This document shows, piece by piece, positions 1 to 64,000 of a stretch of 64,000 bases of DNA. A program made the translations under genes and the position numbers. A model generated the notes under the pieces. It saw only the letters and a list, made by a program, of their open reading frames with translations. It did not search any database and had not been told where the DNA came from. This DNA comes from Cephalotus follicularis (lineage: Eukaryota > Streptophyta > Magnoliopsida > Oxalidales > Cephalotaceae): assembly GCA_001972305.1 (NCBI GenBank), contig BDDD01000920.1, positions 33,316-97,315 of the forward strand. The letters run 5' to 3'. The stretch's first letter is position 1. The number at the start of each line of letters is the position of its first letter.

Positions 1-540
1 CTCCATCCATGACATTTCAGATGGAAAAGAGTGGAAGAATGAAAAAAAAGAAAAGCAAAAGAAAGAAAATGTGTGCAAGTGCAAAAGTTCTTTGTCCGAC
101 TCCGAACTAGGATTTTATGTTGCTAAGAATGCATATTTTGATTGGTTTATATATTTTGGAATAATAGAAATATATATGAAATCTCATTAATTGAAATGTG
201 TTTTGATTCTAGAACTTGAAACGCGATAATAAACTTCAAGTATGGGGGTGTTCTATGAATTTTTGAGTAGAGATACATTTAACCTATTGTCAAATTTTTG
301 ATGAACTTAATTTTGTGTGTTTGTTCATTGGAAAACACTCACGAGACTAAAACTCGTCCACTAGGGCCACCTAGGGGTTTAAAGGCTTGTTGCATGTGCT
401 AAATGCAATCGTGATTCCTACGAAAGTGAGTTAGGTTTTTGTTTGTGTTTGCTATTTATATTTATATTTTTTTGTTTTCGTGTTCTTAGCTTTCCATTTT
501 GTTTGCTTGAGGACAAGCAAAGTGTAAGTATGGGAGTATT
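1..540 (+). other. 3' noncoding tail of an Athila-like element (A1)
   Basis: No gene is seen here. The stretch is clearly related to 26780-27150, where the same blocks occur in the same order: the segment around cactcacgagac, then ccactagggccacctagg, then atgcaatcgtgattcctac. Both copies run into a G-rich tract and an LTR start, so this is the untranslated 3' end of a gypsy element whose coding part lies left of the window. A-rich sequence fills the first 100 bases. Confidence 0.7.
529..540 (+). other. Polypurine tract of A1
   Basis: The purine-rich run tatgggagtatt lies directly before the LTR start TGATAAGC. This is the place of the plus-strand primer in LTR retrotransposons. The related tract tatgggggtatt precedes the LTR at 27208. 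Confidence 0.65.
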
Positions 541-2075
541 TGATAAGCATAAAAATATATGATTATAATGATTTATATATTATATTTTTATGCTTACAAT
601 AGTCTACTGTGGTAGCGTTTATTTGATTTTCGGGTATTATTTCATTATTGCGGAATCAGAGAAAATGGAGCTAAAACGCTACATTTCGAGTTAAAGTGGT
701 TTGAAGATAACGATCGGTTAAAGAGTGCACCCACTTAAGCGAGAGAAGCCAAAATTTAAGGCTCAGAAGATATTGAATATTGGGATCATTTTGTTCATAA
801 AATTATTCAGAGCACTTTTAGTTCTTGGGCCGACTCTTTCTGAAGCTCCGATAAGGATATAGTGTAAGAAAACAAATGTTGAAATACTTGGAGCCCACTG
901 ATTACATCATCATGACATCACACTGATTATCTACATATTTGCAATCCTCTCCACGCCGCCTGCAGCATCCATGCGCATCAAGCACACTCCAATCAGCCCA
1001 GCATCATTCTTCAATTAGCACGCCAAAAGCATTCATGCGTGCAGCCCATGCAAAATGCCCAGCATCCATGAGGCGCACAAGATGGCCATGCGTGTATATT
1101 TCTCCAGCCCATGCGCGCATGAGCTTGCCACCCATGAAGACATGCAGAGTCCAGCATCTCATGCGCATTCGAGGCTTTAAAACACTCATAATAAACCATG
1201 CAGCAACCCACGAATCAATCAGCTACCAAGAGAGGGGCCGCGTTTTAATGCATGATTTAGGTTATATATATATATATATCACAAAGCGACGTGCACAAAG
1301 AGGGGGATGCAACACAAATATACAGAGAGACGCGAGTGGGAAGGCAGTAGGAGGCAGCACGGCAGTAGAGGAAAGCAAATGGTTTTTAATGGCAAATCCT
1401 TTAAAGAAAATTGATGTCATCATTGGTATGCTCGACTAAGTTTCTCTAATCCCTAGATGTAGATGAATCCATGTTATATATATTTTTCAGTTTTGGTTTC
1501 AAGTTTAATTGCATGTTTATGAGACACTTTTTCTTGTTAATGTAGTGACAACATTAATGAGAAGAATTTTTAATATATAAAATCTGTTTTTATGATTTAT
1601 TGTTAGTTGCTTTATTTTATCTATATCATGCAATATTTTTTTTATGTGATTGAACCAATGACACCCTTTAACCAATCAACCTTTTGAGAGTATCAAGGTT
1701 TGACATGATAGGTTGTACCTAGGTTAATTTGGTAAATTTCTGCGCTAAACTGAAACTTGTGCCATGAATTTGAATATATATATATACATGCGGGGATTCT
1801 CACATCTACGGGATTGCTGTTTCATATTACTTTTCTTATTTATTTATTTTGTTAGTTTACTTTAGATATTTAATTTGAATTGTTTAGTTTTTCATTAAAT
1901 TAATTTAATTCAAAACCAATCGTCTTTTCAATTCATTTTATTTGCATTGTTAACTTAGATTAAATTAATTTCATATTCGTTATTTTTGTTTAGTTGCATC
2001 CTAAGTTTATTTTTATAGCATCTCTTTTCAGCTCTTCGTGGGAACGATCTCTACTTCCACTTGCTAAATTGTTGG
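541..2075 (+). repeat. LTR of A1, 3' end truncated
   Basis: The LTR starts with TG right after the polypurine tract. Its first 55 bases hold a perfect 15-bp inverted repeat (545-559 and 581-595). A (TA)n run at 1262-1280 could serve as a TATA box. Between 950 and 1180 the motif catgcg and its relatives recur many times. The right side has the Athila-style segment cgtgggaacgatctctac near 2038-2056, typical of the end of this LTR class, but the terminal CA and the primer-binding site are missing because gag sequence of another element begins at about 2075. The plus-strand open frame at 939-1439 matches nothing recognisable and is taken as chance. Confidence 0.65.
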
Positions 2076-3500
2076 ATTAGGTCAATTAAATTGCGTTTCA
2101 TAAAATTTTCTCTAAAAGATGGAGCTAAAAAGTGGCTTACAGTGTCCCCAACGGTTCCATTTCTACATGGGACCAATTCACTGTTTCGTTCCTCAAGAAA
2201 TTCTTTCCACTTCATAAAACAAATAAACTTAGGAACGACATTCTCCAGTTTCGTCAAAAACCCAATGAATCATTTTCTAGGTGTATGGAACGTTTTAAGG
2301 ATCTTCTCTTAGAGTGTCCTCATCATGGTTTGAACACGTGACATTTATGTCAAATCATCTATGAAGGCATTGATTACCAGACCAAGCCATTGGTCGAATC
2401 TATGTGTCCCGATGGGTTCATCTCGTACACTGATGAAAACGAGGCATGGAATTTCCTTTTAGATTTGGGTGAGCGAACTAGAGAGTGGGAGCCAGCTCAA
2501 GTTTCTGAGAGAGCTTTTCCAAGTAAAGGGTACATTAAATAAGGAGCAGTTGCTAAGGAAGCACAACTAGAAAGTCACTTAACTAGACTAGAGTCGCTAC
2601 TTAGGGCTTCCCCACAAATCAATCAAATCGATCACAGCATCCCTATGTGTTCTTGGTGTCAGTCCCCAAATCATGTGTTTGAAGAGTGCCAAATTTATAT
2701 TGACAATCAATATGCTCCTGAGAATGTGTCTGCTATGAATCAATACAACCCGTTTAGTAACACTTACAATCCGGGTTGGCGAAATCATCCAAACTTCTCA
2801 TGGAGTCAAGGGCAAAACATGCAAGGACAATCAAGCTTTTCGGGGTAGGCTTCTAGCGTTGGTGCCCCACCCTCACACTTTTTGGGACAACATTCGAGCT
2901 TCCCTAGCCAGTCTGCATCACAGCAGACATTTCAAAGGTTCTCCCAAAATTTGAATAATATTCGACCATCCTTTCTACCATAAAATTAATTCTCAAATCA
3001 ACAAACATCAGGTTTGTCAAACCAAAGGGAGGATCCATCTAGAATTTCGTCGTAAGAAAAGAGCATGGAACTTCTTATGAGCACTGTGATGACTAGTCAG
3101 CATAACATGGAAAAACAAATTTCACAACTATCATCTGCTCTACACGAAAGAGAAAAAGGAAAAATGCCTTCCCAACCTGACCAGAATCTTAGGATTGCCT
3201 TAAACCATTACGCTCAAATCCAACAGCCATTAAATCCGCAATATTCAGCTTCCTCCTCCGATCCATCAAAACAAGTTTTTACCCTAAGGAGTGGAAATGA
3301 ATACCATCTAGCGGATCAAACGGAAAACATGAGCAAGCAAACGAAGGAATCCTTGGCGCAAGAAAATTTACAAGAACCATTGGTTGACACAACATAGCAA
3401 CTAATGCAATCAAATACGTAAGATGAATTCAGGAAGGAGAAAGAGGATGAGAAGAAGAAACAGCCAGTCGAGGCACCCAAGCGTTCATTTTACCCACCAG
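2076..3500 (+). pseudogene. gag: gag of ATH-1 (decayed)
   Basis: This is the structural polyprotein that packages element RNA. The capsid part begins in mid-domain near 2088 (FSLKDGAKKWL), shifts frame at about 2138, and continues with GSISTWDQF, LRNDILQF and ERFKDLLLECPHHGL, the signature of Athila gag. Further stops lie near 2339, 2540, 2846, 2981 and 3053. A cysteine-rich patch (MCSWCQSPNHVFEEC, from 2645) resembles a CCHC knuckle, and NTYNPGWRNHPNFSW from 2758 is the hallmark block of this lineage. A Q- and S-rich linker follows, and FTLRSGNEY at about 3280 marks the gag-protease linker. No start codon can be named because the 5' end is cut by the A1 LTR. Confidence 0.75.
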
Positions 3501-3517
3501 CTCCCTTTCCAAAAAGA

Positions 3518-4069
3518 TTGCAAAGTAAGAAAGCCCCAGCGATGGAAAAGATCATCGAAACATTTAAGCAAGTCCAAATCAATATTCCATTGCTTGAAGC
3601 CATTGAACAGGTGCCCTCTTACGCAAAAGTCCTTAAAGACTTATGCACTAAAAAGAGGATCCTTCGAACTCCAAAAAAGGCTTTCTTGGCAGCCAACATT
3701 AGTGCACTATTTTCGCAACCCACGATGCGAAAGTATAAAGACCCTAGCTGCCCAACAATCTCTTGTGCTATTGCAAACACAAAAAATGAGCATGCCTTGC
3801 TCGATTTAGGAGCAAGTGTGAATTTGTTGCCATCATCGATTTATGAGAAGCTAGGGCTAGGAGAGTTAAGACCAACCACGATGACATTACAATTAGTGGA
3901 TCGGTCTGTGAAGGTGCCGCGAGGGAAAATCGTGGATGTGTTGATAAAGGTTGGTGAGTTTTTCTTTCCAGTCGACTTCATCGTCTTAGACACCCAGCCT
4001 GTTGAAAACTTGAATGATCAAATTCCAGTTATCCTTGGTACACCTTTCCTACGGACAGTAATACGTTAA
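3518..4069 (+). CDS. Protease region of ATH-1
   Basis: This open stretch of 183 codons carries a retropepsin-type aspartic protease, which cleaves the gag-pol polyprotein. The active-site loop reads LLDLGASVNLLP (residues about 91-102). A leucine replaces the usual threonine or serine, as is common in the Athila lineage. The closing element ILGTPFLRT lies near residue 172. The frame is the same as that of the gag remnant upstream, so gag and protease were one frame. It ends early: after PFLRT a frameshift at about 4055 moves the homology into the frame used by RT. The first methionine here is internal, not a real start. Confidence 0.75.
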   Translation: MQSKKAPAMEKIIETFKQVQINIPLLEAIEQVPSYAKVLKDLCTKKRILRTPKKAFLAANISALFSQPTMRKYKDPSCPTISCAIANTKNEHALLDLGASVNLLPSSIYEKLGLGELRPTTMTLQLVDRSVKVPRGKIVDVLIKVGEFFFPVDFIVLDTQPVENLNDQIPVILGTPFLRTVIR

Positions 4070-5221
4070 TCAATTGTCGAAATGGTCTGATGAAATTAAG
4101 CTTCGGAAATACGTCAGTGGATTTTAATGTTTTCCGACTGCATAAGCATTTCGGCGATTTTGATGAAATGAACGCAATCCATGCATTTCCCGATTATATT
4201 GATACACACTTTGACGTTGATTTTGATGGAAATTTTAATGATTGCATGCGGGATTTAGAGGATGTCGATGGAGGTGTTTCCATTGATGCATTTAGTATGC
4301 AGCCACTAGAGCCAGTAGGCCCCTTGTCGACATCCTTACCTAAACCATCAATTGAGGAGCCTCTGAAACTTGAACTCAAACAATTGCCCTCTACATTGAA
4401 ATACTCGTTCCTAGGTGAAAACCAAACTCTTCCTGTTATCATTTAATCTGATCTTACTCCCAACCAGGAAGAGGATTTTATTGACCTACTCAAAGAAAAT
4501 AAAGAGGCCATTGGTTGGACGATGGCTGACATCAAAGAAATTAGCCCTTCTATTTTCGAGCATCGCATAAATCTCATAGAAGGATCCAAACCGACTATAG
4601 AACCTCAGAGAAGAGCAAATCCCTTGATGAAAGAGGCCATACAAAAATAAATCTTGAAGTGGCTGGACAATGGGATCATTTATCCCATTTTGGATAGTCA
4701 ATGGGTGAGTCCAGTCCACGTTGTCCCAAAGAAATCCAGAGTAACGGTAGTGCAATCCTCGAACGATGACTTACTTCCTACAAAAATCCAAACTGGATGG
4801 AGGGTGTGCATTGACTACCGAAAGTTGAATACAGCCACCTGGAAGGATCATTTTCCACTTCCTTTTATCGATCAAATCCTAGACAGGTTAGCTGTTCATG
4901 AGTATTATTGTTTTCTCAATGGGTACTCCGGATACAACCAAATTCCCATCGCTCGGCAAGATCAAGAAAAAACCACGTTCACATGTCCTTTTGGAACATT
5001 TGCTTACCGACGTATGCCATTTGGCCTTTGCAATGCTCCCGCTACCTTCCAAAAGTGCATGATGAGTATTTTCTCTGACATGGTGGAAGACTTTCTTGAA
5101 GTATTTATGGATGACTTTTTTGTGCATGGTTCCTCATTTTCTCAATGCCTTCATCACTTAAAATTAGTACTCGAAAGAAGTCGAGAGAAGAATTTAGTGC
5201 TTAATTAGGGAAAATGCAATT
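4070..5221 (+). pseudogene. Reverse transcriptase of ATH-1
   Basis: RT copies element RNA into DNA. In one frame, through stops at 4446, about 4650 and 5208, the order is a linker with KLSFGNTSVDFNVF, the pre-RT segment LKENKEAIGWTMADIKEI, then the RT fingers (WVSPVHVVPKK, near 4700), GWRVCIDYRKLN (about 4800), GYSGYNQIPIA (about 4925), YRRMPFGLCNAPATFQ (about 5005) and the catalytic box FMDDF (about 5107). In this box FMDD takes the place of the usual YxDD. The longest open part is 4654-5208 (184 codons). The insertion after VPKK, containing VQSSNDDLLPTKIQTG, is the usual extra loop of Athila/Tat RT. It is dead because of the stops. Confidence 0.8.
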
Positions 5222-5223
5222 TC

Positions 5224-5988
5224 ATGGTGAGGAAGGGGATCGTTCTTGGACACGTTGTGTCAAAAGAAGGAATTCAAGTAGATAAAGCGAAAATAGAAGT
5301 CATCAAACATTTGCCTCCACCTCGTAATGTGAAAGACATCCGAGCATTCCTCGGACATGCTGGTTTTTATCGAAGGTTCATCAAGGATTTTAGCAAGGTA
5401 GCACGACCCTTGACTTCGCTCCTAGTGAAAGATCACGAGTTTGTTTTCTCTGAGGAGTGCCTTGTAGCATTTAACCGCTTAAAGAAGGAGCTCCCTTCCG
5501 CTCCTATCATTAAGGCACCGATTTGGACTGAGACTTTTGAGATCATGTGCGACGCTTCCGATAGTGCCATTGGAGCTGTTCTCGGCCAAAGAATGAATAA
5601 ATTGCCTCATGTCATCTATTATGCAAGTAGGACCCTTTCTGATGTGCAATTGAATTACACAACCACCGAGAAGGAGTTTTTAGCTGTGGTCTTTGCACTT
5701 GAGAAGTTCCGATGGTATCTCCTAGGATCACATGTGATTGTTTATGTTGATCATGCTGCAATTCGGTATTTAATGAGTAAAACGGATGCAAAAACGCACC
5801 TTATCCGGTGGGTTCTACTTCTTCAAGAATTTGACGTTGAAATTCGAGATAAAAAATTAACTGAGAATTTGGTGGCTGACCATTTGTCCCACTCTCCAAT
5901 ACACCAGAAGTCCATGGTCCGATTAATGAAAGTTGTCATGATAAGCAGATTATACGCGTTGAGAGGGAACCATGGTATGCGGACATAG
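5224..5988 (+). CDS. RT connection and RNase H of ATH-1
   Basis: Open for 254 codons, in the same frame as RT and one stop (5206-5208) after it. Residues 1-90 are the RT thumb and connection ([29 protein letters not shown]). Residues 104-225 are RNase H, which degrades RNA in the RNA-DNA hybrid. The four acidic positions are visible: D110 in MCDAS, the EKE at 149-151, D176 in YVDHA, and D219 in VADHLS. A homologous stretch in ATH-2 starts at 9997. The frame ends at 5988, shortly before the integrase zinc region. The first ATG is internal to pol. Confidence 0.8.
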
Positions 5989-7040
5989 TGAATTATCTTG
6001 TTACGGGAAGTGTACACTCATAATGGTCTGCTCAAGATAAGCGTAGGTTTCTTTCGCAAGCAAAGCATTTTTTCTGGGATGATCCTTATCTTTTCAAAGC
6101 ATGTCCGGATTTAATTTTGCGACGATGTGTTCCTGATCATGAGCATCACTCAGTTCTGTCTTTTTGTCATTATCAGGCATGTGGTGGTCATTTCGGCCCG
6201 ACCAAGACAGCGGCTAAGGTTATGCAATGTGTTTTTTATTGGCCGACTATTTTTAAAGATGCCTTTTAGTACTGTAGGGCTTGTGCTTTGTGTCAATCTT
6301 TAGGCCGTGTGACGAAACGAAATATGATGCCTTTGACACCGATTTTGACGGTTGAGATCTTTGATGTTTGGGGTATTGATTTCATGGGTCCGTTTCCCAA
6401 CTCATTTTGGGAATCTGTACATCCTTCTAGCTGTGGATTATGTTTCAAAGTGGATAGAGGCGATTCCTTGTCGAACCAATGACAACTCCGTCGTTGTTGA
6501 ATTTCTCAAGGAACATACATTTTCTCGTTTTGGCATCCCGCGTGCCATTATTAGTGATAGGGGTACTCATTTTTGCAATCGTTCTTTTGATGCCCTTATG
6601 AATAGGTATGGGATCACCCACAAGCTCACTACACCATATCATCCTCAAACAAGTGGGCAAGTTGAGGTATCTAATTGCAAAATTAAGCAAATTCTCGAGA
6701 AAACAGTCAATCCCAATAGAAAGGATTGGCACAAATGACTTGTAGATGCTTTATGGGCTTATCGAACCGCTTTCAAGACTGATCTTGGTCAATCGCCTTA
6801 CCGGCTAGTGTAGGGTAAAGCTTGTCATCTTCAGGTGGAATTGGAACATAGAGCATTTTGGGCAATCAAGCAATAAAATTTTGATCGTTCCTTTGCGGGA
6901 AATAATCGTGCAGTTCAATTATCTGAGTTAGAAGAAATCTGAAATGATGCATACGACAATGCGAAGATTTCCAAAGAAAAGACAAAGACTTTTCATGATG
7001 CGCGGATTTTACGGAAAAATTTCGAAGTAGGAGACAAGGC
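5989..7040 (+). pseudogene. Integrase of ATH-1, cut off by CHR-B
   Basis: Integrase joins element DNA to the host chromosome. The H2C2 zinc region runs from CHYQACGGHF to CRACALCQ (about 6165-6297) with a stop before it. The core has the first aspartate in [10 protein letters not shown] (about 6370), the second in ISDRGTHF (about 6555), and the glutamate in SGQVEVSN (about 6663). Stops occur near 6270, 6738, 6813 and 6940, with a frame change near 6405. The C-terminal part (KISKEKTKTFHDARILR) stops matching its relative at 11390-11460 at about 7040, where protease sequence of CHR-B begins. The open part 6352-6738 holds most of the catalytic core. Confidence 0.75.
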
Positions 7041-7090
7041 TTTTCAGTCGTTGGAGGTACACTGTATATTTATGGTTATCTGCTAGAGTA

Positions 7091-8179
7091 TTGATGGACC
7101 CTGGGGCTTCACATTCCTTTATTTCATCACAATTTGCATCATGTTTAGATGTAACACCATACTGCATGCCATATACCTTGGATGTGAGCACACCTGCTGG
7201 AGTTTCCATTTATACAGATACCGTATATAGGGGTTGTGAGATGTCTATGGCAAGCATTTCCTTGTATGCATATTTGATAGTATTGCCTATCCGCGACTTT
7301 GATGTTATTCTGGGGATGGATTGGCTGTCAGCACATCATGCTTACATGTACTGCTACAGCAAGACGGTTGATTTTCGTTTGCCCGATGGTACTGTTTTCC
7401 AGTTTAAGGGAGACAAGGGGTTTTCTACACCGATTATATCCTTCATCCGTGCATCGAGGTATCACGAGAAAGGATGCGAAGGATGTCTTGCTCATGTAAT
7501 TGACAGGAGGAAAGAGAAGGGTTTGAGCCTGGAGGAGATCCCGGTGGTGTGTGAATTTCCATATGTATTTCCTGATGACTTGGGATCTTTGCCACCGAAG
7601 AGGAATATGGAGTTTGTTATCGATCTTATACTAGGTACAGATCCTATTTCTAAAGCACCATATAGAATGGCTCCTACAGAATTGAGGGAACTGAAATTGC
7701 AGTTACAAGATCTGATCGATAAGGGTTTTATTCGACCCAGTGTTTCATCGTGGGGTGCACCTATACTGTTTATCAAAAAGAATGATGGGTCGATGAGGCT
7801 CTGCATCAACTACAGAATGTTGAACAAGGCAACTATCAAGAACAAGTATCCTTTACCCCACATCGAGGATTTTTTTGATCAGTTACAAGGAGCGAGAGTG
7901 TTCTCGAAACTTGATTTGAGGTCAGGATATCACCAGTTGAGAGTGAGGGAGGGAGATATTGAGGAGACTGCTTTCCGAATAAGGTATGGTCACTACAAGT
8001 TCCTTGTGATGCCTTTTGGTGTTACCAATGCACCGACTGCGTTCATGTCATTGATGAATGATGTGTTTCGACCATACGTGGACCAGTTTGTCGTCGTGTT
8101 TATTGACGACGTATTAGTATACTCAAAGAGTGAGGAGGAGCATGCTTGCGACCTGAGGTTGGCTTTGCAGATTCTCTGA
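7091..8179 (+). CDS. Protease and RT of CHR-B
   Basis: Open for 362 codons. Residues 1-120 are the aspartic protease: the active loop reads DPGAS (residues 3-7), where DTGA or DSGS is usual, so its activity is doubtful. [11 protein letters not shown] at 72-82 is the second protease landmark. RT covers about 180-362: [15 protein letters not shown], a catalytic aspartate at 275 in [20 protein letters not shown] near 306-315, and FIDD at 337-340. The frame ends at a TGA at 8177-8179 where relatives carry arginine (LR+DH or LREQ); the same frame reopens at once. The true protein would start upstream in gag; the ATG is internal. Confidence 0.8.
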
Positions 8180-8911
8180 GAACAGCAGCTGTATGCCAAA
8201 TTCAGTAAGTGTGAGTTTTGGCTTGACCGTGTGATCTTTCTTGGTCACATTGTATCTAGAGAAGGTTTGGCGGTGGATCCGTCAAAGACAGAGGTGGTAC
8301 GAGATTGGCCACAGCCAAACAATGTGACAGAGGTACGCAATTTTCTTGTCCTGGCGGGGTATTACAGGAGGTTTATCCAGAACATTTCAAGGATAGCTGA
8401 GCCCTTGACTAGACTGACCCAGAAGAAGACCTTGTTTGTCTGGGATGAAGATTGTGAAGCTCGTTTTCGTGAACTGAAGGATCGGTTGGTTTCCGCTCCT
8501 ATCTTGGCATTACCCGAGGGTAATGAGGGCTTTGCAGTCTATAGTGATGCATCGGGTAAAGGCTTGGGCTGCGTGCTGATGCAGCGAGGAAGGGTGATCG
8601 CCTATGCTTCTAGGAAGCTGAAGCCGTATGAAGAAAACTACCCAACTCATGACCTTGAACTTGTAGCTATTATCTTCGCCCTTCAGAAGTGGAGACACTA
8701 TCTTTATGGGGCGCAGTTTGAGATCTTTACCGATCATAAGAGTTTGAGGTACCTATTTTGTCACTACACACTGAACATGAGACAGCGCAGGTGGGTAGAG
8801 TTCTTTAATGATTATGACTGCAGTATCCAGTACCACCCGGGGAAAGCGAATGTAGTCGCTGATGCCTTGAGCCGCAAGGCTATGGTTGCCAGTCGCAATG
8901 GAAGATGTTAG
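8180..8911 (+). CDS. RT end and RNase H of CHR-B
   Basis: In the same frame as the preceding part, from [12 protein letters not shown] through [11 protein letters not shown] and [13 protein letters not shown] to RNase H ([60 protein letters not shown]). All four acidic positions of RNase H are present. The long open part is 8231-8911. After SRKA the homology leaves this frame, which shows a frameshift between RNase H and the integrase zinc region. Confidence 0.8.
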
Positions 8912-9995
8912 AAGACTTCCAAGAGTGGTCTCCGTTCAATCAGTCACCAGGGATTTTTGTGACCGACATGTGGGTCCAGCCAGTGTTACTAGATTACATC
9001 AGGGATGCACAACCACACGATCCGGAGTTGTAACGAATTCGGGAGAACCTGGACTTGGAATCCGATTTTCGAGTACATGCTGATGGTATTCTGAGATATC
9101 GGGGACTTGTGTGTCTTCCGAATGAACCAGGATTGAAGAATGAAATACTTCGCGGGGCTCATAAATCTCTATACAGTATTCATCCTGGTACCACCAAGAT
9201 GTACCAAGATATGAAGAAGACTTACTGGTGGCCCGGCATGAAGCGCGAAATTGCTGAATATGTCGCGAAGTGTTTGACATGCCAGAGGGTCAAGGCCGAA
9301 CACCAGAGGCCAGCAGGACTGTTGCAGTCATTACCAATGGCGGAATGGAAGTGGGAACACATCACGATGGACTTTGTTTCTGGATTTCCACTGACTAGCC
9401 ACCATCATAATGCCGTGTAGGTTATTGTTGATAGACTCACCAAATCAGCACACTTTTTGCCTACACACGTCACTGATTCCGCGAGCAAGTTGGCTCGATT
9501 ATATGTGAAGGCGATTGTGAGGCTACGCGTTGTTCTGGTGAGCATTGTTTGCGATAGGGATTCGATCTTCACTTCCAACTTCTGGAAGAGATTTCAGACA
9601 GCCTTCGGAACAAGATTGAATCTCAGTACTGCTTTCCACCCTCAAACAGACGGACAGTCAGAGCGTACCATCCAAACCTTGGAGGATATGCTTCGGGCTT
9701 GTGTGATCGACTTTGCTGGAACCTGGGAAGAGCATATCCCTCCGATAGAGTTTTCTTACAATAACAGCTATCACGTGAGTATTGGTATGGCTCCATACCA
9801 TGCACTGTATGGGAGAAAGTGTAGGTCACCCGTCTGTTGGGACGAAGTTGGTGAACGACCATTGCTTGGGGCAGATTTGGTGGAGGAGACTTAGGAGAAA
9901 GTCAAGTTCATCAGTGAGAAGTTGCTAGCAGCACAGAGTCGCCAGAAGAGCTATGCCGACAATGTGAAGAGAAGGCCTTTAACCTTCAATGTTGC
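8912..9995 (+). pseudogene. Integrase of CHR-B, cut at an assembly gap
   Basis: The zinc region runs through HKSLYSIHPGTTKMY and CLTCQRVKAEH (9150-9300). The catalytic core has aspartates in ITMDFVSGFP (about 9365) and VCDRDSIFTS (about 9551) and glutamate in DGQSERTIQ (about 9660), so the DDE triad is kept. Breaks: a frameshift upstream of about 9040, TAG at 9418 in place of tryptophan in NAVWVIVD, and TAG at 9892. The C-terminal beta-rich domain starts with RRPLTFNV and is lost at the N at 9996. Its missing middle should be about 50-60 codons by comparison with CHR-D. The tail resumes at 11856. Confidence 0.75.
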
Positions 9996-9996
9996 N
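9996..9996. other. Single N: assembly join of unknown length
   Basis: The only ambiguous base in the window. Left of it is CHR-B integrase at LTFNV; right of it is the middle of an Athila-type RNase H ([10 protein letters not shown]). A reading frame crosses the N, but the two halves belong to different elements. The N therefore probably stands for a collapsed gap that hides the 5' LTR, gag and RT of ATH-2 and a piece of CHR-B. Confidence 0.8.
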
Positions 9997-11154
9997 GATA
10001 GTGCCATTGGAGCTGTTCTCGGACAAAGAATGAATAAACTGCCTCACGTCATTTATTATGCTAGTAGGACTCTTTCCGATGCGCAATTGAATTACACGAC
10101 GACTGAGAAGGAATTTTTAGCTGTTGTCTTTGCTCTTGAGAAATTCCATTCATATCTTTTAGGATCACATGTCATCGTGTATACTGATCATGCTACGATT
10201 CGGCATCTTATGAGTAAAAAGGATGCAAAAGCACGTCTTATTCGGTGGGTTCTACTTCTTCAAGAGTTTGACATGGAAATCCGAGACAAGAAAGGAACTG
10301 AGAATTTGGTAGCCGACCATTTATCCCGACTTCATAATCCACCCGAAGTCCATGGTCTGATTAATGAGAGTTTTTCGGATGAGCACATTCTGCGCGTTGA
10401 GAGGGAACCACGGTATGCGGATATAATGAATTATCTTGTTACGGGAAGTGTACCCTCAGAATGGTCTGCTCAAGTAAGGCATAGGTTTCTGTCGCAAGTT
10501 AAACATTATTATTGGGATGATCCTTATCTTTTTAAAGCATGTCCGGATTTAATTTTGCGACGATGTGTTCCTGATCATGAGCATCGCTCGATTCTATCTT
10601 TTTGTCATGATCAAGCATGTGGTGGACATTTCTGCCCGACCAAGATAGCGGCTAAGGTTTTACAATGTGGTTTTTATTGGCCGACGATTTTTAAAGATGC
10701 ATTTCAGTACTGTAAGGCTTGTGCTTCGTGTCAAGCTTTAGGCCGTGTGACGAAACGAAATATGATGCCGTTGACACCGATTTTGACGGTCGAGATCTTT
10801 GATGCGTGGGGTATTGATTTTATGGGTCCGTTTCCCAATTCGTTTGGGAACTTATACATCCTTCTAGCTGTTGATTATGTTTCAAAGTGGATTGAAGCGA
10901 TACCTTGTCGAACAAATGACAACTCAGTTGTTGTTAAATTTCTCAAGGGGCATATTTTTTCTCGTTTTGGCACCCCACGTGCCATTATCAGTGATCTAGG
11001 TACTCATTTTTGCAATCGTTCGTTTGAAGCACTGATGAAAAGATATGGGATCACTCACAAGCTCGCCACACCATATCATCCCCAAACAAGTGGGCAAGTT
11101 GAGGTATCCAATCGCCAAATCAAGCAAATTCTCGAAAAAACAGTTAACCCCTAG
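9997..11154 (+). CDS. RNase H and integrase of ATH-2
   Basis: Open for about 385 codons from the N onward. RNase H lacks its first aspartate, which lies in the gap, but keeps TTTEKE, YTDHATI and VADHLSR. The integrase zinc region runs from [10 protein letters not shown] to CKACASCQ. The core triad is complete: [18 protein letters not shown], and [10 protein letters not shown]. The frame ends with the TAG at 11152-11154 after EKTVNP, just before the point where a frame change is needed to continue. This is the best preserved Athila integrase in the window and reads through the positions that are stops in ATH-1 (6270, 6813). Confidence 0.8.
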
Positions 11155-11696
11155 AAAGGATTTGTCCACGCGACTTGTGGATGCTTTATGGGCTTATCGA
11201 ACCGCTTTCAAGACTGATCTTGGTCAATCTTGTGTATGGTAAAGCTTGTCATCTTCCCGTGGAATTAGAACATCGTGCATATTGGGCTATTAAGCTTTTA
11301 AATTTTGATCGTTCCATTGCAAGTAGTCATCGTGCACTTCAATTGTCCGAGTTAGAAGAAATTCCAAATGACGCGTACGACAATGCGAAGATTTCCAAAG
11401 AAAAGACCAAGGCTTTTCATGATGCGCAGATTTTGCGAAAAAGCTTCGAAGTAGGAGACAAGGTTCTTTTATATAATTCACGTTTACATTTGTTTCCTAG
11501 AAAATTAAGGTCTCGTTGGGATGGCCCGTATATTGTTACAAATGTTTTCTCACATGGTGTTTTTGAGATTTGTAAGCCAGGTACTGAAGATGTTTTCAAA
11601 GTAAATGGGCAAAGATTGAAGAAATTTTTAGAGCTTCCAGCTGCGCCGCTAAAAGAGGCCATGGACTTGCATGAGCCTCTTTATGAGCCTCCTTGA
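11155..11696 (+). CDS. Integrase C-terminus of ATH-2
   Basis: The main open part is 11175-11696 (173 codons), in a different frame from the core. A deletion of a few codons lies at about 11226, where ATH-1 has SPYRLV before the GKACHLPVELEHRAYWAIK block. The rest follows the Athila integrase tail: KISKEKTKAFHDAQILRK, GDKVLLYNSRLHLFPRKLRSRWDGPYIV, and VNGQRLKKFLE. The stop at 11694-11696 after LYEPP is the likely natural end of pol. This copy shows what ATH-1 lost at 7040. Confidence 0.75.
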
Positions 11697-11730
11697 TCAT
11701 ATCCGGTAAACCCTACCCCTTTGTTCATTT

Positions 11731-11855
11731 GGTATACTTCGCCTAGGTTGGATAAATTATAACTAGTTTACGTTTCCCTGCGTTCGACCCGTTACTGCAT
11801 GATCCGTGCACTTGCGGCTATAAATTTTAAAACATTCTTTCTAAATCAGTGAACA
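11731..11855 (+). repeat. 3' end of an Athila-type LTR (ATH-2)
   Basis: From ggtatacttcgcctagg to gtgaaca this matches 38051-38176 almost base for base. It joins directly to a short remnant after the pol stop, so the 3' tail and most of the LTR are gone. Confidence 0.75.
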
Positions 11856-12114
11856 GTATACATGATGTCTTCCATGTATCGATGCCACGAGGTTATATCC
11901 GTGACCCATCACATGTCCTGGATTATGACTCGGTTACGGTGAGGGGTGATCTTTCTTGCGAAGAGTCACACGTGGGAATCTTGGATTGGAAGACACAAGT
12001 ATTAAGGAACCGGACCATTCCGATTGTAAAGGTCCACTGGAAATTTCATCGGCCGGATGAAGCGACTTGGGAACGTGAGGATAACATCTGAGAACGTTAC
12101 CCGCATTTGTTTTA
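11856..12114 (+). pseudogene. Integrase tail and chromodomain remnant of CHR-B
   Basis: Continues the CHR-B integrase after ATH-2: IHDVFHVSMPRGYIRDPSHVL, then ILDWKTQVLRNRTIPIVKVHW and ATWEREDNI, which is the chromodomain-like end of Tekay/Del integrases. That domain is thought to guide insertion into heterochromatin. A TGA at 12089-12091 breaks the tail before ERYPHLF and the expected final stop at 12112-12114. The GTG at 11849 that opens this frame is the last bases of the inserted LTR and is not a start. Confidence 0.75.
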
Positions 12115-12143
12115 GTATTGTGTTAATTTCGAGGATGAAATTC

Positions 12144-12160
12144 CTTGAAGGAGGGGTGGA
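12144..12160 (+). other. Polypurine tract of CHR-B
   Basis: The run cttgaaggaggggtgga lies directly before TGTAACACCC, 30 bases past the end of pol. It matches the role and place of the tracts of CHR-D (17479-17490) and CHR-I (44637-44649) on the other strand. Confidence 0.75.
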
Positions 12161-12332
12161 TGTAACACCCGGTGTTTTTTTTATTGTAATGTTTCATTGA
12201 AGATGTAATCTTATGCTTGAATTAATGAAACTGTTTGAGATTTCGGCCTCAAAGATGTTTCCAAACCCTAAATATTATTTTGGGGAAAGAAATGTGTATG
12301 TTAACAAAAAATGGCGCGGTTTTGGGACAATC

Positions 12333-13696
12333 GCGTCGATGTCTTTGGAAAGATGTCGACGCCTATGGGAACCCAGATGCACGTGAATACATGGACATGC
12401 ACGTCGATGTAGGGTGAAGACATCGACACCCTCTTATGAAAGAGGAAAAGACATCGACGTCTAAGGAAAGACGTCGACGTCTTTGAAAAGAATATCAGTC
12501 ACATTATGAACTGACAGAGTAACATGCAAGACGGAAGGAATTAGGATCCTTACAGGATCCTTGAGGCACGGGAAGGAGACGTGTTGATCATGCATAATGG
12601 CCTCCTGACCTGCATGACTAAAGAAGGAGGAAGAACATGACAAGTGTTGGTGTGCATGCAACCTGCAGAAAACATGAGAAGGAAACAAAATGAAATGCAG
12701 AAATTCACTGGGAAAGAGGGAGAGAACACGAGAGTGTTCATTGAATTCATGGAGAAAGAGGGAGAGGGAGCCATCTGCATAAGAACAACCCCCTCCCCAC
12801 CTCTCTCTCTCGTTAAAAACACCAAAGGAAAGGAAGAGGAGGAAACCAGTGAGTGGGAGAAAGAGAGAGCCACCATTGTTGAGCTTGATTGGAGGTAGAA
12901 ACTTGGAGCTCATGGATTGCAGCTGCTGAGCGGATCTTGGAGCTGCTGTGGCCGGAATCTTGGAACACAAAGAGGTGGACTTACAAGGTTTCTAACTTGA
13001 AACCAGAGGTAGGGGAAAGTGATGATTCTTATACATGCATTTTGAGTTTTAAAGATAATGAATGCCATTGGTGAATTGCATGTTAATGGATGAATTGTAG
13101 TCTCTGGACTTGTTGTGGTGACCACTTTGATGTACGGAGTGAACGTGCATGTGCAAATTACATGAATATTTGAACTGGTTTATGTAATGGATGATTTGGG
13201 TAATGACCTGGTGTGTTAAAACTATGGAAATGACGTTCTGGACTGAATAGACATTGACGTCTACCTAAAGACGTCGATGTCTACCCAAAGACGTCGATGT
13301 CTTCGTGTGTGAATGAAAAAGACATCGATGTTTGAGAAAAAACATCGACGCCTTTTCTGGGTATTCATAGAACAGTAGTGTTTACTGCAGATGGTGAATT
13401 GGCCACTTGGGGTTACGTGTTTATTTACGGATTGATGTTCTGGTTACATATCCTGATAACCAGTAGCATGTCTTACGCCTTGAGAGGGTGAGTTTTGCTT
13501 ACACAAGGGTTTAGGGGCCAGATTCTTCCCCCTAGAATCAAGATTTGCGAACTGATACCTCCTGGTATCATAAAGACATCGATGTCTTTGGAAAAGCATC
13601 GACGTCTTTGGTCCAAAAATGCCTGGGATTAACTGTACGAGGGGTTGACACCTTAAGGTAAAGACGTCGACGCCCTGGGAATAAGCATCGATGCCT
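12333..13696 (+). promoter_or_regulatory. GTCGAC-centred palindrome clusters in the CHR-B LTR
   Basis: Hexamer cores of the form RTCGAY or one-base variants begin at 12335, 12355, 12403, 12422, 12453, 12473, 13253, 13273, 13293, 13324, 13344, 13578, 13598, 13644, 13666 and 13687. Neighbours within a group are 19-22 bp apart. The fullest copy reads AGACGTCGACGTCT, a 14-base perfect palindrome. A regulatory role is inference; what is seen is the repeat and its spacing. Confidence 0.6.
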
Positions 13697-14728
13697 ATAC
13701 CCTTGTTTGAAGAAATTTCGCTCGAATGGGACCCGCTAGACCCGAAATGACTCTAGAAACTATCCTAGATGCATTCTGAGCATATGTTTGCATTATTACT
13801 GTGAATTGCATTATGGTTGATCTCTAAAAAGTGTTAACCATTTTGAAGAGCTTGTATGATTATTATAATCACTATTGTACGAAAATGTATATTTGTCAAC
13901 ATATGAATATATATATTTTCGAAATGACTGGGGAAAGTATTTTCCAAAGACGGATAAATGTTTTAAAGGATTGGTTACATAATTCAAAATGTATTGTTTT
14001 AAGTTTTATAACTTATCACAACCTGAGAACGGAGTAATATATTTTAAACAAATATATTTGATCAAGTGATTTATATTTTATTGCTGGACTTGTACTGTAC
14101 GATGTTTGTGCTTGTTGATTATTAGCCGCTGTGCTAATAACCTGTTGATTGTTTGGCCGTCGTGCTAAGCAACCTGTACGGAGGACTTACTCCCAACCGT
14201 TCGCAAATGGGGATGGGGTAAGAGTGCATGACGTGGGGATCAGGAGGTGGCGACGGTCATGACGACTTGTTTGTCTGGTTCCTTTTGGGACATACTTACT
14301 GCTTATGTCGATGTAACCTTACGAGGTTATACCTGTACTGTGAACATGTATATACTTTATACATGCATACACTACGATATATATACTGCAATATATATAC
14401 TGTACTGCATCATAATGCATTCATTCATGATACACATTATCATATACCTCGAACTGTATTTATGAGTTTATTCACTTGGCCGAGTGAGGACAAAGGCTAA
14501 CCCCTACTGTAACAGATTGATAGAGTGGATTTGACATGGAGCATGCAAGGAGACTTAAGGAGAAGACTGAATTGTTTCTCTTATTTCTTGTACTGAATTA
14601 ATGAACATTGGTTATGTTAATTGGATTATTGTAACGTGGTTTACTTCATCCTGTACAGTTTTATCACGCACCGTTATGGGCGTTCGACTATGTTGTGAGT
14701 TTTATAAAAACTTGTTGGGTATCATGTA

Positions 14729-14733
14729 GTATG
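14729..14733. repeat. Target duplication of CHR-D, left copy
   Basis: gtatg before TGTAACACCC; the same five bases follow the right LTR at 25028-25032. This fixes both ends of CHR-D. Confidence 0.9.
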
Positions 14734-17478
14734 TGTAACACCCCCGATATGTGGGAGTCGCCACAGGTGCATATAACGTAACTTAACAAAACATATCATA
14801 TTTAAACGTTCATCTTTATTAAAAATGTGATGGTTTAAAGCATAACCAAAAACATATCGAAACTGATCATCAACAGAAACTTATTCAAAATGAAAAGTCA
14901 TAAACTGAAATAACACATTGTTTAATAAATGGTTCCACTATGACCACATAAACATAAAGGGATCTCCTATAAGACGATCCTCAGACATATGGGAGTCACT
15001 CTCATCACACATTGCCCCTTTGCTCCTGATAACCTGCCACATGGAAACAAAAACGCGGCTGAGCAAACCTCAGTACGGATATAGAATGTAAAAATAGTAA
15101 ACGATATTTTAAAGCAGGAAGATTTCCAAAAGTACATTAAAACTGAAATCTTAAGCAATAAAATAGTTTTAACATACTTAGTAATTGCCCACGGCAAAAC
15201 ATATAAAACAAGTTCATAACTTGATACCATAAAGTGTACCTTTTCAAAACATCGGATCAATAACTGAGCACCAAATCCCATAACATATCAGAAACCCATA
15301 GTAGCAAGGGGTTCGCGACACCCACATTGCCAAAAAAATTGCAGTATATGGCACTACACATACAATTCTCAAATCCCAAAACATATCCCAATAACATATA
15401 ACAAGGATCGATCCATACGCCTCTATCCCAAATCCTATCTAAGGATATCCCTGAGAGACACCGTAAACGAATCACACCGTTACGGAAAGTGTCATGCCCC
15501 CGTGTCAGGCTCATAGCATGCCTATGGTACCCCCATAGGTGGTTATAAAAGCTCAGTATTTCACCATTTCCAAAAATATGATTTCATCAAATCATTTTAA
15601 AATAAAAATGTTTCCCAAACCATTACCATAAATCGTACTCAAACGATATAGTTTCACATACTTTCATAATTAGAAAAATCAACTCATTTAATTTCACAAT
15701 AAAGAGATGATTGCATATCATTTCGTAAATACATCATAACTGATTTCATAAAGTCGGAATATTTACTTCATAAAATATCAAATGACTTTATTTCCAAAAA
15801 CCTAAATATACGGAATTCATAAACCAAAAGAAAGCATATTCATAAAACTGAGTGATAACAAACCGGAATCTGTATTTAATCTCAAACAGAACTGAAACAG
15901 TAAGAATGTGTCAAGGAACGAAGATCCGTACCTTGTGCGATCACAGATAAGCTTACGAATAACTGGTAAATTTGTTTTGCTTCACGTAGCACAATAATCT
16001 AAACAACATAACAATGTTCAAATAAGGGTCTAAAATTCATTTTGAGCATAAAACAGAATCATAACGATGTTTAGAAATAGACCCGGAGCATCAGAAGAAT
16101 AAACGGATGAAAACAGAAAATTACAGGACATTCCAGCCGACTGTTTCAAAAATTCAGTTTACTAACAAGGGGTGGCAGTCGACTACACAACAGGGCCAGT
16201 CGACTACTCAACCTGGACTTGCAGACAGTTGACTGGATCAGGGGTCCAGTCGACTACTCAACACAAGGCAGTCGACTGTTTGCACAATGCAGTCGACTAC
16301 TCAACTGTACAGTCGACTTGTTCATATGGGCAGTCGACTGTTCTGGGTATCAGAACAGCAGTTCAGTGCGATTTGTGCAATTTTAGCAACCAAGACTTGG
16401 ATTTTTCGACACTAGAAGGTTACCAACATGCAAAACAACTTCGTATGACATGTAAAACATTGTTACAACACAGAATTCGACAAAGGCATGTTGACAGAAA
16501 ATTCTGTCAATGTGACAGGGACTTTAAACCATAGCATGCCAACATTTAATCCAATTCTGTCCACTATCACCATTATATGCATCAAGCTAGATTGTATATC
16601 ACTTCCTAGATGTCTACAGATGGCTGCTAACACATAGTTACTTGACAGAAGAACAAGAATGCCGAAACCATAATTAAAATCATCTCTAGCAACCAATGTA
16701 CATAGTTTTGATGACAACGATCCAAAAACAAATCACTAAGGCATAACAATATAGAAAACCAACCTGTTGGATGTCAAAAACGGTTGCAGGAACACCAATT
16801 TGAATGACACAATGGCTGATCAAAAGCAAAACGAAAGGAAGACATAAAAATTCAAGCCTGCCAACCATACCTACATTGCCAAGAACGATTCCTATATAGA
16901 AACCATGAAGAACTAACCTGTTTAATGAAGCAAAAACACAAAGAACACAGTGACTCTTCCAATGGCAGGTTCGACAGCAAGGAGATATGGCAGAAACGAA
17001 GACTTTGACATACATATATAGCAAAATAATCGAAAACGGAAAAGAAGAGGAGATTGGGGAAAGAATAAGGAAACAATGAGACAAAATCATATTGATAAGG
17101 AAAGAGAGGATTGTTGCCGTGTGAAAATTATGAAGGAAGGAGAGAATTCGGGAGAGAGAGTTTGAGAGGGAGAGAGATGTCATGAGAGAGAGGGAGAGTT
17201 GAGAGAAAATAAAAGGAAATAAAGAAAAAGGAAAAATAAAGAAAAGGAAAGAAATAAATTAAAATGTGGTATTTTAAAATGGTTTTTAAATTATTTGATT
17301 AGTGGGATAATAATAATATAACTAATTTACCCAAGCCCAAAGTCCATACTAACAAACCCAAAATTAAGGCTGGTATCAGTCAGCCCAAAAGCATAAACCC
17401 AACATAAACATACAAATACTTAAACGAAAATAAATAAAACCCGTAAGAAAAATACGTACAGGTAAGCAGGGTATTACA
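14734..17478 (-). repeat. 3' LTR of CHR-D
   Basis: In plus-strand view it runs from TGTAACACCCCCGATATG to AGGGTATTACA, next to the polypurine tract. It contains a cluster of CAGTCGACTG-like sites at 16134-16340 and a long GA-rich tract at 17100-17240 that would read as a CT-rich leader on the element's own strand. No gene is seen. Confidence 0.9.
16134..16343. promoter_or_regulatory. CAGTCGACTG array, left LTR of CHR-D
   Basis: Ten sites related to the perfect palindrome CAGTCGACTG, seven with an intact GTCGAC core. Three are changed (cagccgactg, cagtttact, cagttgact); the partner LTR keeps two of these intact. Spacing is mostly 20-22 bp. A protein-binding role is inference. Confidence 0.6.
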
Positions 17479-17490
17479 TCCACCCCCCCT
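17479..17490 (-). other. Polypurine tract of CHR-D
   Basis: tccaccccccct on the plus strand, so AGGGGGGGTGGA on the element's strand, directly before its LTR start TGTAATACCC. Confidence 0.85.
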
Positions 17491-17550
17491 AAAAAAGAAG
17501 ATTTCGTCCCAAAATCTTAATATACACATACCTTAAACAAAAAAACGAGG

Positions 17551-18039
17551 TTATCGTTCCCGAATATGCTCCTCGATCTCCCAAGTAGCCTCACGTTCGG
17601 GATGGTTCCTCCATAACACCTTCACAAACGGAACGGTCTTGCTACACGTAACCCGCTCCTGTTGATCCAGAATAGCCTCTGCCTCCTCATCATAAGACAA
17701 ATCCTCCCGAATGCTGTCCAAAGGATAGTGGACCACGTGTAGGGGATGATACTGATAACCCCTCAACAAGGACACATGGAACACATCATGAACATGAGAT
17801 ACCTGTGGAGGCAAAGCTAAACAATACGCAACTGCGCCAACCCTCTCCAGAATCTCAAATGGTCCTATAAACCGAGGACACAACTTTCCCTTCAGCCCAA
17901 ACCGTCGAACGCCTTTCCAAGATGAAACTCTTAAGAACACATGTTCACCTACCTTGAACTCCAAATCCCTTCGATGTTTGTCTGCATAATTTTTCTGTCG
18001 AGATTGAGCTGTCTTCAACCTCTCCCTTGCGAACGCCAC
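17551..18039 (-). CDS. Integrase C-terminus and chromodomain of CHR-D
   Basis: Open for 162 codons in the frame of the integrase core, separated from it by one TAA at 18121-18123, where the family has lysine in LYGRKCR. It includes ARERLKTAQSRQKNYADKHRR, the beta-rich segment GEHVFLRVSSWKGVRRFG and GKLCPRFIGPFEIL, VHDVFHVSLLRGY, and the chromodomain-like tail KTVPFVKVLWRNHPEREATWEIEEHIRER. The stop at 17551-17553 comes where relatives continue with YPHLF, so it may be slightly short. The first methionine is internal. Confidence 0.85.
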   Translation of the reverse strand: MAFARERLKTAQSRQKNYADKHRRDLEFKVGEHVFLRVSSWKGVRRFGLKGKLCPRFIGPFEILERVGAVAYCLALPPQVSHVHDVFHVSLLRGYQYHPLHVVHYPLDSIREDLSYDEEAEAILDQQERVTCSKTVPFVKVLWRNHPEREATWEIEEHIRER

Positions 18040-18120
18040 TTTCTCAGTAGTGATCCGTACTAGCTCTGGTCCCGCGATAACTCTTTCTCCGACTTCATCC
18101 CAGCATGTCGGAGCTCGACT

Positions 18121-19257
18121 TTATCTCCCATAAAGAGCTTCGAACGGAGCCATATGAATACTAGCATGCCAACTTTTATTGTAGGCGAACTCCACTAGAC
18201 TCAAATACTCATCCCAGCTCGCAGTCCACTCCAAAGCACAATACCTCAACATATCTTCTAAGGTCTGAATAGTCCTCTCTGTCTGCCCATCTGTCTGCGG
18301 ATGGAAAGCTGTACTGAAATTTAGCCTAGTACCCCAAGCCTTCTGAAATCCCTTCCAAAACCGTGAAGTGAAACGGGGATCCCTATCCGAAACAATAGAT
18401 ATAGGAGTCCCATGAAGTCTCACAATCTCCCGCTGGAAAACTTCCGCCAAGCGGTCCACAGAAAAGTCCTCTCGGATTGCCAAGAAGTGAGTTGAGTTGG
18501 TTAACCGATCCACAACAACCCAAATAGCATCATTTCTTCTGTAAGTTCTCGGCAAACCTGTAACAAAATCTATCGCAATACTCTCCCATTTCCATACCGG
18601 AACTTCTAAGGGCTGTAACAAACCACTAGCTCGCTGGTGTTCGATCTTAACCTGTTGACAGATCAAACACTTCCCGACAAATTTGGCTACATCCCTCTTC
18701 ATTCCGCTCCACCAGAAATTCTCCTTTAAGTCTCTGTACATTTTTGTAGAACCCGGATGTATAGAGAACGGAGAGCTATGCGCTTCAGACAAGACAACAT
18801 CTCTGATAGAAGTATCAGCCGAAACACATAACCTACTACCCAACCAGATCACTCCATGCTCATCCACGCGGAACTCTGACTGTTTACCCTCAACATTCTG
18901 AACTAAGGCCCAAAGCTCGCCATCATCATTCTGAGCTGCCTTAATTCGAGATATAAGAGTAGGTTCCATATACATGTCCGCCATATATCCATCCGAACCC
19001 CGAACAAACAGATTCAAATCGAATCGCTCCATATCAGCTATCAAATGCGACTGAGTAACCAAAGCCGCCACACTCCCAGAACTCTTCCTACTCAGAGCAT
19101 CAGCTACCACATTTGCTTTACCAGGGTGGTACTGAATATTCATATCGTAATCCTTCAGAAGCTCTAACCAACGCCTCTGACGCATATTCAACTCTTTTTT
19201 GCGTGAAGATGTACTTGAGACTCTTATGATCGGTAAAGACGTCACAAGTTTCTCCAT
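18121..19257 (-). CDS. Integrase of CHR-D
   Basis: Open for 378 codons. It starts inside RNase H ([12 protein letters not shown] near residues 49-60). The zinc region spans [18 protein letters not shown] to CLICQQ. The catalytic core is intact: aspartate in [10 protein letters not shown], aspartate in [10 protein letters not shown], and glutamate in DGQTERTIQ, with the usual 35-residue spacing between the last two. It sits one frame off the upstream RNase H: a run of A at 19195-19201 (the QK codons after IFT) has lost or gained a base. The listed first methionine is an artefact of that shift. Confidence 0.85.
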
Positions 19258-19801
19258 ACAAGTAATGCCTCCAAATCTTCAGTGCAAACACAACTGCCGC
19301 CAATTCGAGATCATGTGTAGGGTAATTCAACTCATAAGGCTTCAACTGTCTTGAAGCATATGCTATCACATGACCATGCTGCATCAGAACACAACCCAAA
19401 CCCTTTTTAGAAGCATCACTATAAATCTGGTATCCTCCCGACCCAGAAGGCAAACGGAGAATCGGTGCAGACACAAGACCGTTCTTCAACTTCTCGAAGC
19501 TTGCTTCCTGTTCATCATTCCACACAAACTTCGCTCCCTTCCTCATAAGCTGAGCTAGTGGCAAGGCTGTGGAGGAGAAGCCTTCCACGAACCGCCTATA
19601 GTAACCAGCTAAACCCAAAAAGGTCCTAACTTCTGATACTGTAGTAGGTCTCGGCCATTTAGTAATAGCTTCAACCTTAGCAGGATCCACAGTAATCCCT
19701 TCCGCTGTAACCACATGGCCTAAAAACGCCACATGTTCCAACCAGAACTCACATTTCGAAAACTTCGCGTATAGCTGATTCTTCCTCAGAATACCAAGCA
19801 C
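19118..19801 (-). CDS. RT end and RNase H of CHR-D
   Basis: Open for 227 codons in the same frame as gag and RT, after a single TAG at 19826-19828 within SKLN-EHEDQL. It carries the RT thumb ([22 protein letters not shown]), the connection ([13 protein letters not shown]) and RNase H with [34 protein letters not shown] and [11 protein letters not shown]. The last 20 or so codons (from KRVEYASEA) are off frame because of the A-run shift at about 19198. Confidence 0.85.
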
Positions 19802-19825
19802 TATACGAAGTTGATCTTCATGTTC

Positions 19826-21922
19826 CTAATTCAATTTTGAATACACAAGGATATCATCAATGAACACAATCACAAACCGATCCAGAAACTCATGAAAAAC
19901 CCGATTCATTAGGTCCATGAAAACTTCTGGTGCATTCGTAAGCCCAAATGGCATCACCAGAAATTCATAATGCCCATATCGTGTACGGAAAGCGGTCTTA
20001 GGCACATCTTCATCTTTAATCCACAACTGATGATATCCAGACCTCAAATCGATCTTAGAAAAATACCGTGCACCTTGGAGTTGATCAAACAGGTCATCAA
20101 TCCTAGGCAAAGGGTATTTTTTTTTTCGAACAGTGATTCGATTCAGTTCTCTGTAGTCAATACACAGTCTCATAGATCCGTCCTTCTTCTTCACAAACAA
20201 AACCGGAGCTCCCCACGGCGAAACACTCGGCCGGATAAAACCCCGATCTAACAATTCTTGCAACTGCTCCTTCAGCTCTTGCAACTCAAGCGGTGCCATC
20301 GTATATGGTGCTTTAGATATAGGTGCCGCCCCAGGAATGAGCTCAATGGTAAACTCCGCTTCCCGTTGCGGTGGCAAACCCGGTAACTCCTCCGGAAACA
20401 CATCAGAAAATTCTCTAACCACAGGATAATCTTCAAGGCGAGGCTCAACCTTTGAGATATCCTTTACAACAGCTAGAAACCCTTCGGCGCCCTTAGCTAC
20501 TAACTTCTGAGCTTTCATAACAGATATGATCTTAACATATTTCATAGGCCGTGAACCCTGATAAATAAAATCAGGTCGATCCACATCTCCGAACAGAACC
20601 CTCCGAGCATGACAAACAATCGTAGCCCGATGGCGCTCCAACCAATCCATCCCCAGAATAACATCGAAATCATACATATCCATAGGGAAAAGATTCGCAT
20701 CACGAATCCGATCGTCGAAGACAATAGGACAAGCATAAAAACACTCAGATATCACAACAGATGTCCCCATAGGGGTAGAAAGAACCAAAGCTGGATCAAA
20801 CAATTGCGAAGGCATCCCAAGATGCCGAACAAAAGATCTCGCTACCACCGAGTGTGTCGATCCAGTATCATATAACACATAAGCTCTACGATTACCAACA
20901 GAAATAAAACCCGAAACCGTACCTGGAGCATTAGCTTCCTGATGAGTCGTAATTGCAAAGACTCGGCCTCCCACATTGCGCTGCCCAACATTTGCACCAT
21001 TACCCTTCCTTTCCTTAGCACGAGGATCCTGACAATCCTTCGCAAAGTGTCCCATCTGCCCACACACAAAACAGGCCCCACTGACTTTATAACAGGTACC
21101 CACCGGGTGATACCTACCACAAGCATCACATTTAGCAATCTGAACGTCGGGGTTACCCCCATTAGCTCCCTGTGCATTCTTCGGATCATTTCCCTGCTGA
21201 CGCTGTTGATTACCATCTTTATTCTGCTTGTGATTCTTCTTATGCTGTTTACCTCCTCTGCCTCTGTTCCATGAACTGCCTTGACCCTTGCTCTGCTGTC
21301 CAGAATCTTGTTCACTCCTATACCGCTTCTTATCCCCTTCCTGATGTGCTGCCTGGAAGTCCAATCTCTCCAACTCAATATTTTTTGCGGCATTAGCAAC
21401 TTCAGCTACATCTGCAAACCTGGAGTTTATCAACTTTCCCCTAAACTGATAATGCAGCTTCCACTTGAATTTTTCAGCTTGCTCTGATGCTGACCCAGCC
21501 GCGGATTCAGTAAACCCAGCCAATCTAGTGAAACGGGCCAAGAACTCCGAAACTGTTTCTCCATCCCTCTGCCTGGTATTAACAAATTCTCTAGCATAGG
21601 CCTCCTTATCAGCAGTGGGGAAATACTGTTGATAGAAGACATCCCAGAACTCAGACCACAACAGAGCATCTGCATAACCTTCACCCTTAGCCGAATTCAG
21701 AGTATTCCACCATTTCTGGGCATCCCCTTCGAGTTTGTAAGCCGCCAACCTTACTTTCTGCTGATCATCACACCTTAAAACATTAAAGATCTTCTCCATG
21801 TGTGCTATCCAATGTTCAGCTTCCACTGGTGTCATAGTCGAACTGAAAGACTGCGGCCTCTGATTCTGAAACCGCTCATGCCAAACATGAGTAGGTGTGC
21901 CATGCCTATCCCCAGTTTCCAT
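19826..21922 (-). CDS. gag-pol: Gag, protease and RT of CHR-D (698 codons)
   Basis: The longest open frame in the window. The gag capsid includes [13 protein letters not shown] (34-46), [10 protein letters not shown] (63-72) and [20 protein letters not shown] basic, Q-rich stretch follows (195-245). There are two cysteine knuckles: [13 protein letters not shown] (265-277) and [14 protein letters not shown] (284-297). The protease has DTGS at 352-355 and [11 protein letters not shown] at 421-431. RT has [47 protein letters not shown] and FIDD at 687-690. The real gag start is upstream at 22106-22108; this frame opens after a stop. Gag and pol share one frame, as is usual for this clade. Confidence 0.9.
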
Positions 21923-21967
21923 ATCCCTCTGAACCTCTGCCGGAGCATTCTCCTCAACAACTTGTTC

Positions 21968-22108
21968 TCAGTTCTGTTGTTGCATAAAACGATTCACTTC
22001 CTGAGCAACTGCTTGACGAACCAACTCTTCCACAGAAGGCTCGTTTCCAACTTCATTTAGAGCCCCAGCTGGTGCTGTTCTCTGAGGAGTGTTTCTTGTG
22101 CGTACCAT
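21968..22108 (-). pseudogene. gag: Gag N-terminus of CHR-D, cut by a stop
   Basis: The ATG at 22106-22108 opens MVRTRNTPQRTAPAGALNE, a basic start typical of Tekay/Del gag (MVRTRR or similar), 160 bases past the primer-binding site. After 46 codons a TGA at 21968-21970 interrupts; the same frame then continues as the 698-codon stretch. This start is chosen because it is the first in-frame ATG and fits the family. Confidence 0.8.
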
Positions 22109-22267
22109 CTACAAAAGAAACCGAAGCACGTGATATCAAACCGAAACACAAAAATCAAAACAGAAAACATATCAGAAGGCCGAAAACATAACATAACAGC
22201 CCTAATCCAAGTCTACCCAACCTCACAGGTCAAACCTAGTTGGGTCTTCTAAGGAACAAAGCCTATT

Positions 22268-22278
22268 CTCTGATACCA
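22268..22278 (-). other. Primer-binding site of CHR-D
   Basis: Reads TGGTATCAGAG on the element's strand, four bases past the 5' LTR. It is complementary to the 3' end of plant initiator tRNA-Met, which primes minus-strand synthesis. Confidence 0.9.
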
Positions 22279-22282
22279 TAAC

Positions 22283-25027
22283 TGTAACACCCCCGATCTG
22301 TGGGAGTCGCCACAGGTGCATATAACGTAACTTAACAAAACATATCATATTTAAACGTTCATCTTTATTAAAAACGTGATGGTTTAAAGCATAACCAAAA
22401 ACATATCGAAACTGATCATCAATAGAAACTTATTCAAAATGAAAAGTCATAAACTGAAATAACACATTGTTTAATAAATGGTTCCACTATGACCACATAA
22501 ACATAAAGGGATCTGCTATAAGACGATCCTCAGACATATGGGAGTCACTCTCATCACACATTGCCCCTTTGCTCCTGATAACCTACTGCATGGAAACAAA
22601 AACGCGACTGAGCAAACCTCAGCACGTATATAGAATATAAAAATAGCGAACGATATTTTAAAGCAGGAAGATTTCCAAAAGTACATTAAAACTGAAATCT
22701 TAAGCAATAAAATAGTTTTAACATACTTAGTAATTGCCCACGGTAAAACATATAAAACAAGTTCATAATTTGATACCATAAAGTGTACCTTTTCCAAACA
22801 TCGGATCAATAACTGAGCACCAAATCCCATAACATGTCAGAAACCCATAGTAGCAAGGGGTTCGCGACACCCACATTGCCAAAAAAAATGCAGTATATGG
22901 CACTACACATACAATTCTCATATCCCAAAACATATCCCAATAACATATAACTAGGATCGATCCATACGCCTCTATCCCAAATCCTATATAAGGATATCCC
23001 TGAGAGATGCCGTAAACGAATCACACCGTTACGGAAAGTGTCATGCCCCCGTGCCAGGCTCACAGCATGCCTATGGTACCCCCATAGGTGGTTATAAAAG
23101 CTCAGTATTTCACCATTTCCAAAAATATGATTTCATCAAATCATTTTAAAATAAAAACGTTTCCCAAACCATTACCATAAATCGTACTCAAACAATATAG
23201 TTTCACATACTTTCATAATCAGAAAAATCAACTCATTTAATTTCACAATAAAGAGATGATTGCATATAATTTCGTAAATACATCATAACTGATTTCATAA
23301 AGTCGGAATAGTTACTTCATAAAATATCAAATGACTTTATTTCCAAAAACCCAAATATACGGAATTCATAAACCAAAAGGAAGCATATTAATCAAACCGA
23401 GTGATAACAAACCAGAATCTGTTTTTAATCTCAAACAGAACTGAAACAGTAAGAATGTGTCAAGGAACGAAGATCCGTACCTTGTGCGATCACAGATAAG
23501 CTTACGAATAACCGGTAAATTTATTTTGCTTCACGTAGCACAATAATCTAAACAACATAACAATGTTCAAATAAGGGTCTAAAATTCATTTTGAGCATAA
23601 AACAGAATCATAACGATGTTTAGAAATAGACCCGGATCATCGGAAGAATAAACGGATGAAAATAGAAAATTACAGGACATTCCAGCTGACTGTTTCAAAA
23701 ATCCAGTCGACTAACAAGGGGTGGCAGTCGACTACACAACAGGGCCAGTCGACTACTCAACCTGGACTTGCAGACAGTCGACTGGATCAGGGGTCCAGTC
23801 GACTACTCAACACAAGGCAGTCGACTGTTTGCACAATGCAGTCGACTACTCAACTGGACAGTCGACTTGTTCATATGGGCAGTCGACTGTTCTTGGTATC
23901 AGAACAGCAGTTTAGTGCGATTTGTGCAATTTTAGCAATGAAGACTTGGATTTTTTGACACTAGAAGGTTACCAACATGCAAAACAACTTCGTATGACAT
24001 GTAAAACATTGTTACAACACAAAATTTGACAAAGGCATGTTGACAGAAAATTCTTTCAATGTGACAGGGACTTTAAACCATAGCATGCCAACATTTAATC
24101 CAATTCTGTCCACTATCACAATTACATGCATCAAGTCAGATTGTATATCACTTCCTACATGTCTACAGAAGGCTGCTAACACATAGTTACTTGACAGAAG
24201 AACAAGAATGCCGAAACCATAATTAAAATAATCTCTAGCAACCAAAGTACATAGTTTTGATGACAACGATCCAAAAACAAATCACTAAGGCATAACAATA
24301 TAGAAAACCAACCTGTTGGATGTCAAAAACGGTTGTAGGAACACCAATACGAATGACACAATGGCTGTTCAAAAGCAAAACGAAAGGAAGACATAAAAAT
24401 TCAAGCCTGCCAACCATACCTACATTGCCAAGAACGATTCCTATATAGAAACCATGAAGAACTAACCTGTTTAATGAAGCAAAAACACAAAGAACATAGT
24501 GACTCTTCCAATGGCAGGTTCGGCAGCAAGGAGATATGGCAGAAATGAAGACTTTGACATACATATATACCAAAATAATCCAAAACAGAAAAGAAAAGGA
24601 GATTGGGGATAGAATAAGGAAACAATGAGACAAAATCATATTGATAAGGAAAGAGAGGATTGTTGCCGTGTGAAAATTATAAAGGAAGGAGAGAATTCGG
24701 GAGAGAGAGTTTGAGAGGGAGAGAGATGTCGTGAGAGAGAGGGAGAGTTGAGAGAAAATAAAAGGAAATAAAGAAAAAGGAAAAATAAAGAAAAGGAAAG
24801 AAATAAATTAAAATGTGGTATTTTAAAAAGGTTTTTAAATTATTTGATTAGTGGAATGATAATAATATAACTAATTTACCCAAGCCCAAAGTCCATACTA
24901 ACAAACCCAAAATTAAGGCTGGTATCAGTCAGCCCAAAAGCATAAACCCAACATAAACATACAAATACTTAAACGAAAATAAATAAAACCCGTAAGAAAA
25001 ATACGTACAGGTAAGCAGGGTATTACA
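22283..25027 (-). repeat. 5' LTR of CHR-D
   Basis: 2745 bp, same length as the left copy and about 3 percent different in the part compared. The GA-rich tract lies at 24655-24810. The palindrome array is at 23683-23889. Confidence 0.9.
23683..23889. promoter_or_regulatory. CAGTCGACTG array, right LTR of CHR-D
   Basis: Ten sites start at 23683, 23704, 23725, 23746, 23775, 23796, 23818, 23839, 23859 and 23880. Nine keep GTCGAC intact. Steps are 21, 21, 21, 29, 21, 22, 21, 20 and 21 bp, so nearly all sites face the same side of the helix. Confidence 0.65.
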
Positions 25028-25032
25028 GTATG
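25028..25032. repeat. Target duplication of CHR-D, right copy
   Basis: gtatg, matching 14729-14733. Confidence 0.9.
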
Positions 25033-25186
25033 GGATGCGTGATACATATTTAAATTCAGCTTTTCATGTTATTGCTTCCGCTATTGAAGGTTTTGTTTAT
25101 ACGTATTATCGCATAAGCTGAATTTTGTTGTGTTGATTGCCTTACCGCTTTAATTTTGTCCTCTTGGAAAACGGGGTGTGACAAAG

Positions 25187-25198
25187 TGGTATCAGAGC
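25187..25198 (+). other. Primer-binding site of CHR-B
   Basis: TGGTATCAGAGC three bases after the LTR end, fitting initiator tRNA-Met. Confidence 0.85.
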
Positions 25199-25294
25199 AT
25201 ATTCCATGTATGCTTAGCTAGGATACTTTCCTTGGCAATCAATAAATTGTTTTCCTAAAGTCGTGACTAACCGTCATCCTTCCTATAGGAACAA

Positions 25295-26185
25295 ATGGAT
25301 CGAAGGAGAACACGTGCAAGGGCTGGAGCTGCTGGAGCCAATGCCCCTGAAGAAACGAATAAGCCACAAGGAGTGAATGTCCCTCAAGATTATAGGGACC
25401 CGATGACCCTGATTGTGGATTACTTCCAGTGACAGATGGCCTTTAATATGGCTAATGCGGATGAGATGCGCCAGTACTACGCGCAAGCTCGGCCGCAACG
25501 TAGAGCTCCCGATCACTACCCGGGAGAGGATAGTAATCAGTTTGGAAGGGACATTGAAAGGTTTATGAGACAGAATCCACCCAGTTTTCGGGGAGAACTT
25601 GATGCTACTGTGGCTGAGATATGGCTACAGGACTTGGAGAAAATCGTCGAAGTAATGGACTGTACCGATACTCAGAAACTGAAGTTTGCTGTATACCGAC
25701 TATGGGGTGAGGTCACTCATTGGTGGGAGATGGTCAAGGCAAAATGGGAATCTCAGAGGCTTGACAGTACATGGGAGAGATTCCAGATAGAATTCTTGGA
25801 GACATATGTTCCACGGATTGAACAAGAGCGCCGGGAGACAGAACTGTTGGAGTTACGACAGGGAGAAATGACGGTGACCGAGTATCAAGCAAGGTTCATA
25901 GAGCTAGCAGACATTCACCTTATCTGGTAGTCGATGAAGTGAAGAAGATACGGAGATTTCTGAGGGGTCTGCGACCGGATCTTTGGTCAAGGATCAGAGC
26001 TATGGAGTTGGGAACTTTTGTGGAGGTTGCTCAGAAAGCGAGATTACTGGAGAGCATATCCAACGAGGACTGAGCAGAGAGGGCCCGAGCACAACAAAAT
26101 AAACAGAGCCCGATGAGACCAGCTTCTTCAAAATGGCAGGGCGGTGGTTCTTCGACGAAATCATCGGAAGGTAGGAGTTTTGTGC
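25295..26185 (+). pseudogene. gag: Gag of CHR-B, 3' truncated
   Basis: The ATG at 25295 is the first after the primer-binding site and opens the basic MDRRRTRARAGAAG. One TGA lies at about 25432 (FQ-stop-QMAF), then 164 open codons follow with PPSFRGELDATVAEIWLQDLEKI, KFAVYRLWGEVTHWW, RFQIEFLETYVPR and ELLELRQGEMTVTEYQARF, the chromovirus capsid pattern. A frameshift at about 25910 precedes the VVDEVKKIRRFLRGLRPDL block. It stops matching near 26185, before any cysteine knuckle. The next bases belong to the ATH-1 tail. Confidence 0.75.
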
Positions 26186-27207
26186 GAAAATTAAAAAGAT
26201 AAATGAATAAAAAGACCGATCTTGTGTGTTTTCAAAGTTTCATAAGATTTTATGGAGGAGGAGGACAAGGAATTCATGTTCTTGCATATATATGTGTATA
26301 TATATATATATATATAAATATAAATTTCAGTCTTAGTCTGTAGCCTATTTGATTCGAGTAATTAAACCTTAGGGGTGTTCTACACCTAGTTCCTTAAAAC
26401 CAACTGGTTTGAGAGTAACTGGTGGAAAGCTTGCTACATGGATCTTATAGAAAGCTTAAGAGACTAAGACATATAAAAAATATATAAATAAATTTACCTC
26501 TTTGAATTCAGTATTAGTCTGTAGCCTATTGGATTCGAGTAATTAAACCTTTGGGGTGTTCTACACCTAGTTCCTTAAAGCCAACTGGTTTGAGAGTAAC
26601 TGGTCGAAAGCTCGCTACATGGATCTTATAGAAAGCTTAAGAGACTAAGACATTCCACGAATTTAAAAGTTGGTAAAAGAAGAAAAAATGAAGAAATATA
26701 TATATGTGTGTGTGTGTGTGTGCTAAAGTTCTTTTGTCTAACTCTGAAGTAGGATTTTGTGTTGTTGCGAATGCATATCTTGATTGGTCATTAATGGTGG
26801 AATAATGAAAATAGTTTGCTAAAAAGTTCCTTAATTGAGATGTGTTTTGATTCTAGAACTTGGAACGAGATAATAAAATTCGAGTATGGGGGTTTTCTTT
26901 AAATTTTTTAGTATTGATACATTTTACCTGTTTTCAAAGTTGTGATGAACTGAATTTTGTGTGTTTATTCACTGGAAAACACTCACGAGACAAAACTTGT
27001 CCACTAGGGCCACCTAGGGGTTTAACTGCTTGTTGCATAAGCTAAATGCAATCGTGATTCCTACGAAAGTGAGTTAGGATTTTGTTTATGTTCTTGTGTG
27101 TGCATTTAGTTTTTATTTTTGTGTTTGCGTGTGTTTTCTTGTTTTAGCTTTCTATTTGTTTAGCATAAAAATGTGTATGGGGGTATTTGTTTAAGTATGG
27201 GGGTATT
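26186..27207 (+). other. 3' noncoding tail of ATH-1
   Basis: No gene is seen. It holds an (AT)n run at 26283-26315, a 181-bp-spaced tandem duplication (26329-26655), a (GT)n run near 26703-26722, and from 26780 the same ordered blocks as 100-540. It ends with repeated tatgggggtatt tracts that act as the polypurine tract of the 3' LTR. Confidence 0.65.
26329..26655 (+). repeat. Two-copy tandem repeat in the ATH-1 tail
   Basis: Copies at about 26329-26474 and 26510-26655, offset 181 bp, differ by few bases. Each is bounded by gtcttagtct or a variant on the left and agactaagac on the right, which are inverted repeats of each other. Confidence 0.8.
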
Positions 27208-28337
27208 TGTTTAGCATAAAAATGTGTGGTTTTTAATGGGTTATTTGTTATATTTTTATGCTTGTAAACTACTTTGGTTGTGTTATATTGATTTTTAGGT
27301 ACAAGAGCAAAGGACCAAAGTGCATGAATATTACCCAAAGTTGTGCAAATTCGAGCTTCAAAGAGTAAAGATTGAAGAATTGAATAATTCTGTAAAAACA
27401 GAGTAAAAAGCATCGATGTCTTTTATAGATATTGACGTAATTTCTGGGTTTATTGAAAACACATCGACGTCTTTCATCAAAAGGATCGATGATCATTATG
27501 CGCATCTCAACAAAACGCAATTTTTTTACAAAACACGTTGACCTTCAACCAAAGGCGTCGACGTCTTCTTCTGCAGCAGAAATAGAAAGTTAGATTTTTT
27601 GCCAGATTTTGTAACTAGGATTGATTTATTTCCGTTTTTGATAAGTTTTGTAGTATAAAACAATACAAGGCCGGCCAAATTCAGTGTGTGGAGGCTGCTA
27701 GAAACCCTATTTTCTTCTTTGTCAATTTTAGTTTATTTTACAATGTTTAGTAGCTAAACTCTTCAAGGTTTTGGGGAAGAACAAAGCCTAGATTGTTATT
27801 GTTTCAATTCCATCAATAAAAATCCTTGAATATTTGATTTGTTCTTCAAATATGTCTGTCTTCACGCACACTTTGTCTGTCTGATTAAAATCCATAAACA
27901 TCTTGTCGGTGAAGCTGAAAATTGGTGAGTAAATGATGCTTAATTCAATCAATGGAGTCTACTAATACGGTTTGTCACAACGAACACACTTCGTATAGAC
28001 CTAGCATGTCTACTCATACGTCTTGCCTCTGTTGCCGTACTTCGTATAGACCTAGCATGACTACTCATATGTCTTATCATCACCGTCGCACTCTGTATCG
28101 ACCTAGCTGCCGCTGGTTATCAAGGTATGATCGTTCAATTAAATGGAATTGTTCAATACAATCTACGGTGAGTTTCTATACTCTAAAACCACTTTTTAAT
28201 TATATATTTTCTTGACTTCTATTCATTGTTTTGATTCGTTTTAAAATTGCATATTTTATTTCTTGGTATTTCGAATTCAGTGTTTTTAACTCTCGAAGTC
28301 TTAATTTCCTGTTTTGATTATTTATTTCGCATAATTA
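27208..28337 (+). repeat. 3' LTR of ATH-1, 3' end truncated
   Basis: Starts TGTTTAGCATAAAA and follows the solo LTR at 36873-38176 over most of its length. A TATA-like tagtataaaac lies at 27651-27661. GTCGAC-like sites start at 27412, 27431, 27463, 27485, 27538 and 27557. The end (ggtatacttcg through gtgaaca) is missing because CHR-E sequence begins at 28338. Confidence 0.7.
27651..27661 (+). promoter_or_regulatory. Putative TATA box of the ATH LTR
   Basis: tagtataaaac; the matching place in the solo LTR reads tagtataaaag (37464-37474). It is conserved between copies and lies about 450-600 bases into the LTR, as expected for the U3 promoter. Confidence 0.5.
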
Positions 28338-30446
28338 CTCACCTGCTCTGGCGGTTCACCCTTTGGATCACCAGCTCTGGCGGAATTCACCTTTAGGTTC
28401 ACCATTGGAGGAATCGCCTGAGATCACCTGCCTCGTGGTATTCACCCCTTGGGTTCACCTGCTCGACGGAATTCTCCCATGTTGGGCTTACCTGCCTGGG
28501 TCCATCTATATAATTCCTTTCCTTTTACATTCCATTTTCTAAATCTATTTCCTTCCTATCCTCCTTTCTTTCCTTTAACATTTACATTTCATTTTTTAAG
28601 CCTGACCAGGGCACAACATTGGGCCTGATGCCTTCCCATGCATAAGGCCCACCTCCGCATTACTTGCATGTCGGATGCAAAGCCAATATCACATAATCAT
28701 CTGCCCGCGCCGCATACATATACTTAGGCAAATATCCTTTCCTTTCGCAGGCGCATGCACATACTATCATATTCGGCTCCTTGAGAATGCATGCATGCAC
28801 GCACAATCAAGTGCTAAGGATGCATGCAAGGTGTGCACGTCCAGTTACGCATACAAGGGTATAGGCTTGGCTTATGGATGTCTTCTCGGAAGGCATGGCA
28901 GAGACCGTCACATGCTCAGGAGACATTGTCGGCTCATAGGTGCATGTACGGGAGGCATAGCAGAGAACGACTCATGCTCAGGGGTCATGGTCGGCTCGTG
29001 GCTGCTCTATCCTGGTGCACCCTCAAGATTATGGCAGAGGAGCGTTTTAGTTCAGTCTAGGTGGAGAGCTCTGTTACCCTGCACTGGCGCACAGATAGGG
29101 AGTGCATCCTCGACGCATGAAGGCCAGAATGCATCACTGGGCATCCTTGGCACCATGGCAAGGGCTCCTCGGGCATGGGTGCTCGGCACCTCTGCACATA
29201 GCAGCTCAATAATATGCCATGCCCAGGCATGGGAGTGAAGCTCGGGAGTGAATGTGGAGCTCGGGCATGGCAACAGCTCAGACATGGAAGCTTGGCACCT
29301 CAGCAACCCTGGCATTCGACCATGCAGCCCGGGCATCACAGGCGCATCACCCTGGCACCTCTGGCGATCTCCTCAGTACTTCTGGCACCAAGGCAACACG
29401 GCCTGAAAGCTCAACGCATGTTCGACATAGCACACAGGGGTTGTATATGGCACACTGTGGATGTATGCTTGGCGACTGCTAGCAGTGGAGGTGGCTCATT
29501 TGTCCGTTGGCGAGGATCTTAGATGCCTGGCCATGGTCGTACGCATGGCCAGGGAAGCTCCAAGCTTCACTATGGCAGCTCTGCTCATGGCGTATTTTTT
29601 CAAGGAGCAACATGTGCATAGTTAGGACGTGTACTTGGAGAAGAAAGGATGGCCACGTGATAGGCAAGTGTCGAGGCGCATGGCTTAGTTAGAACGCACA
29701 CCCGGGCGTACATATAAAGGAATCTAACTTGCAATTGCTAATTTAATTAAATAACAATAGCACACACATTCAAACAGACAATGAAAAGAGCACACAGCAA
29801 CCACACAGCAAAACACACTTATGCTGGTAGGCACTCGGATATAGAGCAACCTACCTGGGGTAAAGGTGGAAAACGGAGATCTCTTCCTCCTCCTTAATTC
29901 TGGACTTCCTTCAAACAGGGGTCTGCTACACACCCTCAGCCTTGCCAATTTCTCCTTCCTTGTACCATCCTTGCTCCCAGGGAAAGGGTATTTATACCAT
30001 TAGAGTGCAAGGGACATAGGGCCTCCATGGACAGCACCCACTTTGTCTTCTTCTTCCCACTCTCTCATTCTCCTGAATTCTCTGGATCAAATGTGCAAGA
30101 TAATTGGCTAAAGTGTATATACCAGGTCAGTTTCCCTTTTAATACTCACCATGGAAGAGTCTAGAATTTCCTAGACCATTTCATACAGTTACTGGGCCTG
30201 CCAAGGCTTGGGCTAGCCTCCTCCACTTGGACCCAAATTACACTTTCTACATTAAAGCGCAAAAATCCAATTACTACATTAAATCCAGCTCAAGGAGAAC
30301 AACATATTCTCTTTAGCCCAAGTTCACAAATTATATTCCATTAAGGCCCAGATAAATACATCATAAAATTCTGGCCCAGCCCAAAAAGGCAGGAAAATAA
30401 TTATAAAGCCCAATAATAATATTTAATAATATTTAGGGCTCTTACA
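28338..30446 (-). repeat. 3' LTR of CHR-E, truncated
   Basis: Matches the 5' LTR from about 35330 onward. The first 650 or so bases (TGTCACGCCCC end) are missing. It contains TATA at 29989-29996, a G-box CACGTG at 29654-29659, and many short repeats of the kind ggcatgg, ctcgggcatgg and ttcacc. The plus-strand frame 28675-29238 has a counterpart at 35664-36197 only because the LTRs are copies; it is antisense to the element and resembles no protein. Confidence 0.85.
29989..29996 (-). promoter_or_regulatory. Putative TATA box of CHR-E 3' LTR
   Basis: TATAAATA on the element's strand, kept in the other LTR at 38330-38337. Confidence 0.6.
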
Positions 30447-30458
30447 TCCTCCCCTCCT
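30447..30458 (-). other. Polypurine tract of CHR-E
   Basis: tcctcccctcct on the plus strand, so AGGAGGGGAGGA on the element's strand, flush with the LTR start TGTAAGAGCCC. Confidence 0.85.
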
Positions 30459-30489
30459 TACAGAAATCTCATCCCGAGATTTCCTCGGA

Positions 30490-30918
30490 TTAAAAGAAAT
30501 GGGGGTATTTAGCCTGTATATCATCTTCTCTTTCGCAGGTAGCTTCTTCCACTCCGTGGTATTTCCACAATACGTTCAATAACGGAATGGTTTTGCTCCT
30601 TAGCTATTTAATTCGTCGATCGAGAATCTGGATAGGTATCTCTTCGAAACTCAAATCCGTTCTCAACTCCAATGGCTCCCATCGTAAAACATGAGAAGGG
30701 TCAGGATGGTACTTCCGCATCATCGAAACGTGAAACACATTGTATACATCCGCCAGGCTGGGTGGTAAGGCAAGTCGATAAGCAACAACGCCCACTCTCT
30801 CAAGGATCTCAAAAGGTCCTATAAACTGAGGGGTCAACTTTCCTTTCTTGTCGAACCTCATAATTCCTTTAGTCGGAGGGACTTTAAGAAATACATGATC
30901 GCCCACAACGAACTCCAA
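30490..30918 (-). pseudogene. Integrase tail and chromodomain of CHR-E
   Basis: Follows the integrase core in the same frame after a TGA at 30919-30921. It contains ELEFVVGDHVFLKVPPTKGIMRF, GKLTPQFIGPFEILERVG and VYNVFHVSMMRKYHPDPSHVL, then after a TAG at 30604-30606 the chromodomain-like part (KTIPLLNVLWKYHGVEEAT, then DDIQAKYPHFF) and a natural-looking stop at 30490-30492. The open part is 30604-30918. Confidence 0.8.
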
Positions 30919-30921
30919 CTC

Positions 30922-31839
30922 TCACCTACGGTGCTCTGTATAGCTTTTCTGTTGGTTTTGTGCTGTACAGAGTCTTTCCCGGATAACCTTTGCTTTCTCA
31001 ATTGTGTCTTGCACAAGCTTGTGTCCCACAAGACTCTGTTCACCCACTTCGAACCAACAGATCGGGGTTCTGCACTTCCTTCCATAGAGAGCCTCGAACG
31101 GCACCATACCAATACTGGCGTGAAAACTGTTGTTGTACGAGAACTCTACTATGGGTAGATGGTCTTCCCAGCTACCTCCCCAATCCAAGACACACACTCG
31201 TAGCATGTCTTCCAGCGACTGTATGGTCCTCTTAGACTTTCCATCAGTCTGGGGATGAAAAGATGTGCTAAAATTCAACTGAGTACCAAAAGATTCTTGT
31301 AGTTTTCTCCAAAACCGCGATGTAAAACAAGGGTCTCTGTCAGACACCACGCTAATCGGTACTCCATGGAGCCTTACAATTTCAGCATTGTACAGATTTG
31401 CTAGCCGTGTGAGAGAAATGTTCGTCTTGATCGCGAGAAAGTGTGCAGACTTAGTGAAGCGATTGACGATCACCCATATAGCATCACGACCATTCCTCGT
31501 TCCAGGCAGTCCTATCGCGAAGTCCATCGTTCTGTGTTCCCATTTCCACTGTGCCATAGGCAATGGCTGCAACAATCCTGCTGGTCTTTGGTGCTCTGCT
31601 TTAACCTGTTGGCATGTCAAACAAGAAGCAACATACTCTGCTATCTCTCTCTTCATGTTGTTCCACCAATAATCCAGCTTTAGATCCCGGTACATCTTGG
31701 TACTTCCCGGATGTACGGAGTAACTGGAGCGATGCGCTTGTGACAAAACTTCATCCTTCAATTCTTTATTGTTAGGAACACATATTCTGCCCTGATATCT
31801 GATTAATCCGTCACCTTGTACAGAGAAATCCGCTTTCAA
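30922..31839 (-). CDS. Integrase of CHR-E with a lost catalytic glutamate
   Basis: Open for 305 codons. The zinc region has [15 protein letters not shown] (36-50) and CLTCQQ (74-79). The core has aspartates D106 (RTMDFAIGLP) and D167 (VVSDRDPCF). The third catalytic position, in HPQTDGKSKRTIQ, is lysine at 203 where the family has glutamate (GQSERT). The D-to-K spacing is the standard 35 residues, so alignment is not in doubt. This enzyme should be unable to integrate. The upstream frame boundary at about 31860 is a frameshift from RNase H. Confidence 0.85.
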   Translation of the reverse strand: MKADFSVQGDGLIRYQGRICVPNNKELKDEVLSQAHRSSYSVHPGSTKMYRDLKLDYWWNNMKREIAEYVASCLTCQQVKAEHQRPAGLLQPLPMAQWKWEHRTMDFAIGLPGTRNGRDAIWVIVNRFTKSAHFLAIKTNISLTRLANLYNAEIVRLHGVPISVVSDRDPCFTSRFWRKLQESFGTQLNFSTSFHPQTDGKSKRTIQSLEDMLRVCVLDWGGSWEDHLPIVEFSYNNSFHASIGMVPFEALYGRKCRTPICWFEVGEQSLVGHKLVQDTIEKAKVIRERLCTAQNQQKSYTEHRR

Positions 31840-32072
31840 ACCTCCATCTTCGCTAAATCTATCTTATACAGATCTCCATCGTTGCTCTGAGCTTCACGGA
31901 TTTGGTTCATTAACCATGGACTGGTCTGAATATGAGCAATGGTTAGGCAAGTTAATCGACGACTACAGGCATCTGCAACAGCATTAGCTTTTCCTGGATG
32001 GTACTATATTTCACAGTTATAATCATTGAGTAACTCTATCCATCTTCGTTGCCTCATATTCAGGTCCTTCTG

Positions 32073-32510
32073 TTAAAATAGATACTTTAAGCTCTTGTGA
32101 TCGGTGTACACCTCGAACTTGGTACCATATAGGTAATGCCTCCATTTACACAGAGCAAACACTATCGTCGCTAACTCAAGATCATGAGTTGGATAGTTCT
32201 CTTCATGGGGCTTTAGCTTTCTTGAGGCGTAAGCGATCACCATTCCATTCTGCATGAGGACACGCCCTAATCCACTGCCTGATGCGTCATTATATGAAAC
32301 AAAACCTTCGTTGCCCTCTGGTAAGGCAAGGATTGGCGCAGCAGTCAGACGATGCTTTAATTCTTGAAAACGCTTCTCACAAGCATCATCCCAGACAAAG
32401 GCAACATTCTTCTGTGTCAATCTAGTCAGAGGTGTGGTTATCTTTGAAAATCCTTCAACAAAATGACGGTAGTATCCTGCCAAGCCGAGAAAGCTTCGGA
32501 CTTCCATCAC
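32073..32510 (-). CDS. RT connection and RNase H of CHR-E
   Basis: Open for 145 codons, in the frame of RT, after stops near 32567 and 32520 (GLSVDPTKIEAVKSLK lies between them). It carries [16 protein letters not shown], the RNase H box [17 protein letters not shown] (N for S before the aspartate), [21 protein letters not shown] and [11 protein letters not shown]. It ends with a TAA inside the [12 protein letters not shown] block; the following NAVADACSRR is read further in the same frame. Confidence 0.8.
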
Positions 32511-32567
32511 ATTCGTTGGTCATTTCAAGCTCTTCACTGCTTCAATCTTTGTAGGATCCACTGACAA

Positions 32568-33455
32568 TCATGCGCTGGATATAACATGACCAAGGAATGT
32601 TACCTCTGACAACCAGAATTCACACTTGCTAAACTTGAAATACAACTGATGGTCTCTGAGAGTCTGTAATGCCAAGTGCAGGTGTTCACCATTTTCTTCC
32701 ATGGACTTCGAGTATATCAAGATGTCATCAATGAACACCAATATAAACGGATCAAGATATGGACTGAATATCTTGTTCATCAAGGTCATAAATGCTACAG
32801 GGGCGTTGGTCACCCCGAAAGGAATTGTTACGAATTCGTAGTGTCCATATCGTGATCTGAAAGCAGTCTTGGGAATATCCTCCTCTCTAACTCTGAGCTG
32901 GTGATATCCTGATCTCATATCCAACTTAGAAAACACTGAAGATCCCTTCAGCTGATCAAACAGATCATCGATGGGTGGCAGTGGATACTTGTTCTTAACC
33001 ATCACTTTATTCAACTGTCGATAATCTATACATATTCTAAGGGATCCATCCTTCTTCTTAACGAACAAGACCGGTGCTCCCCAGAGGGATACACTGGGTC
33101 TGATGAAACCCTTATCCAGAAACTCCTGTAATTTCACTTTCAATTCCTTTAACTCAAGAGGGGCCACCTGGTAAGCAGTTGTCGATACTGGAGCTGCTCC
33201 TGGTAGGAGATCTATAGAAAACTCCTCATCTCTTTCAGGAGGTAAGGATGTCAGTTTTTCCGGAAATATATCCGGGTATTCGCAAACCACAGGAACATCC
33301 TCCACCTTTGATGTCCATTTACTGTCATCCGTAACATGCACCAGGTAAGTAGCACAACCTTGCGTCAAGAGTCTGTCAGCTTGCAAAGCAGATATCATGG
33401 AAACTGGCTGATGCTCTAACGTCCCGATAAACTGGAACGGAGACTGTGCTGGCAA
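32568..33455 (-). CDS. Reverse transcriptase of CHR-E
   Basis: Open for 295 codons, continuing the protease frame past a single TGA at 33480-33482. It contains [86 protein letters not shown] and the catalytic FIDDILIYS. All main RT motifs are present. The end lies in the thumb ([13 protein letters not shown]). Confidence 0.85.
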
Positions 33456-33479
33456 ATGGAAGGTTACAACCTTCCTATT

Positions 33480-33980
33480 TCAATCCACATATGTATAATG
33501 TTCTGACATCCAATCCATACCGAGAATCATATCAAGTTCGCCCATCGACAACACTATAAGGGCTGCCGAAAGAACATGTCCACAAATCTCAATGGCACAA
33601 GATCTACACACCCACCGGGAGGTAACCGACTCTCCTACTGGTATGCTGACCTCTATCATAGAAGGTAAAGGTTCGGGCTCCACATTCATACGACTTATAA
33701 AATGAGAAGCAACATATGAATGGGAGGAACCTGAATCAATCAATGTCCGTGCCAAGTGCTGAGATACATAAACCATACCTCCAATCACTGAGGGTGATCC
33801 TGCTGCAGCTCGCTGATCCATCGCATAAACTCTTCCTTGTACTGTAGGCACAGGTCCCATCGGCTGTTTGCCACAGTCTCCTCGTGAAATGGTACTAGGG
33901 TGGCCTTGCTGGAACTTCCCTGTGATTGGTTTGAACGTTCTCCTGCTTCGTTTCCTGTGTTGGACTGGTTCTGAGGACAT
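33480..33980 (-). CDS. Protease of CHR-E
   Basis: Open for 166 codons. Residues 1-60 are the gag-protease linker with GRVYAMDQRAAAGSPSVIGG. The aspartic protease active loop reads LIDSGSSHSYVA (about 82-93). The second landmark MILGMDWMSEH lies near residue 152. The frame stops at TGA 33480-33482 right after YTYVD, then continues as RT. CHR-F carries a close relative of this stretch at 58222-58570. Confidence 0.8.
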   Translation of the reverse strand: MSSEPVQHRKRSRRTFKPITGKFQQGHPSTISRGDCGKQPMGPVPTVQGRVYAMDQRAAAGSPSVIGGMVYVSQHLARTLIDSGSSHSYVASHFISRMNVEPEPLPSMIEVSIPVGESVTSRWVCRSCAIEICGHVLSAALIVLSMGELDMILGMDWMSEHYTYVD

Positions 33981-34579
33981 GGAGCAGTGATGTGGTATGG
34001 AGCTCTACAACTCTACCACCGACCATCTTTCCACCAGCAATCATTCGGAACACGGTTAGAGCAACCACAATAGACACAAGGTTCAACAGACTCGTGTTCA
34101 CCATCGGTAGGTTTAGAAGAACCTACTTGCGAAGCTGTCCTCCGCTGACTCCTTCGTCGTGTATCACGACCGGGTCTTCTCTGCTGAGACCACGAGATTG
34201 CCTTCCCAACCTCGAAGGTCCTACTGGGATACCAACACTACGGGGAGATTCTTCCTGTTTCAGCCATAGAAATTCAGCTTCTCTCTTATCAATCTCTACT
34301 ATAAAAACATCCAAGAGTATGTGTCATCGGAAGACCTAATGATCTTCCACTAGTGTTCCGCTTCACCTTTTTAACATATACGTTGCATAACACATACATT
34401 TAACTTATCATCGCCAGTATTCTCCTCATGAATCCTCTGGGTTCCTGTCGTGTAGGACCAGCAGCTTCGGCTCCTTGAGTCGTATTTACGTTCTCTTGTC
34501 TTTCCTTATTTCCATGGGTACGTCTCATTGATGGCCCGGACCTCTCTCCTTGTACGTTCTTACTTCGTCGTCCTTCCAT
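33981..34579 (-). pseudogene. gag: Gag of CHR-E with an internal deletion
   Basis: The ATG at 34577-34579 opens MEGRRSKNVQGERSGPS and continues for about 59 codons to a stop near 34400 (RRILAMIS). Most of the capsid core is missing: the next recognisable gag is DKREAEFLWLKQ near 34290, then a basic linker (RQSRGLSRED) and a degraded cysteine patch, CVYCGCSNRVPNDCWW, with the knuckle histidine absent. The whole gag is about 600 bp, against about 1300 bp in CHR-F. Confidence 0.7.
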
Positions 34580-34669
34580 TCTGATTCATAAAAGAACGGG
34601 TCAATATCCACACATTTAACTTATTTCCACTTGCCAAGTTTCCTATCCCGGCATATCCAGAATAGTACT

Positions 34670-34681
34670 GCTCTGATACCA
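34670..34681 (-). other. Primer-binding site of CHR-E
   Basis: TGGTATCAGAGC on the element's strand, five bases past the LTR end, matching initiator tRNA-Met. Confidence 0.9.
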
Positions 34682-36867
34682 AAACTTGTCACGCCCCGAA
34701 TCGTGGGTTGGGCCCCACGACTCGACACGTGGCAATTCATACAATCATCATCATCATAAAAATTTTAAACTTAAATAAATCATCAATATAATCCTTTATT
34801 TAATGTGTGGATATACAGACCCAGTTTGATACATAAAAAAAATACACTGCTACAACCAGCAGATAAAATAAAAAAAATACATAATTTATTCTTCGAGAAT
34901 CCAACCATAAAGCGTACTGCCGAGGAGGAGGGACTTACTTTGCTCTTTATTCTTGACGTTGTTGCGATGTGCCACCACTACCTGTTCCTGTACCTCACCC
35001 ATTCAAAAGAATGGGTCAGCAACCCTGGGGGTTGTGTAGGTTACCCCATATACGGGCACAAACAGGAGGAACAAACAATACAAGCATAGGGGAAACAAAG
35101 ATAATAAATGCATATCATGAAAGCAGACCACAATACATAACATCATCATCCTTTGTCCTTGGACTACTCTACTCAAGTCATACATACCAATCAATAATAC
35201 AGAGGAGTCTGGTCCGATCATCCTATGGTCTGGTCAATATATAAGGTTCACCTTTAGGCTCTTTGCTCACCTTTAGCCCGCGAAATTCTTCTCCAGGTTC
35301 ACTTGCCGAGCGGAATTCGCCCTTTGCTCACCTTCTCTGGCGGTTCACCCTTTGGATCACCAGCTCTGGCGTAATTCACCTTTAGGTTCACCATTGGAGG
35401 ATTTGCCCGAGATCACCTGCCTCGCGGTATTCACCCCTTGGGTTCACCTGCTTGGCGGAATTCTCCCCTGTTGGGCTCACCTGCCTGGGTCCATCTATAT
35501 AATTCCTTTCCTTTTACATTCCATTTTCTAAATCTATTTCCTTCCTACCCTCTTTTCTTTCCTTTAACATTCACATTTCATTTCTTAAGCCTGACCAGGG
35601 CACAATAGTGGGCCTGATGCCTTCCCATGCATATGGCCCACCTTTGCATTACTTGCATGGCGCATGCAAAGCCAACATCACATAATCATCTGCCCGCGCC
35701 GCATACATATACTTAGGCAAATATCCTTTCCTTTCGTGGGCGCATGCACATACTATCATCTTCTACTCCTCGAGAACGCATGCATGCATGCACAATCAAG
35801 TGCTAAGGACGCATGCAAAGTGTGCACGTCCAGTGACGCATACAGAGGTACAAGCTTGGCTCATGGTTGTCTTCTCGGGAGGCATGGAAGATACCGTCAC
35901 ATGCTCAGGAGACATGGCCAGCTCAAAGGTGCATGCACGGGAGGCATAGCAGAGAATGACTCATGCTCAGGGGACATGGTCAGCTCGTGGCTGCTCTGTC
36001 CTGGTACACCCTCAAGATTATGGCAGAGGAGCGTTTTAGTTGGGCCTAGGTGGAGACCCTGCACTAGGGCACGGATAGGGAGTGCATCCTCAGCGCATGA
36101 AGGCCAGAATGCATCACTGGGAATCCTTGGCACCATGGCAAGGGATCCTCGGGCATGGGTGCTCTGCACCTCTGCACGTAGCTGCTCGGTAATATGATAT
36201 GCCAAGGCATGGCAGTGAAGCTCGGGCGTGAATGTGGAGCTCGGGCATGGCGGCAGCTCAAGCATGGAAACTCGGCACCTCAGCATCCCTGGCATTCACC
36301 TCGGTAGCCCTGGCATTCACCTCGGTAGCTCGGGCATTCGACCATGGCAGCCCGGGCATCACAGGTGCATCATCCGGGCACCTCTGGCGATCTCCTCAGT
36401 ACTTCTGGCACAATGGCAACTTGGCCTGGAAGCTCAATGCAGGTTCAACATAGCGCACATGGGTTGTATATGGCACACTGTGGACGTATGCTTGGCACCT
36501 ACTAGTGGTGGTGGAGGCTCAGTTGTCCACCGGCGAGGATCTCGGGCGCCTGGCCATGCTCGTACGCATGGCCAGGGAAGCTCCAAGCTTCATTATAGCA
36601 GCCCTGCCCTTAGCGTCGTTTTGCAAGGAGCAACATGTGCGTAGTCAGGATGCGTACTTGGAGAAGAAAGGATGTCCACGTGATTGGCACGTGTCGAGGC
36701 CTATGGCTTAGTTAGAACGCATACCCGGGCATACATATATAGGAATCTAACTTGCAATTGCTAATTTAATTAAATAATAATAGCACATGCATTCAAACAG
36801 ACAATGAAAAGAGCACACAGCAACCACACAGCAAAACACACATATGCTGGTAGGCACTCGGATATAG

Positions 36868-36872
36868 AGCAA
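36868..36872. repeat. Target duplication of the solo LTR, left copy
   Basis: agcaa, repeated at 38177-38181. The uninterrupted site is seen in the partner LTR at about 29850 (tagagcaacctacctgg). Confidence 0.9.
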
Positions 36873-38176
36873 TGTACAGCATAAAAATGTGTTGTTTTTA
36901 ATGAGTTATTTGTTATATTTTTATGCTTCGAATAGACTACTTTGGTTGTGTTATATTGATTTTCAGGTACAAGTGCAAAATGACCAAAGTGCAAGAATAC
37001 TACCCAAAAGTGTGCAAATTAGCGCATGAAAGAGTAAAGATTGAAGAATTGACAAAATCGGCAGAAACAGAGTGAAAAGCGTCGACGTTTATCATACGGA
37101 TCGATGTCTTTTCTGGGTTTACATCAAACACGTCGACGCCTTTCTTTGAGGATCGACGTCTTTTCTAAAAAAATGCAACTGACCTTCAAGACCTTTGAGA
37201 AAGACGTCGATGTCTTTCATCAAAGGGATCGACGTCTTTGTGCAAAATTGACCTGTAACTTTTGGACCAGAAGGGATCGACGTCTTTCCGCTTAGGGGTC
37301 GACGTCTTTCAAGCGCATCCCAGCAAAACGCGATTTTTACCAAAAGACATCGACATCTTTTGATAGGGATCGACGTCTTCTTCAGCAGCAAAAATAGAAA
37401 GTTAGATTTTTTGCCAGATTTTTGTAATTAGGATTGCTTTATTTCCGTTTTTGATCAGTTTTATAGTATAAAAGCAATGTAATTCCGGCAAGAGAGGAGG
37501 AGAGGCTGTAGAAACCCTATTTTTATTTTTAGTTTTATTTCACAATGTTTAGTAGCTAAACTTCTCAAGGTTTTGGGGAAGAACAAAGCCTATATTGTTA
37601 TTGTTTCAATTCCATCAATAAAAATCCTTGAATATTTGATTTGTTCTTCAATATTTCTGCCTTCGCACACACTTTGTCTGTCTGATTAAAATCCACAAAC
37701 ATCTTGTCGGTGAAGCTGAAAGTTGGTGAATAAATGGTGCTTAATTCAATCAACGGAGTCTACTCATACGATTTGCCAACAACGAACACACTTCGTATAG
37801 ACCTAGCATGTCTACTCATACGTCTTGCCGCCGTTGCCATACTTCGTATAGACCTAGCATGTCTACTCATACATCTTGTCATCACTGTCACACTCCGTAT
37901 CGACCGAGCTACTGCTGATTATCAAGGTATGATCGTTCAATTAAATGGAATTGTTCAATACAATCTACGGTGAGTTTCTATACCCTAAAACCGCTTTTTA
38001 ATTATATATTTTCTTAGCTTCTAATCATTAGTTTGATAGTTTATCTCAAAACTTGGTATACTTCGCCTAGGTTGGATAGATTACAACTAGTTTATCGTTT
38101 CCCTGTGTTTGACCCGTTACTGCATGATCCGTGCACTTGTGGCTATAAATTTTAAAACATTCTTTTTAAGTGAACA
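36873..38176 (+). repeat. Athila/Tat-type solo LTR in CHR-E
   Basis: 1304 bp from TGTACAGCATAAAA to AAGTGAACA, flanked by agcaa on both sides, with no internal region: the product of recombination between the two LTRs of an inserted element. It shows the full LTR of the ATH-1/ATH-2 group: terminal inverted stem (36878-36888 with 36917-36927), ten GTCGAC-like sites (37081-37374), TATA at about 37467, and the end also seen at 11731-11855. Confidence 0.9.
37079..37377 (+). promoter_or_regulatory. GTCGAC-centred palindrome array in the solo LTR
   Basis: Cores start at 37081, 37100, 37132, 37152, 37206, 37228, 37276, 37298, 37349 and 37369. They form five pairs with steps of 19, 20, 22, 22 and 20 bp. 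The common form is ATCGACGTCTTT or GTCGACGTCTTT. Confidence 0.6.
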
Positions 38177-38181
38177 AGCAA
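38177..38181. repeat. Target duplication of the solo LTR, right copy
   Basis: agcaa, matching 36868-36872. Confidence 0.9.
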
Positions 38182-38777
38182 CCTACCTGGGGTAAAGGTG
38201 GAAAACGGAGATCTCTTCCTCCTCCTTAATTCTGCACTTCCTTCCAACAGGGTCTGCTACACACCTTCAGCAATGCCAATTTCTCCTTCCTTGTACCATC
38301 CTTGCTCCGAGGGAAAGGGTATTTATACCATCAGAGTGCAAGGGACATAGGGGCTCCATGGACAGCTCCCACTTTGTCTTCTTCTTCCTACTCTCTCATT
38401 CTCCCGAATTCTATGAATCAAATGTGCAAGATACTTGGCTAAAGTGTATTTACCAGGTCCCTTTCCCTTTTTATACTCACCATGGAAGAGTCTAGAATTT
38501 CTTGGACCATTTCCAACGGTTACAGGGCCTGCCAAGGCTTAGGCCAGCCTCCACCACTTGGGCCAAAATTACACTTTCTACATTAAAGCCCAAAAATCCA
38601 ATTACTACATTAAATCCAGCCCAAGGAGAAAAACATATTCTCTTTAGCCCAAGTTCACAAATTATATTCCATCAAGGCCCAAATAAATACATCATAAAAT
38701 TCGGGCCCAACCCAAAAAGGCAGGAAAATAATTTCAAAGCCAAATAAAAATATTTAATAATATTTAGGGCTCTTACA

Positions 38778-39231
38778 TTTGATGTTCAGCCTTAACTTGC
38801 TGACATGTCAGACAAGAGGCAACATATTCAACTATTTCCCTTTTCATATCATTCTACCAATAGCTAAGCTTCAGGTCGCGATACATCTTGGTACTCCCCG
38901 GATGCACCGAGAATCTGGAGCGATGAGCTTGTGACAAAAGCTCATTCTTCAATTCTTTATCATTAGGAACAAAAATTCTATCCCGATATCTGATCAATTC
39001 GTCACCTTGCATAGAGATGTCATACTTCAATCCACCTTGATCATTCAGTGTAGTTTTAAGCAGAATTCCATCCGTACTTTGAGCTTCTCGGATTCTTTGC
39101 AATAACCTTGGACACACCTGAATGTGAGAAATTGTTAGGCATGCTAACTGGCGACTTAATTCGTCTGCCACAACATTAGCTTTGCCTGGATGGTACTGGA
39201 TTTCACAATTATAAACATTGAACAATTCCAT
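38778..39231 (-). pseudogene. Integrase N-terminus of CHR-H
   Basis: Starts inside RNase H ([16 protein letters not shown]), then the linker and the zinc region with [24 protein letters not shown] stop at about 38852 follows, and the second cysteine pair ([12 protein letters not shown] on the minus strand) is reached at 38778, where CHR-E begins. No catalytic core is left. Confidence 0.75.
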
Positions 39232-39240
39232 CCATATTCT

Positions 39241-39702
39241 CTATCTCATATTCAAATATTTCTGTGAAAATATGTACTTCAAGCTTTTGTGATCGGTATA
39301 CACCTCAAACTTCATACCATACAAATAGTGCCTCCATTTACATAGTGCAAAGACTACTGTTATGAACTCCAGATAATGGGTTGTGTAATTCTCTTCATGA
39401 CGCTTCAATTTTCTTGAGGCGTAAGCGATCACCTGTCCCTTTTGCATCAGGACACAACCCAAGCCACTGCCTAACGCATCACTGTATATCACAAAACCTT
39501 CACTACCTTTCGGTAAAGCTAGGATTGTTGCAGAAGTTAATCGATGCTTTAGCTCCTGAAAGCTCAATTCATAATGTTCATCCCATACAAATGCTAGATT
39601 CTTCTGCGTCAATTGAGTAATAGGTGTGGCTATGCGGGAGAATCCTTCAACGAAGCGACGGTAATATCCCGCCAAGCCTAAAAAGCTCTGGACCTCCGTC
39701 AC
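39241..39702 (-). CDS. RT connection and RNase H of CHR-H
   Basis: Open for 153 codons: [21 protein letters not shown], then RNase H with [17 protein letters not shown] (leucine for serine after DA), [20 protein letters not shown] and [11 protein letters not shown]. It ends at a stop just after LNMR. The same domain order is seen in CHR-F at 61190-61650. Confidence 0.8.
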   Translation of the reverse strand: MTEVQSFLGLAGYYRRFVEGFSRIATPITQLTQKNLAFVWDEHYELSFQELKHRLTSATILALPKGSEGFVIYSDALGSGLGCVLMQKGQVIAYASRKLKRHEENYTTHYLEFITVVFALCKWRHYLYGMKFEVYTDHKSLKYIFSQKYLNMR

Positions 39703-39717
39703 ATTCTTTGGTCCCTT

Positions 39718-40205
39718 CTAGTCCTTAACCGCTTCAATCTTTAAAGGATCTACTAATAATCCGGCATTGAAAATGATATGGCCAAGAAACGCTACCTCTG
39801 ACAACCAGAATTCACATTTGCTGAACTGGGCATATAACCGGTGATCTCTGAGAGTTTCCATTGTCTTAGAATACACCGGGATATCATTGATGAAGACCAC
39901 AATAAATCGATCAAGATATGGACTGGATATTCGATTCATTAAACTCATAAAAGCGGCAGGGGCATTAGTCACCCCGAATGGCATTACCACAAATTCATAA
40001 TGTCCATAACGTGACCTAAAAGCTGTCTTCAGAATGTTTTCCTTTCTGACCCTTAGCTGATGATATCCGGATCTCATATCTAGCTTAGAGAACACCGTTG
40101 ATCCCTTCAATTGATCAAACAACTCGTCAATATGCGGCAACGTATTTTGTTTTTAATAGTCACTTTATTAAGCTACTGATAATCGATGCACATTCGTAAC
40201 GATCC
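39718..40205 (-). pseudogene. RT of CHR-H with a changed catalytic box
   Basis: The main open part is 39718-40140 (140 codons): [28 protein letters not shown], then the catalytic box as FIND where FIDD is expected, so the first aspartate is asparagine and the enzyme should be dead. About eleven codons are missing after SKTME compared with CHR-F (the [10 protein letters not shown] block). Upstream, CIDYQ with a stop and LNKVTIKNK is read to about 40205 with a frame change near 40140. Confidence 0.75.
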
Positions 40206-40426
40206 ATCATTCAAGACTAGATTAATGGATTAAGGATTTCTTTAAGCTGTTTCTGTGTTGGAATCGACCACATGCGCTTATGGATCCCTTGGATCGAGTG
40301 TTAAATTGTCTGTTTTGGACTTGAGCTATTAATGAGATGACTAACAGGCATATGTTAATGTTTTACTAAGTCCTTGGACTGTGGACACATTTATTTAGAG
40401 CATTGGCGCTTTGTGTAAGAGATAAT

Positions 40427-40755
40427 GTGCCAAAGGTTACAGAGCAGACCTGCGCCAAAGGTTGCAGAGCAGACCTGTCCCAAGGCTGTAGAGTAGACCT
40501 ATGCCAAAGGCTGCAGAGCTGACCTGTGCCAAAGGTTGCAGAGCAGACCTGCACAGCAGACCTGTCCCAAACGCTGCAGAGCAGACCTATCCCAAGGTCT
40601 GTAGAGCAGACCTGTGCCAAAGGCTGTAGAGCATACTTGTCCCAAGGCTACAGAGCAGACCTGCGCCAAAGGCTATAGAGCAAACCTGCGCCAAAGGTTG
40701 TAGAACAGACCTGTCCCAAGGCTATAGAGCAGACCTATCCCAAAGGCTGAGGTAG
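40427..40755 (+). repeat. Minisatellite, about 25-bp unit, about 13 copies
   Basis: Consensus close to gcagacctgYSccaaaggYt with gYaga linking units. Unit length varies from 23 to 26, and copies alternate between ccaaagg and cccaagg forms. It lies inside L. Confidence 0.85.
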
Positions 40756-41134
40756 ACCTCGTACTAGAGGCAGACGCCAAATGTAGAGGTCAGAGCACAA
40801 TGCTTGTCGTCTGACATCAAGACTTAGGTAAGCTACTACTGTGTAGCCTAGGCAAACCTCCTCTGATATGCCTCTGACCAAAAAGGTTTTATGGTGAAAG
40901 GCCATAGGGTCCCAGACCTTTCTCGACACTATTGAGCCTTGACGAGATAACCACTCTCATCCTCTATGTCATGAAGGAATAGGGAGTTGGCCGTCTAGTA
41001 TGACTAATATATAGTCCTGGGAATCACTTTCATAGATGAACCTGCAAGGGTCAGCGATTATGACTGAACCAATGGGACACTGTCTTATAAGAGACTAATG
41101 TTCTTAGAGAAAAGACCTATCGGATCCCAATATT

Positions 41135-41316
41135 GAGATGATCCATAAGGGTCACAAATTGAGATGACCTATAAGGATCACCGACTGAGATGAGCCATAA
41201 GGATCACCGACCGAGATGAGCCACTAGGGTCACCGACCGAGATGAGCCATAAAGGTCACCAATTGAGATGAACCATAAGGGTCACTGATTGTGACTAAAC
41301 ACATAAGGTCACTGTC
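41135..41316 (+). repeat. 26-bp tandem repeat, 7 copies
   Basis: Units start at 41135, 41161, 41187, 41213, 41239, 41265 and 41291, each close to gagatgagccataaggatca plus ccgacc. Exact 26-bp steps. Confidence 0.9.
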
Positions 41317-42268
41317 TTATCAGAGTAGCATCATTGGAGGATATCTCGTAGGACCTCCTTTAGCGTGTGAACCTAAGGGTGAATTCCGCATTGTGAAGAC
41401 CGCGAGGACCTCGTATAACTTCAAATAGAATCCTGACTACCTATGCTCTGTCCTAAAGAGATTGGCATTAAGGGGAAGGATTGACCAGGCCAGTATTATC
41501 TCGACACCATCCTCTGCAGCACAAGCAGTGCGTAGACGATGGTAATGCTAAACTATAGCAGAGCAGTACACAGAAGCTATAGTGATGCTACCTTGAGCCG
41601 AGGAGGCTGAGGAGAGCTTATGTCTATTCTAAGATAGTTTTCAACGCTATGGAATGTCCTTGTGGTTTGCTACTTCGGCAGAGGAGGCTGAGGAGGACTT
41701 ATATGTACCCTGTAGTGATATGGATAATGACTTTTATGTTTTGGGCTATTGATAATTCTGGCATTCATGCATCTCTCATACCCTGAATATATTTTCTATA
41801 TATACACATATTGTTCTACCTACACAACCATGAGTTGGTGAACCATTCTTGAATGGGTCAGGTTCAGGTATAGCTGATGCACTGTAGTGAGTAGTTGGGC
41901 CAGATCTCGGAGTAAGGATTTTCTAGCAGAGCAGCATCTTCTACCTACCATATTGTATAAGAATGTTGTAAACAGTTCTATTTGATCTGCCAACTTGTGG
42001 AAGTGCATCTAATATGAGACATGAGATATTGATGTATATATTTGGGTCTATCCATGTGAGCTATTTGAATGATTATTCATTTCTGCATGCACGTCTCTGA
42101 TTAAAGTTTTACATTTATAGAATTTTTGGATTACGATATGATTGAAGTGTATGGATGGCATGCCATGTGTTGGGCCATGGGGCCCTCCTCATTGTTCGAG
42201 GCGTGAAAATTACGCCATGGATCTCATAGTGACATCCCTTCCTTAGACATGTTTGTAGTTATGTGAGA

Positions 42269-44636
42269 TGTAACACCCCCGAAACGGTTAGGAGTGCTTA
42301 AAGGACAAAATCTGAAACCTAACAAAACATAAGCATAAATTTATTCAAATAACGTGGTGGTCCAAACTAAAAATAGAATAACATAATCCTTACACAAATT
42401 TGAAAATCAAAATATTTTTCTTAACACTGGTCCGCACATGACCATAAAACAACTGTAACACAACAGGATCAAACTCCTAGGTAGTCCTCTGACATAGGGT
42501 AACATCTCTCATCATACATTCCCCTGATGCTCCCGATAACCTGTCGCATGGAAAACAAAAACGCGGCTGAGTAAACCTCAGTACGGATGAAGAATATAAA
42601 ACAGTAAACGCTAGTTTTAAAAGATAAACAAATATCTGAACTTTAAAATCATAAATCTCATGCATAACACGATTAAAATACTCTTTCATAAAGTAGAACA
42701 GAATATTCATAAAACAATTATAAAAACCTCATACTTTCCAAATAATTTCAAATTTCCCAAAATTCATAATTTTATCCGATTTCATAATTCCATACAGAGA
42801 ATCCGAGTACATACATATATATATAAATATGCAAGGGGTTCACGACGTCCATATGCCCGACGGAACAACGTGTACGACACTACACAATCAATTCCAAATC
42901 CGAATCCGAAAATATTTTCCTAGGACCGACCCATACGCCTCCATCCGAATGTCACACTCAGGTGATCAAAAATCCTATTCACAGGATATCAAAACATTGA
43001 GAGACGTCGTAGACTGATCACACCGCCACAGATGGTGTCATGTCCTCCGTGCCAAAGAACATGCCTATGGGATGTCATAGGTAGGTATAACTCTGTATGT
43101 CATTATTCCAAAATATTGTTTTATACTAAAAACAATTTAACAAAAACGGTTTTTTCGAACATATTCTGAAATCATTATCATATTAGTATCAACATACTTT
43201 CATAACTGCAAATCATACTCATTTAATTCTACAAATAATTAAAGGAGTTGACAATAATAAAATCCATATTTTACTCATATTAATCAGAATATGAAAAACA
43301 AAATATTGATACATTATTCATAGCATAATGTTTAAAACCCTAGAAATATCAAAGAAAGAGGAATTCGTACTTATTACACCAAAAGTAAAACTGAAATTTT
43401 CTAATAAAATCTGAAGATAGCCAAAAATGAGAAAATTCGTACCTTATCCATTCAAAATTAATCTATCACAAGAACGAATCAAAATCACGTAAAGGATCAC
43501 CATAAATGTCATGACAGGTGTTTTGGAATCCTAAACATACCAACCAATTCACTATCAATACATAAAAGATACCAACAGCAAACTGCCAGACAAAAGCGTC
43601 GATGTTCTAAACAAAAGCGTTGATGTTTAAGAATAAAGCATCAACTAAAGCGCAGGACAAAACGTCGAAGCAAAGCATTACAAAACTTGATAAAAGCGTT
43701 GACAGTCAAAGAAAAGCGTTGACGGTTAAGACTTAAGTGTCGACAAGAACGAAAAACAATCAACGCTTACAACATGTAGGACGATAAAACAGTTGCAAAC
43801 CCTTGTTTTTCTTAGACATGCATCCATAAAACAATTGTATAAACGTAACAGGACATGATTTCTCTGTTTGGAAACATCAGCAACACATTTTAAATGCATA
43901 ACATATTGCTTTATAGGTTGAACATGGCCATAACAACTTAAAAAACATGGTTCTTCAACTTTCATGCTTTCAAACAGGTTTCATAGATTACAACGTAGTT
44001 TTGAATAATCTAATGACTTATAAACAACAAAACAGTGATATATATACATCAATAATAAATCCATTATCAGACATACCTTTGAATGATAAGAAAACCGTGA
44101 TGAAGACGATGAAAGTGGTGCAAGCAAAAATGGCTATTTTTGGTTTGTAAAATCATGCAGGTGATGGAGTTTTAAAATGATGAAGAACGTGTAATTTCAA
44201 TGATAAAACGAGTGGATTAAAAGTTTACCAATTAGACAGAGAACGCGGCAAACATGTTAGGAATAATAGATAAACTAAATATGGCAAAAGCTTTCTTTCT
44301 AAACTCAGCCACCGACAATGAACAAATAAGGAAGAATGGCTAAAGCGTCGACGGTCATGCAAAAGCATCGGCGCCTAACCCTTTTCATACAAAAGTGTCG
44401 ACGTCAAATGCATAAACATCGACGTGATACACCTCTAAAGAAACGATAAAACCATAACATTAAGGCGTCGACACTTAAGACGAAGGCTTTGACGCTTAAC
44501 GCCCTTGACACAAAACGAACAGAGTTCTCAAAAAAAAAATCAAACTGTTCAAAAAAAATACATAACACATATAACATGTGATATAAAGATAACATATGAC
44601 ATGACAAACATATAGGCAACGAAAAGGGATATTACG
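42269..44636 (-). repeat. 3' LTR of CHR-I
   Basis: 2368 bp, from TGTAACACCCCCGAAACGG to GATATTACG in plus-strand view; the last base is G where A is expected. Two clusters of GTCGAC-like sites lie at 43598-43764 and 44347-44493. No gene is seen. Confidence 0.75.
43598..44493. promoter_or_regulatory. GTCGAC-like clusters in the CHR-I LTR
   Basis: Sites at 43598, 43619, 43640, 43664, 43698, 43718, 43739 and 43759 (steps 21, 21, 24, 34, 20, 21, 20), then 44347/44367, 44397/44418 and 44467/44488 (20, 21, 21). The usual form is AAAGCGTCGACG or a variant with TTGA or TCAA. Confidence 0.55.
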
Positions 44637-44649
44637 TCCACCCCCTTTA
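44637..44649 (-). other. Polypurine tract of CHR-I
   Basis: tccaccccctttaaa on the plus strand begins here, so AAAGGGGGTGGA on the element's strand, next to the LTR. Confidence 0.75.
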
Positions 44650-44688
44650 AAAAGGATTTCATCCCGAATTCATAGAAAAATACATACC

Positions 44689-45793
44689 TTACTCAAACAA
44701 ATGAGGGTACTCCTCCTGGATATGTTCCTCTAACTCCCATGTAGCTTCTCACTCCAGATGGTTCTTGCACAAGACCTTAACAAACGGAATGGTCTTGCTA
44801 CGCGTAACCCATTCCTATCGATCCAAAATAGCCTCAGCCTCCTCGTCACAACGCAAACCTTCCTGAATCTGGTCCAAAGGATAGTGGACCACGTGTAGGG
44901 GATGATGATGATAACCCCTCAAAAAAGACACATGGAACACATTATGGACATGTGCTCATTGTGGGGGCAAAGCTAACCGATAAGCAACTATGCCAACTTT
45001 CTGAAATACTTCAAATGGCCCTATAAACCGAGGACTCAACTTCCCCTTCAACCCAAACCAACGGACTCCTTTCCAAGGTGAAACCTTCAATAATACATGC
45101 TCACCTAGTTTAAATTCCAAATCCATCCGATGTTTATCTAAATAACTTTTTTGTCGGCATTGAGCTGCCTTCAATCTTTCCCTAGCTATTGTCACTTTCT
45201 CAGTAGTAATATGGACTAGCTTGGGTCCTTCGAAAACTCTTTCTCCTACCTTATCCCAACACATCGGAGCTCGACACTTCCTCCCATACAAGGGCTCAAA
45301 AGGAGCCATCCGAATACTAGCATGCTAATTGTTGTTGTAATCAAACTACACCAAGCTCAAATACTCATCCCAGTTTCCAGTCCACTCTAAAGCACAAGAC
45401 CTCAACATGTCCTCCAAAGTCTAGATGGTCCTCTCTGATTGTCCATCCGTCTGTGCGTGGAAAGCTGTATTGTAATTGGGTCGCGCACCCCACGCCTTCT
45501 AAAATCCTTTCCAAAACATCGAAGTGAAATGGGGATCCCTATCTGAAACAATGGATACCGGTGTCCCATGAAGTCTCGCTATGCCCTGCTGAAAGATCTT
45601 TGCTAATCGTTCCATAGAAAAGCCCTCCCAGATAGCTAAGAAGCGAGCCAATTTGGTCAATTGATCCACCACTACCCATATAGCATCATTCCTCCTGAAT
45701 GTCCTTGGCAACCAAGTAACAAAATCCATAGCAATGCTCTCCCATTTCAACACTGGAATCTCTAAAGATTACAACAGCCCACTAGCTCGGTGA
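44689..45793 (-). pseudogene. Integrase of CHR-I, 5' part missing
   Basis: From right to left: IPVLKWESIAMDFVTWLP (first aspartate), [13 protein letters not shown] (second), and TDGQSERTI (glutamate), so the triad is kept, but stops interrupt near 45498, 45422, 45347, 45327 and 44956. The C-terminal part (44956-45309, 117 open codons) has LYGRKCRAPMCWDKVGER, LEFKLGEHVLLKVSPWKGVRWFG and SPRFIGPFEVFQKVG. The tail KTIPFVKVLCKNHLE and EEHIQEEYPHLFE reaches a stop at 44689-44691. Very similar to CHR-D, and more decayed. Confidence 0.8.
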
Positions 45794-48775
45794 TGTAACA
45801 GCCCACATTAATTTTTGGATAAATTGATGTTTGGGCTTGGGGAAATTTTCTTTTCTTTTCTCCTTGGTTGTGATGGTTTGGGCTTTTCCTTCTTGGGTAA
45901 GTGTTTCTTGGGTTTGGGCTTGGTGGAGGCCCAATACTATACGTGTGGTTAAGTTATAAGAGAGGTTTAGTTAGTGTTGGGATATGTACAACGCTTGCTT
46001 AGGAAGCTTAATAGTTGACTTTGGCAGATGTGATATCCATCTTCTCACAACCGAAAAAGCAGTTGGGAGAGTGAGCCTTCATCTTTCATCTTCTTCTTCA
46101 TCTTTCATCTGGAGATTTGAGCGCTATTTGAGGTTGGAACTTTCTTTCACTCGTCTACGCGTCTAGTAGGTGAGTGTCCTCCTCAGTATGTTTTGGTGCG
46201 TCGCATCGTTGGTGTAGGCATGACCTTTGAGGCCGAGGAAGAGCTTCGTCTTGGTTTCCATGGTTTTATATGGTTCATATATAGCTTCAGAGATGTTGTT
46301 CATGGTAGCAAAGCGTTGTTGTGTATTGGTCTTACAGAGAAAGATCTAGGCACGGAGCACGCGCATAGGGATGCTAGCTGAGAAAGCTGTTGATACTATT
46401 GAGTGGGATGTTCCTCTTTCTATCAATTGATAACTGAGAGTTTATTGATTTCATACCCTTCCATGATGTTATCTTTGACTAGGATTTCTTCTCCTGTCAT
46501 CTTGTTGATATTGCATATGAATACTGCTTTGCCTGGGTTGAACTTGTTGTTTCCCCATCTCTTGTTGAGTATTCATGCTTTATTTGAAATCATGTGTTGT
46601 TGTCCTTGGATATTGGTTACTATGTCCTGGTTACTTGGTTATGTATGAGATTACCGGCACGAGATGGTCTAAGTGGTGATACACTTACCTCTGAGCTGAG
46701 GTTCTCCTCTGTTATCTCTTCAAGGGTGGAGTTGAGCGGTGATTCGCGGGCCCCTTGGACGATATTAACCCTATATGATTACTGACGAGATTGCTTCTCG
46801 GTCGATGTTCACCTGGTGTAGTGCTGAGCTCATGATTGCCAATGGGGGTGGGCATGCGTAGCCCCTTGTTCGATGTTCATGTAGTGAAGTACGCTAACGT
46901 ATGATTTTCCGGGGGAGGAGAGCTTGCGTAGCCCTTCTACTGATGTTCATGCGGTGATCTGGAAGTGGGTATCTATATTGAGTATATGAGGGATGTGTTC
47001 AGTCCTGTAGCCCATGACCGCGTTGATAGAACGTCAACGGAGTTGTTATTTATGCTGCCAAGGTGGTTCCGGCTATGGAAGTGTGTGAGTCATTTATGCA
47101 TGTGCATATGTGGAATGTGGTTGTGATTGATATAGTACCAGTAGTCCCCTTGAGAATTGTTGATCCTTAGAGTTGATCTTCTATTGATCCTTGGATCCTT
47201 GGCATGTTCTGATATATAAACTGTTGTTTATCTTCTTTCCTTGAGGTCAGTCATTGAGTTTGTAGCTCTGACATCTCCTCGGATTTTCTTTTCATTGTTA
47301 TCCTCATATATTTTCACCCCTGCCTAGTTTTGTTGAGCAGTGGTTATGGGCCCAGTTGGGGCAGGCACGTTCACCTTGACTCTTGGCACCCCGGTGGAAG
47401 TGGGTCGCCTAGGATACTTCCTTGATCTTACTCACTAGTCAATTGGACTAATCCCCTCTAAGTTTTGTGTGCAGAGGGAGCGGGGCAGCAGTGTTCTTGA
47501 CATCCACTAAGGATAACTTGTAGAGAGAGGTAGACGCCAGATACAGCACCTTAGGATGGCTCCACGACCATGAGCACCTTCATGCATTCGGGGACATTCT
47601 TGGGGGTTCTGTTGTATAGTTTTGTTAATATCTATGCCTTGTAAAACCTTCTTTGTAAACAGGTGTATAACTCTTGGATGTTCGGCGTCCTTGGCAGTTT
47701 GCCTGGGAACGTGTATATAATTCATTTCTTTTGTTTTATATACTTTATTGTTTGTGCTGTTTTGCTCAGTGTTTGGGTGTTCAGGGACGACGTTGAAGTT
47801 CGGGGGTTGTTTGACCCTGGGCAGAGGAGCAGCTCTCCCCAGCCCTGGCCTTGGTGAAACTTCAGTGTTTCTCCCCTGGCCCTTTTATGCGTGGCACCTC
47901 TACTGAGATGCCAGGGGAAAGGTGGCTTTGATCATGGTTGGTCGAACCTTGAGTTGACTTCGCAACTCGGGTCGGTTGACCCTAAGCTGGAGTGTGGTGG
48001 CATTCCCGGGTGTTGTCCCCAGGCATGCCGTAGGCGTTAACGGGAGTTAGTAGTTTTCTTTAGTTTTGCCCGACCTCCCGACCTCGGACCAGCTCGGTCC
48101 CTAGAGACTTTTTGGTAGGTGAGCCCTGGTGGATCCCCTGGTGCCTGGCCGGGGTGAGATGTTATCTCCTTAATGTAGTTCGTGTGTTGGTGGGACCTCG
48201 GGTGGTTGTCCCATGCGCTTGGCATTTGTCCCTAGGCCCTCATGTTGATCCCAGGCCCAACCTTTTGCTAAGTGTTATCGTCCAGTGAGGACATGCCCGA
48301 GGATGGTTCATCTTGGGAAGGCATGTCTTAGGATGGGAAGCAGGCCTAGCTTATGGTACGTCATGTTTTGTTGGCATCCCCTGTCTAAGACCCCAGGCAA
48401 GACGTAGTGTTGTGTTCTTTGGCTTGGCTCCTTTCCCTGGCATGTTCCGTTAGTGAAATGGTGCGTTTGGGTAGTGGGTGTGGTGCGTTGTTCCCTTTAG
48501 TTAAACAGTGAGCTTTGGGGATAGTTTAAGTAAGGGTTCTTTTATGATTTTACCCTTCCTTCTTCCTCCTTCCTGCTCAGGCATTCCTTATTTTTTTGCC
48601 TTGGGAGCGTTTGGCATGGGGAGCGCGGCTCTCCTCGACAGCGCGTTTTAACGCCTGCCCAAGACTTAGCGTTAGCCTTTGTTGTTATTGGGGTTTGGTT
48701 AGGGATCCAGTTGAGGGATCCTTCCACCTGGCACGGCCGTCCTCGGGCGAGGGTGCTCGGGAACGGGGCGTGTCA
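45794..48775 (+). repeat. 5' LTR of CHR-J
   Basis: 2982 bp from TGTAACAGCCCACATT to GGGGCGTGTCA. It contains a 68-70-bp unit repeated between 46803 and 46960 (cgatgttca with cgtagccc). No gene is seen; the small open frames are unlike any family. GTCGAC arrays are absent. Confidence 0.85.
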
Positions 48776-48781
48776 GCTTCT

Positions 48782-48792
48782 TGGTATCAGAG
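48782..48792 (+). other. Primer-binding site of CHR-J
   Basis: TGGTATCAGAG six bases past the LTR end; fits initiator tRNA-Met. Confidence 0.85.
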
Positions 48793-48903
48793 AAACCGGT
48801 TTAGTTTCCTTGTATTTTCTTTGGATACTTTTGGGGGTATGCATGCATTGCATTTCATGTAGTACACATGTTAGTAATGTCCTAACCTTGCATGTGAAGG
48901 TAG

Positions 48904-50070
48904 ATGGCGCCTCCACGTCAAACCAGAGGAAGTGGCATTGATTGGGGACGAGGGGTGTCCCCAGCCAGAGGACGTGGTCAGGGTAGAGGAAGAGAGACCT
49001 CCCCACCACATGTGGATCAACAAATGCCTCATGTTAGACCTTGTGTGCAGGTTAACCCTGGCGTGGTTGAATAAAAGACTGGACCAGCTGTGGCAGCTGA
49101 GGTCCCGGCAGCACAGTCAGCAGTGCAGGTACCTCCACTGATTGGTACAGGTGGTCAGTAGAGTGGATGCAGTTTGCTACGATGATCGCACAAGCTTTGA
49201 GTGGTTCTCAACCTCAAGCTTCACCAGTTGAACATTTGCAACGTTTAGGTGCTGCACCTTTTGAGAGAACGGATGATCCAGCGAATGCAGAGGCTACAGA
49301 TGGGAGTTTCCGATGACTCACGCGTTGGACTTGCTGTCTTCTTGGTAAGGAAGAATGCTCTTCGTTGGTGGGAAGTTCTCCAAGGTAGACACACTGATGT
49401 TGCTATGATCACTTGGGATGTCTTCAAGTGGGAGTTTCATCAGTACTTCTTCCCTGCTACCTTCGTGAAGGGGAAGAGGAGAGAGTTTTTGCATCTACGT
49501 CAAGAAAGTATGACCGTAACCCAGTATGAATATCGCTTTATGGAGTTGTCTCATTTTGCTCTGGCTTTGGTTGCAGACCAAGAGGAGAGATGTGAGAAGT
49601 TCTTGGATGGGTTGAATCCTGAGGTAAGACATACTGTGGCAGCAACCAACTGGATTGTCTTTGAAAATATGGTGAAATCTGCCAAGAGGGTTGAGTAGAG
49701 TATCATGGAACAGAAAAATCGCCAGGAAAAAGGGAGAGAAGAGAGATGGATAGTAGTCTGCTCAAGGGGAGGGTTCTTCCCGAGGACAAGGGAAACGAAG
49801 GAAATGGTACTCCAACCAGCAAGTTGACGGTGGAAACCGGGGACAGGCCAGGACTGATGGCCAGGGGACGTTTTCTTCGCAGCAGGCGAATCCTCCTACA
49901 GCCAGTGGTGCGCAGCAGAGCAGGCACCAGAGTTCATTAGTTTCTGAACAGCCTCCTAAGTGCCAGAAGTGTAGTCGCTTCCACTTTGGCAACTGCAAGA
50001 CAGATACCTGTGAATGTTTCCAGTGTGGACAGGTTGGGCACTTCAAGAGAAATTGTCCACAAATCCAATA
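48904..50070 (+). pseudogene. gag: Gag of CHR-J
   Basis: The ATG at 48904 is the first after the primer site and opens MAPPRQTRGSGIDWGRG, an R/G-rich N-terminus. Stops occur at about 49066 and 49159, and a short deletion with frame change near 49280. The capsid is open at 49249-49698 (149 codons): VGLAVFLVRKNALRWWEVL, FKWEFHQYFFPATF, EFLHLRQESMTVTQYEYRF and EKFLDGLNPEVR. After a TAG at 49696-49698 the frame is lost, but CQKCSRFHFGNCKTDTC and the knuckle CFQCGQVGHFKRNC (about 50014-50055) are readable. The total fits a normal gag of this clade. Confidence 0.8.
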
Positions 50071-50126
50071 GACCACGATGACACTTGGAATAGTTACTTC
50101 TAATAGACAACCCGCGGGAGCCAGAG

Positions 50127-50405
50127 GTGGATCAACGGCCACAAGCGGGATCATCCAGGACTGGTGGAAGTCGTCAGCAGGGTAGACCAGTGGCAACAGC
50201 TAGAGTCTATGCTCTGAACAGAGAAGATGCTCTTGGATCCGCGGACGTGGCTATAGGTAAGGCTCTTGTCTTCCGCAGAGATGCCACAGTTTTGTTTGAC
50301 GCGGGAGCCTCTTTATCATTTGTTGCCCATGCATTTTTCATACATGCATGTGGAGTGTTGAGTTCCTTGGATGAAGAGATCGCTGTATCGGTTCCTACGG
50401 GCTAA
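50127..50405 (+). CDS. Protease N-terminal part of CHR-J
   Basis: Open for 92 codons. After a linker with GRPVATARVYALNRED, the aspartic protease loop reads LFDAGASLSFVA (alanine for threonine or serine after the aspartate, about residues 58-69). A TAA at 50403-50405 interrupts right after VSVPTG; the same frame then goes on as the next entry. Confidence 0.75.
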   Translation: MDQRPQAGSSRTGGSRQQGRPVATARVYALNREDALGSADVAIGKALVFRRDATVLFDAGASLSFVAHAFFIHACGVLSSLDEEIAVSVPTG

Positions 50406-50465
50406 AGTTACTGTGTAGGGCGAGTCTATAGAGGTTGTGATGTTGTTTTCAAGGGACATAGTTTT

Positions 50466-51020
50466 GTGGCCAACCTTGTTCCCTTCCAGATTGAGGACTT
50501 TGATGCCATCCTGGGCATGGATTGGCTGGCAAGGCACCGAGCAGTGGTCGATTGTTCGCGCAAGGTTGTTTCCTTTTGTTTGTCCGACGAGTCAGGCATG
50601 GAGTTGGTTTGCGAGCAGCGCTCGGCACCTCTGAAGTTGATCTCGGCTATGGTTGCACGTAAGGCTTTGGGTAAAGGTGCGCAAGGATTCCTAGCTCGTG
50701 TGGTGGATACTCGGATGACTAAGCCAGAGGTAGGGAACATACCCGTGGTTTGTGAGTTTCCCGATGTCTTCCCAGTCGAGTTACCAGGTCTTCCTCTAGA
50801 CAGGGAAATGGACTTTGAGATCGAGTTGATCCCTGGTGCAGCCCCTATATCCCTTGCTCCTTATCGTATGGCACCTGTAGAGTTGAAAGAGCTAAAGGTA
50901 CAGTTGGAAAACTTGTTGCATAAAGGATTTATTCGACCTAGTAGTTCTCCATGGGGTGCTCCGGCCCTGTTTGTGAAGAAAAAGGATGGAGCTATGCGTT
51001 TGTGTGTCGACTACAGGTAG
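50466..51020 (+). CDS. Protease end and RT fingers of CHR-J
   Basis: Open for 184 codons, in the same frame as the protease start. It has [17 protein letters not shown] (protease), then the pre-RT segment [59 protein letters not shown] and LCVDYR. It ends at TAG 51018-51020, where the family has glutamine or glutamate in YRQLNK or YRELN; a second TAG follows at about 51082 in FDQLR. Confidence 0.8.
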
Positions 51021-51083
51021 CTCAACAAGGTCACTGTGCGTGACAAGTATCCGTTGCCAAGGGTAGATGACTTGTTTGATTAG

Positions 51084-52532
51084 TTGCGAGACGCTTGTGT
51101 GTTCTTCAAGATAGATCTTTGGTCCAGATATCACCAGTTAAAGGTGAAGGAAGAGGATCTTCCGAAGACAGCTTTCAGATCTCGATATGGTCTCTATGAG
51201 TTCTCAGTTATGTCGTTTGGTTTAACCAATGCACCGGCCATTTTCATGGATTTGATGAATCGTGTGTTCCAACCCTTCTTGGACAACTTTGTGGTGGTGT
51301 TCATAGACGACGTGATGGTGTACTCGCGGTGTATGGCTGAGCACAAGGAACACCTTATGATTTTTTTACAGACCTTGAGAGACCATAAGTTGTATGCTAA
51401 GCTAAGTAAGTGTGAGTTTTGGCTGGACAGTGTTGTGTTTTTGGGCCATGTGATCTCGGGCCAAGGTGTTGAAGTTGACCCGAGGAAGGTTGAAGCTGTG
51501 TTGGCTTGGGAAAGACCAAAGATCATTCATGAAGTGTGCAGTTTCCTTGGACTTGCTGGCTATTACCGAAGATTCATGGAAGGATTCTTGGCTATAGCAA
51601 CTCCTCTGTCAAAGTTGACAAGGAAAGATGTGAAGTTCGTTTGGTTAGAAGACTGTGAGAAGAGCTTCCAGATGTTGAAGGATAGGTTAACGTCAGCTCC
51701 GGTGTTGACCCTTCCTTCCCCAGGGGTTAATTTTGTGGTGTACAATGATGCTTCTTTGCATGGTCTTGGTTGTGTGTTGATGCAAGAAGGCAAGGTTATT
51801 GCCTATGCTTCTCGGTGGTTGAAGGTTCGTGAGCTTAGTTACTCTACACATGACTATGAATTGGCTGCAGTGGTGTTTGCTTTGAAGCTATGGCGTCACT
51901 ATCTCTATGGTGAGGTCTGCCAGATCTTTGACGACCACCAGAGTTTGAAGTATTTGTCTTCTCAACTGCATTTGAATATGAGGCAGAGGAGATGGATCGA
52001 GCTCATCAAGGACTATGACTGTACTATCGAGTATCATCCCGGTAAGGCCAACGTGGTTGCTGATGTGTTGAGCAGGAAGTCCTCCGCTTCCTTGGCTCAC
52101 GTACAGTTGGTTTACTTGCCAATGTTGGAACAGTTGAGGTCTTTGAGGGCAGAGCTGTCTACCAGAGACAATGGAGCAGTGTTGGCTTCTCTCCAAGTGA
52201 GATCTGTTTGGGAAGAGCAGATCCGGGGGTTGCAAGAGAAGGACTGGCAGTTGGACAAGTTGTTGAAACAAGTCAGAAAGGGTTCTCGGACTGACTTCCA
52301 CATCATGGGTGACTGTGCTCTGATGTTTGGAGAGAGGATATGTGTGCCACATATCGAGACAATCAAGCAGGGGATCCTAGAAGAAGCTCATCGTTCTCCT
52401 TGGTCAATGCATCCTGGAAGTACCAAGAGGTATCGTGACCTAAGGCAATGTTTTTGGTGGCGGGGCATGAAGCGTGAGATTTCTAGGTTTATGGCAAGGT
52501 GCTTGACATGTCAGCAGGTGAAGCCAGAGTGA
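51084..52532 (+). CDS. RT, RNase H and integrase zinc region of CHR-J (482 codons)
   Basis: The second longest pol frame here. [15 protein letters not shown] (W-S where R-S-G is usual, so the glycine is lost), [14 protein letters not shown], and catalytic FIDD at 73-76. The connection has [15 protein letters not shown]. RNase [18 protein letters not shown] (D222), [21 protein letters not shown] (E259), [10 protein letters not shown] (D284) and [10 protein letters not shown] (D328). The integrase zinc region lies at about 435-475: [15 protein letters not shown] through [10 protein letters not shown]. It ends at TGA 52530-52532 where the family continues with HQRPSGLLQ. Confidence 0.85.
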
Positions 52533-52571
52533 CAGAAGCCTTCAGGTCTTCTTCAACCGCTTCCTATTCAA

Positions 52572-52967
52572 GTGTGGAAATGGGACAACATATCGATGGA
52601 TTTTGTCACTGGTTTTCCTCGGACAAGGAGTAAGCACGATGCAATTTGGGTGATTGTCGATCATTTGACCAAGACTGATCACTTCATACATGTAAGGAAG
52701 GACTTCAGTTTGGACAGGTTAGCTCGGTTGTATGTGGATGGTGTGATCAGGTTACATGGGATTCCTAGCAGCATAGTTTCAGATAGAGACCCGAGGTTCA
52801 CATCAAGGTTCTGCCGGAGCTTGCAGAAGATGTTGGGTACGGAGTTGCGACTCAGCACAGCGTACCATCCTCAGACAGATGGGCAGTCTGACCGTGCTAT
52901 CCAGATTCTTGAGGACATGTTGAGAGCCTCTGCATGGATTTCTGAGGAAGTTAGGATGACCACTTGA
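52572..52967 (+). CDS. Integrase core of CHR-J with Asp for Glu
   Basis: Open for 131 codons in the frame of RT. The catalytic core has aspartates in ISMDFVTGFP (residue 10) and [12 protein letters not shown]. The third acidic position, in HPQTDGQSDRAIQ, is aspartate instead of glutamate. The charge is kept but the side chain is shorter, and this change normally hurts retroviral-type integrases (known of the family in general). A frame change occurs at about 52950, after which SWxDHLTLVEF is read in another frame. Confidence 0.8.
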   Translation: MWKWDNISMDFVTGFPRTRSKHDAIWVIVDHLTKTDHFIHVRKDFSLDRLARLYVDGVIRLHGIPSSIVSDRDPRFTSRFCRSLQKMLGTELRLSTAYHPQTDGQSDRAIQILEDMLRASAWISEEVRMTT

Positions 52968-53662
52968 CCTTGGTCGAGTTCGCCTACAACAACAGCTATC
53001 AAGCGAGCATTGGTATGGCTCCTTATGAGGCTTTGTATGGCAAACATTGTCGAACTCCTTTGTGTTGGAATGAGGTGGGAGAACACCAGTTGCTAGGACC
53101 AGAATTAGTACAAGACGCAGCAGAGAAGGTGAAGGTGATCCGAGACCGGTTGAGGGCAGCCCAGAGTAGGTAGAAGAGCTATGCAGACAAGCGTCGCAAG
53201 GACTTGCAATTCTCTGTAGGTGAAAAGGTGCCCCTCAAGGTATCACCTTATACGGGGATTGTTCATTTTGGAAAGCCTGGGAACCTTCGCCCAAGGTACA
53301 TAGGTCCCTTTGAGGTTGTGCAAAGGATCATACCAGTGGCTTATCGTCTGCAATTGCCTGAGGGAATGGCCAGGGTGCACTACGTGCTTCATGTATCGGT
53401 GCTGAGGAAATACGTTGCTGATCCTTCCCATGTGTTAACTGAGCCAGTGGTGTTGGCCGAAGAGGATTTACAAGTGTTGGCTTATGAGGAAGCCCCAGAG
53501 CAGATCTTGGACTGAAGAGAACAGGTTTTGAGGAACAAGACCATTCCCTTGGTGAAGATCTTGTGGAGATACCATGTAGCAGAATAGGCTACCTTGGAAC
53601 ATGAGGACCAGATGAGGGAACATTATCCTTACTTGTTCCCTGGACCAGAGCTGGAATTTTGA
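52964..53662 (+). pseudogene. Integrase C-terminus and chromodomain of CHR-J
   Basis: In the shifted frame: VEFAYNNSYQASIGMAPYEALYG, CWNEVGEHQLLG, then after a TAG at 53171-53173 the beta-rich part (LQFSVGEKVPLKVSPYTGIVHFG, RPRYIGPFEVVQR) and VHYVLHVSVLRKYVADPSHVL. A TGA at 53513-53515 and a TAG at about 53587 interrupt the chromodomain-like tail (KTIPLVKILWRYH, then EHYPYLF). The natural-looking stop is at 53660-53662. Open parts are 52964-53173 and 53204-53515. Confidence 0.8.
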
Positions 53663-53675
53663 GGACAAAATTCCT

Positions 53676-53689
53676 TAAGGGGGGAAAGG
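53676..53689 (+). other. Polypurine tract of CHR-J
   Basis: taaggggggaaagg directly before the 3' LTR. Confidence 0.8.
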
Positions 53690-56140
53690 TCGTAACGGCC
53701 CACATTAATTTTTGGATAAATTGATGTTTGGGCTTGGGGAAATTTTTTTTCTTTTCTCCTTGGTTGTGATGGTTTGGGCTTTCCTTCTTGGGTAAGTGTT
53801 GCTTGGGTTTGGGCTTGGTGGAGGCCCAATGCTATATGTGTGGTTAAGTTATAAGAGAGGTTTAGTTGGTGTTGGGATATGTGCAAAGCTTGCTTAGGAA
53901 GCTTAATAGTTGACTTCAGTAGATGTGATATCCATCTTCTCACATTGGAAGAAGCAATTGGGAGAGTGAGCCTTCATCTTTCTTCTTGAGCTTTGAGCGT
54001 TGTTTGAGGTTGGAACTTTCTTTCACCCATCTACGCGTCTAGCAGGTGAGTATCCTCCTCAGTACGTTTTGGTGCGTCGCAACGTTGGTGCAGGCACGAC
54101 CTTTGAGGCCGACGAAGAGCTTCGTCTTGGTTTTCATGGTTGTATGTGGTTCATACATAGCTTCAGAGATGTGGTTCATGGTAGCTAAGCGTTGTTGTCT
54201 GTTGGTCTTGCAGAGGAAGATCTAGGCACGGAGCCCGCGCAACAAGGAAGCTAGCTGAGAAAGTTATTGATACTAGTGAGTGGGATGTTCTTCTTTCTTT
54301 CAATTGATAACTGAGAGTTTATTGATTTCATACCCTTCCATGATATTATCTTTGACTAGGATTTCTTCTCATGTCATCTTGTTGATGTTGCATATGAATA
54401 CTGCTTTGCCTGGGTTGAACTTGTTGTTTCCCCATCTCTTGTTGAGTATTCATGCTTTATTTGATATCATGTGTTGTTGTCCTTGGATAGTGGTTACTGG
54501 GTGCTGGTTACTTGGTTATGTATGAGATTGTCGGCACGAGATGGTCTAAGTGGTGATACACTTACCTCTGAGCTGAGGTTCTCCTATGTTATCTCATTAA
54601 GGGTGGAGCTAAGCGGTGATTCGCGGGCCGTTTGGATGATATTAACACTATGTGATTGCTGACGAGGTTGTTTCTCCATCAAGGTTCACTTGGTGTAGTG
54701 CTGAGCTCGTGATTGTGGATGAGTGTGGGCATGCGTAGCCCCTCGTTCGAGGTTCGTGTAGTGAGGTGCACTAACGTATGATTTTCCTGGGGAGGAGAGC
54801 GTACGTAGCCCTTCTACCGATGTTCATGCGGTGCTCTGGAACTGTGTATCTATATTGAGTATATGAGGGATGTGTTCAGTCCTGTAGCCCATGACTGCGT
54901 TGATAGAACGTCAACGGAGTTGTTATTTATGCTGCCAAGGTGGTTCCGGCTATGGAAGTGTGTGAGTCATTTGTGCATGTGCGTGTATGGAATGTGCTTG
55001 TGATTGATACAGTACCAGTAGTCCCCTTGAGAATTGTTGATCCTTAGAGTTGATCTTCTGTTGATCCTTGGATCCTTGGCATGTTCTGATATATAAACTA
55101 TTGTTTATCTTCTTTCCTTGAGGTCAGTCATTGAGTTGGTAGCTCTGACGTCTCCTCGGACTTTCTTTTCATTGTTATCCTCATGTATTTTCACCCCTGC
55201 CTAGTTTTGTTGAGCAGTGGTTATGGGTTGTTCTCGGCCCAGTTGGGCCAGGGCACGTTCACCTTGACTCTTGGCACCCCGGTGGAAGTGGGTCGCCCAA
55301 GATACTTCCTTGATCTTACTCATTAGTCAGTTGGACTAATCCCCTCTCAGTTTTGTTTGCAGAGGGAGCGGGGCAGCAGTGTTCTTGAGATCCACTAAGG
55401 ACAGCTTGTAGAGAGAGGTAGACGCCGGACGTAGCACCTTAGGATGGCTCCACGACCATGAGCACCATCATGCATTCGGGGACATTCTTTGGGGTTCTGT
55501 TGTATAGTTTTGTTAATATCCATGCCTTGTAAAACCTTCTTTGTAAACATGTGTATAACTCTTGGATGTTGGGCGTCCTTGGCAGTTTGCCCGGGACCGT
55601 GTATATAATTCATTTCTTTTGTTTTATATACTTTGCGGTATGTGCTGTTTTGCTCAGTTTTTGGGTGTGCAGGGACAACATAGAAGTTCGGGGTTTGTTT
55701 GACCTTGGGCAGGGGAGTCGGTCTCCCCAGCCCTGGCCTTGGTGAAACTTTAGTGTTTCTCCCTGGGCCCTTTTGTGCATGGCACCTCTGCTGAGATGCC
55801 AAGGGAAATATGGCTTTGATCATGGTTTGTCGAACCTTGAGTTGACTTCGCGGCTCAGGTCGGTTGACCCTAATCTGGAGTCTGTTGGCATCCTCGGGTG
55901 TTGTCCCCGGGCATGCCGTAGGTGTTAACGGGAGTTAGTAGTTTTCTTTAGTTTTGCCCGACCTCCTGACCTCGGACCAGCTCGGTCCTTGGAGACGTTT
56001 CAGTGGGTTAGCCCTGGTGGAGCCCCTGGGTGCTTGGCTGGGGTGAGATGTTATCTCTTCAGTGTAGTTCGAGTGTTGGTGGGACCTCGGGTGGTTGTCC
56101 CATGCGCTTGGCGTTTGTCCCCGGGCCCTCGTGTTGATCC
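53690..56140 (+). repeat. 3' LTR of CHR-J, truncated
   Basis: Starts TCGTAACGGCCCACATT, with C in place of G at the second base, and follows the 5' LTR to gtgttgatcc at 56140. The matching place in the 5' LTR is 48251, so the last 525 or so bases are missing. The next base belongs to the CHR-F LTR. Confidence 0.85.
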
Positions 56141-56755
56141 GTGCAAATTTGTTTAAGTTGCAAAACGTCAAACGCCCCCGTTTTCGGCAGCTGCTCACAC
56201 AAGGTTGTGTGAGCAGGCTGCTCATTTCCGTTTTGCCCTATATATATATATATATATGAATGATTGATAATGGCATTGTGAATGTCGTGAATGCTTGTGT
56301 TGTATGATAATTGCATCTCTCATCGCATGCATGCTCATACTTGCTGCATTGCACTTCACATATGCATAGCTAGTAGTTCCTACACAACCAGTGATTGCTG
56401 ACCCATTGCATTGTAATGTAATGGGTCAGGTGTATGTGGTGCTTCGCAGAAAGCAGTGGATTGAAGCACTAAGTAAGTCTCCTCCCTCCAATTGCAGTTC
56501 GACAACCCAAGAGTTTAATGATGAGATTGTATATTATTTTGTGACCTGCCGGCCTGTGGCAGAGCTAGACTTTAAACAAAATTGTATCACTTTGGGTTTT
56601 ATCTATTTAAGTTATCGTTTATTTGGTTTTTCCGCATGCATTATTGTATGATAAATTGGTTTTAATTAATCTGCTGAATGTTTGGTATATTGAACTGTAC
56701 TGCTTGTGGCGCGTCAAGCCTTGGGGGATTGACCCTAGGGGTTTCGGGAGTTACA
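56141..56755 (+). repeat. 5' LTR fragment of CHR-F
   Basis: Ends GGGAGTTACA at 56755. It contains a (TA)n run at 56233-56256, the block cctacacaacc and the hairpin ACCCATTGCATT/AATGTAATGGGT (56401-56427, one mismatch). Its 5' part is missing at the join with CHR-J. Confidence 0.75.
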
Positions 56756-56759
56756 ATTT

Positions 56760-56771
56760 TGGTATCAGAGC
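56760..56771 (+). other. Primer-binding site of CHR-F
   Basis: TGGTATCAGAGC four bases past the LTR end, fitting initiator tRNA-Met. Confidence 0.9.
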
Positions 56772-56884
56772 GCTAGGTTCTTCTATGCTGGACAGACCAG
56801 TATAGAGTCTTTGGCAAGTAAAGTTGACTGTATACGGATAAGATAAGTGGATATTAACCCTTTGTTCTTATACAAGGTATAAAT

Positions 56885-58204
56885 ATGGATGGTCATCGAA
56901 TTAGAACTGTACGAGGAGCGAGAGCCTAGCCGTCGATTAGACGTACTTGGCCAAATAGAGGTGCAGAAGAAGTTAATGTTGCCCAAGAGGCTGAAGTAAC
57001 AGCTCATAATCGAGAGGAGCCTAGGGGCCTTATGAGAAGAATGCATGCAATGATGGCCCAGATGAATGAATTTATGCAGCGACATGCGACTGCACTGGAA
57101 CAAACCTCAGCTGCCTGACCTGATAGACGAGTGGCTGAAGCACCAGAACAACCTCCGGTCACAAATCCCTTAGGCGTTCGATAACAGCAAGGAGATCAGT
57201 TGATCAACCTGCACGCCTAGAGGATCTCCTAGTCAGATTTTTGAGCTTAAACCCTCCAGTCTTTACAAGGGACTTAGACGCAGTAGTAGCTGAGAGATGG
57301 TTAATGCAAACAGAGAATATTTTCATAGTCTTGGAATGTTCTGACTCTTAGAAGATCCTCTTCGCCACATATATGTTGCAAGGCAAAGCAGATGACTGGT
57401 GAAAAATGTTTGAAGACTCATGGGAACGATCAAGGATAGTAAGATCATGGGGCAAATTTAAGGAAGAATTTAATGAACAGTACTATCCCGAGGCTGGAGT
57501 GGACAAAAGAGAAGCTGAATTCGTTGAATTATCAAGACTAGCTCCACACATGGTTGATTTTGAAACAAGGAAAGCCAAGAAGTTTCTTATTGGCATAGGG
57601 CTGATATCAGGCAACATCTGGTACCTCTACGACTGAGATCCCTCCTTGAAGTGTCTAGCAGGGCTAGGGACATAGAAGCTGTGACCGATGAGATACATAA
57701 ATTGAGAATTCAAACCAACAATAAAAGATCAGTTTCTCCAGGAGAACATTCTAGTATAAGTTCTGGGACAGTAATAAATCCCAGAGATCAAGGTATAGCA
57801 GTAGCCCTAGCCATAGTGGATCCCCACACAGTACTGGCAGTCCAACTGGTCCTTCCAAATTTGGAAGACAGCAGAGAAGAAGAGGTCGTGGCTCTCGACA
57901 AAGAGATCGAGGATTATTGTCACCGCAGAGAGGTCATTCCAGACTTACTGATTCTAGCAGTCAGGCCTCTTATGAACCATGCATACAATATCAGCGTATG
58001 AATCATGCCTCCGACGATTGTTGGTGGAAGGCTGGAAATTGTATGGCATTGGAAAGTCCTTATGGAAGGTACGGACATGGCAATCAGCCAGGACAAGGTT
58101 CTTTTTCACATCAGGAAGGTCCTCAGCAAAATCGTAATTCTGGACACAACGTCAGGGCCGTCCTATCAATAGCTCAGGACGAGGAGACTGTAGAAAGCAA
58201 CTAA
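56885..58204 (+). pseudogene. gag: Gag of CHR-F
   Basis: The ATG at 56885 opens MDGHRIRTVRGARA, then a stop. EEPRGLMRRMHAMMAQMNEFMQ is readable to a stop near 57117. After a frame change, LEDLLVRFLSLNPPVFTRDLDAVVAERWLMQ and FATYMLQGKADDW follow, with stops near 57348 and 57400. Open parts are 57406-57636 (FKEEFNEQYYPEAGVDKREAEFVEL), 57651-58001 and 57917-58204. The cysteine patch reads CIQYQRMNHASDDCWW, so the second knuckle cysteine is lost. Total length is near 1300 bp, the full size of this gag. Confidence 0.75.
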
Positions 58205-58221
58205 TTGGGTCAAAACCTAGC

Positions 58222-58857
58222 GTGCAAGGTAGAGTGTATGCTTTGGATAAGCAAACTGCAGCAGGATCTACCTCGGTTATTGGAGGTACGGTTTACATAT
58301 TTCATTGTAAAGCACAAGTTATTATAGACTCTGGCTCATCCCATTCTTATGTTGTAATGCATTTTATAAAACATTTGCGTGTGGAGCCAGAACCTTTGCC
58401 ATTTGTTATAGAAGTAGCACACCAGTGGGAGAGTCTGTTACCTCCAAATGGGTGTGTAAATCTTGTGCTATTGATATCGATGGGCATATCCTATTGGCAG
58501 ATTTGACAGTGTTAGCCATGCGTGAACTCGATGTGATCTTGGGAATGGATTGGTTATCAGCACACTATGCTCACGTTGATTGTAACAGGAAGGTTGTAAC
58601 CTTGAACGTGCCAGAACAGTCTCCCATCCAGTTTATTGGAGCCTTGGAATGTCAACCGATTCAGATGATATTTACTATACAGACTGACAGGCTCTTAAGG
58701 CAAGGTTGTGATGCTTATCTGGCACAGATTGTGGATAGTAATAGATGGGTGCCAAAGTTAGATGATGTTTTGGTAGTATGTGGGTACGCGGATGTATTTC
58801 CGGAAGAATTGACGTCTCTGCCTCCTGATAGATATGTGGAGTTTTCTATAGACTTAA
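58222..58857 (+). pseudogene. Protease and start of RT region of CHR-F
   Basis: 58222-58506 holds GRVYALDKQTAAGSTSVIGG and the protease loop IIDSGSSHSYVV. A frameshift at about 58425 moves the homology to the frame 58425-58862 ([64 protein letters not shown]). The frame runs into solo LTR G at 58858; the methionine of SIDLM is the first codon of that LTR. Confidence 0.8.
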
Positions 58858-60469
58858 TGTAGCGCCCCCGACCCGAGTCCACTTTATGCTCAAAGCGAGC
58901 TCCGAAGATCGGTGCGTTACATGGGTGTAACCTTTGACCGTCAAATTATTTAATCATTCAACGATCCATTTCATACCATTTAATCTTGACTTAGATTTAA
59001 AATCTAACATTTTTACTTAATAACTTCACAGGATCGCGTATACTTACATATTTGAAACATAAATTTCAAAATGTCATATTCTCATTATCATGATCATTTC
59101 TAATACCTTTACATTGGTACATCACTTAACATATAACCTTTCACAGCGGAAAACATAAACTTATTACATAAAATATAACTTTATAGCATATACTTCCTTT
59201 TCGACATTTCTTCTTATGAGCTTCCTCTAAAGCTCGCATTCTTCATTCGATCATTCCCTGAAAACAGTTTATTTGAAAACAAAACATTGCAAGGAGTGAG
59301 CTTTTAAGAGCCCAGTAAGAATCATAGTCATAAAACGTTATCGAAATCCGTTGTTTTTGATAATCTTTATCAAAACGTTTCAAATCATACATTTCATAAT
59401 ACCTTTGAAAATCATCTTCTAGTTTTATAAAAACCAGAACATTTCTAAAATCATACATTTTCTGGTATATATAACCAGCATACTTGAAAACAATCAAAAC
59501 GTTTTCCGTTCAAACATTCTTGTGGTAATATCTCAGCCAAACTTGAAAACATACTTTCATTGAAAACCATTGTCTGGTCGGACCTCGACAGGTCCGATCA
59601 ACGCCCAAAAACGCATCACAATCACCTGGTCAACACATCCCTGCCCTTGACTCGCCAAGACTCGGCGCCAAACGCCGTGTCTCAGGCGACCGTGAGTCGA
59701 CTCGCTGAGTCGACTCAGCGAACACATACCGGCCGATCCCGGCCGTGAAACGCCACAACGGTGGTCGAAATGGCAAGAGCAAGCCATTTAGACCAAAACC
59801 CATACCATCCGCGACGCTGTCGGCGTCGGAAACGCACGGCAGAGGCGGCGACAGTGGCGGTGAAGAAGGAGAAAAGAAGAAAAAGAGAAGAGGAAAGGAA
59901 GAGTTACCTTCGGCCGGTGCGCCTGGATGGTCCGCCGTCCTCCCCCGGTCACGTGGCTGCCTCCGGCGTCGTCCCCGGCGTCCTCTCTCCCTCTCTCTCC
60001 CGATCACTCTCTCCCTCTCTCTGTGTTATTCACAGATGCAGGCGCTTCGTGCGCCTGCATTTTTTGTCATGCACGGGCGCGTAATGCGCCCGTGTGTGTC
60101 TCTTCCTTTATAACATTTCTGCTTCTTCATTCGTATTTACGGACAAAATACTAAAGCCTGGGTCCCGATTATTCCGTAAATTGCGACCAAAATAATCCAA
60201 ACGACAACCAAAATAATCGTAATGATAATGCGAACATAGGGCCTTACTGTCGCACATTAAAATAGACTTTATTAGCCGTTTCGAGCATCATGATTGCGGC
60301 TTCAAACGCGAAATGCCTTAGAACATTTCTTTATCATTCCTCTTTCAAAACTCAATCCCATAAAATGGAAAACATCATCAATTTCAAGAATTTCACTATT
60401 CTCAATAATTACATAATAATATTACATTAAAATCGTAATCTTACATTTTGCGAAAACTCGGGTGTTACA
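58858..60469 (-). repeat. G: solo LTR in the RT gene of CHR-F
   Basis: 1612 bp from TGTAGCGCCCCCGACCC to CTCGGGTGTTACA, flanked by cttaa on both sides (58853-58857 and 60470-60474). Minus orientation is inferred from its likeness to the CHR-D, E and I LTRs as they read on the plus strand. A GC-rich stretch at 59640-60110 gives open frames on both strands (for example 59745-60113 and 59630-60007). They overlap and resemble no protein, so they are not called as genes. Insertion plus duplication is 1617 bp, a multiple of three, so the RT frame downstream is unchanged. Confidence 0.85.
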
Positions 60470-61025
60470 CTTAAGACCCAGAACAACACCTATATCGAGA
60501 GCTCCTTATGGAATGGCTCCCCCTGAATTGAAAGAATTGAAGGTACAATTGCAGGAGTTACTCGATGAAGGTTTCATTCGATCGAGTGTGTCTCCGTGGG
60601 GAGCACCGATCTTGTTTGTTAAGAAGAAGGATGGATTGTTATGGATGTGCATAGATTATCAGCAGCTTAATAAAGTGATTATAAAGAACAAATACCCACT
60701 GCCACATATTGATGAGTTATTCGATCAACTGAAAGGATCGACGGTGTTTTCTAAGCTAGATTTAAGATCCGGATATCATCAGCTGAAGGTCAGAAAGGAG
60801 GATATTCTGAAAACAGCTTTCAAGTCACGTTATGGACATTATGAATTTGTAGTAATGCCGTTCGGGGTGACTAATTCCCCTGCTGCATTTATGAGTTTGA
60901 TTAATCAAATGTTTAGTCCATATCTTGATCACTTTATTGTAGTCTTCATTGATGATATCCTAGTATATTCAAAGACAATGGAAGAGCATGGAGAACATCT
61001 ACACTTGGCATTGCAAACTGTCTGA
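60470..61025 (+). CDS. Reverse transcriptase of CHR-F
   Basis: Resumes after solo LTR G with [19 protein letters not shown], then [61 protein letters not shown] and catalytic FIDDILVYS. It has about 183 codons up to the TGA at 61023-61025, where the family has arginine in LRDH. The apparent start at 60462 lies in the LTR and is not real. The RT core motifs are all present. Confidence 0.85.
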
Positions 61026-61679
61026 GATCATATGTTATATGCCAAGTTTAGCAAATGTGAATTCTGGATGTCAGAGGTAGCTTTCCTTGGCCATATCATC
61101 TCCAGTGACGGTTTGTCAGTTGACCCATCCAAGATAGAAGAAATAAAAGATTGGAAATGATCGACTAATATAACAGAAATAAGGAGCTTTTTAGGCTTAG
61201 CGGGCTATTACCGCCGCTTCGTTGAAGGATTCTCTCGCATAGCTACTCCAATGACCCGATTGACGCAGAAGAATGCCGCATTTATATGGGATGAACAATG
61301 TGAAGTGAGCTTTCAAGAGCTGAAACATCGATTGATTTCTGCGCCAATCCTAGCATTACCTAAAGGTAGTGAAGGTTTTGTGGTATACAGTGATGCATCA
61401 GTGAATGGATTGGGATGCGTCCTAAAACAGAATGGGAAAGTAATTTCTTATGCCTCAAGAAAATTAACGTCCCTTGAAGAAAATTATCCTACTCGTGACT
61501 TAGAATTGGCAGCAGTGGTCTTTGCGATGCGTAAATGGAGGCATTATGTAAATGGGAGGAGATTTGAAGTGTATATTGATCATAAAAGTTTAAAGTATTT
61601 ATTCTCCCAAAAGGATTTAAACATGAGACAGCAGAGATGGATGGAATTGCTCAATGACTATAATTGTGAAATCCAGTAT
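61026..61679 (+). pseudogene. RT end and RNase H of CHR-F, cut by CHR-K
   Basis: The same frame continues with [25 protein letters not shown], a stop at about 61158 (tryptophan codon in DW), and [16 protein letters not shown]. From 61251 it is open to the CHR-K boundary: [49 protein letters not shown] and NYNCEIQY. The last catalytic aspartate (VADALS) is beyond the cut at 61679. The CNTQNFHSMY at the end of the open frame is CHR-K LTR sequence. Confidence 0.8.
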
Positions 61680-61843
61680 TGTAACACCCAGAATTTTCAT
61701 TCAATGTATTAAGGTAAATTCCTTTGTAATTCCATGATGAATTAATGAGAATTATGGATTTCCAACTTATGGTATTGAATTTCAAAAAAGGGTGTTAAAG
61801 AAATGTTGTTGAGTTGGAAAAATAAGAAAAAAGAGACGCCTGC

Positions 61844-63195
61844 ACGTCGGCACCAAGGGGTAGCATCGACGCCAAGAGGACAACGAAACGCTTAAGGTTC
61901 TTGCCTTAAGTCGTCAATGCCAAGAGATGGCGTCAACGCCATTGATTGGGAGAATAAGAAGGTAGGCGTTAACGCGGTTCATGGAGCCTGTTAGCGCCAA
62001 GGGGAGGAGTCAACGCATTGACGCGTATCATAGATGTTGATGCCAAAGTCTGTTGGCGGAGTAAGACAAGACACTGACATAAGATGCGTGAATGACATGG
62101 GAAAGGCACTTTAACTCTTCCCCATGCTCTGCAAAGACATAAAGGAAGGGAGAGGTGACTGATGGTTGTCACGTCGGCAGAGAGAAGAAGAAGAGAGGAA
62201 GGTGCTAGGCGCCATGAATGCGGAAAAGGGAGAAGGAGAGGGCTCATCCATAAAACACACACCTCTCACATTCACCTTCTTCTGCCCGTGCCGCGAAAGA
62301 AGGAGAGAAACCGTGAGAAACAGGAGAGAAAAGGGAGAAGGAGAGATCGTTTCTCCATTGTTGGACCTGGAAGCTGGAGGCTCGAACCAAGAGTGGAGCC
62401 AAGCTTAAACTTGGAGCTACTACGCCGAACCTAGGAGCTTAGAAGCTACTGGTCGGTAAAGCTTGAAGGGGTGGACTTCGATTCATAACTTGGAATCAAA
62501 GGTAGGGATCACATAATTGTGTTTTCTAGTTCAGTTGTAATTAGAGTTGTTTGATGAAAGCATGAAGGGTGGCTTGTGGTTTCTCTTGAGTGATGACCTG
62601 TTATACTGTTTTGGGTGATTATGAACTGAATATTGCATGTGTTGTTTGCTTAAAACCGTTGTTTTGGGACATGGTTACGGTTTACAATGAAAGAGATGAT
62701 ATTGTGGTCTCAAAGACTTCGATGCCACAGGTGCGCGTCGACGCCTTTGTCTGTTACGTTAGAGGAAAGAACACACGACGCGTTGGCGCCTAAGGTTCCT
62801 TACCTTAAAGCGTCGACGCCAAAGGAACACATTAACGCCTAAAGTGTCTGCCTGACACGGTGCTCTATCAATGTTGACGCCTAGGGTATGTGTTGACACC
62901 TGGAGCGAATGTTGGCGCCTTAGTGGGTTGCCATGCACGTCGATGCCTAGAGAGGACGTTTACGCCTAAAGGACTATTTTATACGTTGACGGCTAGAGCT
63001 TGTACTGACGCCTAGAGCACATGTTGGCGCCTGAGTGGGCTACCATGCACATCGATGCCTAGGATAGACGTTCACGCCTAAGTGAACTGCTTACAAGTTA
63101 ATGCGAATGGGGTATACATTGATGGCCAAAGAGACTGATTTTGTTTTGGGGCACAGGATGCATACACATTGACGCCTAGAGTTAGGTGTTGACGC
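61844..63195. promoter_or_regulatory. GTCGAC-like clusters in the CHR-K LTR
   Basis: Paired sites at 61846/61865, 61913/61932, 61990/62009, 62017/62036, 62718/62737, 62812/62831, 62873/62892/62911, 62939/62958, 62985/63004/63023, 63051/63070 and 63168/63188. All steps within groups are 19 bp except the last (20). The fullest form is GGCGTCGACGCC-like (aGCGTCGACGCC). Confidence 0.6.
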
Positions 63196-63310
63196 CAAAA
63201 GGGTCTGTCTACATTTTGAGCATCTGTTTGCTTGCATGTGGCTATGGATTGTGACATATTTGAGTAAATATGTATGCCAAGTATTTTCTAGTATATAATT
63301 TACTTGAAAA

Positions 63311-63312
63311 GG

Positions 63313-63370
<58 letters not shown>
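63311..63370 (+). repeat. (TA)n(TG)n microsatellite
   Basis: A short (AT) run followed by about 24 TG units, inside the CHR-K LTR. Confidence 0.95.
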
Positions 63371-63372
<2 letters not shown>

Positions 63373-63615
63373 TTCAAGCGTTATTACATATAGCTACGTG
63401 AAAGCAGATTTTGGATTGCATTTTGAATAAATGTAGTATTTCAAGCATTATTACATATAACTACTTGAAAATGTATTTTGGATCACATTTGTGTAGAATG
63501 TGGTATTTCAAGCATTATTACATATAACTACTTGAAAATGTATTTTGGATCACATTTGTCTAAAATGTGGTATTTCAAGCGTTATTACATATAACTACTT
63601 GAAAATGTATATTTT
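63371..63615 (+). repeat. 67-bp tandem repeat, about 3.6 copies
   Basis: Units begin near gtatttcaagcattattaca and contain tataactacttgaaaatgta, so each holds an inverted pair TTTCAAG/CTTGAAA. The first copy is the most diverged; the second and third are nearly identical. Confidence 0.9.
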
Positions 63616-64000
63616 CATGGAACCCCTGTCGCTATTGTATACAGTACTTTACTTACGTAAGTACTACGTATGTATTATATATGTATACGTATATATACAT
63701 AGATTGTTATCCGTTTGTTGGTACGGTGTGTTTGGTGCACATAGCTCCGATTGGCTGTGTTTCGCTCCTTTCGAGCTGGTGAGTTACTGCGATTGGCCGG
63801 TTCCGATCCTTCCGTGCTCCCGACTGGTAGGTTTCGATTCTTGTTGTAGGGTGTTTGTTTGTTCGGTTGGGCCGGGGTTCGATCCTTTTCGACCGCCCGA
63901 TAGGCAGGGCACCACAACCCCAGTTTGGTCTGTATGTAAAAGTTCATCAATATACATTATTGCGAAGTTTATGGTGTAAAATGTGTTTTACGATAGGTTT

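Follow-up and report, generated by a model that had tools for sequence, protein, structure and literature searches.

RTCGAY palindrome arrays with helical phasing in Ty3/Gypsy LTRs of Cephalotus follicularis

Array-bearing LTRs of the window

The window, a 64-kb stretch of Cephalotus follicularis DNA analysed at its full length, contains LTRs that carry clusters of short palindromes with the core GTCGAC (Table 1). Such clusters had been described in an earlier note on this DNA and were found again in the same LTRs; the window has 34 copies of GTCGAC, where its dinucleotide composition predicts 6.7. The LTRs are labelled A1 and A2 for two copies that we take, following the earlier note, to be Athila-like, and B, D, I and K for the CHR chromovirus LTRs, with D5 and D3 as the LTRs of one element. 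Gypsy-type RT-RNaseH, H2C2 integrase, Tf2-1 SH3 and a sub-threshold chromodomain were recognised near B, D and K. No tRNA was found by ARAGORN over the window.

Table 1. Palindrome arrays and associated features of the window
Feature	Position	Strand	Details
CHR-B LTR array 1	12329..12484	+	6 RTCGAY units, distances 20,48,19,31,20
CHR-B LTR array 2	13247..13355	+	13253 decayed, then 13273, 13293, 13324, 13344 (20,31,20)
CHR-B LTR array 3	13572..13698	+	13578, 13598, 13644 decayed, 13666, 13687
CHR-D 3' LTR	14734..17478	-	Array 16172-16344, 7 intact GTCGAC plus decayed copies; LTR pair, TSD GTATG
CHR-D 5' LTR	22283..25027	-	Array 23700-23893, 9 intact AGTCGACT, distances 21,21,29,21,22,21,20,21; LTR pair, TSD GTATG
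Athila-like A1 LTR array	27406..27568	+	TATA box 27654, 97 bp past last core
Athila-like A2 LTR array	37075..37380	+	5 site pairs, distances 19,32,20,54,22,48,22,51,20
Athila-like A2 TATA box	37467	+	98 bp past last core of array
CHR-I LTR array 1	43592..43770	-	Decayed for the most part; placed roughly as the CHR-D array is in a homologous LTR, where alignment is loose
CHR-I LTR array 2	44341..44494	-	44347, 44367 variant, 44397, 44418, 44467
CHR-K LTR array 1	61840..62042	+	Pairs 19 bp apart, largely decayed
CHR-K LTR array 2	62712..63194	+	GACGCC-type right arms

The D arrays (16134-16343 and 23683-23889) are a single case, as they belong to the two LTRs of one element, which are 97% identical. 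With the units masked, the LTRs of B and K are still homologous, as are those of D and I, and the window therefore holds about three LTR lineages rather than five. The description of the array-bearing groups as unrelated is for this reason only partly right. The similarity of A and B falls from 66 to 33 on unit masking. As this is the level of chance, there is no sign between A and B of the spread by capture that the earlier note named as evidence against its reading, and block capture between these two was rejected. No TATA box could be assigned to any array of B, D, I or K, and in B and D arrays also sit in the middle of the LTR.

Site enrichment and spacing

The number of RTCGAY sites in each LTR was compared with the mean of 300 dinucleotide shuffles. 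Enrichment is found in B (15 vs 1.8), D5 (10 vs 1.5), D3 (8 vs 1.5), A2 (11 vs 1.2), A1 (5 vs 0.8), K (5 vs 1.2) and I (6 vs 2.2, p=0.017). Pairs at 19-22 bp number 7 in B, 7 in D5, 5 in D3, 5 in A2, and 1 each in A1 and I, and the means for shuffled LTRs are 0.01 or less. The spacing of mostly 19-22 bp claimed for all of these LTRs is thus far above shuffles, but the intact sites of K form 0 pairs and the rule proved to be wider, a tendency to whole helical turns and not 19-22 bp alone. The K array is mostly a decayed form: on inclusion of the CpG-decay forms RTTGAY and RTCAAY, K has 4 such pairs (0.12 shuffled) and I rises to 6 (0.26 shuffled). Across the whole K LTR segment, GACGCC-type right arms pair at 19 bp five times and at 20 bp once.

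An unbiased 8-mer scan ranks words of the RTCGAY unit first in each of the six LTR segments with arrays; in the seven other segments they never come first. The absence of an array in the J LTRs, as first reported, was upheld, with one RTCGAY in J5 and 0 in J3. A decayed array in J was considered from the relaxed pairs (2 in J5, p=0.003; 1 in J3, p=0.06) and rejected, as the sites are scattered. The LTR-like fragments 29845-30447 and 38177-38778 contain 0 RTCGAY, though nearly all CpG is gone there.

Helical phasing beyond the window

Within the window alone, phasing is not significant for distances above 22 bp (10.5 bp, p=0.15; best period, p=0.08) or for pair-to-pair intervals (p=0.09). A genome sample was assembled from 28 ten-kb loci chosen by contig number, comprising 280 kb with 5,385 N and 265 sites. 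The excess at 19-22 bp that the earlier note had predicted is present, with 41 pairs against a shuffle mean of 0.43 and maximum of 2. The normalised rate of these pairs is 5.84 for RTCGAY and 0-1.71 for 15 other RNNNNY palindrome classes; RTATAY has more raw pairs (54), but out of 698 sites. The earlier observation is thus confirmed and reaches beyond the window.

The best period in the sample is 10.3 bp for adjacent distances and 10.2 bp for all pairs of 24-130 bp. The lattice period is 10.25 bp, with a bootstrap range over loci of 10.05-10.30, and 99.4% of bootstrap estimates are below 10.45 bp. The whole-turn distances seen most often are 2, 9, 4, 7, 11, 6, 5 and 3 turns. In total, 28 arrays were found, which fall into 12 flank groups. 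Nine arrays whose flanks are unlike any in the window, with 47 sites and 84 distances among them, have a best period of 10.3 bp with cos 0.47 (0.37 above 24 bp), and 0 of 5000 jitters came as high. Averaged over the 12 flank groups, the phasing was matched by 0 of 2000 jitters. Phasing beyond 23 bp is positive in 9 of the 12. The largest group, the B-like one, lacks it (cos 0.00), and F3 and F9, both small, give negative values.

Fragments of pol were found in 18 of the 28 loci; of the 10 loci bearing a 19-22 bp pair, six have such fragments. LTR placement of the sampled arrays is putative. The upstream flank of one sampled array (L030:7193) is 71% similar to an array-free part of the window, 59831-60319, beside the K RT gene.

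Survival bias of CpGs was rejected as the source of the phase. Other CpGs are unphased (n=21,572, cos -0.01), including those near arrays (n=381, cos 0.02), and the 19-22 bp spacing persists among decayed sites, which form 12 such pairs against 3 formed by control words. The overall phase of decayed sites is 0.24 vs 0.13 for control words, a modest difference.

The helical period is usually quoted as 10.2 bp for nucleosomal DNA and 10.5 bp for free DNA. The observed 10.25 bp (10.05-10.30) is nearer the former, and TCGA steps at this period might fix the bending of DNA on histones, giving rotational positioning of nucleosomes with no specific reader. This explanation is highly improbable, given that the other CpGs are unphased even near arrays and that an 18-bp dyad with arms exceeds the needs of a bend rule.

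Structure and variation of the unit

The unit is a dyad-symmetric sequence of about 18 bp with the core RTCGAY and arms C..G or A..T. The earlier note's picture of a shared core with family-specific flanks is supported. The sites fall mainly into two dialects, CRTCGAYG and AGTCGACT, which are the lead octamers among 141 array sites. The dialects differ symmetrically, as the modal -1/+1 bases are complementary in 24 of 27 arrays. D and I have homologous LTRs and different dialects. Within arrays, left and right bases of the unit vary independently, as expected for protein sites.

Spacer identity is 0.25-0.30 in A2 (baseline 0.29) and 0.30-0.36 in B (baseline 0.26), and the units are conserved in both. 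Somewhat higher values, from few units, were obtained for D (0.28-0.41), I (0.26-0.47) and K (0.28-0.50). Between A1 and A2, identity is 50/73 in units and 72/99 in spacers, with non-CpG differences at 14/47 and 23/87, respectively. Conservation of the units does not exceed that of the spacers here, so purifying selection between the A copies is unsupported.

This last result is compatible with a neutral minisatellite, in which the arrays would be old, functionless tandem duplications of a unit of about 20, 50 or 70 bp. Tandem Repeats Finder also reports short arrays at several array sites, and pair-to-pair intervals of 50-51 bp recur in 4 of 10 cases in B, A2 and I (a post hoc count; jitter p=0.0002). 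In A2, G always precedes the second core of each pair, and the pairs may therefore have been duplicated as units. Such an origin is nevertheless unlikely for the arrays as a whole. The homologous spacers of a tandem minisatellite are missing in A2 and B, where spacers are near chance identity while units persist, and a CpG-rich core would be expected to decay first. A tandem lattice of 20.6 bp was rejected, as the genome sample gives no signal at that period (cos 0.001), and one phase is common to groups with unrelated flanks.

Neighbouring palindromes could also pair in the transcript or in single strands, and the resulting hairpins would serve as RNA signals or give rise to small RNAs. In folding on the element strand, six of the 11 arrays rank under the background's 5th percentile (z from -3.9 to -10.3), and z is -1.6 to -2.8 for the remaining five. 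Palindromes of maize Sireviruses are described as small-RNA hotspots in the portions available of two reports (PMC5311732, PMC10760457). Against controls with units fixed and spacers shuffled, however, only I2 folds better (z -2.8); the other six of the seven arrays in this test, which left out I1 and the K arrays, show no gain. Left and right arms show no covariation, and a 10.25-bp lattice is not predicted by pairing. The RNA hairpins put forward by the earlier note are thus unsupported as a selected feature and were rejected as such, the palindromes alone explaining the potential to fold in those six arrays. Selection for hairpins is distinctly unlikely, and hairpins may be a by-product.

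Abundance in the genome

In the 1.58-Gb genome the 15-mer AAAGACATCGAYGTC is matched 41,916 times on the forward and 41,458 times on the reverse strand, the two strands partly counting the same sites; a reversed control 15-mer gives 123 and 134. The number of exact copies in the assembly is thus about 42,000 or more. Within 344 kb, about 12 flank groups share one site and one spacing rule.

A search of viral contigs gave no integrase relative. An 18-mer matched seven viral contigs with a single palindrome each, taken as chance.

Proposed function

The arrays are probably cis-regulatory LTR modules of several Ty3/Gypsy families, composed of helix-phased dyads for a putative dimeric protein, most likely encoded by the host. 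This protein would read the dyad of about 18 bp as double-stranded DNA. With units tending to whole helical turns, bound dimers would share one side of the helix, where they could cooperate in binding or together form a surface for contact with the transcription machinery or chromatin. The dimeric protein on one helix face suggested by the earlier note fits the lattice, as judged from sequence, and a single host factor may serve all arrays. In A1 and A2 alike, a TATA box follows the end of the array by 97-98 bp, a geometry consistent with control of LTR transcription.

The protein might instead be encoded by the elements, as are the VANC proteins of VANDAL elements, which bind motif repeats and remove methylation. 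The motifs targeted by VANC differ between related TEs in the accessible text of one study (PMC5735166), and D and I are homologous LTRs with different dialects. This origin carries a low probability. Pfam searches of 30 ORFs gave retrotransposon domains, no match or weak sub-cut-off matches, and no extra gene was recognised; a VANC-type domain was not found among these ORFs, a set that leaves out short or broken ORFs and a database that may hold no VANC model. The identical unit in A and chromovirus LTRs also argues against it.

If the site is read by one protein, that protein would offer a single point of access to a large share of the 1.6-Gb genome's transposon load. A broader version is possible, if doubtful: many unrelated Gypsy families may have converged on one grammar of two dialects and a 10.25-bp lattice. 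Its readers would be dimeric host proteins that form a small family of relatives and might act on DNA wrapped around nucleosomes. Were this version true, much of the genome's transposon load would be under a shared switch.

Comparison with known systems

Plant bZIP factors bind arrays of ACGT boxes, of which the C-box is GACGTC. Many B and A units contain GACGTC and resemble C-box arrays in this respect. Unlike bZIP boxes, the D units (CAGTCGACTG) have no ACGT, yet keep the same spacing. Of the 141 array sites, 31 are octamers of the form AGTCGACT, from which ACGT is missing. The earlier note had pointed out its absence from the CHR-D form, and the bZIP core is indeed not common to all families.

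VANC proteins of Arabidopsis VANDAL elements target short motifs that recur in the noncoding part of these TEs (PMC5735166). As far as the available sections go (PMC5735166, PMC10398659), the present arrays are similar in being noncoding motif repeats that differ between related families and turn over fast. They differ in that VANDALs carry their own VANC gene, none being recognised here, and in the unit, which is an RTCGAY dyad and not YAGTATTAY or AGTTGTCC/AGTTGTAC.

Cis-regulatory regions of TEs and LTRs are also summarised as arrays of repeats, sometimes palindromic, and the part of that summary available names no case with an RTCGAY core or a helical rule across families (PMC10760457). 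Among the matches listed from the open-licence literature, GTCGAC arrays in Gypsy LTRs are not reported.

Under the proposed function, the arrays would work like the palindromic repeated-motif (RM) boxes of Sireviruses (Ty1/copia). In the available text of Bousios et al. (2010, PMC2829016), these occur in many copies per LTR, mostly bear CpG and lie upstream of the TATA box in most elements; they were presented as a Sirevirus feature, missing in the other Copia elements compared. The present arrays are likewise palindromic and of many copies per LTR with divergent flanks, and in A1 and A2 the cluster lies upstream of the TATA box by 97-98 bp. RTCGAY is held by 2 of the 13 boxes listed there (Vitis CGGTCGACCG; Tnd-1 ACAATCGATTGT). 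The present arrays differ in lying in Gypsy and not Copia elements, the domains near B, D and K being Gypsy-type and not those of a Sirevirus host, and in a core without the CGG-CCG signature. Pairs, the 10.25-bp lattice and mid-LTR arrays in B and D also set them apart from the boxes as described. The proposed function would extend palindromic LTR boxes to Gypsy elements, with a geometric rule.

The arrays in the window

The arrays, clusters of dyad-symmetric units of about 18 bp with the core RTCGAY, are a true, geometrically regular feature that is spread through the genome of Cephalotus follicularis. GTCGAC occurs 34 times in the window against 6.7 expected, a five-fold over-representation, and ranks second by ratio among the palindromic 6-mers; TATATA alone is higher. 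Site counts per LTR were compared with dinucleotide shuffles in 11 segments. When 13 segments were scanned for 8-mers without bias, unit words ranked first in both copies of LTR A (A1, A2) and in the chromovirus LTRs B, D5 (one of the D pair), I and K; none of the remaining seven had them at the top. Once the decay forms RTTGAY and RTCAAY are admitted (15 segments tested), all six array-bearing segments show the 19-22 bp spacing; on these terms LTR J5 also gives p=0.003, yet its sites are scattered. Both the GTCGAC clusters and the neighbour distance of mostly 19-22 bp described in the earlier note are thereby borne out.

Nested Ty3/Gypsy retrotransposons make up the window. Its Pfam domains are protease, RT, RNaseH, integrase and gag, with a sub-threshold chromodomain. 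Among the matches listed, many of them without a name, the best named relatives of the CHR-D integrase are from Tanacetum, Helianthus, Arctium, Mikania and Smallanthus; other plants supply a few lower-ranking ones. The A elements are presumably Athila-like, after the label first given to them. A further A-type LTR start, which lacks a GTCGAC array, is perhaps the same design with a different palindrome; its CATGCG/CGCATG word is no rarity elsewhere (33 places in the window).

Features noted beside the main arrays (window positions unless a sampled locus, L, is named)
Feature	Position	Observation
A-type LTR start	540-1275	Region 70-636 78% identical to 26711-27301
CATGCG/CGCATG words	970-1160	Six, about 100 bp ahead of TATATATA run at 1263
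Repeated 1.5-kb segment	28335-29849 / 35324-36872	88% identical; one A copy has it after the LTR piece, the other ahead of it
LTR-like fragments	29845-30447 / 38177-38778	93% identical; CpG nearly absent (observed/expected 0.08, 0.20); 0.53-1.14 in nine other LTR segments of the same 11-segment set
A2 array	37075-37380	Strict site pairs about 20 bp apart
Tandem repeats	40426-40759	About 25 bp each, adjoining a chromovirus
GTCGAC pair	59696/59709	13 bp apart, directly ahead of the next stretch
Array-free stretch	59831-60319	Matches upstream flank of array L030:7193
RTCGAY sites	L019:493-615	Five, alternating 29, 32, 29, 32 bp (about three turns); no 20-bp spacing
Third arm type GAGTCGACTC	L030:6430-6575	Distances 127 and 13 bp

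Helical spacing across the genome

Twenty-eight ten-kb stretches were sampled with contig number as the sole criterion. Their 265 RTCGAY sites form 41 pairs at 19-22 bp, in 10 of the 28 loci, against a mean of 0.43 and a maximum of 2 in 60 shuffles; an excess at this spacing, which the earlier note had proposed to look for in LTRs, is present in these stretches. The normalised pair rate is 5.84 for RTCGAY and 0 to 1.71 in fifteen other RNNNNY palindrome classes, one of them entered twice; RTATAY has 54 raw pairs out of 698 sites. No phasing was found among CpGs outside units. Exact matches to AAAGACATCGAYGTC number 41,916 forward and 41,458 reverse in the 1.58-Gb assembly (reversed control 123 and 134), the true site number lying between one strand count and both summed since the ATCGAT form often matches both strands.

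The longer distances of the window alone are not significantly phased (p=0.15 at 10.5 bp and p=0.08 at the best period). Adjacent distances in the 28 loci have a best period of 10.3 bp (scan 6-16 bp), and those above 22 bp (n=62) give a phase score, cos, of 0.29 at 10.3 bp (p=5e-5) and 0.22 at 10.5 bp (p=0.0015), jitter p-values that are optimistic, given the dependence among distances of one array. Taking all pairs 15-130 bp apart, the period is 10.25 bp; bootstrapping over loci puts it at 10.05-10.30, with 0.6% of the estimates reaching 10.45 or more, and 70% of the 221 distances fall within 0.2 turn of an integer, against 40% expected. Since it was the window that suggested a helical period, the value 10.3 was settled on with the distances in the first 20 loci already known and 10.25 is estimated from the very 28 loci tested, the scans and the bootstrap outweigh the fixed-period p-values. 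Both main site forms lie on the lattice of whole turns: AGTCGACT scores 0.62 (45 pairs, best 10.25) and CRTCGAYG 0.36 (63 pairs, best 10.05).

Kinship of the arrays

The description of the array-bearing LTRs as unrelated groups stands for A, which with units masked aligned with none of B, K, D and I (A-B 33 against 31.5 by chance). It does not stand for B-K (118 against 32) or D-I (441 against 44), which still align beyond the units, so that about three LTR lineages are present in the window. The K-D pair is slightly above its own shuffles (46 against 32, z 4.1, 25 shuffles) and B-D has z 2.3; both are taken as weak. The two D arrays are the LTR pair of one element. A loose alignment, with identity of roughly 40-60% in each 100 columns, sets the D array against one of the two I arrays and the middle B arrays against the second K array; by itself it reaches significance nowhere but in the 3′ half of D/I.

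Some sampled loci hold relatives of window families, and 28 arrays, eight of them from the window, were therefore grouped by their unit-masked flanks; K and I1, one of the two I arrays, fell outside the array definition. Single linkage gave 12 flank groups. These arrays were chosen for holding a 19-22 bp pair, a selection of which the 28-locus scans and bootstrap are free. The ten arrays whose groups include no array from the window score 0.54 at their best period of 10.25 bp, and 0.45 above 24 bp. Nine of the ten have no flank match anywhere in the masked window at 1e-3; the tenth is L030:7193, with its upstream match at 59831-60319. On their own the nine have a best period of 10.3 bp (cos 0.47, 84 distances) and score 0.37 above 24 bp, and none of 5000 jitters did as well. 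Beyond 23 bp, nine of the 12 groups have a positive phase; the B-like group (81 pairs, counting every length) has none, and groups F3 (6 pairs) and F9 (10 pairs) have a negative one.

Anatomy of the unit

With one D LTR left out, the profile of 141 array sites is a dyad. The cores are GTCGAC (65), ATCGAC (31), ATCGAT (25) and GTCGAT (20), and two octamer types lead: AGTCGACT (31) and CRTCGAYG (65, its four forms taken together). D and I have retained the core and differ in their arms. The proposal of a common core with family-specific flanking bases is supported. Conservation spans about 6 bp on each side of the core. Farther out, identity in A and B drops to the chance level or close to it; it is somewhat higher in the spacers of D, I and K, where units are few. 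Of 27 arrays, 24 have complementary modal bases at -1/+1, and 15-17 have them at offsets 2-6. Within arrays there is no left-right dependence at any of six offsets (lowest p 0.07), nor between the core R and Y (39 sites, p=1).

In the A2 array the base preceding the second core is G in every pair and that preceding the first is C in four of five, so the pair may be a duplication unit. From one pair to the next, an interval of 50-51 bp turns up repeatedly in A, B and I. The GTCGAC pair 13 bp apart may have been inherited as an internal or coding feature, judging by its position just before the stretch matching L030.

Mechanism

The dyad symmetry of the site, the independence of its positions, the conservation of the unit but not of the spacer, and the whole-turn spacing are the traces expected of a dimeric protein that binds double-stranded DNA and stacks along one face. 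RNA hairpins, the other explanation of the earlier note, were not borne out as the selected feature; by a spacer-shuffle test the structure is a by-product in six of seven arrays, with I2, the other I array, as the exception. The A arrays are promoter-proximal, 97-98 bp upstream of TATA in both copies, which is where an enhancer would be expected. The B arrays are near the LTR start and mid-LTR, and the D arrays mid-LTR. Between A1 and A2 the units have diverged as much as the spacers, which counts against strong selection, and the whole array region diverges more than the surrounding LTR (non-CpG 26-30% against 12%).

The DREB core, CCGAC, is one base away from TCGAC, so AP2/ERF proteins are no more than a lead as candidate readers. 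According to a survey, sites of stress and germline factors, DREB1 included, mark plant LTRs (PMC11656987).

Comparison with known systems

The closest known kind is the Sirevirus RM boxes, which occur in 13 of 21 Sireviruses; PMC2829016 reports none in the other Copia elements compared, and RTCGAY is present in 2 of 13 RM boxes. The present arrays differ from these in superfamily and core, and so do not belong with them. In evolutionary behaviour VANC arrays are closest. Fast change has been reported both for Sirevirus palindromes and for VANC targets, as is seen here in the A1-A2 array region.
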